Source: Hyposmocoma kahamanoa
Lineage: Eukaryota; Arthropoda; Insecta; Lepidoptera; Cosmopterigidae
Reading direction: 5' to 3'
DNA: 64,000 nt
NCBI RefSeq assembly: GCF_003589595.1
Contig: NW_020654748.1
Span: 7,780,237 to 7,844,236, forward strand
In this document: one piece after another, positions 1-64,000 of the stretch
Position numbering within the stretch: position 1 is the first letter of the stretch
How the letters are laid out: each line of letters starts with the position of its first letter
Program-made: the position numbers and the translations under genes
Notes under the pieces: model-generated
What the model was told of the DNA's origin: nothing
The model's database searches: none
The model's input: only the letters and a program-made list of their open reading frames with translations

Positions 1-119
1 ACAATTGTTTATTATATAATTTGTTATTGATATGAATGTGTAAGCGAATCATAGGTTTGAAGTTAAAGTCTTTAAATACCAGAATGACATGCGTAATTTA
101 AAAAGTCTGATAAAAGTAC

Positions 120-238
120 CTAAGAATGATATACGCCATTAAACAGTGTGTTATCTCCTGCCTTTAGGACGAAGACAAACGGATGGTTCGCTGTAAATTT
201 GGCTGGCGGGGGCATGCTGAGAGCTACTGGTCTGAATG
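120..238 (-). CDS. Copy A exon 9 cassette 4 (open, predicted P1 Leu)
   Basis: Alternative RCL/C-terminal exon. It follows an acceptor TTTTCAG and is 119 nt (2 + 117). With the G from exon 8 it reads [15 protein letters not shown], then [11 protein letters not shown] and LFNGVYHS, stop TAG. Counting from P15 Gly of the hinge in exon 8 puts Leu at P1 and Ser at P1', and the Phe falls at P8' as in antitrypsin. The stop codon is immediately followed by GTACTT, a splice donor, as in most cassettes. P1 Leu suggests a chymotrypsin- or elastase-like target (inference). Confidence 0.85.
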
Positions 239-3200
239 CTGAAAATAACAATTGTGTTGAATTGGTAAATATGTACAATGAGCTCGAGTACTAGGAAGGA
301 TTTAACTTTCTTGTTGGAGACCCCTAGAGGTCATACTACATATCAACTTGGACGAATTATAAAATGGAAATTGAAAAATCTGCTTATATGGATTTAAAAG
401 CGATGACAAAATATGTTGAAATGAAAATGTGAAACGTAGTTACAACGTAAATATTATTATTCCAGTTTGATGCAATTATCTAAGAATGATATACGCCATC
501 AAGGAGTATATTTCCTCCCTCCTTCAGGAAAGAGACAAACAGATGGTCAGCTAAAAATTCATCTAACTGAAATATTGTTAAACTTTCAAGATCTGCTTGG
601 AATGCTGATAATGAACAGCAATTGGGCGGAAAGAAGAAAAGAACAATACTTGCGACAGGACAAGAGTAATAAAATGTATATGGAACGAAACGAAGAATTT
701 TTGATAGTATTTCTTTAAAATTAAATAATACTCTTAATATAGTAATGTATCCCAAATGACTTCACCACGTTCAACCTGTCTCCCAAATGCAAACCACAAA
801 AGGCGGGCTTGAGAACTGTGATTTATTTATCGAGACAAAGAATAATAACGTTATTTTGTAGATGCATAAGTAGATTTTTGCTTTATTTATTCGACTAATA
901 TTTATTGATTTTATTGAATAGCGGTGACTACACCGCTATTATATAGTACTTATTATTATTATATAGTTGGTACTAACCAAAAGTCCTAAAATCTGCCCGA
1001 TCGCAATACTATTAAATTATCATGAAAATATTGCAGAATTGTGCAAAAAACTTTGCAACTACGAGTACTATAAAAGCGTTTTTGATCAGCACAAAGTCAT
1101 AATCATTCCGGCACATCTCACCACGTGCAAAATAAGAAAACAACCCCAATCCTAATAAGAAAATGCTTTTAGCTATTAGTACCTAAGAGTTAAAAACTCA
1201 ATTAAAGAGAATATATTGTCTTCCCTTCAAGAAAAAGATGAACGGATGATCGCCTAGAATTCGGGGCGACCCCAACGTACAGATGAGGGATAATAATATG
1301 CGAAGTGAAATGCTGCAATTATATGCTTAGGAATGAATTTTATAAAAAACCGCCCTCAAAAGTTTGTGGAATTATACCTATATAGCTGTAGGCCAAGTTT
1401 TATTAAAATCGGTTAACGGAAAGTGGGTGAAATCGAATAAACCGTATTCATCCCCTAATTTGCCACCCGTAGAGGTGGAATATTTTCTTTAAATTTCAAT
1501 GGGATCACTACCGAGGTACCCCCTTTCCAACAAAAAAAAAAAAGAATCATCGAAATCACAATCGTAACAGTGCTCGCGTAACATACACACAAAAAATATG
1601 GAACAAGTCGAATTAAGAACATTTTCAGGAGGTTAGGTAAGGAACAGTTAATTTTGAAATAGTTTTTTACGATAAGATGCCACGCTATAAAGAAAATAGA
1701 CGCCATCTACATTTACACATACAACATTCCACTATTATCTCTCGGGGTAGGGTTTAACATAATTACTATGCATTATGCATAAAATACATAATTATGATAA
1801 ATTGATGCTTCCAGCTAAGAAAAATCTAATGATGAACGAAAATGTATTGATGAAATATGGTTAACGAACGGGGAATGTGAATTTTAATTATTAATTATTT
1901 TGGGCGTGGTTAATTTCACAGTCTTCTGCATAGAACAGAAATATCATTAATTTTTTATCAGCAATGCATTACACATGCTTTATTTTAGTGTAAATGTTCC
2001 CAAACTTTTTGGCTCACTAAGAAAAATTAACCACCGCCACAAAAAATAATTGAAAACACATAGTTTTATATTAACTTAATACAAAAAGGAAATTATAAGG
2101 AAAAAATATATGTATATGTAGTGTCGTTTATATAGATAATTCAGGTTTTTTTTCTTCAAATTCGGTAGCACCCGTTGGAAGCATCAGCGACCCACAATTG
2201 CCCCCGAGACCCCTATGACTCTACTTCCCTAGGACTCTTCAGCCTCACACACTTTGGAAAACTATGTTTTATAGTACTTATTTGTTTGAAGTACCTAAAT
2301 ACGAAAAACTCCATTAAATATTATATCGTTTTCAATCTTTAGAATATATACGAAGGGATGATCTGCTTGGAATTGTTGGTCGAAGTAGGTATTACAGAAA
2401 TATGCATATTTCTGTAATTTAAAAAGAAATATTGTTTGAAAATGTCTGAGAGCAAACTAGTGGCGAGTAAATTAATCACCAAAATTATTATGTTTTATTA
2501 AAGTTATCTATTGATAACTGTTTGTGTCGCGCAACTTACGTCACTATGATCGAATTTCGCTATTTTGAAAAATGCCGTGTTTGTTGTATTACTGGATAAT
2601 TTCTGTACTGAGATTATTTTATGTACATGGTATACTACCTCAGCTCAAATATAATTTTTTCCGTACAAATAGAGTTCATTGTGCTTGGGTCGAGCGGCTT
2701 TATTATTTATTATAAATTAGAATTTATTTTATTATATATTAGAATTTATTTTTTTACGAACGAAATTAAAGCCATTTGAAAAATGTATAATGTATAGTAT
2801 ACGTGTTCTATTTAGATCAGTTATATAAAAAAAAATTGGTATAAGTCAAGTACTTATTAGATACAACGGTTTTCTTGTAAACGTTCGAGATAAGTTTGTT
2901 TTCATTTTTGTAGGGAAAATTTTTATGAATCGTGTTTTCACACTGTATTATTATCAGTGTATATTCTGAATTTTACTATATATTTTTTCAAAAGTGATTG
3001 GTTCAACACTTTCACTGTTATGACGAATCAACCAAAGTAATTTGAGGTAGAATATACTTTTAAGGCCACAAAAAGACATAAATATTTTTAATATTATCGA
3101 TTTCAATGTCAATGAGCATTATTCTAACACTGAACAGTACCTTACAATATTATTGCAAAAACATGCAAATTTTATTGTTAATTTACGAGTATAATTACTG

Positions 3201-6200
3201 CAACACGTATATGATCGGATCATCAAGAAATATTTGTGAAATATGTTAACAAAGAAAATGAAACTATTTTCCCGGATTTAAATCGCGTATATTTGTATTT
3301 CAAACCAACCGACGTTTCGGGCCCTTTACAGGTCCCATGGTCACGGTTGACTGAGGTGGTACAGTCTTCAACCAGTTATGTCTAATATTGATGCAAACCA
3401 CCCTATTTTTTCTCTATAGTTACAATAGTCATAAATTAAATACCTTATTTTTAATTTTACAAAGAAAACATTCCAATTTACGCTATATTAAATTTTACAA
3501 ATTATTTTATTATATTACGACACCGTCGTGTAAACAAGTCTGCGGTCTGCGAGCATGTCATGGATAAACCTACACATTCAATGAAGTTTGACAAACCCCG
3601 GGTCCTTGCAAAAGAAGTCCGTTATCTACCCAGGATGCTGGAGAGGCCTTTGAAATTAAAAAACATCCTAATTTCAACAGGGAAGATGGTTTCTCAGTAC
3701 CACCAGTTTGGGATCCAGTATTTCCTCTAATGAAAAATCCCAAACAGACATAAGACTGCAGTACTAATTAATATGTTTTAGCTTATTCTAATTTCTATTA
3801 ATAATTAATTGAACTTAATAAAAATTTATTCGATAAAATAATTTGTAAAACTTAATATAGCGTAAATTGGAATGTTTTCTTTGTAAAATTAAAAATAAGG
3901 TATTTAATTAATAACTATTGTAACTATAGTGAAAAAATAGGGTGGTTTGCGTCAATATTAGACATAACTGGTTGAAGACTGTACCACCTCAGTCAACCGT
4001 GACCATGGGACCTGTAAAGGGCCCGAAACGTTCGGTTTGTTTGAAAAAACAAATATACGCGATTTAAATCCGGAAAAATAGTTTCATTTTCTATGTGTAA
4101 CAATCGCGAAAACCTAAGAACTCGATATATGTGAACAACTTAACAAAATAATAATATAGAAATTTAAACTTTACTCCTAAAAATTAAAACAAGCGTTTGA
4201 AAGATATATACAATAATTATGTATACATTCCAACAGTCACCAGTCTAAAACCTGACTGTAAGTAATTATGTCAATCAATTCTGTTTGCCTATAAATTCAA
4301 TAAATACATAATCAATCTTCTACCACCAACATTTTTGAATGAATAAAAAATTTGTACTAAGAAGCAGTCCAAATTCATGTTTCAAGAACTTTGGGTAAGG
4401 TAGAGTTAATGTTATAAAATTCTATTCATAGTGTACTTTGACGACTAATATAAAAAGAGATTTGCGAAATATAACACTCTGATCGTCCACTAAAAACTAC
4501 GTATAATTTATATAATTGTCATTTATACTCTTACATACTTGGTATGTTTAAAAAATACTTTTAAGCGTGAAGTGAATTATGAAATAATAATGTTGTATTC
4601 GAAGCAACGCGCTTAGGTACTATTAGAAAAAGCGTAGGTTTAGTTAGCCTTATACATTAAACGAAAAAAATAATTTGTCATTTTATATCACTTAACGAGA
4701 AAATATGCAATGTAACATAAGAAAATATTCTATGTAATCGTGGGTATCCATTAGGTTTGCGAACCAACTGTGTTCCGCGCATTTGCGACTGCTCCACTAG
4801 TGGATACGTTCTCACACAACGTTGCACGCTTTTGTTGACGCGAAGGAAGCAAGACGTTTTAGCAGAATCGATGCGCTAACCTAACGGAGCACTCGGTTTT
4901 CTTGTAGTGATGCGCGGAACGTCTCCATTTAAGCGGTTATAAATGCGCGGAGCAGAGTTGGTGCGTGGTACACGTACACCCATACTTATTAAATTCCAGT
5001 GGTATAAATAGTATGTTCTAATAATATTAAACATATGTATAGTGCCGTTTCTGCACAACTATGCCTAAATGGGAAGTTGTGTAGTACTTCAGATTCCTAT
5101 TTCGAGTGCTTTAATGTTGGTTTCGATTTCTTGGAACAGATATATAGAATTACGATTCTAAAAATATCATACAGACTTAAGGTAACGTAGGGCCTCTCTC
5201 AAATGTATCTATTCTTAATACGATTTAGGTATTGTAGGGTGTGAGAGATTTGAGTTTAGGCGAAAACGAAATCTATTAATACATTACAGAAGGATTTTTA
5301 GAAGTGATATAAATAGCCCAGTAGCACTTCAATCTATTCGTTTGTTAGCGCCTCAAAATTATACGTGATTAGGCGTTCCATGCCGCCTTCAACAGTTTGC
5401 GACACCAGACGCCTGCAATTCCTCCAAGCCTAGAGCTTGTCTTGCTCAATACTCTCTTGGACGATATGTTCACCGATAAGTTACCGAAACTAATAAATAA
5501 TTTTGACATTTTTCTGAATAACTACTTGACATGATCATAGAGTGTACTTAACATTACTGATTATTATATTTTTATTGTTTTATTTTTTTTCTGTCTTATG
5601 AGCATTGGAAGTGTTTTGGGTGACACTGTAAACTCACAATGTATATTACTAAATAAACAAATAAATGGCGTTTCAGGTGGTAGACATAGAGTATATCCCC
5701 GTGATCCCGTTTAACAGAGGTCCGCCAAAATGCTTACCATTTCCAGTAGCTGCTTCAGCACCTTGTTCATTGACTTCAATAAATGCTTTTTGGACGGCTT
5801 TACTCACGTACAGCCTTTCTCCGCTCTTTAACAAACGACTCAATTGGGCTTGTTGAGGTTCAAAAATCCGTTTCACATCGAGCTGAGAATATTTAAAACA
5901 TTATATGATATATATATAGTGTATATATTATATATAGTATATTTAATACGAAAAAATTATGTGATTTTGGAGAAATTTGATGGTTTACTGTTTATTGTGA
6001 TACACAATAAACGGTAAACGACGTCATAGATACCTATGACGTCGTTTTTATGTCGATAAATTAATGTCAATGTAAATTTACATTTTTTATAAATAATGTC
6101 TTTATTCGGTAATGTATGCTTCTATAAACAGGGTACCCCACGGCTATGCGACACGGAGGAAAGAACTTTAAATATATAGATATAAAGTAGATGGGATATT

Positions 6201-9200
6201 TTGTCAAACTAAGCTTTATTTTTATAATCTCAGTGCAGAGTACTAAAACCGACCTCAAAAGTTATTAATCCCCTAGTTTGCCACCCTTGAAAGGTGGAAT
6301 ATTTTCTTCAAATTTAAATGGGACTAGTATTGTATCCTTTTTCCAACAAAAAAAGAATCACCAAAATCGATTCACAAATAACATACATACACAACGCATA
6401 TGCACAACATATACAACGCGTGAATATCGTCGCTTAAATGCTTAACGGCCGCAAGTCAAAAGTTCACTTTTTTACAGGAGAGGCGATCAAAGTTTTCGAC
6501 CACATTTTTTAAAATGTTAAAATTGTTTTATTTTTAAATACCCATGTATTTATACTCAAAATATGCGTATCATAAGGTTCTATAAATTTGTAAACATAGA
6601 CACAACTCACAAAAGGACTATTTAGCTCAAAAGTTAGCCACGAAAGTGCGGAATGCCAAACGGGCATTTGCGTTTGCGTGACTTCGTGTAGTATTAAAGT
6701 TTGACCGTTTTCAAACACATTTTTGCAATAAAAACATTTTTAAATTTTTTTGTGATGCGGCGGTTTAGCATTTATGCGACGATATATACAAAAAAAAATT
6801 CAGAACCTCTTCCTTTTTTTTGAAGTCGGTTGAAAAGTAACTAGTACTGCATTCCAAGCGAAGTAATGCGAGCATTAGTGCGTGCCTGATTTTGAAGGGT
6901 AAGGGTGCTAGTGAAATCACTGGCACATGGGACTTGTTAAGTTATGTCTCAGGGTAACGAATGCAGTGGCTGTGCAGATTAGAGCAGATCTTTGCAATTT
7001 AAAACTGTGATTGGCATTCCAACATTGCTCGTGACGACGATGCTGATGTTGCATTCATAGCGACTATAATGGTTGTCACCGGCCAAATACAATAAAATAA
7101 TTTATTTCATATTATCAATATTACTATTTAAAATATAATATCAAATGATAATATGATCGTTACCGATATAAACTAAATGATTATAAAATAGAGTAGTATA
7201 ACTAAAGAATATACATAAACTCAAATAAAAATAAAATTACAATTTCTTGGAAAGAAATTTCTCTACACTGTAGAATTAATTCATTATCCAATTAAACGAG
7301 TTTTTGTAGGCAAAATACGTTTCGTCGTTTGTGTGATGAATCCAGTTTTTGATAAATGTTAAATTTACACTTATAGAAGATGGCTACTTGTATTACGTGG
7401 TTACATGTGAGAGCAATAAAAAGTAGTTTAAAAGTAGTAAAAGCGTGCATTTTATTTTAAAAAGTGTTCTACGACATACCAATTTGTAACACTTTTCAGG
7501 TTTGTAGATAGGCGTTCATAGAATCGGGAACCTATTTTCCGCGGATTTCTTGTTTAAAATTCCGTTTTCTTCATTTCGCAGGCCCGGACTCCGCCCGTAT
7601 ATCGCTCAAGTTAGTGTTCAAGTTTTAACGCGCATAAATTATTATTATAGCATATATTGTGAATTCATTATATGGTGTTTTATTACTTGACCATTACACA
7701 ACATCTAGATAGAGCCTACAATATTCCTAGCATTAACCGTGCTGATGTTATATCCGGAGAGGTTAGCTTATTCTAGTTAATTTAAATCCAACTTAGATTC
7801 GGGTGCACAGGAAGGTAAAGTGGCTAACTACGACAGTTTTTTTATGATACCAAATGACGGGACAAATAAGTCGTGCGCCTGGTGGTAAGCGACATGCCTG
7901 TCCATAAAGTTGCAATGCCGTTCAAAGCTTTAAAACGCAAAGATCTGAGGGGTACTTCCACTGCGCCCGTCACTCTGATACATAAGTTGAAAAGTCCCAT
8001 GTGCCTGTAATTTCACCAGCAAATTTATCCTTCAAAACTGAAAGGCAATCGAATGGACAAGTTCTTTCACAAGGAGCTCTACGCTACTACAATTACAATA
8101 TGTGCAATGCTTACTTTTTTAAGAACATCCTTAAGATTAATTTCGGTTTCAATCTTGAATTTAGGCAATGCTACATTAACGGTAAAAGTGGACATCTTTG
8201 AAGTAGCTGATGTCAAGGCGGAAGGATCTTTAAGTTTTTCTACGAGAGCATCAAGACCGTCAACTTCTTTGGGTAGAATCACGATGAAAGAGGCTTGAAG
8301 TCCTGAATAAGGGAGCTCCAGCACCTAGAAACATGTTTATGGTTGTATTTTTTTTAATTAAAACAGGATCTAGAGCTGAGGAGATTTTATTTATTATATC
8401 CTGATGAAGGGTTTGCATGTATCTGTGTAAATAATAATTATATTAATACTTCCTACATTCACAGATGAAATTTATTTAATTATTTTACCTGAGCATTCAA
8501 CTCGACGCTATCATAATAGCTGAAGAAGCTTCGTATGTGCATCATTGGAACTTTGATTGTTTTGTCTTTAGAAACGTGGAAGTCTTCCTCCTCGGTGTTT
8601 TCATTGTTGAAAGGTCTGTTCCAAAGACCCTATATTTTTGAAAATTTGTTGAGAATAAAAAAAATAAAAAATAAAAATATTGTGCATAGTAGTTATAAGT
8701 AGGTTTACAATTTGTTTTTTAATATCAATCACATTATGAATTGTAAAAGTTTATAATATGTTTTTGAACTTTTGACATTTTCAATTCACTTACTTTGAAA
8801 TAAATAGCGTTGACCAGTACACTGCGAGTGTCGGAATCTAAGCTATCTGCCGATACTAAATCTTTGATACGTTTGTTGGTTTGATCTTCGACCTATGAAG
8901 TGAAGAATGAAATGATTTTAATATACCAATTGTTCAACAACAAGCATCTATTATCTATTATTTAGGATAGGAACTGTTTACCCAACTATTGATTTCTTTT
9001 GCGGTTTCTGTGTTCTTCGTAAAATCTACGTTCTTCACCTCAGACTTGAAGACATCTTTGATGACGTCAGAAAATTCTGGATTCAACTCAAAATGCTCAG
9101 CAACATATATTTTGCTAGCTGTTTTGAGCTCTATACCTCTTACTGATTGCAACTTGTCGTTCAGCCGAGGAAACGCAGCTTTTGTCTAATAAGGAAAAAA

Positions 9201-12200
9201 ACATGTCAACGAAACTTAGTTTGAGATGTATCGGTTTATGCAAATTTAATTTGTTTAAGTCACTGGTAATAAAATGTGTTCAATGGTCGAGATCGTCTTT
9301 CATCCGAATACACCACACACATGTCAGAATTTACTTACATCAATATCGTTACGGAGACCAATGGCCGTGAGAAGCTCATCATGGGTTGCGCCTTCCGATG
9401 CCAAACTAAGTTGGGCCAGAGGAGTGAACACAGAGAACGCAGACAATACCACACTTTTATTCGGGTTGCTCATTACCACTTCCTGTAAAAAAAATCCTTT
9501 ATGTCGTCACGCGAGTGTTTCGTGTTTTTGTAACGAAATTTTAGAAATTTTAAACGATACGGTACCTACAACAATTTGAAAAGGTCAATAAAATTGATTT
9601 CGTGATATAATTCTGTACACTATATGGATAATGTGTTTTTCGGATATACACTAACACTTGAAACGTTTTCTTTTTATTTTATTATTATACCAAGTGACGG
9701 GATGAATAAGTAGTGCGTCTGTTGGTAAGCGACACGCCTGTCCATAGCAGTTGCAGTGCCACTCAGAGCTTTAAATCACGAAAATCTGAGGGGCACTGCA
9801 GCTGCAACGTCACTCTCAGACACAAAATGACAAAACAGAGACACAAGTCACATGTGCCTGTAATTTCACCAGCACCCTTACGAAGTACTGCTCACATTAC
9901 TGCTTGGCGGCAAAAATAAGTACTTCCTTGGATGAACTCTTTCACAAAGAGCTCTACTGCTTCTCAAGAGTTTTAAGTTCCAAAATTTAATAACCTAAGC
10001 TCCGTCGTATCCAATTGAACAAACCATTTTGGAGAAGTCTTCTTAGCTATTTTAATAATTTTCTATCCTTCTTGAAAACAGATTCTTATTTCGATAGGTG
10101 AGAAATTATATTTCCTTTGTAACATTATATAATAGTATGCAGCATTACTGCATGGTTCATATTTTCGAAGTCAACTTTTTTCTTGTTAAATTTAAGTTTA
10201 TGGACTCAGGCTGACTAAAGATACAAACGACATTTGAATAAGGTAAAGCGCCAAACCCTATGAGAGCATTCAGCCAATCTCCTCAAAGGGAAAGATTTTA
10301 CTCTGTTTGTTCTGAGTGGTACGTAAGTGTCTAATTCTAATAAACTCAAGAACAATCTTATTATACACTTAAGTTCAGGAAATACGCTTTTTTATCTACA
10401 AGTAATTCATATAAGTCGTATTTATTCTAAGTAACTAATTCATGGTACCTATTCAGTTAGTATGTTGCAACTGTGGTTGCAAGCTTCCTATTGCGGTGGT
10501 TTTGTACTTATGAAATGTTACTAATTTTTATCTTTTTCACCGTATTTATTGATAAATCCTGTGGTAGCAAGTTCACATCCCGGTCAAATAGCATTGTTTT
10601 TTTTTCTTTACTTTTGTGTAGAAATTAGTTTAACCACATGTATGGTTTAATCATTCGTTTTTGGTTAAAAAGTGAGTTTATTTACTTTTTTGTTTACTTT
10701 ATATATTTAATCCCTTTTAGCCTGTTATTAATATTTAAGGGTAATATTCGGTAATTGTTGTTTATAGCATAGTTCAATTTTTTTCTGTATTTATTCATGC
10801 TGTATCTAATCACTGTTTGTACCATTACCAAAAGAAATTTAAAAAAATATATAATCGTTTGTGATATTGCCATCACACTTCTGTTAAGGTTCCATTTACT
10901 ATAGAACTTCAAATTGTACCTTTTTATAAGTATAACAAATGGGTGTGTTATAAGTGTGTTGTAAGGGGTCTGCGACTTCATAACAACTAGTGGTATAATT
11001 CCCGTATTTTATAAATTACCTTTGTAATTCTAAAAATTGTAACATACTTGGGCCGCACTATAAGTTTCCGGAATGAATAAGAAAAAAATACTATAAATGG
11101 TCAGAAATTAACTTATTGTTTCTCAAAACATTCCCCGTTAGCGTTAATGCACTTTTTCATACGAATGAGCCAATTTTGAAAGATTTATGCCACTCCTCGG
11201 TGACAATCTCTGAAACATATTTTTCATACTCTTCGACAGCCTCTTCAGGTAATGAAAACCGTTGACTGCATAACTGGTTCTTAATTTTTGGAAATAAATA
11301 AAAGTCACAAGGTGCCAGGTCGGGACTGTACGCGGAATGGCTCATAAGGTCAACATTGTTTACCTTCAAAAATTTACTTGCCTGTCTGGCCGTGTGAGAA
11401 CTGGCATTATCGTGGTGCAAGATGATACGGCGTTTACGGTTATTTTTACGGAGTTTGTCAATAACTTCCGGCAAACAAATGGTCGTGTACCAATCACTAT
11501 TCACGATACAATAATCTCCAAAGCAACAGTAGCGACGTGTCCAGTTTTAATAAAAAAAGAAAGCAATCATCCGCTTAAAGGCACTTTGCTCGCGCGCCAC
11601 CATGGTTGGTTGCGGCTCATCCCAAAAGACCCATACGCTCGATTGCTGCTTTGTTTTGGAATCGTAACTATAAATCCATGTTTCGTCATCTGTTACTATA
11701 TCTCACACCAAATTTGACGCCCCTTCGTTGAATCTGGTAAGCATGGCATTGCACCAAGTGACGCGATCCGTTTTTTGAGCCTCAATCACATTGTGTGGGA
11801 TTTGGGTGAGAGCACAGCTTTTTCACACCCGAATGTTTGTGTAGTATTGATTGTGTTTGACTCATGCCTATGCCTAAAGATGCCCGAATCTCCAGGTACA
11901 TCACATACCTGTCTGTTTTGATCATGCGGCGCACAGCATCGATGTTTTTGTTGTTCACAGCAGTGGACGGGCGACCATTACGAAATTGATCACTGAGATT
12001 CACACGACCGCGTTTGAATTCTGCAAAACCAGCTATAAATAGTCGCGTTGCGTGGTGCTACATCACCAAAAACAGTTTGAAGCCAAGCGAAGCTCTGCTG
12101 AGCTGTTAAATTACACTTAAAGTCGTAGAAAATCATACTACGCGAACTTTCAAGAGTTAAAACCATGGTGATGTAGACAACCAATTTCTGGAATGACGCC

Positions 12201-13632
12201 ACAATGTAAAAACAAGTGACAGTTAGATGAAACAAACTGTATTTTAGAGCCAAAGAGTTCCATTTTCAAACGTTGTAATTACTTTTTAAATATTGTTTAT
12301 GTAAGTGGCCAGTTCCGGAAGCTTATAGTGCGCCCTATGTATTAGTGGTTTGGTGATTACTATTTAGTTATTATACATTGTAATCTAATAATTGTAAGAA
12401 GTTTATAGATTGTAGGCAGGTATCAATAATGTGTTAGCAGAGCGACAAGCCGTCTGTTTTAAAGTTTTTAAGGTTTTATTTCCATCACGTCGTAATAAAT
12501 TGTTTTGGCGTTTAAATTTAATTTTCCGTTTGATTCGAGACGTGGCCTTGGTCCCAAGTAGTGAGTTAATCCCCATATGCTACAAATACTACTAAGATAC
12601 GGAGATTGATTGGTGGGTGACGGGGAGAGAGCTTATGCTTGGTGTGAATTGAATTCAGAAGGAATATATTTTTGCGCCAACGTCGGTGCAAGCGTTCATA
12701 CCGTTGCCATGGATGAATAGGGTATCAACTAAAAAATTTCGACTTTTTACTTTAAAATGCAGTCCTCAAAACATATATAGACATAATAAACATAAAGTTA
12801 AAAATATTTATTTCTAAAACGAAGACGATTATTTCAAGGTAATACCTTTTTGGGGTATTTTTTCATTTAATTGTTATGGTAATCTATAGTACTTACTTAC
12901 AGAGTAATTTTTGATATACTATTATGTTCCTCAATGTTCTATCGAATTGAATATTATTCCTTCTTTTATTTAAAAGTATTAAGCATGAATTAGTCAGTTA
13001 AAACTCTAAATCACAAATATTTTATATTCATAAAGATAATATTATAGAACTCTCTGAACAACTTTAGGATTTTGTCAAAACTACGGAACTGAATAGAATA
13101 AGTACAATAAGAAGAAGAACAACATACACAACACAATATTCGAAAATACTGTTAAATGTGCTTCAAATACATATAGGAGAGGAGAACCAGATAACAATAG
13201 CGGCTGAAATAATGCTAGAAGAAAGTTTGCAGTTGCAGTCCCGAAAAATCTGTGTTTTTGAGCGAATACCCTGTTCATCTGGACCAACGTACAAATCTTT
13301 CATTTATGAGCATTCGGCTTCGCACGGCGGACAACGTTATTTTCACCTCTCTGAGCGTGTGCTTATGTTCCTTTTTCCTTGTAGTGAGCGCCTGGTGTCA
13401 TTAGTCAGATTTAGTAGGCTATTATAGCGTAGGTATTTTCGATTTTGTATGAGAGTGATGTGTCTGTTAAGTAACTATGGTAAAAATATTCATGAAATGA
13501 ATACTATATATGGAAATAATTTATGACTTACAGAGAACATTTTTGCCGTGAATTGGTTGCTTGCTTCCGTAAGGAGGTTGTCTTGTTGGACTGTATCTTG
13601 CTGGCCTATGGCTGCTGCCACGAGTACCAATA
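120..13632 (-). CDS. serpin-1: Serpin-1-like gene, copy A (gene-level entry; exons 2-8 and four exon-9 cassettes)
   Basis: Secreted serine-protease inhibitor of the serpin fold, probably acting in haemolymph. Exons 2-8 join in frame into about 350 residues with family landmarks in order: [20 protein letters not shown]...[34 protein letters not shown] and the hinge [11 protein letters not shown]. All introns have GT-AG ends. Exon 8 stops after base 1 of a codon and each open downstream cassette supplies two bases, then the RCL and C-terminus. Two cassettes are open (120-238, 480-604) and two are broken. Exon 1 (start of the signal peptide) was not found and exon 10 must lie beyond the left edge. 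Intron 2 is enlarged to 4 kb by a mariner. The hinge has Thr/Gly where inhibitory serpins and copy C have Ala. Family and architecture match the known Manduca serpin-1 gene; targets are inferred. Confidence 0.9.
480..604 (-). CDS. Copy A exon 9 cassette 3 (open but probably failing, predicted P1 Glu)
   Basis: A 125-nt cassette after an ATTATCAG acceptor. It reads [37 protein letters not shown], stop. Family positions are worn: ADHPF is ADHLF and LFNG is LLDG. The base after TAG is A rather than the GT donor seen elsewhere, so it may no longer splice to exon 10. Open frame, weak function. Confidence 0.65.
1183..1312 (-). pseudogene. Copy A exon 9 cassette 2, broken
   Basis: Still has an AATTGCAG acceptor, the DHPFIFFLK and QYILFN core, and a final TAG followed by GTAC. 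It carries an in-frame TAG just after the EF residues, a one-base loss before DHPF and a TGA in place of the Gly of LFNG. Relatives are the cassettes at 25732 and 39460 (family iv). Confidence 0.8.
1448..1600. repeat. Dispersed repeat, GACTTC/GGAGGTT family, truncated copy
   Basis: Matches stretches at 6230-6440, 20147-20590 and 26763-26990, with shared pieces such as GCCACCC(G/T)TAGAGGTGGAATATTTTC and the run ending CGTAACATACA. The longest copy is at 20147. A widespread lepidopteran repeat type; its class is not certain. Confidence 0.6.
1993..2265. repeat. MITE-like repeat, copy 1
   Basis: Begins TTCCCAAACTTTTTGGCTC and ends with the imperfect inverse TTTGGAAAACTATG. A second copy at 59608-59872 shares the ends and the interior block TTTATATAGATAATTCAGG. 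Non-coding. Confidence 0.6.
2295..2411 (-). pseudogene. Copy A exon 9 cassette 1, frameshifted
   Basis: Family ii, related to the Arg-Ser cassettes at 40147 and 51020. Acceptor AAATTACAG, the [11 protein letters not shown] core, IIFNGVFRI and TAG followed by GTAC are present. The distance from acceptor to core is 39 nt, out of phase, and the Arg-Ser stretch is lost, so the frame cannot be joined to exon 8. Confidence 0.75.
2412..3240. other. AT-rich interval without a gene
   Basis: Intronic/array spacer of copy A. No long reading frame and no cassette signature was seen. Confidence 0.5.
3306..3349 (-). ncRNA. Hammerhead-ribozyme-like fold in the terminal repeat, copy 1
   Basis: On the minus strand: CAACC, GTGACCA, T, GGGACC-TGTAAA-GGGCCC, GAAA, CG, TC, GGTTG. 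CAACC pairs with GGTTG (stem I), GGGACC with GGGCCC (stem II, one mismatch), and GAAACGTC matches the 3' core of type-I hammerheads with an ultra-short stem III. The 5' core is GUGACCA instead of CUGANGA, i.e. the paired C3/G8 are swapped to G3/C8. One extra T before stem II is atypical. Confidence 0.35.
3994..4037 (+). ncRNA. Hammerhead-like fold, copy 2 (one-base insertion)
   Basis: Same fold on the plus strand in the other arm, but the cleavage segment reads GAAACGTTC, with an extra T. Probably inactive. Confidence 0.3.
4106..5737. other. Spacer between exon 8 and the cassette array of copy A
   Basis: Sequence from 4150-4720 and 4970-5080 matches 26150-26760/26985-27080 (copy B) and 53270-53660/54950-55050 (copy C), so it is part of the tripled unit. 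Around 4430-4480 it holds the ghost of the cassette seen at 53567. A GC-rich stretch at about 4740-4967, with inverted GTTCCGCGCAT/ATGCGCGGAAC, is absent from copy B and is probably a MITE. No open exon seen. Confidence 0.5.
5738..5882 (-). CDS. serpin-1: Serpin copy A exon 8 (hinge exon)
   Basis: 145 nt, acceptor ATTCTCAG, donor G|GTAAGC. It encodes [18 protein letters not shown] and [17 protein letters not shown] plus one base. It contains the hinge (P15 Gly to P8 Asn). The phase-1 end is the common joint for every exon-9 cassette. Confidence 0.9.
6230..6440. repeat. Dispersed repeat, GGAGGTT family
   Basis: Same family as 1448-1600 and 20147-20590; starts at GCAGAGTACTAAAACCGACC. Confidence 0.55.
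6840..7060 (+). repeat. SINE-like repeat, family S1, plus orientation
   Basis: Shares GGGTAAGGGTGCTAGTGAAAT, CACATGGGACTTGT and GATCTTTGC with five other copies in the window (7842, 9665, 23950, 62436, 63170). Confidence 0.6.
7842..8075 (-). repeat. SINE-like repeat, family S1, minus orientation
   Basis: Starts on the plus strand with a T-run and ATGATACCAAATGACGGGAC, so read on the minus strand it ends in an A-tail. It lies about 40 nt inside intron 7, next to the exon 7 donor. Confidence 0.65.
8115..8324 (-). CDS. serpin-1: Serpin copy A exon 7
   Basis: 210 nt, 70 codons, acceptor TTTCTAG, donor AAAAAA|GTAAGC. It begins [20 protein letters not shown] and ends [16 protein letters not shown], the sheet-B/C region preceding the shutter helix. 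Same length as exon 7 of copy C. Confidence 0.92.
8489..8629 (-). CDS. serpin-1: Serpin copy A exon 6
   Basis: 141 nt, 47 codons, from [20 protein letters not shown] to KTIKVPMMH and DSVELNAQ; acceptor ATATAG, donor CAG|GTAAAA. Supplies the W..PF and VPMM family motifs. Confidence 0.92.
8794..8892 (-). CDS. serpin-1: Serpin copy A exon 5
   Basis: 99 nt, 33 codons: [13 protein letters not shown]...[11 protein letters not shown]. Donor AAA|GTAAGT, acceptor TCATAG. Contains the strongly conserved serpin stretch [10 protein letters not shown] (the G comes from exon 6). Confidence 0.92.
8982..9185 (-). CDS. serpin-1: Serpin copy A exon 4
   Basis: 204 nt, 68 codons: [48 protein letters not shown]. 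Acceptor TTATTAG, donor TGG|GTAAAC. Contains the helix F/strand 1A region. Confidence 0.92.
9339..9482 (-). CDS. serpin-1: Serpin copy A exon 3
   Basis: 144 nt, 48 codons: [48 protein letters not shown]. Acceptor TTTACAG, donor GAT|GTAAGT. Contains the helix B/C shutter region. Confidence 0.92.
9665..9965 (-). repeat. SINE-like repeat, family S1
   Basis: Third copy of the family, in intron 2 of copy A; plus strand begins ATTATTATACCAAGTGACGGG. Confidence 0.6.
11047..12335 (-). mobile_element. mariner (Tc1/mariner) element, defective, in intron 2 of copy A
   Basis: Flanked by TA on both sides. The ends share GCACTATAAG(T/C)TTCCGGAA as terminal inverted repeats. Minus-strand reading gives transposase pieces in order: [19 protein letters not shown] and the helix-turn-helix, [62 protein letters not shown]. 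These hold the D...D...D catalytic residues with the 34-residue last spacing typical of mariner. Frameshifts and stops (e.g. after FRRIQ and in the IAFFFY region) make it non-autonomous. It does not touch serpin exons. Confidence 0.88.
12336..13531. other. Remainder of intron 2 of copy A
   Basis: No coding signal or recognised repeat seen. Confidence 0.45.
13532..13632 (-). CDS. serpin-1: Serpin copy A exon 2 (signal peptide core and helix A)
   Basis: 101 nt (2 + 99). Acceptor TATTACAG, donor TCT|GTAAGT. It encodes LVLVAAAIG, then [20 protein letters not shown] and KMFS. The hydrophobic start is the signal-peptide core, so exon 1 must encode only a few residues and end after base 1 of a codon. 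Matches the exon at 58521. Confidence 0.88.
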
Positions 13633-13934
13633 CTGTAATACAAAGGTTTAAAAGTAATTTTTCTAATGACTTTAAAATGTCAGACAGCCCAATCAGACCG
13701 GCCGAATACTTGAAAAATGTCTGTTGGTGTTGGATGAGGAAGGCTCAGACTGAACGCTCGCTGCTGTGGCGTAACTTGGAAGAGGCATTGTTCTACTGAA
13801 TAGAGTCCAATAATGATAGTGTTAACAGTTTATTTCCATAAGTACATTATATTATTTGTAAACTTAGGCAAAATGTATCGCGTTTACTCATGTGTTGTAT
13901 TCCTAAATTATTTGATCTACGCCTTGGCTACGTA

Positions 13935-14095
13935 TTTTTTTTCGCACACACTCATAACCCCACACTAGGGAAACCCTTTGTCTCGGATGACATGGACACA
14001 CACATAGACAATCACAAATTACACCCAAACTCGGGAATCGAACCTGGGACCTCTGCGTGGCAGATCAGCATGGTAGCCGTTCGGCTACGGAGACA
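13935..14095 (-). repeat. tRNA-derived SINE, family S2
   Basis: Minus-strand head reads TAGCCGAACGGCTA (A-box-like) and AGGTTCGATTCC (pol III B box). The body AGTTTGGGTGTAAT...GTGTGTCCATG...GGGTTTCCCTAG is shared with 22715-22925 and 23855-23932. Confidence 0.75.
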
Positions 14096-14329
14096 GTTAA
14101 TTGTAAAAAGCCTTCGAATTTATATGTATAATAACTGTCTACCTTTTCATCTCTATGTGAGTGGTGTTTTATTATAAATTGTAAATTACCTTGATATGGT
14201 ATTTTATAGTGTTATATTATGGCATTGATAATATGAAATTAATGATTCCATTGTATCCGTTAGGTACCGTAAAATAAAATTTTAATAAACATAATGCAAA
14301 GTAGTTATATATATATATATCAATTGTGA

Positions 14330-14470
14330 TAACCTGAGATAAAAAACAGAATTAAATAAAATTATCATTTATAAATTACGTACATAACCTTGACTCTGAT
14401 CGTACTGTATGTACAGACACTGGAACACGTTTTGTAATCTGAGTTAAGGTCGAAAAATTACACTCGGAAA
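14330..14470 (-). promoter_or_regulatory. Candidate serpin copy A promoter block
   Basis: Matches 62765-62890 upstream of copy C. Shared pieces on the minus strand are ACAAAACGTGTTCCAGTGT, GTCAAGGTT and a TATA-like TTTATAAA at 14368-14375. The position upstream of exon 2 and the conservation between two gene copies suggest promoter or first exon; a start site was not identified. Confidence 0.35.
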
Positions 14471-14574
14471 TAAAATTATTTATGCAGATCTAAGGGAGAG
14501 GCCTGATGAGCGTAATCTTTTGAGTTGTGAGTACCTAGCGTTTTTTGACTTGCTTAATTTAAAAAGTCCGGTTT

Positions 14575-15990
14575 GTGTCACTCGATGACGCAAAATGCGT
14601 TGTCTACGACTTACCAGGTTTAAGTAAAATATTCGAAAAGGTTATATTGACTCAACTACTGTCGTATTTCGGTACGAATTATATTTTTCATAGTGAACAA
14701 TATGGGTTTACTAGTGGTAGATCGACTAGCGATGCGGGGGTAGCACTACTAAAACACATCTTTGATGCTTGGGAAAGATCCCAGAATGCTGTTGGGGTTT
14801 TCTGAGACCTCTAAAGGCATTTGATTGCGTGGATCGTATAACTCTTATTAGGAAGCTGGAATATTACGGAGTAAGTGTCAAGGCATTGGAACTTGTCATA
14901 TCTTAACGGTAGAATTCAGAAAGTAGACATAAATGGAGTGACTTCTTTGAGTTCTCCAGTAAAAACGACCTTTCTTATTTCTCATTTATATTAATGATCT
15001 ACCATTCTTTGTTAAGGACCTTTGCGAAATAGTATTGTTTGCTGAAAACAGACAGATATGACGTTAACTATGATAATATATTAATTATATGATGACTACT
15101 ATGAATGATACCCTTTCAAAGATAGTTTATTGGTTTAATATTAACAATTTATTGCTCAATGCCAAGAAGACAAAGTGAGTTAAATTTAAATTACCTAATG
15201 TAAAATCGACTAGTCCAATCATAGAAATAAATGGAGAAAAGTTAGACCTTGTTAATAAAGCTGTCTTTTTGGGAGTGACCTATAGTAAACTCCAATGGTT
15301 TCCACATATATCTTCCTTGGCCAGCAGATTAAGCTTTGCTGCATACGCAGTCCGTGGGATAAGTGAACTTATCGATGTTGCTACTGATAGACTAGTTTAC
15401 TTTAGTTACTTCCATAATATAATGTCCTACGGGATTCTCATGTGGGGTAAAGCGGCAGATATACAAACCATATTTGTGTTGCAAAAACGAGCGATTCGTT
15501 CTGTGTACCCTTGGATTTCTCTTAGAGAAAAGTTTCATGAGACTGGTATCATAACTGTGGCATCTCAGTACATATAAAAATGTACATATTTTCGTTGAGA
15601 AAGAAGATATCTATAATATTAACCTTAGAACTAAGTCCAAACTCAAGGTACCACGTTTTCGTTTAACTAAGGTAAACGATTCTTTTATGGGAACTGTATA
15701 CGTTTTTACAATAAGATTATATTAAGGTTACCATTTTCTAAGTTTAAAACTACCATTAACTGTTTTAAGTGAAAAGTCATATTACAAAACTTCGTGTTAG
15801 ATATAGAATGGAAAGACAACGTGAGCCTAGATTCCACACAAATATGATTCAAAATGTATTCTGTAGCATTTAAGTTTATTTGAAAAGAGCAATCCCTAGA
15901 GTTTCTTGCTTGTTCTTTATCAGTGAGGTCAGCGTAGTAAACGAGCAGTAGCTTAAAAAATGACGTTTTCAAGTGTAAAATTTTACCTAT
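14575..15990 (+). mobile_element. Decayed non-LTR retrotransposon (LINE), 3' part
   Basis: Reverse transcriptase pieces in two frames: GLSKIFEKVILTQLLSYF, SEQYGFTSGRSTSDAGVALL, then after frameshifts a 3' region with GVTYSKLQWFPHI and ILMWGKAADIQTIFVLQKRA. Typical of Jockey/CR1-group RTs. Many stops. An ATAATAATA run at 16015-16042 may be its tail. Confidence 0.7.
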
Positions 15991-16342
15991 GGAATAAATG
16001 ATTATTTGAATTTAATGATAATAATAATAATAATAATACTTTTTATTTCTCCACAAAATACAACAACAAATAAGAAGTACATAAACAGTCTTAGTAATTT
16101 TAGAACAGTATTTTGTAAGAGCTGGTGCTTGATATAGATTTAACACCTGTACTACAAGTCACCAGGCAAATGAAACATATGTTACTTGCAAATGAAACAT
16201 ATGTTACTAAGTATACATATACCAACCACAAATTATATCTATGAGAGAAAAAAGAAAAAGATGACAGAAATTAGAATATTCATATAAAAAAATAAAAAAT
16301 AAATAAGTTACGGTAACAGAAAAACCTTCGAGATAATTCTTC

Positions 16343-16375
16343 TATGTGCGCGCGCTGTGTGTGTGTGTGTGTGTT
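16343..16375. repeat. GT/GC microsatellite
   Basis: GCGCGC followed by a (GT)n run. Confidence 0.8.
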
Positions 16376-16683
16376 TCCATTTTGTCCTCTGGACGGTGTT
16401 GAGACAACACACCCTTACACCTTATGACAGTGGCTCTGATAGGCGAAATTGCATAGTGGCCTCTTGTGACCGACTGAGGACTGCTTTAAGCCACAGATTG
16501 TTCTGCTTCCTTGGATATTTTCTTTACAATAAACTCCATCGACAGCTTCACATTTTTGGGTTAAATAATTTCGAATGTAAGAAGAGGTTGGCACATTGGT
16601 TGCAAAAATTAAATTATGATGATACGGAAAAGTTACTTCATCCAATAGTCTGACACAAACATAATGATCCGTTACTGGTACAC

Positions 16684-16750
16684 ACACTTACATGCACACG
16701 CACACACATGTATCCAAATTACGCACAACCAAACACACACNNNNNNNNNN

Positions 16751-16799
<49 letters not shown>

Positions 16800-16800
16800 A
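16684..16800. repeat. (CA)n microsatellite with assembly gap
   Basis: (CA)n interrupted by ten N (16741-16750), an assembly gap of unknown true length, inside a LINE. Confidence 0.9.
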
Positions 16801-18700
16801 GCGTATGAGAAAATTTTACTGTTCTGAAGCAGCTGTAAATCACAAAGGTCATTGATATATACTAGGAACAGTGTGGGACCCAGAATGCTTCCCTGTGGAA
16901 CTCCGAACGTAATGGGTTGGGCGTCGCTAGTATAGACACCAATTTTTACATACTGAGTTCTCTCCGAGAGGTAGCTTCTAAATAAATCAAACTGTGGTCC
17001 CCTCAGTCTCAGTGATTGCAGCTTATGTAATAGTTGGGGTATCGAAACCGTATCAAAAGCCTTAGCCAGTTTCAGAAATACACCGAGACATCCATGTCGG
17101 TTATCCAAGTTGATGACCACATGATCAACTAACTGATGTACAGCATCCGCAGTCGATCTACCCTTCCGAAATTCGAATTGGTGAACGGATAGAAGGTGAG
17201 TGGTTTCCAAAAAATTAACCAGCCTGTTGTTGAGAATGCGCTCAAGAATCTTTGACAAAGCTGATAGGACTGAGATGGGCCTATCAGCTTTGTCTTTGGA
17301 TCCCCCGCCTTATATATAGGATGTATAACCGCCGTATTAAATTTTTCAGGAAAAGGTCCTGCAGAGATACTGAGATTACAGATGTACGTGAGCGGCGGTA
17401 TGATGAGGTTTTTGTATCGTCTTATAAGACTTCCAGCGATATCATCCCATCCCGTTGCACAATCCGCCTTTAGAGAGTTAATTAATTACTCCACTTCACG
17501 ATCATCTGTCTCCAACATAGCAAAAGATTTACCATTGATCCTCTCAGGCAGATTATAATTGGATCCCGAGTTCTGCATATTGGTGTGTGCCAAATTAGGG
17601 CCCACATTTACAAAGAAATGGTTCACCAAATCAATCGAATTTTGAGGTGAACTTCTTACTTGCAAAAATAAATCAGCTATGTTTTTAGGTTTGTTTACAT
17701 TGGCAACTTTACCAATGGCTTCCCACAGTCTCCTTCCATCTCTGCCAGCCTTTCTAATTTCTTCCCTTTCGAAGTCTCTTTTTGCGTTTTTTATGTGAGC
17801 GTTACAAAAATTTTGATACCTCTTATAAGAGAGTTTGAGAATTTCATCATTAGGATGTTTTTTAGTTTCCTATACAAATTGTCTCTATGCCTCATGCATT
17901 TTATTAGACCCGGGGTAATCCAAGGCTTAAGCGCTCTCCGCCTATGAGATACGTAATAGGATTTAGTGCATCTTTTAACGGCCAGACGAATAGAATAGAA
18001 GAATCAAATATCGAGTAGCAACGTTTACATCATTAGTGGAATGTACTGTGTCAAAATGTATTTGATTGATGGCTTCATCTAGTTCAATAAAGTCGATCCT
18101 GGAAATTTTGCGACATGGAATTCGACTATTTGTTTCGACAGAGAGTAGGACAGCATAGTGGTCAGTAATTGTTGCATCTAAGACTAGCTTTGTGGCTGCA
18201 AAAGAGGTTCTCAATATAGTGTGGTCAATGTAAGTCCCGCTATCTTCTCGTGTAGTGAAAAAGTGACCGGGGTATAAGCCATAATGAGCTATGAGGTCCT
18301 GGTAATCAAAAGAGGTGGTGACAAATTTATTTGGTGTGATATCGATATTTATATCTCCTATAATGGCTACAGTTCCAAAAGCTGACAAACTACCAAGAAC
18401 ATCCCAGTGAAACTAGAAAGTTGTCAATGCTAACAAAGGCGGGTGGTCTGTATATGGCTACCACAGCCAGTTTTGTACTAAATTTTATTAGCAGACAGTC
18501 AAAATCAGACACAGTTAGCTCCTCTACAGTAACATTGCTGTAGGCATTGTTAACATAGACCACAAGGCCGTCGTTTTGATTGTATAATTTTGACGATTTG
18601 TACATACTATAGCCAAGAAGAGTAGGGACATTCGAGTTAACCGACAGCCAGCATTCAGCGAGAATTATCATATCGCAATGTATTGACACCCTTCAAAGTA
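16801..18700 (-). mobile_element. Decayed LINE (endonuclease and RT)
   Basis: Minus strand: endonuclease pieces (ILAECWLS; VVAIYRPPAF; AIIGDINIDI; TYIDHTILR; ITDHYAVLLS) at 17975-18689, then RT ([58 protein letters not shown]) at 16800-17258. The catalytic YADD box would follow KIFSYA but is replaced by the CA repeat. Stops and frameshifts throughout; dead. Jockey-like. Confidence 0.8.
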
Positions 18701-20130
18701 AAGTTGTCAAGCTTGACATGGTAGCGTTTATGCTACGGATATTTTAGGAGAGAAAATTTAGCTTTTTAGAACCAGGTGTAATTAGTGTTGAACATTCTTC
18801 AGGTTTACAGAAATAAGATTCAAATATGGAATTGCGGGCGATATTAGTTAATAGATTATTTGTGCAAGTCATTTTTTTAAAAGGAAATGAAAATATCAAA
18901 AACAGTGTGTACATATTATTTAAGGCAAAGATTGAAGTCCAACAGGCGAAAGGAAATTGACAAAAAGAAGTCATACAAGTGGCAATTCATACGAGTATTA
19001 GACGTTACTGTAAAATCGCAATGTATACAGCAGTAAGAGTGTGGTGGGTGTGAGTAATATGCGTGTTTGGCGTGTAATATGTGTAAGAGTGTAAGTATTA
19101 TGTATATAAAAGACACAACATTGACATTTACGTTAAAAAATAATTCCAACAAGATTACAGAAAATGAGCAGGGAAAGAATAAGCATGCAAATATGAAGGC
19201 CAAGATGAAAACAATGAGATAAATTAACTTAACTAGGTCTAGTCATTTATCATATAAAAGGGGCAAATCACTTTCACAGTCAATTTTTATAGTCGAGGTG
19301 CCCTCTTTTTTCCGAAAAATCGTAATTGTTTCTTCTTGCAAAGTCTCTTGCAAGATGGTGTAGCTTCTTTCTTTATTCCGATTAAGCTAGTGTTAAATTT
19401 ATTATTCTTATTGATCCTGTTATGGGCTCTAAGACTTTGCAGCAAATCTTCTTTCTTCTTTGTTGTAGTAAAATCAACGATAATAGGTTTGTCTTATTCC
19501 TTCTTCGTGTTGACTCTAAAGGCAATTTGACTTTGACGCGCGCGATTACGACCAAACTTCAGTCGCATTATACCTTACTGTATGACGTGCTTATGTGCGG
19601 GTGGAGAAAGGGGTGAGGGAAATATTTATTGGCGTGTGGTAATATTTTAAAAACATATCTGGATGTTCACATAAATTTTCATATACTTAGTATACGAAAC
19701 TGTCCACATTTTAACCTTTCCACATTGACTGGATGTAGGTACCCAGCTTCGTATTCTATTACTCACATCGTCTAATGCTTCATAAATGCATACTATGTTT
19801 AATGGATCCATTATACTATATGATACAAACACCCGTACGAACGCTTAAAAGCAACTGAAAAAAATACGTTCGCCTGGCGTTCCAGCCGAATTTCGGTCGT
19901 ATGTAAACTGCGAGACTTCAAAAACGTGACTCACAACACAACTCACAAGGTTACGCTCGTCTGGCCTCACCCTTAATCGCGTACGTTTGTTTAAAACTGC
20001 GAACTGAAATCTACGATCTCGCACGACGCATCGCAAAAATTATATAATAATGCGAATTGCTCCGCATCGCGCTTTTCTGCAATGTTAATCTTCTTTGTTT
20101 TTTTTCCTACACTTTCTTATTAATAACAGC
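18701..20130. other. Interval without a supported gene
   Basis: May include 5' remains of the LINE at 16801-18700. No coherent frame, promoter or repeat recognised. Confidence 0.4.
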
Positions 20131-20146
20131 AGTGCAATACTCTTTT

Positions 20147-20590
20147 AACCGATTTCAAAAAAGGAGGAGGTTCTCAATTCGACTGTATTTTTTTTTGTAT
20201 GTATGTTACGCTATAACTCCGGTATTTGTGAACCGATTTTCATGATTCTTTTTTGTTGGAAAGGGGGTACTTCCATAGTGGCCCCATTTCATTTTGAAGA
20301 AAATCATACACCTCTAAGGGTGGTTGTTCACGCATGAAGATTCATTTTTATAAATAGCGCCTAAATTTTACTTAGGAGCAATTATTTTAATGGTTGATTT
20401 TGCTATTTCTCCAATTCAAGGCGTTTTTCTCTCAATATACTTTGAGTAGTGAGAACCAATTTTTATTATCTCCAATGTCAAGTCCTGTATAGTGGCGAAT
20501 TTAAGGATATTTCAATAAAACTTAGCAATTAGACGTAATTCCACGTACTTCTGAGGTCGGTTTTTTTAGTACTCTGTACTGAGATTATTA
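20147..20590 (+). repeat. Dispersed repeat, GGAGGTT family, fullest copy
   Basis: Runs from AACCGATTTCAAAAAAGGAG to GGTCGGTTTTTTTAGTACTC. Other copies at 1448, 6230 and 26763. Non-coding. Confidence 0.65.
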
Positions 20591-20774
20591 CGATCCATGT
20601 CGCTACCTAGTTTAAAAAATACGTTCAGTACGGCTGACGATCGTCGAAGGAATGGTCACCCGAAACGTGGCTTAGATGCCTTGCCGCATGAAATCGCATC
20701 GCAGCAATTCGCGTAGCAGTTTTCTGCGTTGCGAATTTGCATCGCGCCGATTCGCAATTTCGTGTTTCGACCCT

Positions 20775-20835
20775 TACCCAAACAAATGAATGTTTCGGGC
20801 CCTTTACAGAGATCGTGGCCACGGCTGATTAAAAA
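20775..20835 (-). repeat. Degenerate Penelope-like terminal-repeat fragment
   Basis: TTTCGGGCCCTTTACAG matches the motif of 3306-3349; the flanking core is mutated. Confidence 0.45.
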
Positions 20836-20879
20836 TAGTTTAATTCCCAATGTGTAGCAATAGCGAAAGCGTAACAAAT

Positions 20880-21600
20880 TGATAATTAAGACGTTTTTGA
20901 AAGTGCACGATCACATTGTGTTATAGGTTGGTGAACTTAAGAACAATATACTAACTTAAGCTTCCTTATCTGGCTTTCGCAAAAGAATTAAAGAGTTTAC
21001 GCTAATAGGACAAATAAACGGCATCAATTACTGAGCTAGTTGTTAATTTATTTTAGTATTATTATGACTCAGACATCATTCTTATTATTATAAATTTTGT
21101 TACTTTATATTGTTTATGAGCACGCTGCATATTGTAATAATTTTATTCTAAATTGGATATTTTTATTTTAAATGTTTAGGTTACCGATCAAATACTTGTT
21201 ATCATTTTTAGCTTTTGTCAAATAGGCATAGCCACCTCTTCTCAGGCTCCAGCTGAAAATCAGCACTCTGGCTCTGCCCAGCATAAGCTGAGCTGGCCTT
21301 TAGCCTAAGCCTTTTCGGCTATTATTATGTATTTAGTAATATATACATTTTTGTTTTTTTTTAAATTGTTTATTCTTTAATTTAAATTATTATCATTATT
21401 TTTTTGTATATTTATTTGTAATAATAAGAACAATAATTTTGTAAAAAAAACTTTAAAGCGAAATCTAGCTACTAAATTATCATTTGATTGTATGTATTGT
21501 GGTGATAATTGTTGGATATTTTACGCGAAAGAATGTTCTAAGATGATTCAAAATCTTTATTAGTTATTAAGTAAATATACTGAGAAACGAAGTTTGCCAG
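20880..21600. other. Interval without a supported gene
   Basis: AT-rich; nothing recognised beyond a GC-richer patch at 21230-21310. Confidence 0.4.
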
Positions 21601-21604
21601 AGTA

Positions 21605-21880
21605 CGGCCTGAGCGGAGCGGTAGTAGCTTAGTGGGAGAACGGTTGCTTATCCATTGAGAGGTTGTCGGTTGGAATCTCTGCGGCGGCGTTAATTATTAA
21701 GTGTCGTGCATTTGTGATATTTAGAGGTAATATTTATCTCATTAATCGCGAAAGAAAACATCGAAACGAAACCAGCACGTCGAACAAGGTCTACAACAAT
21801 CTTAAAATGTGGCCTAACGGCCTAAGCCCTCGCCTGAGAGGAGACCAGTGCCCCGCGTGTCACGTATAAATGTGTACAGC
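21605..21880 (+). repeat. tRNA-derived SINE, family S3
   Basis: Head GTAGCTTAGTGGGAGAACGG (A-box-like) and GGTTGGAATCTC (B-box-like), body ending in CCTAAGCCCTCGCCTGAGAG. Single copy here. Confidence 0.5.
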
Positions 21881-21941
21881 ATGGCCTCATCCAACCAGCA
21901 CTGTCTGACTTTTCACAATCTGCAGTATTTATAACACTTTC

Positions 21942-21985
21942 TTATGAAAGGGCCCTGACTCAGCAGTAAGGGCCCTTTCATAAGA
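21942..21985. repeat. Hairpin-forming inverted repeat
   Basis: CTTATGAAAGGGCCC and its exact complement GGGCCCTTTCATAAG are separated by 14 nt. No T-run follows; role unknown. Confidence 0.6.
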
Positions 21986-22714
21986 CTGTTGCAAATAGGT
22001 ATGTATGTGACAGGTGCAAAATTTTGGTTTTCTGTTTAAGTATGGGTCTATATCAATGTGTATAAATTTATTTTGTATGTGCTTTTGTGTTGTATACCTT
22101 GTGAAGTGATTATAAAGTTAGTTTCTGCTCGTATTTGTGCTGAGCAAACGTTTTATCTATCTGCCTATCCAAAAATATTCATTCATATTCGTATTAAAGG
22201 AATGTAGTAAATTTTGTAAACCGATTTACGCTAGTTTGAAACTAATGTCATTTTATAAGATAATCACATTGAACTATTATTATTATGTAAGTATTTGTCG
22301 TTATTAGAAACATAAAAACCAAGAAAATAAATGTACGAATAATTTCTTCTTACAAAGTACTGTGTTACAGCTACAGTTAAACAAGCCGTCAATTGTGTTT
22401 GAAATCGCATTTCGCGTTATTTAATAATTTAATACCTGATCTTATAAAATATTCTTATTGTTAAAGAAAAAGGACTTACGTGTTAAAATAAGCTTCATGA
22501 TTGTCGTTGCGCGTGCGACTGGTGCGCGGTGGTGTCAGAATAATCTGTAACAAGATGTGACCCTTGTTTTATCTTTTTCATGCCTATGGCCGCGGCAATA
22601 ATCGAATTTGGTAAAACATACTTATGGTATATATAAACAAAGAAATAATTCACTCGAAGTAATAAATGAACCCATCTTAAATGAAATTTAGAGACTATCG
22701 ATTTAAAGTTAGGT

Positions 22715-22925
22715 ATCATACTGGACTGCCACGCAAGAGGTCCCGGGTTCAATTCCTGTGCCCGGAGAAATATTTCTATGGCCTTCATTTATTTCTCTCG
22801 TGAGTTTGGGTGTAATTTTATGTTGTGGTTGTCTATGTGTGTCCATGGCACTCGCGATATAGGGTTTCCCTAGAGCGAGGCTATGAGTGTATGCGCGTTA
22901 TTTATTATTTATTTATTTTTCTTTG
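22715..22925 (+). repeat. tRNA-derived SINE, family S2
   Basis: B box GGGTTCAATTCC and the same body as 13935-14095 in opposite orientation. Confidence 0.7.
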
Positions 22926-22929
22926 ATTT

Positions 22930-23850
22930 TAAATTGATTAGTTTAAAAAAATAGAACGACCGACGGCAAAATCTCACCAATATCTGTATGTTGTAATAGC
23001 AACTGCAATTGTTTATTTCAGAAACTGCTAGTGGTATCGGTTTGAAATTTGACGTAATTTTACAACTTGATTGCATGTTTCTGTTTTAGAGTAAAGAATA
23101 TTGCAAATCGGGTCTAAAACTTGAAGGATCGAGTGGGGTAACATACGAAAGATCTTGTACACATTTTTTATGTTTTTTGTTTAATGTGTAGTTTTCGACC
23201 TATTGATAAAAATGTTCGATGTTTACGGGTCTCCTCAACTCCGTACTTAGTTAATAAAAGTGTAAAAGATATCAGACTGCTAATCTTGATAATTATCTGT
23301 ATTTGGATAAGTAGTTCCATCACAAAATTTTCCTAACAAAGTCCATTAAAAATGAGGTCTTGGAGAGTGAAAAATTAAATTAAGTCGAGTGTGATATCGC
23401 AAACGAAAGGGTCGGTATCTTAAAGATTATATCTTCAAAATGACCTGACCAGGAAAGAGCTTGAATTAAAACATTTTTCATTTTCTGTTCAATACTTTAT
23501 GATTTCTCAAGAAAAATACTCCAATATAACGTTTAATGCCACGCTTTTGGGAAGTTGAAAATGTCCCTGATAAAAAAAAACACTAAGTCCCGACGATGAA
23601 GCATGTGAGCAATTCAGTTTTATATCGACCAAGATTATTTAGCTAAAGTTCAAAACAATTTCCAAGACATTGATCTGTATTACTTGCCGCATGAGCATTG
23701 CATTGAGCCCCTATCGTGTGTCGTCCTCAGAATAAAATATTTTTTTTATTTCTAATCTGGCCTATTATTTTATTACGTAAATTTTTATAACTGAATTCAA
23801 TTGTCAATCAATTAGTTTCAAAAATCAGTTGGTTTCAAAATAAATAATTA
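22930..23850. other. Interval without a supported gene
   Basis: No frames or repeats recognised. Confidence 0.4.
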
Positions 23851-23854
23851 TTGC

Positions 23855-23932
23855 ATTTTTTTTACACACAGTAATGCACACACTCAACATAGCCTCGCAC
23901 TAGGGAAAACCTGTGTCGCGGGTGCCATGCAT
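23855..23932 (-). repeat. SINE family S2 fragment
   Basis: Contains CACACTCAACATAGCC and CGCACTAGGGAAAAC, the tail half of the S2 body. Confidence 0.6.
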
Positions 23933-23949
23933 TTTAATTTTATTTGTAA

Positions 23950-24228
23950 ACTTTCGTCAATAGTAAAGCTCCTTGTGAAAGAGTTTGTCCATACCTTACC
24001 TATTTCAGCCCCTAAGCTGTAATGTGAGCATTACTGAATTTCGGTTTGAAAGAGTAAGGGTGCTGGTGAATTACAGGCACATGAGACTTGTCAACTCATG
24101 TCTCACGGTGGCGGGCGCAGTGGCAGTGCCCCTAAGATCTTTGCGATTTAAAGCTCTGAGGGGCATTGCAACTGTCTGGATAGGCGTGGCGCCTGTTTTT
24201 AGTATAAAAATAATAATAATAAAAAATT
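23950..24228 (+). repeat. SINE-like repeat, family S1
   Basis: The most complete plus-oriented copy: GTGAAAGAGTTTGTCC ... GGGTGCTGGTGAATTACAGG ... ending in AATAATAATAAAAAA. Confidence 0.65.
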
Positions 24229-24559
24229 AGTATTTCCGTTTTATCACGTTGATTGCGACGTCTGTATTCTCGCATTGGACGCGATGGAGCACCTAGAGTG
24301 CGTTGCATAAGACTGTGGTCAATAGACAGCTACAATAATGGTTTTTATCCAAAGTTTTGGCTAGGAATTACGATAGAAAGTTGAATATTGAATTTCATTA
24401 TACATGTGACTAAATACTTCATGTAAGTACCTTTTGCAAGTTTAAGTTGAGCCAAGGCAGAACCCATGGTAAAATATAATAAATTATGATTGCATCCTAT
24501 CTTACATTATATCCTAAATAACGCAGTGATAAAAAAAACAAGAGTAGTAGAATCGTTCA

Positions 24560-24662
24560 AAACATTAATTAATAATATTAACAATGAAAATAAATTTCGG
24601 CAACGGATATTTTTATATCGGTCAATTTTGATGTCTTATAAATAATTGGATTATTTCTCATC
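24560..24662 (-). pseudogene. Serpin copy B exon 10 (3'UTR exon), relic
   Basis: Acceptor ATTTTACAG, then GATGAGAAATAATCC..., nearly identical to the start of exon 10 of copy C. In frame after a cassette ending it reads DEK, stop. The AATAAA signal of copy C (TCAATAAATG) is mutated here (TTAATTAATG). The flank 24240-24850 matches 34490-35350. Confidence 0.55.
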
Positions 24663-24849
24663 CTGTAAAATAAAAATAATTCGTTAGTGTTAAAATAACC
24701 AGTTTCATTAAAAATAAAAACTCTTAATAAACATTGATACTTTGTTTATTAAGAATTTTTGAGACAAAATGAACATTCAAAACTTCTACAATAAAGCATG
24801 CATTTTCCTGCTTCTTTATTGTTATTGTAGTGCATTTAATTAATGAATT

Positions 24850-25731
24850 CCTTCTCCTTACAACATGCTAGTAGAGACGTAGAGCTTTAACATAATGAAA
24901 AAAAAAACTGGGACATAATGAATGAAGAACAATTAATTACAGCTTTTGATCATGGCGTCGCGCGTCCTTTCAGGGTTCTACAGACACAGTAGGTAAGGCC
25001 TGTGTAACTTAATCTATGCGCCGCATGAGATTATTGTCCCAGAAAAGTAAGCAGGTACTGTTCGCATTAAAAAAGTAAAGTTACATAAATAAATATGAAA
25101 TAGTATACAAAAGATGTATGTTTTTTATGTGTTAATAAATCAGCACTAACATTTTTATGAATCAATCTCATGTATCACGTACACTTGAAAGGGTTGTAAC
25201 CCTAACTAGCCGTGAACAGGTTCACGGCAATGAAATGGGAAACTTCCGGTCCACAAAATTTATTAAAGAAGTAAAGTTTAAAGAAAGGCTGTAACAATAT
25301 AAAGGTAAATGTAAAAAACAAGTATAACAGTATAAAACACTCCCTACACTTTATTATTAAGGCACTGACCCCCAAATGGGCCGAGAAACTGAATTACAGA
25401 AATAGATACATAAAGGCTGTAGACTTATAAGTGTAATACACATGATTAGCTTATTAACAGCTCCGACTGTTGTGGCGGTCGAGCTGGGAGTGACCGTGGT
25501 ACGAAAACAAAATGAGAAAGTGAAGGAAGATGGAACAATTCAAATTTTAAATTTTAAATGCATATAAAATAAAAAATGATAGGATACAAGCGGAGAGAGG
25601 CGATACAAAGAAGTGAGATGACGGTGTAAGGAAATCACACCGTCACACACTTTACGTATTACCCCGAACGAAGTTAGAAAATAATCCCAATCCTAATTAA
25701 TATGCTTTTCGTTCATATGTAGCAAGAATAC
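24850..25731. other. Spacer in copy B
   Basis: No gene. The stretch 24780-24890 resembles 35270-35360 (GCATGCA...TTATTG motifs), part of the shared unit. Confidence 0.4.
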
Positions 25732-25853
25732 CTAATATTTAAAAACTCCATTAAAGAGAATGTATTGTCCTCCCTACAAGAAGAAGACGAACGGGTGATT
25801 TGCCTTGAATTCTTCTTGCCGAGGCATAAATACGGGATATGCCACCTGGAATG
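25732..25853 (-). pseudogene. Serpin copy B exon 9 cassette, one nonsense codon
   Basis: 122 nt after AATTGCAG, in frame: [26 protein letters not shown], then TAG where Lys is expected, [13 protein letters not shown], stop. All else is intact, so loss is recent. Family iv. No exons 2-8 belong to it: the unit is cut at about 27090 by a LINE fragment. Confidence 0.75.
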
Positions 25854-26762
25854 CTGCAATTATACATTATATTGTTATTACCTTATTTTGGAATTTTTTT
25901 TACAATACGTTGATATACTGTGCACCTACACAAAAAGCGTAACACTTACTCATTTTGATTAATTGAAACTTCCACCTAAGAAAATACAATGATGAACGAA
26001 ATTATATTCATTACATGTGTTTAACGAACAGTGAATGTAAATTTAGATTATTAAGTATTTTGAGCCTGCTCAATTTCAATCGTCTTCTGTATGAAATATC
26101 GAACATTAAACATTTTTACAACTATCTTTTTTGTTAACGTTAAAATTGTAAATTTTTCTATCAAGGATTAAAACAAGTGTTTGAAAGACTGTTACAATAC
26201 TATAAATATGTATAACAACAGCTACTAACAACTATAAATACGGCTGCAAGTAATTATGTCACTTATGACCCTTGTCAGGCTATTTTCTACTTGGCTGTAA
26301 ATTCCATAAATAAGTAATCAATCTCCTACCACTCCAACAGTTTTTAATAAATAAAGAATTTGTACTAAGAGCAGTCGGATTTATGTGTTAACAACTTTAA
26401 GTGAAGGAGAGTTATTGTAACATTATATTCATCGTGACCTTCTTTGAAGGTGAATGTAAAAAGAATTTGAGAAATATAAAACTTTGATCGTCCACTAAAA
26501 ACTACATACTATTTGCAAAATAGTCTTTTAGGATTTTTGTGGTTATTCACTAAATAATTATTATCAGTAGTTACAGGTTTCTTACCACGGTATGAGTTAT
26601 TTTTATTTTCCCAATATTTTGGAATGGTGTTAGATGCTCCATATTCGAAGAAATCGTGTTTTGATTTGTTGCAAGAAAAAACTACCCTTTAGTTTTAAAC
26701 AGTAAATGTAAAAAAGAATTAATCATTCGATATGACTTAACGAGAAATTAATTGCAATATTG

Positions 26763-26990
26763 GATAATCTCAGTACAGAGTACTAAAAAACCCGAAAGTC
26801 ATTCATAGCCTAGTTTGCTACCATTAGAGGTGGAACATTTTCTTCAAATTTAAATGGGACCTCTACTGAGGTATCATTCAAATCGGTTCCAGAGTTATCG
26901 CGTAACATACATACAAAAAAATGCAGTCGATTTGAGAACCTCCTCCTTTTTTGAGGTTGGTTAGAAATATTATGTATTGCACATTTATAG
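26763..26990 (-). repeat. Dispersed repeat, GGAGGTT family
   Basis: Inserted in the copy B spacer; absent at the matching place of copy A. Confidence 0.6.
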
Positions 26991-27094
26991 CCATACCTAA
27001 TAATATTCCAGTGATATAAATGTCATGTTAAATTATATTAAACAGTAGTGCCGTTTCTGCACAACTGCGCAAATAGGAAGCTACTATATTTTGT

Positions 27095-27390
27095 GCTGCA
27101 ACTACGGTGGATTTACCTTTCCTATAAGCATATTATTGACTATCTGATAACAAATCGTTCATTTCGAAATGATCCATAATGCTTGTTGATATAATAGATT
27201 CTATTATTTTTGATATATTCGGAACTATGGTTATCGTCTGTGGCTTTCGACATGGGTCACGTCCCCCTTCCCCGTAAATACTGGACATACACGAGTACTT
27301 TTCAAAATATCAGGATATATACCTTCTGTAAACATTTCATTTATTAAAATAACGAGTATGTCTCCAATCACTGGTCATATACATTATACT
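27095..27390 (-). mobile_element. LINE reverse transcriptase fragment
   Basis: Minus strand reads VILINEMFTEGIYPDILKST, RVCPVF, GDVTHVESHR, then PNISKIIESIISTSIMDHF and YRKGKST. Stops present. It marks the breakpoint of copy B. Confidence 0.7.
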
Positions 27391-27529
27391 TAATACTATT
27401 ATATATATATACATATATATTATAATATTAAGGCTATTATGCTCAATGTAATGCAAGCTGTGTTTCATCTTTAAATAGTTGTGCATCTTGCTGAACACCC
27501 TCACCAATGTAAAATGTATATGTATCGAT

Positions 27530-27597
27530 TGACTTACAATTATATGAATTCGTGGTTTTTGTATTAGACCCGTCGTCCATTTATTTGTAAGTCAATG
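27530..27597. mobile_element. Short MITE, 8-bp target duplication (hAT-type)
   Basis: TGACTTACAATTATATG...CATTTATTTGTAAGTCAATG ends are inverted; GTATCGAT flanks both sides (27522-27529, 27598-27605). Internally deleted sister of 45908-46135. Confidence 0.75.
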
Positions 27598-27609
27598 GTA
27601 TCGATGTAA

Positions 27610-28560
27610 CATTGCTGATGGTTCCTCAATAAATAAATAAACCTATATAATCTGGCCTCTCGATTGATGCCTTCTTGACGTTGAGTTGTGGGACAACCTG
27701 TACATACCACCCACCTGGGTATACCACAACCTCTTAAAACAATATTACTTTAACCTTACATTGACTTTTCGTATCATAACGCGCTTAAAGCAAGCCTATT
27801 TGTAATGTTAAAATTATGATGTTTTATTGGCAGCTTTGTGACTATTCATTCACTCAGCTCGTACCATGACGCGACTTTGACATTAAAGTAACATTGCTGT
27901 TATGTCAAATTTAGCAATGTTAAAATAGTTACACGGATACAATGGAAACAATATTATTTTCAGTTTTATTGTCTCAATGTTGATTTGTAATGAATAAAAG
28001 TTAAGTTGAACTTATTTATTTACATATCTCTTCAATATTTTCTTAATTTTTTATTTAATAGCACATAGGAAATAATTTCTCGTAAAATAAAAATACATGA
28101 TGTTTATTTCGTAAAATTATGACAGCGCCATCTATATGCTCCTTGGCGAAACTAACAGTTGACAGTAGACTATAGTTCCGAATTCACAACGTGACTATCA
28201 AGACTCAGCTCGTTTTATTTATTTTTCTTCATGAAAATGCGGAATAATAATTGAAAACAACTTGATTTTAATAGATTTCATTATTACATACTTTTCTTTT
28301 TTTGGCAGTTAAAATTCTCCGAAAGTAAATAATATTAAATACTTTAACAATATACTACGATAACACGATTCGGAACATCAAAAAAGAAAGAGGGCATTAT
28401 ACAGTTCATATAGCGTTATTTCTTTCCTACTTTTAGTAAGGAATAGACAATATTGGGAAATAATTCGTTCTTTCAGTCACTTTAGCAATAATACATTACT
28501 TAGTTGATAGGTTTGTCATGGTACGAAAATAAGTAATATTACAATACGCTTACTTTATGC
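27610..28560. other. Interval without a supported gene
   Basis: Nothing recognised on either strand. Confidence 0.4.
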
Positions 28561-28606
28561 TTACATTGAAATAATATTGTTTTTTGAAAGGTTATGGTAC
28601 TGGATG

Positions 28607-28634
28607 GACAGGGGGCCCTCTGTCCATCCATTAA
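28607..28634. repeat. Near-perfect palindrome
   Basis: GGATGGACAG and CTGTCCATCC around GGGGCCCT. Role unknown. Confidence 0.5.
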
Positions 28635-29469
28635 TATTTCGCACAATACTAAATGTTGGTAAACGCTTATTAGTAAATCATTCAACAGATGATAACGGAT
28701 ATTATTTGATTATATTCCGTTATGCCTGTATAATAATCGCTACATCGCTACTAAATAGATCTAAGCGGATGTCGATTCCCTGCCGAAGTGCAGAAGTCTT
28801 TCTTAGATTTAATTATTATTCTTTTTTCACCGTTCTGCAAATCAGCGAACGCAAAATTTTACAAATTGATTATTTTCCTCATATTGACATGGTGACCTTT
28901 AGAATAGAATATAATAGAATAGAATTATTTATTTCGGACCATGATCCATAATAATGTTAGTAATACAGTAAATTTTTCTTACGTGCTATGGTTAGTACTA
29001 TACAAAATTACTTAATTTTAGTGAAAAGTGAGTCTAGACCACTACCCTACGCACGTTGCCCCCAATGTAGTTGATAGGGGCAGTCCAGCGTATTGGCAAC
29101 AACGGCTAGGATGCTATTAGCGCTGCCGCGCACACGCATCATGAGTGAGGCAGCCTTCTTGCGCATAATGGCATGAAAGCCATCTGTGTGCGCCTCCGTG
29201 AACATGCCGGATGCACTACAGTGTCGCGGCAGCCCCATTAGCATCCTAAAAGAGTTGTTTATTTATTTATTTATTTATTTTAAACACTAAGAATATTACA
29301 AAAATATATATACATCACACCCTTAAACCTACATTGGTTTGTCCGGGTGCTGCACGTTCTCCTTAATTACATCTTAATATTACATTCTTATATTTAATAA
29401 GCTAACAAAAGATTACAAATCTCAATTAGAAATTACATGTTTCATTGTTATACTACTACATTTATTTAA

Positions 29470-29958
29470 TTATTTATTTATTTTTATTTTTTTTTTTTCA
29501 AAGTAACTTTTAATTGAACTTTTTATATTAACCGTAGTTATGTTTTTCTTTAATTCTAAAGGTAAATTATTAATTAATTTAGGTACAATAAAATTAGTAG
29601 TCCTTTCTCCATAGAAATTATGCGAAGCAGTTGTTATTAAGGTTTGCAAAGTAATTTGTCTCGTACCTTTTGTGTGACTAACTTTCTTATCAATATATTT
29701 AAAAAAGTTATCTATTAATAGTAAACATTTAATTTTATTTTGAACATTTAAAACTCCGCAATAATCAAATAGACCCTCGTCATTATCTCGAAACTGCTCT
29801 TTAATTCTATAAGGTACAATTAATTTTAAAAGTCTTAGCTGAAGTTTATAAATTTTTTCCAAATATGTTTTGAAAGTACGACCGTAACTAGTTAATCCAT
29901 ATGCAACTATACTCTCCGCTAAAGCTTTATACATTTGTAAAAGAACACCACAAGGCAC
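29470..29958 (-). pseudogene. LINE ORF2 C-terminal part, out of frame
   Basis: Continues ORF2 after a one-base shift near 30030. Minus-strand frame NWGPHIELICSKLRAI runs into VPCGVLLQMYKALAESIVAY and GLTSYGRTFKTYLEKIYKLQ, the usual post-RT region. Frameshift or sequencing error would explain the break. Confidence 0.75.
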
Positions 29959-30017
29959 GCGACGTTGTATTAAGAAAAACTTAGCCGTAATTGCTCGTAA
30001 TTTTGAACAAATCAGTT

Positions 30018-32420
30018 CTATATGCGGCCCCCAATTAATCGATGGTCAATTACCAAACCAAGGTAAGTATGTTGGTTTACATTTTCAATAGCTTTACAGT
30101 CACATACCGTACTATGATAGTTACCTGTGTGTAAACATTGATGCTCATGCGCGACTATCTGTACCCTTTCTGTAGTTTTGACATAACTGGAGTGTACATG
30201 CATTAATTTAGTTTTTTGAGCATTGAGCACTAGGCCCGCGTCATGAGACCAACTACAAATCGCATTAAAGTCATGTTGCAGATGTCCGAGTGCAACTAAG
30301 GGGTCACGGTCAGCTGCCACTATGCAAGTATCGTCTGCATATTGAAAAATTTTACATTTATGTATTACAATATTAATATCATTAACATATGCTAAATAAT
30401 GTAAAGGCCCCAGGACCGATCCTTGTGCCGTTCCTTGTGTTACGTTAATTTTCTTACTGTGCTCTTTACCTATCTTAACACAATATGATCTTTCATCTAA
30501 GTAACTTCGGCACCAGGTTAGCAAAGGACCCCTTACCCCGCTATCATCTAACTTTTTTATTAACGTGTCATGTTGAAGCGTATCAAATGCACGACTATAA
30601 TCAATGAAAATCATGAATACATGAAGTTTATTGTCTAAACATCCATTGACATAGTCGGTAAAAATTGAGAGTAATTGGGTCGTACTTTTACTTCTCTGGA
30701 AACCGAATTGATTTACAGAGAGTATTTTATTATCGGCATAAAACTTGTTAATTTCGAAACATATATACTTTTCTACTACTTTATCCAAGATTGGTAAAAT
30801 AGTTATAGGTCTATAGTTACTATAATTACGTTTGTCACCCTTTTTAAATATTGGTCTGACCACCCCTTCTTTCAACTCTCTTGGATATTTACCCGAACGT
30901 ATACTCTCATATATTAATTTCGACAATGGATACACTATTTTCTCCGAGAGCGCTTTTATATCTATTGGACGAATCATATCTGCCCCCGGCGCCTTATTAG
31001 GTTTGATACTCTGAATAATTTTATGAAGGACTCTAGGATGCGGTTTTTTAATGTACATAGACACATCTGCAATTTTCGAGTATTCATATGTGTTTAGGAT
31101 ATTCATTGTGCAAGTTGGCAATATGTCTTTCACTGCTTTGTCAAAGCCCACTGCAAAATCATCAGCGATATCTTTTTCCTTAAGGTTGCTAAAAGCTTTT
31201 ACTATGACGTCATCTAGTGATTGTTTAATTTTACCCGTAATTTTATTTAAAATTTGCCAAAGTTTTCTTGGATCATTCTTATTGTTATTTATGATTTTCT
31301 TATAATAATTATTTCTTGAGCGTTGTACATATTTATTTACTTTGTTTCTTAGTTTATTATATTCTAATTTTAAAACTCTGTTTGTACTATCTTTTTTTAA
31401 TTCAATAAATTTGCTATCTTTTAGCCTACACAATTCAATAACTTTTGTATTTACCCACCCTTCTTTCCCCCGCTTAGAATTTTTAACTTTAATAGCAAAT
31501 TTAGCGACATCATAACAAGATGTTATCTTATTTTTAATGTAGTGATAAATTTTACTAGGACAATCTAAATCTTCTACAGGTTTCCAGTTTATTTTATGAA
31601 GTTCCCTCTTTAATATTTGGTAATTATATTTTATTACACAAGGTGGAGCATCCTGCACGATACTTGTGCCTACGCATGTTACTATTGTAAGCCGGTGGTC
31701 CGCTAAAACTGTTCCGAGCGCAGCACAGTAAACGTCTTGAGTGCGCGATCTCACGAATATATGATCAATACAACTTTTCGTAATTTTTTCTTTAAGTGAT
31801 TCTATTCTCGTATAATCATTGATCCCGCACACAAGACCATGCCCACTTAACATATTTATGTAACTTATTGAAATGCTTTCAGTGGATTTAAGGTTGATGT
31901 TCATATCTCCTAACAAGATCAGATCAGTTGAAGTGTACCCGCCTAAGTGAAAGTTAAGTTCTGTTATAAAAGATTGTTTACATTGCGACGGCGGTCTATA
32001 AATAGCACAAAGAATTATAGAAGTGTTATTACTCGTTAATAATTTCCCAGTTATAGATTCATAGTAATTTGTTTTTACTGCAAAAGTTTTAAATTTATGT
32101 TTATCTAGTACGTAAATAATAATACCCCCTCCTTTTTGACTTTTCCTCAGTTCCGTGTGCATATTGTATCCCGCCAAATGAAACAAAGAACTAACTTTGT
32201 CAGATATACCCACCTCTGTCAAAACAATAACATCAATTTTAAACTTACAAATTTGAATCATCAATTCTATTTTAGAAAAATTCTTAATTAATGAACGAAT
32301 ATTTACATGTACACACGATAAATTGTTGGAACACTGAGGCACTGAGGAGCAAAAGTTGTTTATATCTACACAGTCAGAAAGTTCTATAACGCTATTATCA
32401 ACAAAGAAAGCCATTTCCAA
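30018..32420 (-). CDS. LINE ORF2: endonuclease-reverse transcriptase
   Basis: 800 residues, minus strand, starting 35 nt after ORF1. N-terminal APE-type endonuclease with HVNIRSLIKN, VLTEVGIS, LLGDMNINL, SCIDHIFVRS and LADHRLTIV. Central RT with GVVRPIFKKGDKRNYSNYRP, FGFQRSKSTT, IDYSRAFDTLQHD, GTAQGSVLGPLHYLAYVND and the catalytic QYADDT. Makes cDNA from the element's own RNA at a nicked chromosomal site. Ends early (DHRLIGGRI) because of a frameshift; the remaining ~170 residues follow in another frame. Confidence 0.88.
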   Translation of the reverse strand: MEMAFFVDNSVIELSDCVDINNFCSSVPQCSNNLSCVHVNIRSLIKNFSKIELMIQICKFKIDVIVLTEVGISDKVSSLFHLAGYNMHTELRKSQKGGGIIIYVLDKHKFKTFAVKTNYYESITGKLLTSNNTSIILCAIYRPPSQCKQSFITELNFHLGGYTSTDLILLGDMNINLKSTESISISYINMLSGHGLVCGINDYTRIESLKEKITKSCIDHIFVRSRTQDVYCAALGTVLADHRLTIVTCVGTSIVQDAPPCVIKYNYQILKRELHKINWKPVEDLDCPSKIYHYIKNKITSCYDVAKFAIKVKNSKRGKEGWVNTKVIELCRLKDSKFIELKKDSTNRVLKLEYNKLRNKVNKYVQRSRNNYYKKIINNNKNDPRKLWQILNKITGKIKQSLDDVIVKAFSNLKEKDIADDFAVGFDKAVKDILPTCTMNILNTYEYSKIADVSMYIKKPHPRVLHKIIQSIKPNKAPGADMIRPIDIKALSEKIVYPLSKLIYESIRSGKYPRELKEGVVRPIFKKGDKRNYSNYRPITILPILDKVVEKYICFEINKFYADNKILSVNQFGFQRSKSTTQLLSIFTDYVNGCLDNKLHVFMIFIDYSRAFDTLQHDTLIKKLDDSGVRGPLLTWCRSYLDERSYCVKIGKEHSKKINVTQGTAQGSVLGPLHYLAYVNDINIVIHKCKIFQYADDTCIVAADRDPLVALGHLQHDFNAICSWSHDAGLVLNAQKTKLMHVHSSYVKTTERVQIVAHEHQCLHTGNYHSTVCDCKAIENVNQHTYLGLVIDHRLIGGRI

Positions 32421-32455
32421 ACGTTAATTTTCGTATTACATTGTAGGTACACACT

Positions 32456-33478
32456 TTACTTAGCTTGACTCGCCAACTTTTGAAGATCGTTCTCTGACCT
32501 AATGATGATCACTTTGTCATTGTCTTGTTTACGAGCCAAAACCTTCCCATGTCTACACCACACATATTTAAAAATATCTTTCAATGTCTGTTTTGATTTC
32601 CACAATAGGTTTTTCTGGAAAGGTGTAAGCGCCTCCCTGACGAAAACTTTTGCATCTCTCTGCTCCCGCTCCAGGTTCGACAAAAGGTCACCGGCTTTTA
32701 TATCGGTGGCCCGCGCCGCTGCTACCCACAAATTCTTACTATCCTCGTTCTCCATTTCTAAATGTATTACACCAGGTCTGCCTGCACGAGAGTTCATTCT
32801 CTTTGCTTTCTTTACGTTTTCCATTTGCACATTCAATTTGTTTGCTATTTTTGTAGCTAACACCTGCACATTTTCCTCATTTTGAACAGGTACTTCTGCC
32901 ACTTCTATGACATTAATCATTTTATATTGTTCTGCTTCATTAAAACGTTGCTCAATTGCGCTGATTCTATTTTCCAGAAAAATGTTTTTATTTAATAAAT
33001 CCACATTTTTTTGTTCAAGAGTCTTTATCTTTTGCTGGAATACCTCCATCTTTTCCAAACTGTCGTCTAATTTGTCGCTAATAAATTGAACACTCGAAGT
33101 TAGTTCATTTAATTCGCGTTTTAATTCTCTTTTTAACAGCTTGTCCATTTCTCTGGTTATATCCTTCATAAACTTCTTCACCTCCAGAGTAACCAATTTT
33201 TCTTCTTCGTCTTCGTCTTCGTCTTCTGGTGTGAATAAAGAAGTCTTTTTTCCCATCTTAGAGGAGCAATCATTACAGGTCCACTCCAAGTTATCCACCG
33301 CATCCAATGCGCTTAACTGCTTCGAATTTAAACCCGAACACTCATTCTTAGAATGCACAACAATTTTGCATTTATTGCACTCAATCCCTGGGGATTTCTT
33401 ATTCACCAATTTATTACACATATTGCACTTGACAGCCATTGTAAGGTATTTTGAAAAACAAAAACTTTGACACGACAC
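32456..33478 (-). CDS. LINE ORF1: PHD-type zinc finger, coiled coil, nucleic-acid-binding protein
   Basis: 340 residues. A Cys-rich N-terminal finger (CNMCNK ... CNKC ... H ... WTCNDC), an acidic run DEDEDEEE, a coiled coil (about 130-200: MEVFQQKIKTLEQKNVDLLN), then a domain with VIEVAEVP, NVKKAKRMNS and VAAARATDIKAGDLL like the FP-type/RRM region of insect LINE ORF1 proteins. Presumed RNA chaperone. A second Met at 33439 (MAVKCNMC) could be the true start. Confidence 0.8.
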   Translation of the reverse strand: MSCQSFCFSKYLTMAVKCNMCNKLVNKKSPGIECNKCKIVVHSKNECSGLNSKQLSALDAVDNLEWTCNDCSSKMGKKTSLFTPEDEDEDEEEKLVTLEVKKFMKDITREMDKLLKRELKRELNELTSSVQFISDKLDDSLEKMEVFQQKIKTLEQKNVDLLNKNIFLENRISAIEQRFNEAEQYKMINVIEVAEVPVQNEENVQVLATKIANKLNVQMENVKKAKRMNSRAGRPGVIHLEMENEDSKNLWVAAARATDIKAGDLLSNLEREQRDAKVFVREALTPFQKNLLWKSKQTLKDIFKYVWCRHGKVLARKQDNDKVIIIRSENDLQKLASQAK

Positions 33479-34018
33479 TGTACGTGCTTACTAAACCACT
33501 GTCAGATGAGAACTGTCTATTGCATCATCAGATGAGAACTGTTATATTGCACCCTTAATGTATTCAGGGTTCGCTGCGTATACTTCACCCACAGGCTGCT
33601 TGTGTAAAAGTTTTGGCAATATAAGTAGTGAAATCTTTACATCTTTGGTGTAACGAGCAAACCTGTGGGCGAGCATATTACATCTAACAGACAGGGCCCT
33701 TCTCTCCCTCTCCATGTCGGCACTATCATGCAAGTTATCGGTTACCCAGTGACCCAGGTACTTAAATTGAGAGACACGACTTATCTCACTACCATAGAGA
33801 AACACCGGCGGCATAGTTCCAACAGAACCTGCCTTCGGCTTAAAAACTAGGAACTATTTTTCGTGTCATGGGTCCTTTGACCCCCGTTGATCGAAATTCA
33901 AAATGATAAAATTGAATACGATTCTAGTTTATAGGCCAATTCCATATGTCTGTGCCAGTTCCGTAACTCCGTTCGAAATTCGTCGAGCGAGCGAATCTTC
34001 CTTGTCATCCTCTTAACG

Positions 34019-34232
34019 GTAATTCTCGGACTAGTGTTTACCGTTCACTACCTTATTTCGGAGGCAATTTTTATCATACATATAAGTATTCGCTTTTTTA
34101 TCGTGGAATATTATTTAATACTCGAGTGTTGTATCGTGAAATATTATTTACACGAACATTTACACGATAATAATATACTTAAATATTTAAATAATAAAAA
34201 CTGCCACTAGTCCGAGAATGCCATAAAAATTC
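34019..34232. repeat. Foldback/MITE-like element
   Basis: Ends ATTCTCGGACTAGTG and CACTAGTCCGAGAATG are inverted. Non-coding. Confidence 0.5.
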
Positions 34233-34762
34233 TATAAAATATAACTTATTCGCATTAAATATGCTTTACATTACTACATTAATAAAATTTAGTAGTAAAA
34301 TTAAATTGGAGAACTATTTAGCTTTAAATAACAACGTGCTGAAGGTTCCAGTGTAGTATCCCCGCCAGACCAGTCAGAATTTTGAAACCTTATGACAAAA
34401 ACCATTTACCGTCATAGATTGTACTCGTGCTGTAACAACGCTAAATAACTCGTACAAACAATATAAGGTTGAGAGTTGTGAGAGTGTTCAGTGGTTGTGA
34501 GTGCGACGTCCCAATTCTCGCAGTGGATGCAATGGAGTGCCGTGATTGCGTAGCGTAGAGAGTGTAGCAGAATATTGACCTCAGTAGACAACTACACTAA
34601 AGGCTTTTATCCAATGGACAAGTCTTGGTTGACAGCGACGATACAAAGTTGGTAAATTTCATGACAAAAATGTTATGTACATCCCTACGTACTTTACATT
34701 ACATTCATTAACACGTTTTAGGTGACTTGAGCCTGCAAGTGATATGGTTAGATTATCATTGT

Positions 34763-34804
34763 ACGACGTTTCGGGCTCTTTACAGGTTCCATGGTCACGG
34801 TTGA
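34763..34804 (-). repeat. Penelope-like terminal-repeat fragment
   Basis: Contains the GAAACGTC and CAACCGTGACCATGG pieces of the fold at 3306, but stem II is mutated. Confidence 0.5.
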
Positions 34805-34964
34805 CTTTGTGGTGGTTTTTTTTATTGTTTTTACATTTTGACATCATATTAATAGAGTGCTTGGGAAACTTAAGCTAAGCTTTTATTGTACTTTTATACC
34901 TGACCTTCCTATTTTCATTTCATATTTGCTTTTTTGAATAACTTAAGAGATAAAGAAAACAAGA

Positions 34965-35079
34965 GTGGTATTACAATTCAAAACATTTATTGATAATAAT
35001 GAAATTAAAATTCGATACTTGATTTTTTCAAGCCAGTCGATTTGGGTGCGTTTTAAAAATAATTGGATTATTTCTCGTC
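34965..35079 (-). CDS. Serpin copy C exon 10 (shared 3'UTR exon)
   Basis: Acceptor TATTTTACAG, then GACGAGAAATAATCC. Most cassettes already end in TAG, so this exon is 3'UTR; for the stop-less cassette at 40147 it adds DEK and a stop (TAA 35068-35070). A polyadenylation signal AATAAA lies at 34986-34991. Position 1 kb past the last cassette and conservation with 24560-24662 support it. The end is estimated. Confidence 0.6.
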
Positions 35080-38000
35080 CTGTAAAATAAAAATAAAGCG
35101 TTAGTGTCAAAATAATCAGTTACAGTAAAAGATTTTGGAGTAAATAAAAAAATAAGTTATTAATACAGTTTATTAATGTTTTCTTAAACTTTACGTAGGG
35201 GCCTCTTAGTAAACAAATGATTAGCAAAAAGACAAAAAAGAAGAAAGAAATAAATCTTAAACATTTCTATAACATATAGCATGCACTTTTCCAATATGCC
35301 GTTGTTATTGCAACAATTCCCCGTTGATATTGCATGCAAGTTGACACGTATAGCTTTACACTGTCGCCATTAGTTGAAAGGGCGCACGTGATATTTTTAC
35401 AAAAAAATTGTTATATGTATATATATAATATATAATTGTTATATGTGTATGCCGTGATCAGTAAATAATAGCCGCTGTCACTATTTTTATTTTTCCTACG
35501 TGTATGGTATGAAGTTACCGGAAGAGAAAAGAAGACATATTTCTAATATAATTTTTTTTACATATTTTCTCGGTTTTGACTTTTGGTCACAAGCGCCCTT
35601 TCAACTAACGACAGTGCATAATGAAAAGTATTATATGATTATCACTAATTACAGGTTTCTTACGGGTTGAAGACAACCCATGACTATGGAGCGTGTAACC
35701 GTTTCGAAATATCGGGAACATAAAAAGAAATGAGTAAGAAACTTGTAATTAGTGATAATAAACATTTAGTAAATAACAAAAGCCTTAAAATCGAAAGGAG
35801 TATTGTTAGTATGACGAAATGCGTGCAGAATAATTAATTATATAGTCGTTGCAGCGTGATGTAAAAGTATATTAAGCATTTGTATTGATAGCTCAGGAGT
35901 TTAAGAGACGCAGTGCCGTAAAGGCTGCGGTGGCATATAGAATAAACAACCATCAGAATACTGTAAATTAATGAAGTCTACCTGTTCGATGCAACCTATC
36001 GAACCCATCGAAACACAGCCCATAAAGCAATTTTCAAACACGAACATGCTTAACATTCAAAGGGAATCTTCTATCTTTACCTACGAAACGAACACTCCGT
36101 TAAAAAGAATGTTTTGCTGAGCTTTCAATATAAATATAAAGGCGTGGTCAGCGCGAAAAGTTACTCTTGGTTTCAAAGCACTTCCGAACATGATAATGAT
36201 TTCTGTAATAATATTGTTACGTGAAAAATCGAAATTGAAGCCATAAATGTGCCAACATTCGGAGGTATACAATAGGTTATTGGGAATTCGGGAACTCAAT
36301 ATCTTGGTCGAACTGATACAAACATTTTGGTAAAGTAAAAATATGATGGATGACTAAATTTGTAAATTCATGAAAATATTCAATGTACATATTATAGGTA
36401 GTTGACTAGCAATTCATGGATCAAAATATACGAAAATTTACGAAAGCACTGAAGCGCTTTGAATAAAATTCGATTTCAGAATAGAATGCTGCACTTTTTT
36501 TGACAGTAAAGCGAACAATTGGTCATTTGAAATTCTAAACTTCTAATAAGTTTCTTCTAGTAACTATACCAAGGCTTCTAATAAGGTATATTTAATCAAA
36601 TGAGTTGCGGATAAAACGTTTACAGTGTAAATTTGAAATAAAACCGCCCATGTAAGTAATTAATATGACTCCTAAGGCAAGACTACATTTTGAGAAACAA
36701 AGTTAGTACACAAGTCATAATTTCGTTTAGTCCAAAAACCTGCTGTACCTAAGATTGGAAAACCCCATCAAAGACAGCATTTCTCCCCACTTTCACCACG
36801 AAGAGGAATGGATGGTCCACTATGAACTCAGTGTTTTTTGATAGCGCAAAGCTTGCACCAGGACCGTAAAATACTGCAAAAATATTTTATTTATTTACAG
36901 TCAAAGTACCTAAGGGTGTTAGACGCCGTTAAATAGAGTGTTACTTTCTTCTTTGAGGATGAAGACAAACGAATGGTTTGCTTTAAATGTGGAGCCCTGC
37001 CTTAAGCTATTTAAGTTTATCATGAAATTTGAAAAAAATGATTGTGATGTCGCACATGAAACCAAATATTGTCCTAACTCAAAATTGTGGATGAGAAAAC
37101 ATAATTTGAAAATTTTAGGAAAAGACTAAATGGATTTTATTGCGAATAATGAGGTTATTTTTATTTATACATAATACTTGATTCTCAATTTATAAACGGG
37201 AATATCGAAATAATATAATATATTGGTTTCTTTCGGTATTTTTTTTTAATTTTCAAATCGTCTCTCTCAATTGCACAATTTTCAGTTAGGACAGTATTTG
37301 GTTTCGTGTGCGATGTATTATGATGAACATAAAAATTGGAAGAAGTGTTTCAGAATTCTTTGTTGATTAGCCCTGCATATTGAGTTGCTACCGAGTAACT
37401 TATTGGTTACAATCTTTTACTGATTACGATCATAGTTTTGTTTTTTTAGGCCAAAATATATATTTACAGGTAGATAAATAACAGAATATGAAGAAAATAT
37501 CTGTTTTGTTGTCCTTTACCATAGAAAAATGTTTTTTCTTTGATTTTGTAAGTTGTACACAAATACATAACTTAAAGACTATTAGGCATGAATATATTAT
37601 TGAAGGACGGCAATAGAGGGACTACAGAAGTGGTTAAACCTCGAAGATTGCGAAGGACAAAGCAGAATAAGCGACGTATTCAGAACGTATTAAGTATAAG
37701 TTCGTTAGCCGGTCAACTACACGCAGCAACCCGGCGTCAATAAATTCACAACAGCCTGGAAAACCCCATTAAAGACAATATTTAATTCTGCTTTTACTAG
37801 CTATAACAATGAGTGCCCTAATTAGAACTTGATGCTCCCATGTGGCATATAGCTCATATTAGCACCGTGAACAAAATTAAGAGGGAGCATGCCAAAAAAG
37901 TTTTGACGTTAGCTCCGCCCACATTTGTGAGACAAATATATGCCTGAAGTTCGCGTGACATGCGACAGGAGATGTTGAATTTTGCGCATTAAAAGTACCA

Positions 38001-41000
38001 AATTCGTTTTAGCGGAATAACTCTAAAACTAAGGGGATTAAAAAAAATCCGCAGTGACAGTTGTCGATCATGCATAAATACAATTAATTATCTAATTTTT
38101 GTCCTAATAACCTGTAGCATTTTGAGGATGAATCGAAAAAATGTGAAAATTAGAGGTCGTGATTTTTATCTATCGAGGAAACTTTATTGTTTTATGTTTC
38201 TGATTAGTGTCTATGCTTGAATATATCGTGTAGTTACTCATACAATATTTTATTTTTAACTTTAAATTGGATATACCCCTCTAAAATCAAATCGAAGATT
38301 AGGTATTTTTCCTCTGCTTTTAGCGCTAAAACAAATTTGGTACTTTTAATGCGCAAAATTCAACATCTCCTGTGGCATGTCACGCGAACTTATATTTATC
38401 TCACAAATGTGGGCGGAGCCAACGTCAAAACTTTTTTGGCATGCTTCCTCTTAAGTAGGTTTGAAAGAGAAGCAAAGCCCTTAATACCAGGATAGCATGC
38501 GTATTTTATGTCTAAAGAAAGTACCTAAGAACGATATATTCCGTTAAAGAATGTGTTATCTCCTTCTTTGAGGAAGAAGACAAAGGGACGGTCTGCTGTA
38601 AATTTGGTTTGTTGACGTATTACTGCACTTAAAGTTGCTATCCCGAATGCTGAAAATGACAATGGTGTTGCATAGGTCAACGTGATCGGCAGGCGTACTG
38701 AGTGTGATTAAATTATTTTGCTGGTGATTCCTGGATATTAACTGGCTGCCTAATTTCCTAATCCATAATTTACTACTGATCGCAGTTCCATGCATCTTGA
38801 TGAAAAATCTGCTTGCATAGATAAAAAAATAGCAATGAACGAATGACAAAGTCAAATGTAGTTATGGTCTGAATATTATGCTTTAAAAGTTTGATGAAAG
38901 TACCTATGGACGATATATGCCATTAAACAAAATGTTTTCTCCTTCCTTTAGGACGAATACAAACGGGTGGTCCGCTTTGAATTGATTTGGCCGAGGTAAT
39001 AGCGAGCTTGGTAAAACTGCTACAAATGCTGAAATTGCAAGGAATTGGACTAAATTGGCAAAAATAACGAATAAAAAAGGATCACGGTCATTTGTAATTG
39101 TATTTTTTTTTGTAGTAACGTATCCCATATGTGTTTCTATACGTTAGACCTAAGTTCCCTACGAAGCTTTTAACGGACTAGTTTGAGAGCTGTTTCTCAT
39201 TGAACAAAAAAAAAAGTCATTTAGTAAATATGATATTTATTAAATATGTTAGATACAAATGTAGTACTCGTAAAGTCATTATTTGGAAAATGACCGCAGA
39301 CTGATCGCAGTGGTAATTATAAGAAAAATATTGAAGAGAGAAAGAAGCATAGAAATACCTCAACAACTATAGAGGTAAAGATGCCTGTTAGACCGGCACA
39401 ATGTATTACCCCGTGCAAAATAAATATTTCTAATAACATGCTTTTATAGGCAAGATTACCTAAAAGTTAAAAACTCCGTTAAAGAGAATGTATTGTCCTC
39501 TCTTCAGTAAGAAGACGAACGAATGATTCGCTGTAAACTCTGCTTTCTGATACAGAACTAAGCTTTCTACGATAAAGACAGCTGGAATTATAAAGTTTCA
39601 TTGTTATTACTTTGTTTTGCTCAATAATAATACCACTAAAATAAGACGCGAATGTAAGATATGGAAAAGTCAAGTACCGCGTTATTTTTCTAACACATAG
39701 TTGTTAAAACTGAGAAAAAAACATCTACATACATAATTATGTATAGACAAATTTCATTTAATTCTGATGATCTTGGTTTAGAAATTATTGTCTAGAGACT
39801 AGCGAGATAATAGGAATAAACCTTTACAATGTTATATGTTAGTTTCACGCTACGCTTCTGGGCCTTGCTAAATGCATAATAGTTGCGACAAATGTATAAT
39901 TCTATCTAAAAAGGTTCAACGATGAGCAAAATCATATTAATTTAATGTGGTTGATGAGCGGTGATTCTCAATTTAGTTATTAAGTACTTTGGTCGTGGTT
40001 AATTTTAGTCATGTTTTGTATGGAACATAAATATCGTTGATATTTTTGTAAGGACAACTTTTTGATATTTGCTACATGTAACCGATGGAACACACATGAT
40101 GCAAGACACATGCTTTACTTTAAAGTATTTTATTTGTGTGAAGTACCAAATTTCGAAAAACTCCACTAAATATTATATCCTTTTTGAGCTTTAACACAAA
40201 TACAAAGGGGTGATCTGCTCGAAATTGTAGCTCGAGGAAGAAAGCCAAACCGCTTCGCGTTTCTACGAGTATTTCTGTAATTTAGAAAGGGATCCTGTTG
40301 AGAAATTTATGTTTTGAGAATAAAATTAATCTCTATAATAGCTGATATAACGCACTGACGTCAGCGTTCATTCTTCGTTTGATCATATGTTATAACGTAT
40401 TCCGACTCTGGAAAATGATTTCTTTATTTTTCTATTAGTGGTTATGTTGTAGTTTAGTTTTTTACTATATCTGGTTTGTGTTTATTAAAGTAAGTATAAA
40501 TTCTCTCTATCTCAACGTTAAATGCATTTTTGTAGCCGTATTTACTACATATTTTTAAAAGTTAAGTAAAGTTAACGTTAAATGTTCTTGTGTTACTTTC
40601 TAAAACAAATGTAACAGAACAGGTATTCGGTTTCAACGTCTGCTCCTAGGTATTCGAGGACACATATAGGTATATCTTATATTAAATACGCAACATTTTT
40701 TTTTCATTCAATATCTGTTTATATGTCAGTACAGCTTAAAGATTCATTCGAGACTGGACAATACCAGAAAATGCCATAACAACTATACTCATATTAACTC
40801 ATAAGGTGTAGTGTGAACTCCAAAGGCGTGTTAAAATGAACAAACCCGTCAAACCAAAGTAGGGTTGAAATGGTATAGCAAGATATTATAAGTTCAATTG
40901 CCAGCTCGAGTATTCTAAAGCACATAAATATTTACGGTCAAAATTGGGAAGCTATGACCCCGGTGATAACATTTCCGTTTAAAAGTGGACGATTCCCGTA

Positions 41001-44000
41001 AAGAGTGTAAATTATGTTGTCTTTAGCAAAAAGCCAAACGGGTGGTCTGCCTTGAATGTCTTTGATAAATTTGGAGGGAGGGAACGCGACTCGAAAAATC
41101 CTGAAAAATTAATTTAGTTTTTTTCTCAATCATATTACGTCTGTGTTTTCATTAGACATTTACTAAACTAAGCAGGAACAATTTCTAATAAAAATAATAA
41201 CTTTCGGCTACCAGTAGAGTGAAATAATTTCCCGCCTCTATGTAAAATGAAAAAAAAATCCATTCATTTTTCATCACTATTTGTCTTTTTTATAAAACTG
41301 AATAAAAAAATGTTAATTTATCTCTTTAAGACATGGTTGTATAATTCATGCAATTTTGTTAACAACAAATTTCCAAACTAGCACATACATTTATCATGCC
41401 TAAATGCTGCATTTTGATTATGTATCTACCTGCCCAAAATAATCAGTTCACGTTTATTAATTTTACTTTCTATTGACATATACCAATATCAACATAAAAT
41501 AAGTTCAATTGACAGGTCGACTATTGTCAAGCACATACATATGTATTTACGGTCACAACAGCGGAAACTGTGCCCCGGTGGTGATGTTTTCGTTTAAAAG
41601 AGTATTTACTATTCAATTAATTTACAGTATTCTGACGGTTGTTTATTCCATATGCCACCACAGCCTTTGCGGCACTGTCTCTTAAATCTTAGGCTATCGA
41701 TACAAATGCTTAACATACTTACACATCACGCTGTAACTACGAAATGTATAAAGACTGTATTCATTAAGTAGAGCTTTATGTATTAACTTGCATGTAATAT
41801 TAACGGAGAATTGTTGCAATAGTAGTAGAAAATTGGAAGAGTGTATGCCTTAATGTTTAAAATTTATTTATTTTTTCTTTTTATCTATTTGCTAATATTT
41901 TTTTACTAAAAGGCGTCTATGTAAACTTAAAGAAAATATGAATAAATTGTATTAAATAACATTTGTTACTACTCAAAATTTTTACTGTAACTGATTATTT
42001 TGAAACTAACGCTATAATCAAAATGCAGCATTTTAGCATGACAAATATATGTGATAGCTTTGATATTTGTTATTAAGATTAGCATGAGTTACATAAACAA
42101 CGATATATTAAAGAACATAAAATCAAAATTGTTTCATTCAGTGTTATCAACAAGACAACATTGCATACGTTATGTACATATTAATCTGTTAATGTATAGA
42201 TTTCATATTTAATTTACATTACGTGGGAAATTAATTTATGGTACTGGTAGCCGAAAGTTATTATTTTTATTGGAAATGTTCCTAGTTTAGTAAGGCGTAC
42301 CCAATGAAAATATAGACGTAGTGTGATTGAGAAAAAAAAAACTACATTAATTTTTCAGGATTTTGGGAGTCGCGTCCCTCCGAAGTTACCAAAGACATTC
42401 AAGGCAGACCATCCCTTTGGCTTTTTGCTCAAGACGACACAATTTACTCTCTTTGCGGGAATTTAAATATGTATAACAATAACGCTTTACGTCTCAACTT
42501 AAAATGCCTCTTTATAATGAGTCTGAAATGTGTATTTTTTAAGGAAACGTGTTTTTCACTAACTGCTAATAACAAAAACTGAAAACCTGACTGAACTAAA
42601 ATAATCAAGCAAGTTTTCCCCAAAACTATTCTCAGTAAATATCAAAAGTGAAACGATGCTAAGGTCATACCAACTTATTGATAGATAAATTTGTTATAAT
42701 TCAATATATCTTCCGATGAATATAAAGTCATCTTTATTTCTGATTATCTTTGTTGTGCAATCAATCAGTTACCAGTAACCATTTCTAAAAACATTTTGCA
42801 AAGAAATTTATTTTTTGTTTAAGTTAACACCAGCTACATTAGTTTCTCATGCGACAACTGTAGTACTTTTGTTCAACAGGTATTTTTTTTACAAAACAAC
42901 TTTAGACACATTTAAAGCTGTTTTCAAACATGAACATGCTTAACATTTAAATGGTATCTTCGATCTTTTACCTATTAAACGAACACTCCATTAAAAATAA
43001 TATTTTAATGGAGTTTAATGGACTCTTGGTAGTAATGCACTTCCATTCATGATAATGACCTCTGTAATAATATTGTTACGTTTATTATTAATCGAAATTG
43101 AAGCCATAAATGTACCAACATTGGAAGGTCTACGAATTCATGTACCTACTGTACTTTGGTTATTGGAAGTTAGAAACGGAATTCCAATAGCTAGGTTAAA
43201 GTGGTACAAACATTTTGGTAAAATGAAACTATGTCAATACATTACATTTTAAATTCCCGAAAATATTGAATAAACTGAATATACAATATGAATATTGAAA
43301 TTATTGAATACATTATTAGCCAAATCTACTACTACGAAGCTTATGAACAGACTTAAGAAGGAGTTCGCTAAAGTGCCTTGAATAAAATGCCGATTTTTCT
43401 TTCTTTTTTTTCTTGACTCTTCGCGGTCAGCGTTTCAGCTACTTACAAGGTTTAGAATTTTAGAATAGAATGCTGCAATGACAATTGTGAATCTTTGGCG
43501 CTGAATTTTTACTGTCATTCTTTTGACTATAAAACGAACAGTTGGTTATTTCGCCATTTTCACAAAGAGACAAAAATAAATACCGTACTTGAAAATTATG
43601 TACAGAGTTATTTTTGATTATCGTGTGAATTGAAAAAGGCAATATTTCTTGACGAATATTTCTGAAATTGAATGATGAATAATTATTTAAGTACATGGAA
43701 AATATTATTATGGTACTTTGAAGTAGAATGCTGCGCACAAAGCAAGATCTACAGTGCAAATTTGAAACAAAAAGACCACGAAATTAATATGACTCCCAAA
43801 AGCAAGAAAGATTGTAGTACTGATTGCAGTTCCATGCATTATCTTGATGAAAATTCTACTTGATGAACAATTAATCTGTTGAAATGACAATGTAAAATAC
43901 ATTTATCACCTGAATATTAAGCTTTAAAAGTTTGATGCAAGTACCTAGGCACGATATACGCCGTTAAACAGAATGTTTTTTCCTTCCTTCAGGACGAATA

Positions 44001-44642
44001 CAAACGGGTGGTCCGCTTTGAATTCACTTGGCCGGGTTATAGCAGCACTTGTGAAAACTGCTACAAATGCTGAAATTGCAAGCAATTGGACTAAATTGAC
44101 AAAAATAACGAAGGAAAAAAGAAAGCATGATAATAATTTTTGATTGTTTGTTTTTTTTTGTAGTAACGTATCCCAAATGCGCTCTACACGAAGACCTATG
44201 TTCTTTATGAAAATCTCAATGGACTGGTTTGAGAGCTATGATTTCCTTATAGACCAAAAAAATGTTGTTTTGTTAATATTATGTAGATTTATTATATTTT
44301 TTACTTATTACGCATTGATAGATATTTATTGAATATGTTAGACACAAATTATTTATTGTTCTTGTTCTTGTTCTTTCCACCTTAACAATACATTTGAAAG
44401 GGTAATTAAAGTAAAGAACATCGTACAGTGAAATTGCGAGGTGGAAGATTGGTGCCTAAACTACTGGACCTGCACTAAAGGTCACCAGGTATTCACCACT
44501 GGACCTCAATGATAGAATATTAGGAAAGTGATTATATGTGAATATTAGGAGTGAAAAGTAGGTATAATGGTTTAAGATATGTACAACGCGTCCGTGCATG
44601 TACATGTACATGCACTGTGTGTGTGTGTGTGTNNNNNNNNNN

Positions 44643-44690
<48 letters not shown>

Positions 44691-47600
44691 TGTGTGCCTG
44701 AGTGAGTGAACAGAAAAGACTGAAACGTTTAATAGAGTGATGAGTGAAAATAAATAAGTAGTATATAATAAAAGTCATATAGTAAATAATATAGTAAAAG
44801 TCATTAAATGGGAAATAATCTAAGACTGATCGCAATTGTGATTATTATAAAAATATTGCAGAGAGAAAGCAAAATCGTAATTATCGTCCGTGCAAAATAA
44901 ATAAGAACAAGTTTTCATAAATAAGCGTACATAAAATTGAAAAACTCCGTTAAAGACATTGTTTCGTCCTCTTTTTAATAAGAAGACGAACGAATGATTC
45001 GCTGTAGACTCTGCTTGCTGATACTAAGCTAAGCTTTCTACGACAAAGACAGCTGGAATTATAGAGTTACATTATTATTAATTTCTTTTGCTTTCATAAT
45101 ACCTCTACATAAACGGCGAAGGCAAGATACGGAAAAGTCTAGTACGACATTGTTACTCTAATATATAAGTTGCTACAACTAAGAAAAAATACGTCTACAT
45201 GCATACATAATTATGTATAGACAAATTTCTCTTAATTCTAATGATCTTGTTTTATAAATTATTGTCGAGCGACTAGCGAGACAATAGGAATAAACCTTTA
45301 CAATGTTCTATGTTAGTATTACGCTACGCTAACCTTTCTAAATGCATAATAGTTGCGACAAATGAATAATTCGGTCTAAAAAAGTTCAATGATGAAGAAA
45401 ATCATTAATTTAATGTGGTTGACGAGCGGTGATTCTCAATTTAGTTATTAAGTACTTTGGTCGTGGTTAATTTTAGTCATGTTCTGTATGGAACATAAAT
45501 ATCGTTGATATTATTGTGAGGACAACTTTTTGATATCTGCTACACGTAACCGATGGAACACACATGATGCAAGACACATGCTTTATTTACTTCAAAGTAT
45601 TTTATTTGTATAAAAAGCCTCTTCACAACGATTAATGAGTTTATTTAAATGTGTACACTAACTTTTGATAATAAAAACCGAAACCCTGACTAAACCAAAA
45701 TAGTCTAGCAAGTTTCCTTTCAAACCATTCCCACTAAATATCAAAAGTGAAACGATGCTAAGGTCATATCAAGTTATTGATAGATGACTTCGCTATTCTT
45801 CTATATATCTTCTGATGAATATAAATTCATTTTTATTTTTGATTGTTTGTCTAGTAGTAATTAATCAGTTACCAATAACCATTTCTGAAAACTTTTTGCA
45901 TTAATATCATTGACTTACAAATAAATGGACGACGGGTCTAATACAAAAACCACGAAAAAAATGTCCCAAGTCAACCTATTCGAAATTTAAATTGTAATGT
46001 CATCGCAGTATCGCGCTGTCAGTCGAACAAATAAAGACTAAAGCGGAGTTTGGCGCTCTGTATACGATTTTAGCGCCTTACAAGTGCGGACACTTTTTAG
46101 CGCGGACCCGACGTCCATATAATTGTAAGTCAATGATTAATATTTATTTTTTGCTTAAGTCAACATCAGGTACGTCAGATTCTGATACGACAACTGTAGT
46201 ACAGGGTCAACAGCACGCCAAGCTTGACACTTAAGACTTTAATATAACTCTATGCCGCTTCCGATAAAAACGGTCCAAAGTACAAAGTGTCAAGCTTGAT
46301 GTGCTTTTGACAGTACGTTTGTTCAACAGGTATGTTTTGAAATTAATTTCTTTTAACTCTGTAATAATTATAATAATTCATGTTTAGGCTGATGGCTTTG
46401 CCAAAGCCTTAATAAACTAAAAAAAAATTCTTTGGGTTGTCGACACCCGCGAATCAGCTGCTGCTCTGTGATTGACCAGTGGTGCAGTCCTCCGCAAACG
46501 TTCCTTGTTCCTTGCGTGGAAATATCAAGCTTCTTAGATATCAAACTCACGCAACGCAATGCGCGAAGCGAGTCACGTAAGCAAACGAAAAACGCAAATG
46601 AGAGACTCATGAACCCGCTATCAAAGCTGTTTTCAAACATGAACATGCTTAACATCTATATGATATCTTCGATATTTTACCTATAAAACGTATACTCCGT
46701 TAAAAATAATATTTTGATGTGCTCTCAATATAAATATAAAGGCGTTGTCAGCGTGAAACGTTACTCTCTGTCTTGGTCGTAACGCACTGCCCTTCATGAT
46801 AACGATTTCTGTAATAATATTGTTACGTTTATGAAAAATTGAAATTGAAGTCATAAATGTAAACATTGGAAGGTCTACGAATTCATGTACCTACTTTACC
46901 TTGGTTATTGGAAGTTACAAATGGGATTCCAATAGCTTGGTTGAAGTAGCACAAAATATTGAATAATTACACAAATACGTTAATAGCCAATCTACGATTA
47001 AAACAAGTGGAAGCTTAATAAGAAGAATTAAGAAGTTCGCTGAAGTATCTTGAATAAAATTCCGAACTTTTTGTTTCTTATCGAGTTCTTAGGTTTTCGC
47101 GATTGTTACACACAGGAAATGAAACTATTTTTCCGGATTTAAATCGCGTATATTTGTTTTTTCAAATATACCGACGATTCGGGCTTTACAGGTCCCATGG
47201 TCACGGTTGAATTTTTCTTTCTTTTTTTTCGACTCTTCACGGTCAGCGTTTTAGCCACTTACAAGATTTAGAATAGAATGCTGCAATGACAATTGTGAAT
47301 CTCTGGCAATGAATTTTCGCTGTCATTTTTTTGACTATAAAATTCTAAACTTCTAATGAAAGAAACCAAAAATGAGACAAAAAGGAATTCTGTAATTGTA
47401 AATTACAGAATTATAAAGAACATATACAAAGTTAATTTTGATTCTCGTGTGAATTGAAAGAGTTAATTTTTTTTTAGGAATATTTCTAATATTGAATGAT
47501 GAATAATTTATTTACATGGAAAATATTATTTTTATTCTTTGAAGTTGAGAGCTGCGCACAAAGTAAGTTCTACAGTGCAAATTTGAAACAAAACGGCTCA

Positions 47601-50600
47601 TGAAATTAATATGACTCCAAAAGCAAGAAAGAATGTAGTACTGATTGCAGTTCCGTGCATTATCTTGATGAAAATTCTACTTGATGAACAATTAATCTGT
47701 TGAAATAGTTTCATATCAAACGAACTGTCACAAGTGAGGCAAAAATCAAATTCATGTAGGCTAGTTTTAGTAGTAGGTTAATTTTCGGTTTTAGTGAATA
47801 TTTATATAAAAATACAAGTTGAAACGCGTTACTTCCTTGTGGAATGTGATGTTAGTATCTATTTTATGTTTGTCTGATGTATTTTTTTTTTGTATGTATT
47901 TTTACTCATTTACCGCACATTTCGTCATTTTTAACCAAAATTCTTGAGCTGTTTGCGGTGCAAGTTGACCTTGAGCAATGACGGCCCGCCCGCTCGTGTA
48001 GGCCCTTTGGGAGCGCTTTAATTTGCCTCACTTAGCGTGTGCGGACTAGGTTTCTATGCGTTATTAGTCTAAGTTTATCACCTGAATCTTAAGCTTTACA
48101 AGTTTGATGCAAATACCTAGGGACGATGTACGCCGTTAAACAGAATGATTTCTCCTTCCTTCAGGACGAATACAAACGGGTGGTCCGCTTTGAATTCACT
48201 TGGCCGGGTTATAGCAGCACTTGTGAAAACTGCTACAAATGCTGACGGCTTATAAAATTAATATGACTCCAAAAGCAAGAAAGAATGTAGTACTGATTGC
48301 AGTTCCGTGCATTATCTTGATGAAAATTGTATTTGATGAACAAATGTGTTAAAATGACAATGCAAAATGCAGTTAGCACCTGAATATTATGCTATAAAAA
48401 TTTTGATGAAAATACCTAAGGATGATATACGCCGTTAAACAGAATGTTGTCTCCTTTCTTCAGGACAAATATAAACGGGTGGTTTGCTTTGAATTCACTT
48501 GGCTGGGTAAAACTTGTTAAATATACTACAAATCCTGAAATTACAAGCAATTGGACTAAATTAATAAGTGGACTAAATTGAGAGAAATGTCATTAAAGTT
48601 TTGTACATAGTACTTTAATCAGTGTTATAATTCTGTACACTGATATTTATTGAGTTTCAAAAAAGAACATTGTATTTTTGCAAATTAAAATATCAAACTT
48701 GACACTACTCAAACGCTCTACTGCCTCCAGTAGTTAAATTGGCTTAAAGATCTTGCAATTGGGCCATAAACCTTCAATAAGAAAAAGGCAGTACATGGCC
48801 ACTTTTATTCTATCTCTTTGGTTTTTGTTTTGTAGCGTTTTTTTAGCTTTCGTCTAATGGAACGTTTGCCTACCCAATTATATGGGTAAACATTTATTTT
48901 TAAAAAAATGGGTTTGTTGTCATGGGTTGAACAAAACATACATTAAATACTGGTTGAGTTTCGTTATTTTATTTACTCGAACCCTCATTATGCAACCATT
49001 GCATAGAATCTTAGAGCATATAGGACGGGATAGGGATGATTTGTTTGCCACAATTTAATGGCCCAAAAATTATCCATATTCAGCTTCTACTTGAAATAAC
49101 AAAATGTATCATATTTATAGCTTTTAGTGAAAACTACTTGAACACAAGAGTGATGGAGTAGTCTTAATGTCAATATTAATTCATTTTACAGTATTATGTT
49201 GAATTTTATATGAATTCACTTCAAGTAATAAGAGTTGTGCAGATATGTAGGTAAAATAGCTGTGTCTCTCTGTTGGTAGTTATGACGTGCTGTAAGAAAT
49301 GTATCGATGTTTTGAATTTCTGGATTCCAACTAGAAGTAAACTCGAAGATTTATAATCTCGAAAACCGATTTATAATAAAACCGTTATGCATTCAGGGGA
49401 TTTTGGTTGTTTATTACAGAGAAAAGATTAACTTAGTTTGTTTTGTAATATTCCCAAAATACCTAAAAAAGTACATTTGGGATTACAAAAATTCGAGCAA
49501 ACATTACTTCGGGCAAATGTATTTTCGGACTTCTGATTGATAACTTCAAACAGTAAAACGAATACAACAATATTTTGTTAGTTATTTATTACTAAGATTT
49601 AATAAAAAGTCATTTTAAAAATAAGATTAATAAATCAACTCTATAGTTTTTTTGTTCTAAATCTAAATATTTCAATCGCTTGAGCATATCTTGTGTAGGA
49701 TAAGGACAATTAGCTATTTGGTTATTTTTATTGCTTTTGTAATTTATTTGTATTCTATGCATGTACTCGTATATGTACTTTTTATTTTTTCTTACAGTAT
49801 GTCATGATTTATGATGATTTATATTAAACAATTACAATTTATTTTCATTATTTATAATTTATTACATTATTATTTAATATACAATATGACGGAAAAGTCA
49901 ATTTGAATAAACTTCGTTACATAACCTGTCGATAAAAATAGGAGCTAATAAAGCGCGTCGCTTCTCTATAACGAAAAAAACAGCGTCCATGAAGTACTGC
50001 ATTTTTTAATCTATAGTTGCCTGTTAGTAATTAGGGAACTTCATAGGCATGCTTATGTCAAATATTCGAATGTTTTCAAATATTTTTTTATGTATTCGTT
50101 GAATTGAATCAATGTGATCATTGTGAAAAAAATGTCATAAAATAGAAAATTTGCAATTAATGTAAAAAATAGGCTTATGTATGGATGTAATTCCACCCTT
50201 GGCTAGACTGGATGCAGCAAAGATTTTTTTGCAAGTTTGTATAGCGCAAGACGACATGTTTCGTGGAGTACTTGATGCGGTAAATTCGATATTGGAAATG
50301 AAAAAACATCGATTTGAAAGTAGTGTTCATTGTGCGATAGTTGTTTTGTGCTTGTACCTTGACAGAGGGGATTGCCTATCGATGATGCCTCCAGTCCTAT
50401 ATGCTCTAAGCATAGAATACTTTTCAGCTCAGTGGCGAGTACCAATAATAGAATTTTCATTCAGAAACAGAAAGGGTCTTTTAATAAACGGTTTATGAAA
50501 TCATAATTGACAGATTAAAGTACAGGAGCAGAACAAGTAAATTACGACATTGCTACTCCAATATCTATGTTGTACAACAAAGAAAAAAATATATCTACAT

Positions 50601-53600
50601 ACATTTATTCATAACAATGATCTTGTTCTAAAAGTGATTGTCTAGCGTGATAATAGGAATGAACCTTAACAATGTTATATGTTAGTATTACGTTACGCTT
50701 CTGGACCTTTTGAACCTTCTCGTGTACATAAATGCATAGTGCAAATTAATTACGATAAATGAATAATTGTATCTAAAAGTTATTGAACCTTGATGAACAA
50801 AATCATATTAATTTAATGTGGGTGATGAGCGGTTAACCAGAATTTAATATCTTAAGTAAGTACTTTGATTATGGTTAATTTTAATCGTGTTCTGTATGGA
50901 ACAGAAATATCATTGATGTTGTTGTAACTAACTTTCTGATATGTACTACATGTAACCGATGGAACACACATGATGCAAGACACATGCTTTACTTTAGAGT
51001 ATTTATTTGTTTAAAGTACCTAATTCCCAAAAACTCCGCTAAATATTACATCCTTTTTGAGCTTTAGGACAAATACGAACGGGCGATCTGCTCGAAATTG
51101 TTGCTTGAAGAAGAAAACGAAACCACTTCGCCTTTCTACGAATATTGCTGTAATTTAAAAAGAAATTCTGTTGAGAAATTTTTGTTGTGGGAATGGCGAC
51201 TAGTTTATTAATATCTAAAATAGAAGATGTTATTTCTTTTGCGCTCTGACGTCAGTGTTCATTGTTTATTTGGCCGATTCTTGCAAAGTATTCGCAATCG
51301 GACGAAAAATTTCGTTTTTATTTTTGTTAATACAAATTTGGTTATAATCTAGTCAATTTTATGCATATGGAACTACATACATAATTATTTTTTTTTATAA
51401 TATCCCATTTTAATATCTCAATACTAAACGTATTTTTGTAGCAGTAATTACTAAAATATTGATAAAATATTTATTTTCATTTCACATACTTTTTTTTTAT
51501 TTATAGTCTCATTTTATACATGTACTTTACTATATATTTTGTATGTATTCTATTAGTGTATCAACATTTACTTAAAATATGTAAGTATATGTATTCGTAC
51601 GTATATTTGATATAATAAACCTATCCTTGTAATTATTGAGTATGTAGATTTCAATTTCATGATTTATTAACTTTTTTTGCCAATCCAGGAGCCAACTTTC
51701 CTATTCTTCTTATTCAAAGGATAGTTGGAAGAAATCCCGTTAACGTTTTAATTTTTTGTAAAAATTTGTAAATTGTTTTGTTGTACAATAAAGTGTTTAC
51801 ATACATACACATTTGTACAAGTAAATAAAGCTAACGTTAAATTTTCTTATCCTCTTATGTTACTTTCTACAACAAATCTAATAGAACAGTTGTTCGGCCT
51901 CGACGTCTGCTTCAAGGTAATTACATCTTATTTCAAATTACGCAATATTTTTTTTTTAATTCAAAATCAGTTCATATATCAGTAAAGCATAAAGATTCAT
52001 TCTAGACTGGACAATGCCATAAAGAAAATGACATAATAACTATACTCATATGAACGCATACGGTGTAGTGTGAACTCCAAAGGCGTGTTAAAATGAACAA
52101 ACCCGTTAAAAAGCGTGTTGAAATGGTATAGCAAGATATTATAAGTTCAATTGCCAGCTCGAGTATTTTAAAGCATATAAATATTTACGGTCAAAATTGG
52201 GAAACTATGACCCCGGTCAAAAATTTCCGTTTAAAAGTGGACGATTCCCGTAAAGAGAGTAAATTACGTTGTCTTTAGCAAAAAGCCAAACGGATGGTCT
52301 TCTTGAATGTCTTTGGTAAATTTGGAGGGAGAGACGCGACTCGAAAAATCCTGAAAAATTAATTTAGTTTTTTTCTCAATCGTCTGTGTTTTCATTAGAC
52401 ATTTACTAAACTAAGCAGGAACAATTTCTAATAAAAATAATAACTTTCGGCTATCAGTAGAGTGAAATAATTTCCCGCCTCTATGTAAAATGAAAATGAA
52501 ATCCGTTCATTTTTTTTCACCATTATTTGTCGTTTTTATAAAACTGAATAAAAAATGTTAATTTATCTCATTAAGACATGGTTGTATAATTCATGCAATT
52601 TTGTTAACAGCAAATTTCCAAGCTATCACATACATTTATCATGCAAAAATGCTGTATTTTGATTATGTAACTACCTGAATAAAATAATTAGTTTATTAAC
52701 GTTTATTAATTTTACTTTCTATTGACATTTAATTGTATAAGATCCCGTCAAAAAGAATATTGTTCCCTTTCATAAGAAAGAATACGAAAGGATGATTCGC
52801 AATAAAAGTGGCGGGACTGGTAGTGTACCCGCTATAACCGATTGCAAATTCTGAAAATAGAATAAAAACTGTGCCACGTAGTGAAAGATACGTAGTAGTT
52901 AACCTGTTTCACGAATTATAAGCTAACGGAATATTTATGCTAGGGAAAGAATTAAAACCTTATAGTCAATGATACACAAGGTGTTTTAAGCTATATAACC
53001 GCTAAAGCTTTTCGTATTTTAGTAATTTGAATACGTCATGAGTTTCGAAGTAAAAAACATAAAACTAAGTATTTCTACAGACTACGATATTGTCAAAAAA
53101 TAATTGATCAAATTTCACTGCAAATTATTACACAATTTTTTTTTTAAATTATCAACAATCCCTTAAACTGGTTTTCATAACAATGGCCGGGCGCTGCCAC
53201 TTCTTGATTGCAACGTTCCGGCAGCACTCTAAATGCGTGTTGTACCTCAAGTGACTCATTGAGCTTTCAAAAAGTATCTTGCAATACTATTGTAAAAACA
53301 GGCGAATAGAAAAGACTGTTAATGCATAATAACTGCAATACATCTCCAAGAAATATATGAAACGAAGAAAATACCCAATTAAAAAAATTACACGTTTGGA
53401 AATAATGGTAGATACGACCCCTACGACCATTTTCTGTTTCACTGTCAACTCAACGAATAAGTAACCAGTCTTCTACTACCAACGCTTCAACTTGTGCAGT
53501 AAAGCAATCCCAATTGATGTTTCAAGAACTTCAGGTAAGGTAGAGGCTATTCTAAAATACTATTTATTATGTCTGTCTTTAAGGACAATCAAAACTGGGG

Positions 53601-56600
53601 GATTCACTTTAAACTCTATAGACTGTAGAAATATAAAATCGTCCACTTTGAAATAATTTATATGCCATCATTTATAATAATTACCTACTCCATAAAAAAT
53701 AAAAAAATAAAAAAAACACTATTTTACTACTTCATGATCATTATTTACAACGTATATTGCAATAAAGAAATAAACAATGAAGCCATAACAAGTGGTACAG
53801 CAATTCAAAAATAAAGGAAAAACTATTTAATGAATTGACGATACAGAAGGATTCCACAAAATTATCGCAACCTGAGATGAAATACACAAACCAAGACTTT
53901 CATGTACATTTATGTACTGTTTTTCCACTAATGTACAATTATAACAATATCAACAAAATACCTATTGCATATATTTTCCTGAAAGTAAAGTTGTACGTCC
54001 AATGTTTAAAGCATAACAAAACGGCTTATCTGCTATAAATCATGCTGTAAGGGGAGGAATCACTACTAATGCTGAACCTACTGTACCTTCAAATTCTGAA
54101 ATGAAATACCGTAAACATACTTTTAATTTTTTACAAAAATCAGCACGTTACACTATACCAAATTTTTTATATAGGTGTACCCACTCACATTTAAAGATAT
54201 ATCGAAAATAAGATGACATTAATGTTAACGAAATAAATAAAAAATCGGAAACAAAAACAGATAGCCCCTAAAAATAAATTCGAATAAAAAAAAATTGGTT
54301 TTGTTACTTTCGGCACTAAATAACATGAAAATTTGCTAAATTTGCTAATCTTTTGACGATGACTGGTGGTTATGATGTAAACAGATCTACAGTAATATTT
54401 GATGTTCCATTAAGTATTGTTGATTTTTTTGTAAAATTGTTTAGACTATTGAATTATTTCCTATATAAACGGGATTACATTACTTAAATATACTTTAATA
54501 TGTGTATCAAACTGAACAAGGATACAGCTTTCGTACTTACTACGTGAATATAGTTACGAGTATATACGACTGGTATTATAGAACAAAATGAATATTGCAG
54601 TATGTAGTATATATAGAATAGTAGTATTTTTTGTCTATTGCGCTGGTGTAACTTATGCAGGATGGTGCAAATGTTATAAGTACCTAATCACTTAGAATTT
54701 GATTTTTACATATCTATAATTCAGTGTTTGGTATAAATCCTCCAACGAAATTTGTGGGAATAAATATGAGATTGTGCAGTTTTCCGCAATTCATAATTGA
54801 ATAGAGGAAGAAGTGTTAAAATAAATTGTGGAATAACATGATATTGACTTAAAAGGTACTTTTAGTGCATTAAACGTAAGTTCGGTAAATTTCATTCTCA
54901 TTAACTTCAGGGATCCCTCAAAAAGATAATATGGTTTGTGACATGAAAACATAATTATTCTATATTGCACTTACCACCATATTTAATGTTATAAAAATAC
55001 TAAACATGCCTTTTCTGTGCGACTGCGTAAATAAGGAAATTGATGTAATTGTATCGATAGTAGTTTAAAGGCTCGGTTTAGACTTCTCCGAACGGGCAAA
55101 TTCATTTAAGACGATGCAACTGTCCATAGACTTAGGGTAGGTAGGTTCTCAGTTTAATTTAGTCTAGTCTAGTCTTAGGTGCTAGTCAAAGAGTAAGAGT
55201 AGAGGAACACAAATCTCGTGGCTTTACATGAAGACAAGAATTGTCTAATCTTAAAAGTTAGAAGATTGTCATATCCAAATAGAAAAAAGCTTACCGTTTG
55301 CAGCAGCTGCTTCAGCACCTTCTTCATTGACTTCAATGAATGCCTTTTGGATGGCTTTACTTACAAACAAATTTCCTTCGCCCTTTAACAAACGACTCAG
55401 TTGGGCTTGTTGAGGGTCGAAAACACGTTTCACATCCATCTGAAAATATTTAATTCATGAATTTAATTTAATTGTCACGTCATGTTCGTAATGCATTTAT
55501 ACTTTTCATTGGAAGACCAACATGTACTTTCTATTTAGATTATTTTTGACGAAAAGACGAAAACTGCCATTTATTTATTGCACATACAAGTACGTGCAGC
55601 TCATGTCTTTTGTTTAAATGTTTGTTTGTTATTGGTACTTAAGTTTGCTGCGTTCTTGTGTTATAAATGTAATTNNNNNNNNNNCGATAAGAAAATTTAT
55701 ATTATTTGTAAATAATGCCTTTAATCGGTATTGTACGCTTCTATGGATAAATAACATTCACCTATCCAAACCATAATATAATAAACCATATAATACTTAT
55801 GTATTGACACTTGGTATTAAAAGAAAATCCTACACTGTGGAGTATTACTAACAGTGACTGATGCTTATGTTGCATTCATAAGAACCATTTTGACATTTTC
55901 ACGACTCCCGCGGTCGAGTGGCTTGCACATCGGTTTTCATGGTGTCGCCATCTCTGAAGTTCCAGGTTTGAACTTCTTTCGGGGATCGCCCCGGCCGAGT
56001 CAATGTAATTTAAAAAAAAACTTTTCTATATTGTCTCGGGTGTGGATGCTTGTGGTCGTCGTCGTTGTTTCAGATTTCCATAAAACAAGTGCACTTATTT
56101 TGATATGTGTATGATCTAATATTTAATATTAGATCTGATATGATCTGGGAGTGTCCAACATTTAATATTTATAGGAACTGTAAATAGGTTGTCGTCGTCT
56201 ACTTATGTCCTGGTTTGATTTAGGTGCCTAGGTAAATTGGCTAGTTATGACAGTTACATTATTGTCAATGCTTACCTTTAGAAGGACGTCTTTAAGATCA
56301 GTCTTGGTTTCAATCTTGAATTTGGGCAAAGAGACGTTGACATCAAAAGTGTACATCTTTGATGTGGCTGATTCCAAGGCGGAAGGATCTTTAAGTTTGT
56401 CTACGAGAGCCGCAATGCCGTCAACTTCTTTAGGTAGAATTACTATGAAAGAGGCTTCACCTCCTTCGTAAGGCATCTCCAACAACTAAAAGTGATGTTT
56501 ATGGAAGTAAGTATTATAAATCAGTATAAAAATATTTTATATAAAATAATACTAGGAATTAGAGAGATGGTGATTTTACATAACTCAAGCTGATAACGGG

Positions 56601-58621
56601 TATAATGTTCTTTAAACTTGCTTAGTTATATTACCTGAGCATTCAACTCGTCGCTATCAGCATATTTGAAGTCGCCTTGTACGTGCATCATTGGAACTTT
56701 GATTGTTTTGTCTTTGGAGACGTGGAAGTCTTCGTCCTTCGTGCTTTCCTTTTTGAAAGGGCTGTCCCATTTACCCTGAAATTTATAAACACATATAAGA
56801 ATAATTGTCAGTGAAATAGAATGATGCCAATTGGAGTTTATAAATATACATAATTTATAAAATCTATTACAGTCAGATATTTCCTTTTCATTTGTACACC
56901 GAGCACTTGAATCTTTTCTATACTTTGTACCTTGACTTACCTTGATTTACCTTGAAATAAATTTACTTGGCTTACCTTGAAATAAATAGCGTTGACGAGT
57001 ACACTGCGGGTGTCGGAACTTAAGTCATCAGCTGACACTAAATCTTTGATACGGTTGTTGGTTTGGTCTTCAACCTGCGAAGGAGTACGATTTTTAATAC
57101 ACGCAGCAATTTCAAACGACAAACATTTATTAGATATTGTTTAGAAAAGGATGGAACTGTTTACCCAAGTATTGATTTCCTTTGCTGTTTCCGTGCTCTT
57201 CGTGAAATCGACATTCTTCACTTCAGAGTTGAAGATATCTTTGGTGATCGCAGAAAATTCAGGATTCAATTCGGAACCATCAGCAACATATATTTTGCTA
57301 GCTGTTTTGAGCTCGACACCTTTCACTGATTTCAGCTCTTCATTCAAACGAGGAAATACAAGTTTTGTCTAAAAAGGAAAAAACGACTGGTTAATCGAGA
57401 TCGAGTTGACAGGTGTCGTTTTGTGCCAACGCACAAAAATTCTGACATGCTTCGACCATTGGTAATAAAATGTGAGATCGTCTTTCATTTAAATGCATCA
57501 AACTTGTCAGAATTTACTTACAACGTTATCGTTGGGCAGACCAATAGCCTTGAGAAGCTCGTCATGGGATGCGCCCTCCGACGCCAAGCTAAGTTGAGCC
57601 AGAGGAGTCAACACAGAGAACGCAGACAATACCACACTTTTATCCGGGTTGCTCTTTACCACTTCCTGCAATATAAAAAGCTATTTTTATATCTTTACAT
57701 GAGTATTTATTTATAACGAAATATTAGAAGAAATTTGAAAAGATATAATATCTGCAACAACTTCAAAAGAATGCAGTCTATAACTGCAAGTTAAATATAC
57801 TATAGGTGCTTTTTCGTAATGGACCATTGTGTTCTACCTCCTTATGGGTAATATGTTTTTCAAATATTTTATCAAGAGTAGAAATTTCTGAGAAATACTA
57901 ACTAAAATTTCTGTTACTGTTTCTGAAAATTTGTAATTTACTTTGTGGTACAATAAAGTATTTAAATAATAATAATAAAATTCCGTAGTACCAACAGGAA
58001 CAAAATACAGGTAATTTTGGGAACGTCGCGTCGCTTAGCTATTCTAATTATTTTCAAACCTGCGTAGAACAATTTACAGAATCTCGTTTCAACGGTTGGG
58101 AAATTAAATTTTCTTTGCAGCATGATATTTTTGTAAGATACGAAGTTTAGTTGATAGATGATTGAATGATTGAACGAGCTTACATTTGATGTGTTTTTTA
58201 ATTAGTGTCAATTTTTCCTATACGTATGTAATACTCACCTTAAACGAAAAATAAATTGAATGTGCTAATGCCATTTTGCCCGTGACACGCTGATACATAT
58301 TGAGAAAAAAATACACGATCATCGAACTATGACTTACTTGGATATATGTTTAATTAAACAAGTGTCATTTGTAATTCCCTTTAAAATGAAGAGATGATCG
58401 TGTATTTTTTTCAATATGTATCAGCGTTTCACGGGAAAAATGGCGTTAGTACATTCAATTTATTTTTTGTTTAAGGTGGATATAACATCTATATATGAGC
58501 GAAAAGAAGTAAAGACTTACGGAAAACATTCTTGCTGTAAATTGGTTATTTCCCTCTCTAAGGAGATTGTCCAGTTGCTTCGGATCTTGTTCGGCCATGA
58601 CTGCAGCCACTAGAACCGATA
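34965..58621 (-). CDS. serpin-1: Serpin-1-like gene, copy C (gene-level entry; exons 2-8, ~21 exon-9 cassettes, exon 10)
   Basis: Secreted serpin whose RCL is chosen by alternative splicing. Exons 2-8 (58621-55295) encode about 350 residues that join in frame: SVLVAAVMA signal core, [44 protein letters not shown], and a classical inhibitory hinge [10 protein letters not shown]. Then 19 kb carry 12 open exon-9 cassettes and 9 broken or fragmentary ones, and finally exon 10. Each full protein would be about 390-400 residues, normal for serpins. Exon lengths 144/204/99/141/210/145 equal those of copy A exactly. Mutually exclusive use is inferred from matching phase (two open cassettes cannot be joined in frame because each ends in a stop) and from the well-known Manduca serpin-1 gene. 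Exon 1 not located. Confidence 0.92.
34986..34991 (-). terminator. Polyadenylation signal AATAAA, copy C
   Basis: In exon 10, about 90 nt after its acceptor. Confidence 0.5.
35360..35615. repeat. MITE with TIRs
   Basis: ACTGTCG(CCA)TTAGTTGAAAGGGCGC at the left and its inverse GCGCCCTTTCAACTAACGACAGT at the right; AT repeat inside. Confidence 0.6.
35637..35760. repeat. Foldback element
   Basis: ATTATCACTAATTACAGG...TAAGAAACTTGTAATTAGTG; about 24-bp inverted arms with one mismatch. Confidence 0.55.
36081..36202 (-). CDS. Copy C exon 9 cassette 21 (open, predicted P1 Gly)
   Basis: 122 nt after [50 protein letters not shown] then GTAAAG. Family iii, with cassettes at 42972 and 46681. Last cassette before exon 10. 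P1 could be Phe if the loop is one residue out of register. Confidence 0.85.
36749..36873 (-). CDS. Copy C exon 9 cassette 20 (open, predicted P1 Ala)
   Basis: 125 nt after [49 protein letters not shown] then GTAC. Ala at P1 suggests an elastase-like target. No close relative in the array. Confidence 0.85.
36910..37026 (-). pseudogene. Copy C exon 9 cassette 19, degenerate
   Basis: [20 protein letters not shown] and NGV, then TAA three codons before the usual TAG. No acceptor or RCL can be placed at the expected distance. Confidence 0.55.
37750..37870 (-). pseudogene. Copy C exon 9 cassette 18, remnant
   Basis: Only the end (ATTGTCTTTAATGGGGTTTT, compare VFNGVF) is recognisable; frame destroyed upstream. 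Confidence 0.4.
37881..38450. mobile_element. MITE with TTAA target site (piggyBac-type)
   Basis: 570 bp, inverted arms of about 135 bp starting GAGGGAGCATGCCAAAAAAG and ending in its inverse, flanked by TTAA at 37877-37880 and 38451-38454. Non-coding. Arms include GCTCCGCCCACATTTGTGAG. Confidence 0.8.
38525..38649 (-). CDS. Copy C exon 9 cassette 17 (open, predicted P1 Leu)
   Basis: 125 nt after [48 protein letters not shown] then GTAC. Family i; closest in copy A is the cassette at 120. Confidence 0.87.
38904..39028 (-). CDS. Copy C exon 9 cassette 16 (open, predicted P1 Pro)
   Basis: 125 nt after [54 protein letters not shown] then GTAC. Very well-kept body. P1 Pro would be unusual; Leu at the next position is the alternative. 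Confidence 0.88.
39460..39581 (-). CDS. Copy C exon 9 cassette 15 (open, predicted P1 Glu)
   Basis: 122 nt after [50 protein letters not shown] then GTAATC. Family iv. The loop is one residue shorter before the Ser than in families i-iii. Confidence 0.84.
40147..40274 (-). CDS. Copy C exon 9 cassette 14 (open, predicted P1 Arg, stop codon lost)
   Basis: 128 nt after [48 protein letters not shown]. Arg-Ser is the classic bond of inhibitors of trypsin-like proteases. The usual TAG is TTG here, but the donor GTACTT is kept. Splicing to exon 10 adds DEK and a stop; unspliced read-through would stop at 40120-40122 after eight more residues. Confidence 0.85.
40979..41100 (-). pseudogene. Copy C exon 9 cassette 13, nonsense
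   Basis: 122 nt, in phase: [29 protein letters not shown], then TAA. The sister at 42359 has CAA (Gln) at this place, so the stop is a C-to-T change. No donor after the final TAA. Family v. Confidence 0.8.
42359..42466 (+). pseudogene. Copy C exon 9 cassette 12, inverted, frameshifted
   Basis: The only cassette on the plus strand. TTTTTCAG acceptor, GFWESR, then a shift, then [22 protein letters not shown], stop. It is the mirror copy of cassette 13 in an inverted duplication (40979-42466), so it cannot be spliced into the gene. Confidence 0.8.
42972..43061 (-). pseudogene. Copy C exon 9 cassette 11, internal deletion
   Basis: [15 protein letters not shown] then stop: about 35 nt encoding the ADHAFIFIL core are missing. 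Family iii. Confidence 0.75.
43945..44069 (-). CDS. Copy C exon 9 cassette 10 (open, predicted P1 Thr)
   Basis: 125 nt after [54 protein letters not shown] then GTAC. Its first 30 residues are identical to those of the cassette at 48117. Family i. Confidence 0.88.
44620..44690. repeat. (GT)n microsatellite with assembly gap
   Basis: (GT)n broken by ten N at 44633-44642. Confidence 0.9.
44931..45052 (-). pseudogene. Copy C exon 9 cassette 9, nonsense
   Basis: AVFVVESLA then TAG (CTG/Leu in sister 39460), followed by [11 protein letters not shown] and VFNGVFQ without the final stop or donor. Family iv. Confidence 0.78.
45908..46135. mobile_element. MITE, 228 bp, 8-bp target duplication (hAT-type)
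   Basis: Ends CATTGACTTACAAATAAATG and CATATAATTGTAAGTCAATG are inverted; ATTAATAT is duplicated at 45900-45907 and 46136-46143. The paralogous empty site is near 42795-42815. Sister at 27530. Confidence 0.85.
46203..46312. mobile_element. MITE, 110 bp, GTAC target duplication
   Basis: Inverted ends with AAGCTTGACAC/GTGTCAAGCTT cores. GTAC flanks both sides (46199-46202, 46313-46316). The paralogous sequence at 42855-42875 (CTGTAGTACTTTTGTTC) lacks it. Confidence 0.8.
46335..46618. other. Insertion of unknown class
   Basis: Absent from the paralogous stretch 42880-42920. Ends not clearly inverted. No frame of interest. Confidence 0.4.
46681..46808 (-). CDS. Copy C exon 9 cassette 8 (open, predicted P1 Gly)
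   Basis: 128 nt after [52 protein letters not shown] then GTAAAA. Family iii; a basic patch RPRQR lies on the prime side. Confidence 0.85.
47168..47212 (-). repeat. Penelope-like terminal-repeat fragment
   Basis: Shortened version of the motif at 3306 (GAATCGTC, stem II collapsed), between cassettes 8 and 7. Confidence 0.5.
47709..48055. repeat. MITE-like insertion in a cassette flank
   Basis: Absent in the paralog at 43880-43905. Contains inverted GTGAGGCAAA/TTTGCCTCAC near its ends. Confidence 0.5.
48117..48241 (-). CDS. Copy C exon 9 cassette 7 (open, predicted P1 Thr; suspect acceptor)
   Basis: Reads [44 protein letters not shown] then GTATTT. A duplication joint falls exactly at the acceptor: instead of the pyrimidine-rich GCAATTTCAG it has TAAGCCGTCAG preceded by purine-rich DNA, so use is doubtful. 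Confidence 0.75.
48416..48534 (-). CDS. Copy C exon 9 cassette 6 (open, predicted P1 Thr)
   Basis: 119 nt after [52 protein letters not shown] then GTAT. Family i, with the shortest P' side. Confidence 0.87.
48980..50180. other. AT-rich interval inside the array
   Basis: No cassette signature, no recognised repeat. Confidence 0.4.
50181..50498 (+). CDS. Unrecognised open frame, 105 codons
   Basis: Starts [19 protein letters not shown], ends [10 protein letters not shown], stop. It lies on the strand opposite to the serpin, between cassettes 6 and 5, and its composition is more coding-like than its surroundings. No family recognised, no signal peptide, no splice partners. It may be a chance frame or a captured gene fragment. 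Confidence 0.25.
   Translation: MDVIPPLARLDAAKIFLQVCIAQDDMFRGVLDAVNSILEMKKHRFESSVHCAIVVLCLYLDRGDCLSMMPPVLYALSIEYFSAQWRVPIIEFSFRNRKGLLINGL
51020..51147 (-). CDS. Copy C exon 9 cassette 5 (open, predicted P1 Arg)
   Basis: 128 nt after [50 protein letters not shown] then GTAC. Arg-Ser at P1-P1' with a second Arg at P2: a trypsin-like or furin-like/clip-protease target is plausible. Family ii; unlike cassette 14 it keeps its stop. Confidence 0.88.
52231..52350 (-). pseudogene. Copy C exon 9 cassette 4, frameshifted
   Basis: Direct copy of cassette 13 (GFFESR start) with a small deletion before HPFG and a stop in the same place. Confidence 0.78.
52729..52850 (-). CDS. Copy C exon 9 cassette 3 (open, predicted P1 Tyr)
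   Basis: 122 nt after [48 protein letters not shown], stop TAA. No GT donor directly follows the stop; AAAGTAAAAT 14 nt on is the nearest candidate. Tyr at P1 suggests a chymotrypsin-like target. Confidence 0.8.
53567..53640 (-). pseudogene. Copy C exon 9 cassette 2, remnant
   Basis: [14 protein letters not shown] then stop; core recognisable, RCL gone. Further-decayed matches at about 4430-4480 and 26430-26480. Confidence 0.45.
53962..54095 (-). pseudogene. Copy C exon 9 cassette 1, one nonsense codon
   Basis: 134 nt after TCATTTCAG, in phase: [49 protein letters not shown] then GTAT. Only the TGA spoils it. Its body (IADKPF, LLSGKY) is the most divergent in the array, and it is the first cassette after exon 8. 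Confidence 0.72.
55295..55439 (-). CDS. serpin-1: Serpin copy C exon 8 (hinge exon)
   Basis: 145 nt: [45 protein letters not shown], then G|GTAAGC. The small-residue run at P14-P9 marks an inhibitory serpin. Phase-1 end feeds all cassettes. Confidence 0.93.
55675..55684. other. Assembly gap (10 N) in intron 7
   Basis: Run of ten N. Confidence 0.99.
55895..56060 (+). repeat. tRNA-derived SINE, family S4
   Basis: Head CGGTCGAGTGGCTTGC (A-box-like) and CCAGGTTTGAACTTC (B-box-like), then a GGTCGTCGTCGTTGTTT tail region. In intron 7 of copy C. Confidence 0.65.
56276..56485 (-). CDS. serpin-1: Serpin copy C exon 7
   Basis: 210 nt: [20 protein letters not shown] ... [14 protein letters not shown]; acceptor TTTTAG, donor AAG|GTAAGC. 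Confidence 0.93.
56635..56775 (-). CDS. serpin-1: Serpin copy C exon 6
   Basis: 141 nt: [47 protein letters not shown]; acceptor ATTTCAG, donor CAG|GTAATA. Confidence 0.93.
56976..57074 (-). CDS. serpin-1: Serpin copy C exon 5
   Basis: 99 nt: [20 protein letters not shown] ... VLVNAIYFK; acceptor TTCGCAG, donor AAG|GTAAGC. Confidence 0.93.
57165..57368 (-). CDS. serpin-1: Serpin copy C exon 4
   Basis: 204 nt: [54 protein letters not shown]; acceptor TTTTTAG, donor TGG|GTAAAC. Confidence 0.93.
57522..57665 (-). CDS. serpin-1: Serpin copy C exon 3
   Basis: 144 nt: [48 protein letters not shown]; acceptor ATTGCAG, donor GTAAGT. Confidence 0.93.
58521..58621 (-). CDS. serpin-1: Serpin copy C exon 2 (signal peptide core and helix A)
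   Basis: 101 nt (2 + 99), acceptor TTTTGCAG, donor [18 protein letters not shown], then [24 protein letters not shown]. Signal cleavage is expected after AVMA (inference). Confidence 0.9.
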
Positions 58622-59607
58622 CTGCAAAATAGAGATTTAAAAAGTATTGTATTATTAAATCATTGTGTAATAATTGTATGTATTGATTTAGAAATGACGG
58701 CCCGTCCAGTTACACGAACCGCTACCCGAAAAAGGCTGGTAGATGTTCGATAAGGAAGGTTCAGAAAAAAACACTATTTTGCCGCAGCTTGACGGACGCA
58801 TTGTCCATCCTTGGACTGTAATACACCAACGATGATGTTATTAAAATGTATGGATTCATTAGTATTTTTTCCTAAATTCTTTGATCTGTCTAATGCTAGA
58901 CGGTCGCTGAAGAGATATTTGTATTGCTATTCGAAACGGTATCTTAACGAAGTATACACATATTTTGGCTTTCCTTTTTAACTATAGGTGGGCTGAATGC
59001 ACATAAGGTATACATTGGAAATTATACTACTTTCTTATCTAAATCCAGTATATTTGCTTCTTCAAACAAAACAACGTGTCAGGTCTTTACATGTCCCTTT
59101 GTCACTGCTGATGACTGCAATAACGAAACCCTAAGAACACGACCTAAGGTATCTACAAAGTTTTGGTATCGTCTGTGCAAAAATATTTATTTTACTATTA
59201 TTTCAATTTTCATAATATTAATGACTGATATAGTGAATGATATAGTAATAAATATATTAGATTTTTTAATTATTACAAGTTGTCAAAACAAATTTAACAT
59301 GCTTAAATAATTTTTATTCCCATGGAAACATCAGAGTGAATGTATGATAATTATTGAAATATATTATTGTTCAATAGTAGTAAATACAGTAGAGTGGCTT
59401 TTTTTAAATAGTGTGACCCATCTTAATAAATAGTTAGATATCTGTGTGTATATCCAGTACTTGGAAGGGACAATTCATTCATTTCCTATCGTTGTAATTC
59501 ACCATGACTCATTGATACAGTGTGGTTTTCCTCAACCTAATTATACAAAATATATAATGATACCTAGGCATAGTTACAGCTCTAGCGTTTACAGCATAGG
59601 TTCCCAA

Positions 59608-59872
59608 ACTTTTTGGCTCACCGCCATTTTAGGCAACATAAAAAATTTCAACGCCCACGACTACAAGAAATAACTGAAAACACGTATTTTTTACATTAAC
59701 TTAACACAAAATATCACAAGCAAAAAAAGTTATATATTCGTAGTGTAGTTTATATAGATAATTCAGGTGTTTGTTTTGAAATGCGGTAGGTTGATATTAT
59801 TATAAAAAAGCACCCCTTAGGACTCTTCAACGCCCACTGGGTAGGGGCCATTTTGGGAAACTATGGTTTACA
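59608..59872. repeat. MITE-like repeat, copy 2
   Basis: Same ends and core as 1993-2265. Confidence 0.6.
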
Positions 59873-62435
59873 GTAATAGCACAGTCTAACCAATTATTTC
59901 CTATTATGCTCTTTACACTGTGGTTATAGTATTATAATAACTATAGATCACGTAAAATTGTTTATATGACAAATTTAAGTAATTTTGGTTATCGGTACGG
60001 GCGTCGTCGTATATTATGCTATAACAAATTGCCTTAAATTTGACGCGGTCGCAAGACACTATCGACACTATAAACAAGTAAATAAGTGTTATTATACATA
60101 AGTTACACTTATTCTTTTTATCCATTTTTTCATACATTTGTTTCTTTTATTAAATATTTGAATGTGTTCTGTTTATCCCTATTTAAACTTCAAAAGTATT
60201 TTGAAATAGAATATTATATGTAACATGGGTACCATCAAATACCACATAGGTACTATCATGACAATATGATTACAGCTTTAAGTTCTTAAGGCGCCCACAA
60301 AATTAGATACTTTTTGAAGCGCTGCAGTAGCGCATCGGTGGCGTTGCAGCCGCGCCATTATTAATTAATTAATAATTAATAATAAATAATTAAAATTATC
60401 ATACAATATTTTGAAACGCAGCTGCAACGCCACAGTCGCGCCATGCGCGCGCCACCTTTGCTGACTATATATTGTAGGAAAATTAGAAGTGGCGCGATTG
60501 TTACTATACTTCGTTTCAATCCATTTTAAATAAAAACTAAACAAACAAGCCACTGACCCGACCATAGACGGTTTAGTGATGACCAATTGTAATGCCAACT
60601 ACAAATCGATTAATTAATTGAATTAATCGGTTTGTTCAATTGAGTCATACTAGCGGTTTTCCTTACATAACCTATATAAGCATATTTAAATTTTCAAATT
60701 AAATTCTCCTTCAAATCCTTACACTTAGATACTCGTTCGATTACGTTTGAAATATTCTATTTAATAATCGATTACTAAACTTTAATTGACTGAACACAAT
60801 GTTTTTTTTCGAAAAGCACTGTGCAGCCCCTATGACTGCATAGTGCTTTTCGACGACCTTTACTGTTACTGAACCAATTAATAAGCAAATGTGACATTTG
60901 TAATAAGTATAAATAAAATAATTATGGAAATTATCCCATGCGCAACTATGTTAATTGGTAGCTTTAATTAATGGTTGGCAGACGAAATTAACTGCAGAAC
61001 GTATCTAAATTACTGTTTAAAGAAAAAGAAAACACTACACTATTGATAAAGATTTTCAATTTATAATTTTATTCTACAATAATCGATGCCAAAAAAATAA
61101 ACCAACAGAGAGAGCGCGCAATATTGCAGTGACGCAATATTGCTATTAACATTGAGTCAGGAGTTGGCGTTTATACCTAAACTCAACTATTTTCAACAAT
61201 GTATAATAGTGTCCAAAATTAGTGAGTTTTGATGTAACGAATACAATAAAATCATTCATTTCGTATTATCAATATCACTATTATCAATATCATTGTTACA
61301 TTAGAATTGACATTGAAATACAACGTGAATGGGTAAACATGATCGTTATTAATGAAAAAATTACCTAGTAAATTCAGCAAAACTTAAGCAAATGTAAAAA
61401 GGACGACTGAACCATATGAAACACTTCCGTCGTTTAAAAAACTTTTCAAATTTGTAGGTAGATGTTTGTAGATTAACAAATTAAAATTAGTCAGACGACT
61501 ATGGTAATAAATTTTATTTTTAAATTGTACCGATACTTAATATGAAACAAGTTTTAGGCAATAGCTTTCGAACTATATTTGATTGGTGGTACAAAACTGG
61601 TTCCTAATTAGACAATGATGAACATTAAAACGACTGCTATGGAAATTTTAAATTACACATTTTCGAACGGCTACGGAACCGTCGGTGTTTTGTAGAAATG
61701 TAATTAAAAACTAAATTAAATTTTAAACAGGCTAAATATTTGAAAACAGCCTTTACAACCTAAAACATTCTCCCCTGAAAAATTTTTCGAAATGTCGGTT
61801 ACGCCTTTTCTACAAAACACCGACGACATTACTTGTGTCCATATCTGTCTGTTTAAAATAGGTATCATTCAAACGGAGTGTTGTCAACAGCAGAGTTGAC
61901 ACTGGCATGATGTAATCGTTGATTCTAGTCGTCTGGATATAGGGAAATTCCCAAGTGCGGTACAACTTGTAATATCAATCTGCTATGTTAAGTTCCCAGA
62001 ATTCAATGTTATTGTGTATAAATATTGTTTCTGATTAGGTAAAATATGCCGAGACTCAATTATAGATAGAACTTTATAGATAATGAATATCGCCATACTA
62101 ATAACTACCAATGGCCTTTAACGAGTTTTGTGGTAACGTAACAGACTATAGACATTGGTATACTAATTTAATGACACTTAGAATTATCGAATAAAATATC
62201 TGTTGACAAAGGCATTGAGAATAGCTATTATATTTTCGGTTTCTGGGAGTTTGGTTGGTTTGTATACATTCTAAAATTGCCTTTAAAAACGTTGTGGCCA
62301 TGTTGGAACGATTATTGCGATATTAATGTGATTTTATTTATATTACCTATGGTATTCTAACCGGGAATGTTTATTCATTCATAATAGAATCTGGTCAGAT
62401 TGCGGAAAAGCCCAAGCCTACAATTTCATACTTTT

Positions 62436-62605
62436 TTTATGAGACCAAGTGACGGGACTAACAAGTCTGTCTATAGCAATTGCATAGAGTGGCAACTCAG
62501 AGCTTGAAACCGCTAATATCTGAGGAACACTGCCTCTACCCCTGTCGCTTTGAGACTAAAAGCTGAAAAATCTCACGTTCCTGTAATTTGACTAGCACCC
62601 TAAAA
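62436..62605 (-). repeat. SINE-like repeat, family S1
   Basis: Begins ATGAGACCAAGTGACGGGAC. Confidence 0.6.
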
Positions 62606-62764
62606 ACCCGGAACGTTACATTAAAAACAATCAGTCAGACGGTAAATATGACAGAAATTAATTTGGTATGTTTGTTTTAGTTAGCAAAGCTATGATCATT
62701 AAATTGTTACCCATTGTGCAATTCTAGAGTTCCGTTCAAATCAAACTGATGAAATAATTGCTGT

Positions 62765-62890
62765 GATAATGTGAAGTAAATAAGAAACAAAACAAAATTA
62801 TCTTTTATAAATGATCTATGCAACCTTGACTGTAACTAACAATCGTGTTCCAGTGTATCTACAGATACACTGGAACACGTTTTGTAACAA
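62765..62890 (-). promoter_or_regulatory. Candidate serpin copy C promoter block
   Basis: Matches 14330-14470. TATA-like TTTATAAA at 62804-62811, GTCAAGGTT, and ACAAAACGTGTTCCAGTGT, which here is doubled into a perfect palindrome (62844-62881, arms CGTGTTCCAGTGTATCT). Confidence 0.35.
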
Positions 62891-63051
62891 CCGGACTTGA
62901 AAACTTAAAATGTATACATATAAAGATCAGCTTAGTGTGGTACCTAGGTTATACAATATTGGTACATGCCGTTTTAAAGTCATCAACAGAAATGTATACA
63001 GTTTAGAAGACTTTTTAGAAGTTCACTGCTGGTCTAAAAAGTAGGGTGGTG

Positions 63052-63095
63052 AAACCGTGACCATGGGACCTATAAAGGGCCCGAAACGTCGGTTT
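63052..63095 (+). ncRNA. Hammerhead-like fold, copy 3 (stem I covaries)
   Basis: AAACC, GTGACCA, T, GGGACC-TATAAA-GGGCCC, GAAA, CG, TC, GGTTT. Compared with 3306-3349 the outer stem I pair changes from C-G to A-T on both sides, keeping the pairing. Confidence 0.35.
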
Positions 63096-63169
63096 GTTTG
63101 AAAAAAAATCTTTGATTAATAATTTACGTAAAAGTGTACCTATTGATATCTTTGTTCGCTATTATAAAT

Positions 63170-63335
63170 GAAATTTTTTTTTATGATACCAAATGACGTT
63201 TGAACAAGTCGTGCTCTTGGTGGTAAGGGACACGCCTGTCCATAGCAAATGCAGTGCCACTCAGAGCATTAAATCGCAAAGGTCTGGCACCGCCATTGCG
63301 CTCAACACCCTGAGACATAAGTTGACAAATCCTAT
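63170..63335 (-). repeat. SINE-like repeat, family S1
   Basis: Begins with a T-run and ATGATACCAAATGACG. Confidence 0.6.
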
Positions 63336-63339
63336 GTAG

Positions 63340-64000
63340 ATGTTATATTATGGAAACGAAAGCAAAATTTACTTGAATAACTAACAAAGACGCGGGTAGA
63401 CGCTTTTTGGGTACAAATACACAATGTATCTTCAAATATTTACGTTGAAATGTTAGCCTAGCGTTAATAATAATAATAATAATAGTATTTAACAAAGTTT
63501 ATTTCCTATGAAATTTAATGTTCTAATGAAAAAATCAGCGACATTGTAAGTTCGCTATACGAGTTTGGATACTACCTTCACTTTATACAGATAACAATAG
63601 TTTTAAAATACTAAAACATAGTAAGGTACGTAAGTAACTAAGTATAAAATGTCTGTCTTTATTGGAAACATAAAAACTGTAAAATCTCGTATAATTTAAT
63701 TCGATTTACATCCGAAAAAACTGTAATTTTGTGTTTCTTCTTACAACTAATCAGCGTATGGTCACACCATCATGAGTTAAGCAGAGTGCTGGACTATGTA
63801 CATAATTGCACTTTATTTAGTTAAAATTCAATTTAAAAATAGGCAGTTTGTTTATCACGATGTTTGAACTATCTTTAAATATATTTAAGATTTTCAAAGG
63901 TACACCATACATAAGCAAATTATCAAACCATGAAACTTCAAACATTAACATCGAAATCAATAAAACGGTAGACAACTACGTTTAAGAAAAAAAAACTCAC
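63340..64000. other. Right edge, no supported gene
   Basis: AT-rich with a short TAA repeat near 63465-63485; nothing else recognised. Confidence 0.4.

Follow-up and report, generated by a model that had tools for sequence, protein, structure and literature searches.

Background

In the serpin gene-1 of Manduca, a variable exon 9 provides the reactive-centre loop and the C-terminus after a common body. Clusters of alternative exons that are used one at a time are also known from Dscam1, in whose exon 6 a docking site pairs with a selector located before each alternative exon. To judge by its title, Hegedus et al. 2008 (Gene 418:15) deals with how the serpin-1 exons expanded differentially among Lepidoptera, which is the same subject as that of the locus described here. 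In one article (PMC10671500), Manduca sexta serpin gene-1 is credited with 14 isoforms and the serpin-1 of Bombyx with 4, while serpin1 of Cydia pomonella has ten exons, with the differences confined to the ninth and with six isoforms confirmed by RT-PCR. Another study (PMC10513286) describes PpSerpin-1 of Pteromalus puparum, in which alternative C-terminal exons follow a hinge with an extra G and give 21 C-terminal forms; it also reports C-terminal alternative splicing in 192 of the 731 insect serpin genes that belong to one clade, with a high turnover of exons across insects, and a negative correlation between alternative splicing and gene copy number.

Here we describe a locus from the moth Hyposmocoma kahamanoa, located in a 64,000-nucleotide stretch of contig NW_020654748.1 (positions 7,780,237 to 7,844,236 of the forward strand, assembly GCF_003589595.1), which we call the window. 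With a probability of roughly 93%, we regard it as the gene of a secreted inhibitory serpin of the lepidopteran serpin-1 type, with swappable exon-9 cassettes. According to this reading, a common body, which comprises exons 1-8 and reaches past the hinge, would be spliced to one of about 10-11 usable exon-9 cassettes, each of which would supply its own reactive-centre loop, C-terminal strands and stop codon and would then join a shared 3' UTR exon 10. The predicted isoforms would trap different haemolymph serine proteases by the usual serpin suicide mechanism, and we infer that they inhibit in this way and act in immunity. The array has grown via duplicated blocks that comprise cassettes together with their introns, and nearly half of the cassettes have died since.

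Results

The common body

The gene in question, which we call copy C, lies on the minus strand. Its exons 2-8 are intact and in frame, with AG and GT at the splice sites of 7/7: exon 2 (58521-58621), which encodes the end of the signal peptide and the N-terminus, exon 3 (57522-57665), exon 4 (57165-57368), exon 5 (56976-57074), exon 6 (56635-56775), exon 7 (56276-56485) and exon 8 (55295-55439). At the end of exon 8, the serpin hinge is followed by a single additional G (a phase 1 donor), and the variable exon starts right behind the hinge with this G carried over. The 3' UTR exon 10 (34965-35079, the 3' boundary being that of the earlier note) starts at 35079, preceded by TTTTACAG, and contains AATAAA at 34991; its first codons read DEK-stop if entered in frame. 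With exons 2-8 and 10 found for copy C and exon 1 seen in a second gene, copy B, the serpin-1 gene plan is present. A loose exon-1 pattern had two matching places in the window, of which 47755 falls inside the copy C array and 22498-22480 is the exon 1 of copy B; no exon 1 for copy C was located in the window.

The Pfam Serpin domain (PF00079) is matched with 370 bits by the NCBI protein whose sequence includes the body of copy C. Among the solved structures in the PDB, those closest to the window's own protein are 1SEK and 1K9O, both of Manduca serpin-1 isoforms, and the ten-residue hinge of copy C, which is of the inhibitory type, is identical to theirs. The domain score, the nearest structures, the hinge-plus-G junction and the NCBI models that join at least seven cassettes to this body uphold the earlier note's assignment of the locus to the Manduca serpin-1 type. 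On the other hand, the term "combinatorial" used there is misplaced, because just one position is variable, with about a dozen isoforms.

Inventory of the exon-9 cassettes

The copy C array extends from 55294 to 35080. We searched it with a profile built from 14 cassettes of the window, 11 of which belong to this array, and the scores of these 11 are circular because the same cassettes went into the profile. It revealed 19 places with at least 12.5 bits and one with 9.0 bits (37794-37756), whereas five mononucleotide shuffles of the window gave no score above 6.2 bits. One further, faint place (53566-53631, minus strand), possibly a relic, was seen only in the translated search (tblastn E 0.90). 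The total of 20 recognisable cassettes and one faint one agrees with the previous count of about 21. Cassettes are named below by their first base.

Ten cassettes are fully canonical, with an AG acceptor, an open frame, a TAG stop and a GT donor, and all are on the minus strand: 51147 (51020-51147), 48534 (48416-48534), 48241 (48117-48241), 46808 (46681-46808), 44069 (43945-44069), 39581 (39460-39581), 39028 (38904-39028), 38649 (38525-38649), 36873 (36749-36873) and 36202 (36081-36202). The polypyrimidine tract of 48241 has been altered by a rearrangement. Two other minus-strand cassettes are open and atypical. In 40274 (40147-40274) the stop codon has changed to TTG, followed by GT, while 52850 (52729-52850) ends with TAA followed by AT and has lost its splice donor; a duplicated block begins at its 3' end (52731). 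All 12 open cassettes have an AG acceptor and a length of 2+3n (119-128 bases), and a 40-codon frame would be open by chance with p 0.045 at the present base composition.

Eight cassettes are dead. Cassette 54095 (53962-54095) has an in-frame TGA after 18 residues and keeps its acceptor and its TAG/GT end; in 52350 (52237-52350) the frame set by the acceptor departs from the serpin frame, which itself contains a stop; 45052 (44931-45052) has an in-frame stop and now ends with TAT/GT; 43061 (42972-43061) has lost its middle part and contains stops; 41100 (40985-41100) has an in-frame TAA; 37794 (37756-37794) is a 3' fragment (the place with 9.0 bits; tblastn E 0.058); and 37002 (36910-37002) shows no recognisable loop in the acceptor frame and an internal stop, with the TAG/GT end retained. 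These seven are on the minus strand, while the eighth, at 42335-42470, is an inverted, frameshifted copy on the plus strand that has retained the acceptor sequence. The earlier note had placed all open cassettes on the minus strand and given them a length of 2+3n and an AG acceptor, which holds for the corrected set. Its number of 12 open cassettes is also right, but only because two errors cancel each other: 54095, with its in-frame TGA, had been included, and 48241, which is open, ends with TAG/GT and corresponds to an NCBI isoform (X3), had been missed. The description of the open cassettes as complete applies to 10 of the 12, but not to 40274, which is without its own stop, nor to 52850, which is without a donor.

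Two inverted repeats lie in the array. The first, a large one at 37870-38461 between cassettes 38649 and 37794, has arms of 68 and 71 bases that are 97% and 92% complementary, and looks like a small hairpin transposon. The other, interrupted one (40992-42462) comprises four arm pairs and contains one dead cassette in each orientation.

NCBI isoform models

The translation of copy C exons 2-8 is contained exactly in seven H. kahamanoa NCBI proteins, named antichymotrypsin-2-like, which share an identical body and differ in their C-termini. Isoform X1 uses cassette 51147, X3 uses 48241, X4 uses 38649, X6 uses 39028, X7 uses 36202, X8 uses 39581 and X9 uses 48534. The copy C body is therefore joined to at least seven cassettes in these records, which are models rather than reads and may be partly computed predictions. 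All seven use canonical cassettes (0/7 a dead or atypical one), and 5/12 open cassettes are outside these models (52850, 46808, 44069, 40274 and 36873). Isoforms X2 and X5 are probably inside the X1 cluster, because that cluster stands for three member sequences. Thus, the suggestion that this set of loops may be undescribed has to be narrowed, as the loops are partly recorded already as NCBI isoforms. In the open-access literature, no title among the matches listed describes the present locus, which does not establish its absence from print, and the word "serpin" is absent from the main text of one paper on the H. kahamanoa genome (PMC11373647).

A second gene and a remnant array

Copy B and its array are located downstream of copy C, and the array runs off the window. 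Exons 2-8 of copy B, between 13632 and 5738, are intact and, exon by exon, 72-88% identical to those of copy C; its exon 1 (22498-22480) encodes MKLILT, has the donor GTAAGT and joins in frame to exon 2. Of the copy B cassettes in view, 2411 is dead (in-frame stop), another at about 1250 is also dead, and 238 is canonical. A further copy B cassette (480-604, minus strand) is open and ends with TAG, with the donor changed from GT to AT; like 52850, it has thus lost its donor while remaining open. The NCBI product P0008 corresponds to copy B with cassette 238-120, and P0009 and P0010 are two further paralogues, each named isoform X2. A longest contig of equal length (24,679,600 bases) is listed for all ten NCBI products, which suggests that they lie on one chromosome.

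Between copies C and B we found the remnant of a third, body-less array (24525-27080, minus strand). It comprises intron stretches that lie between 27080 and 26143 and are related to those of copy B, a shared spacer (26099-25970), a dead cassette (25853-25732) and, from 24662, a copy of exon 10 that has the same acceptor as that of copy C, begins with GATGAGAAATAA and reads the same DEK-stop. The next 260 bases after 24662 contain neither AATAAA nor ATTAAA. Body exons belonging to this array, sought by translated search between 34.9 and 26 kb, were not found there; the only match, with E 0.65, lay inside a LINE reading frame and was dismissed.

LINE elements of the kind found here are known to carry a Baculo_FP domain. 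The region between copy C and the remnant array contains such a LINE-like element (30018-33487, minus strand), with an 801-aa frame in which a reverse transcriptase domain scores 113 bits, preceded by a 343-aa frame that matches Baculo_FP domains. Interrupted LINE-like frames are also present in the first intron of copy B (16722-18692, minus strand; reverse transcriptase domain with 81 bits for 16722-17309). In its intron 2 there is a degraded DDE transposase (11160-12057, minus strand), mariner-like by eye, of which the part tested (11160-11546) matches DDE_3 with 23.4 bits, under the curated cut-off of 28.6. A search of the whole window against Rfam gave nothing at the gathering score.

A stop codon inside the splice donor

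In 10/10 canonical cassettes of copy C the TAG stop stands directly before the GT of the donor, and therefore the final AG of the stop codon also serves as the exonic bases of the donor: two functions are packed into five bases. The same TAG/GT is present in 6/8 other ends that we examined among dead, remnant and copy B cassettes (54095, 37002, 25853, 2411, about 1250 and 238), namely in 5/7 that are not live and in the live copy B cassette 238; the two that deviate are 604 (TAG/AT) and 45052 (TAT/GT). Altogether, the stop, the donor or both have been lost in 4/20 cassette ends examined (40274, 52850, 45052 and 604 of copy B). Cassette 40274, with its TTG, would run into exon 10 and read Leu-Asp-Glu-Lys-stop. 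For 52850 we considered the role of a terminal exon with its own poly(A) signals (52707 and 52697), which was not adopted because the 20,215-base array contains 84 occurrences of AATAAA or ATTAAA and because the bases of these signals belong to the duplicated block that starts at the end of the cassette. The start of this block at the stop of 52850 is the likely cause of its missing donor.

The presence of a stop at the end of each canonical cassette would have a simple consequence: whichever cassette directly follows exon 8 would fix the protein, even with splicing that is less than strictly exclusive. Two cassettes joined in series should still give a protein with the first loop only, and transcripts of this kind, which the earlier note had named as a refutation, would not count against the model at the protein level.

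Growth, decay and selection

The array contains direct duplicates: 52731-51806 and 41482-40546 are 87% identical, 45609-44888 and 40137-39411 86%, 48245-48074 and 44073-43902 96%, and 47706-47211 and 43885-43393 81%, the duplicated blocks ranging overall from about 70 to 96% identity. It follows from these coordinates that several blocks hold cassettes together with intron. Cassettes 52350 and 41100 and the inverted copy 42335 form a related trio, in which all are dead.

To compare loops (the first 18 alignment columns) with the C-terminal part, we pooled 4 of 6 close pairs, two of these four sharing 44069. The ratio of nonsynonymous to synonymous differences is 30:10 in the loop and 20:17 in the C-terminal part, a contrast that is not significant (Fisher p 0.061). 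For the pairs outside the pool, the counts in the loop and the C-terminal part are, respectively, 0:0 and 4:0 (44069/48241) and 9:4 and 3:4 (48241/39028). Although not significant, the direction of the pooled counts is consistent with a constrained frame bearing loops that diversify or are relaxed, and loops may change faster than the remainder of the cassette. In the C-terminal part of the four pairs, 17 differences fall in 62.1 synonymous sites and 20 in 219.9 nonsynonymous sites, about three times as many per synonymous site.

The reactive loops

P1 was assigned by register from alignments to the Manduca structures. By this register, P1 is Arg in 51147 and 40274, Thr in 48534, 48241 and 44069, Ser in 52850 and 39581, Gly in 46808 and 36202, Pro in 39028, Leu in 38649 and Ala in 36873; P1' is Ser in 10/12 open cassettes and in 68/109 proteins of other species. 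From these residues, the targets are likely to include trypsin-like, chymotrypsin-like and elastase-like enzymes, and the specificity of some loops appears obscure. Gly, Pro and Ser at the register P1 are not expected in strong inhibitors, and hence P1 may be a different residue in some loops, or these may not be inhibitory.

Kinship of the loops was assessed with 109 of the 110 other-species proteins that are among the best 120 of 5938 matches, one having been dropped as it lacks the motif. Against shuffles, 4/12 loops have an other-species relative at p <0.01 (52850, 44069, 48241 and 38649, the loop of the last resembling one common to other moths and butterflies) and 2/12 at p about 0.02 (48534 and 36873); with a smaller set, from which 20 of the 120 proteins were dropped, p is 0.055 for 52850 and 0.040 for 48534. 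For the six other loops, no other-species relative was found among the 109 proteins, and two pairs of them, 51147/40274 and 46808/36202, are mutual nearest neighbours in the array.

Discussion

Three readings that differ from ours concern the fate of the cassettes and the integrity of the window. The array could be mainly a graveyard, in which most of the open cassettes are recently dead or unused and only two or three are spliced in. Such a view draws on the 8/20 recognisable cassettes that are broken, with the faint one besides, on the early decay visible in 52850 and 40274, and on the near duplicates 44069 and 48241, whose four differences all change amino acids of the C-terminal part, with no synonymous one among them. 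However, at least seven cassettes are used by NCBI models, ten keep the frame, acceptor, stop and donor jointly (where 40 codons would be open by chance with the low probability given above), and the C-terminal differences of the four close pairs are about three times commoner per synonymous than per nonsynonymous site; we therefore consider a graveyard unlikely. Also unlikely is a multi-gene cassette system, in which arrays would be shed from their bodies (one of them being now body-less, with its own cassette and copy of exon 10) and exchanged as blocks, copy C transcripts might reach the exon 10 copy at 24662 or the cassettes of copy B, and the choice would be first-come, via the stop in the donor. 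We count the lack of AATAAA and ATTAAA within 260 bases of 24662 against a run-on of copy C transcripts to that exon. An origin of the two bodies and three arrays from unmerged haplotypes, as an artefact of the assembly, is scarcely credible. The window was indeed scaffolded, as revealed by 30 N in short runs, but each of seven exons differs by 12-28% between copies B and C, far above the allelic level, and separate NCBI products exist for copies B and C and for the two further paralogues.

The manner in which a cassette would be chosen is a different matter. An element in the intron behind exon 8 of copy C (53432-53567, minus strand) has a relative in copy B (4429-4279), and the latter has one in the remnant array (26418-26291), which makes one copy in each of the three arrays. 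By analogy to Dscam exon 6, this element could be a single docking site for which selectors before each cassette compete by RNA pairing. What speaks for such a role is that the C-B alignment of the element (69% over 151 bases, rising to 88.6% in a 44-base core) is the longest in the first 2.4 kb after copy C exon 8, the next one spanning 38 bases, and that the copy B version matches the remnant array too. Nevertheless, copy B and the remnant also align in the flanking intron (72% over 399 bases), and thus the sequence may persist by common descent alone. Moreover, the duplex energies between the element and the 250 bases upstream of 15 cassettes, admittedly a weak method, clearly beat 60 shuffles in 1/15 (46808, z -3.3, the single case with z below -2), and no pairing site common to the 15 cassettes was evident from them. 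The role of a docking site thus appears unsupported, and we regard it as very doubtful.

The locus is a further, partly NCBI-annotated example of the well-known moth serpin-1 kind, and its dead cassettes and clustered arrays are a useful detail and no new system. The serpin-1 arrays known so far gain a twelve-loop example from an unusual lineage of moths, and since dead cassettes are preserved in it, the birth and death of exons can be read directly. Moreover, H. kahamanoa alone has several paralogues that bear isoforms or arrays, a case to weigh against the negative correlation between splicing and duplication stated in PMC10513286.

Like Manduca sexta serpin gene-1, which also provides the nearest PDB body (1SEK, 1K9O), the Hyposmocoma gene has a variable exon 9 after a common body. 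It differs from it in species and loops, and in being followed by the remnant array and by another full copy of the body that has its own array. Compared with the six isoforms of Cydia pomonella serpin1, there are 10-12 usable cassettes in Hyposmocoma; in Plodia, the NCBI isoforms among the matches listed are numbered up to X22. The junction, with the variable exon of copy C joined behind the hinge with a carried-over G, resembles that described for Pteromalus puparum PpSerpin-1, although the latter is a wasp gene. Finally, the locus shares with Dscam1 the array of alternative exons with predicted single use, but it has one cluster, at the 3' end, its canonical exons each carry their own stop, and the search found no clear docking-selector signal.
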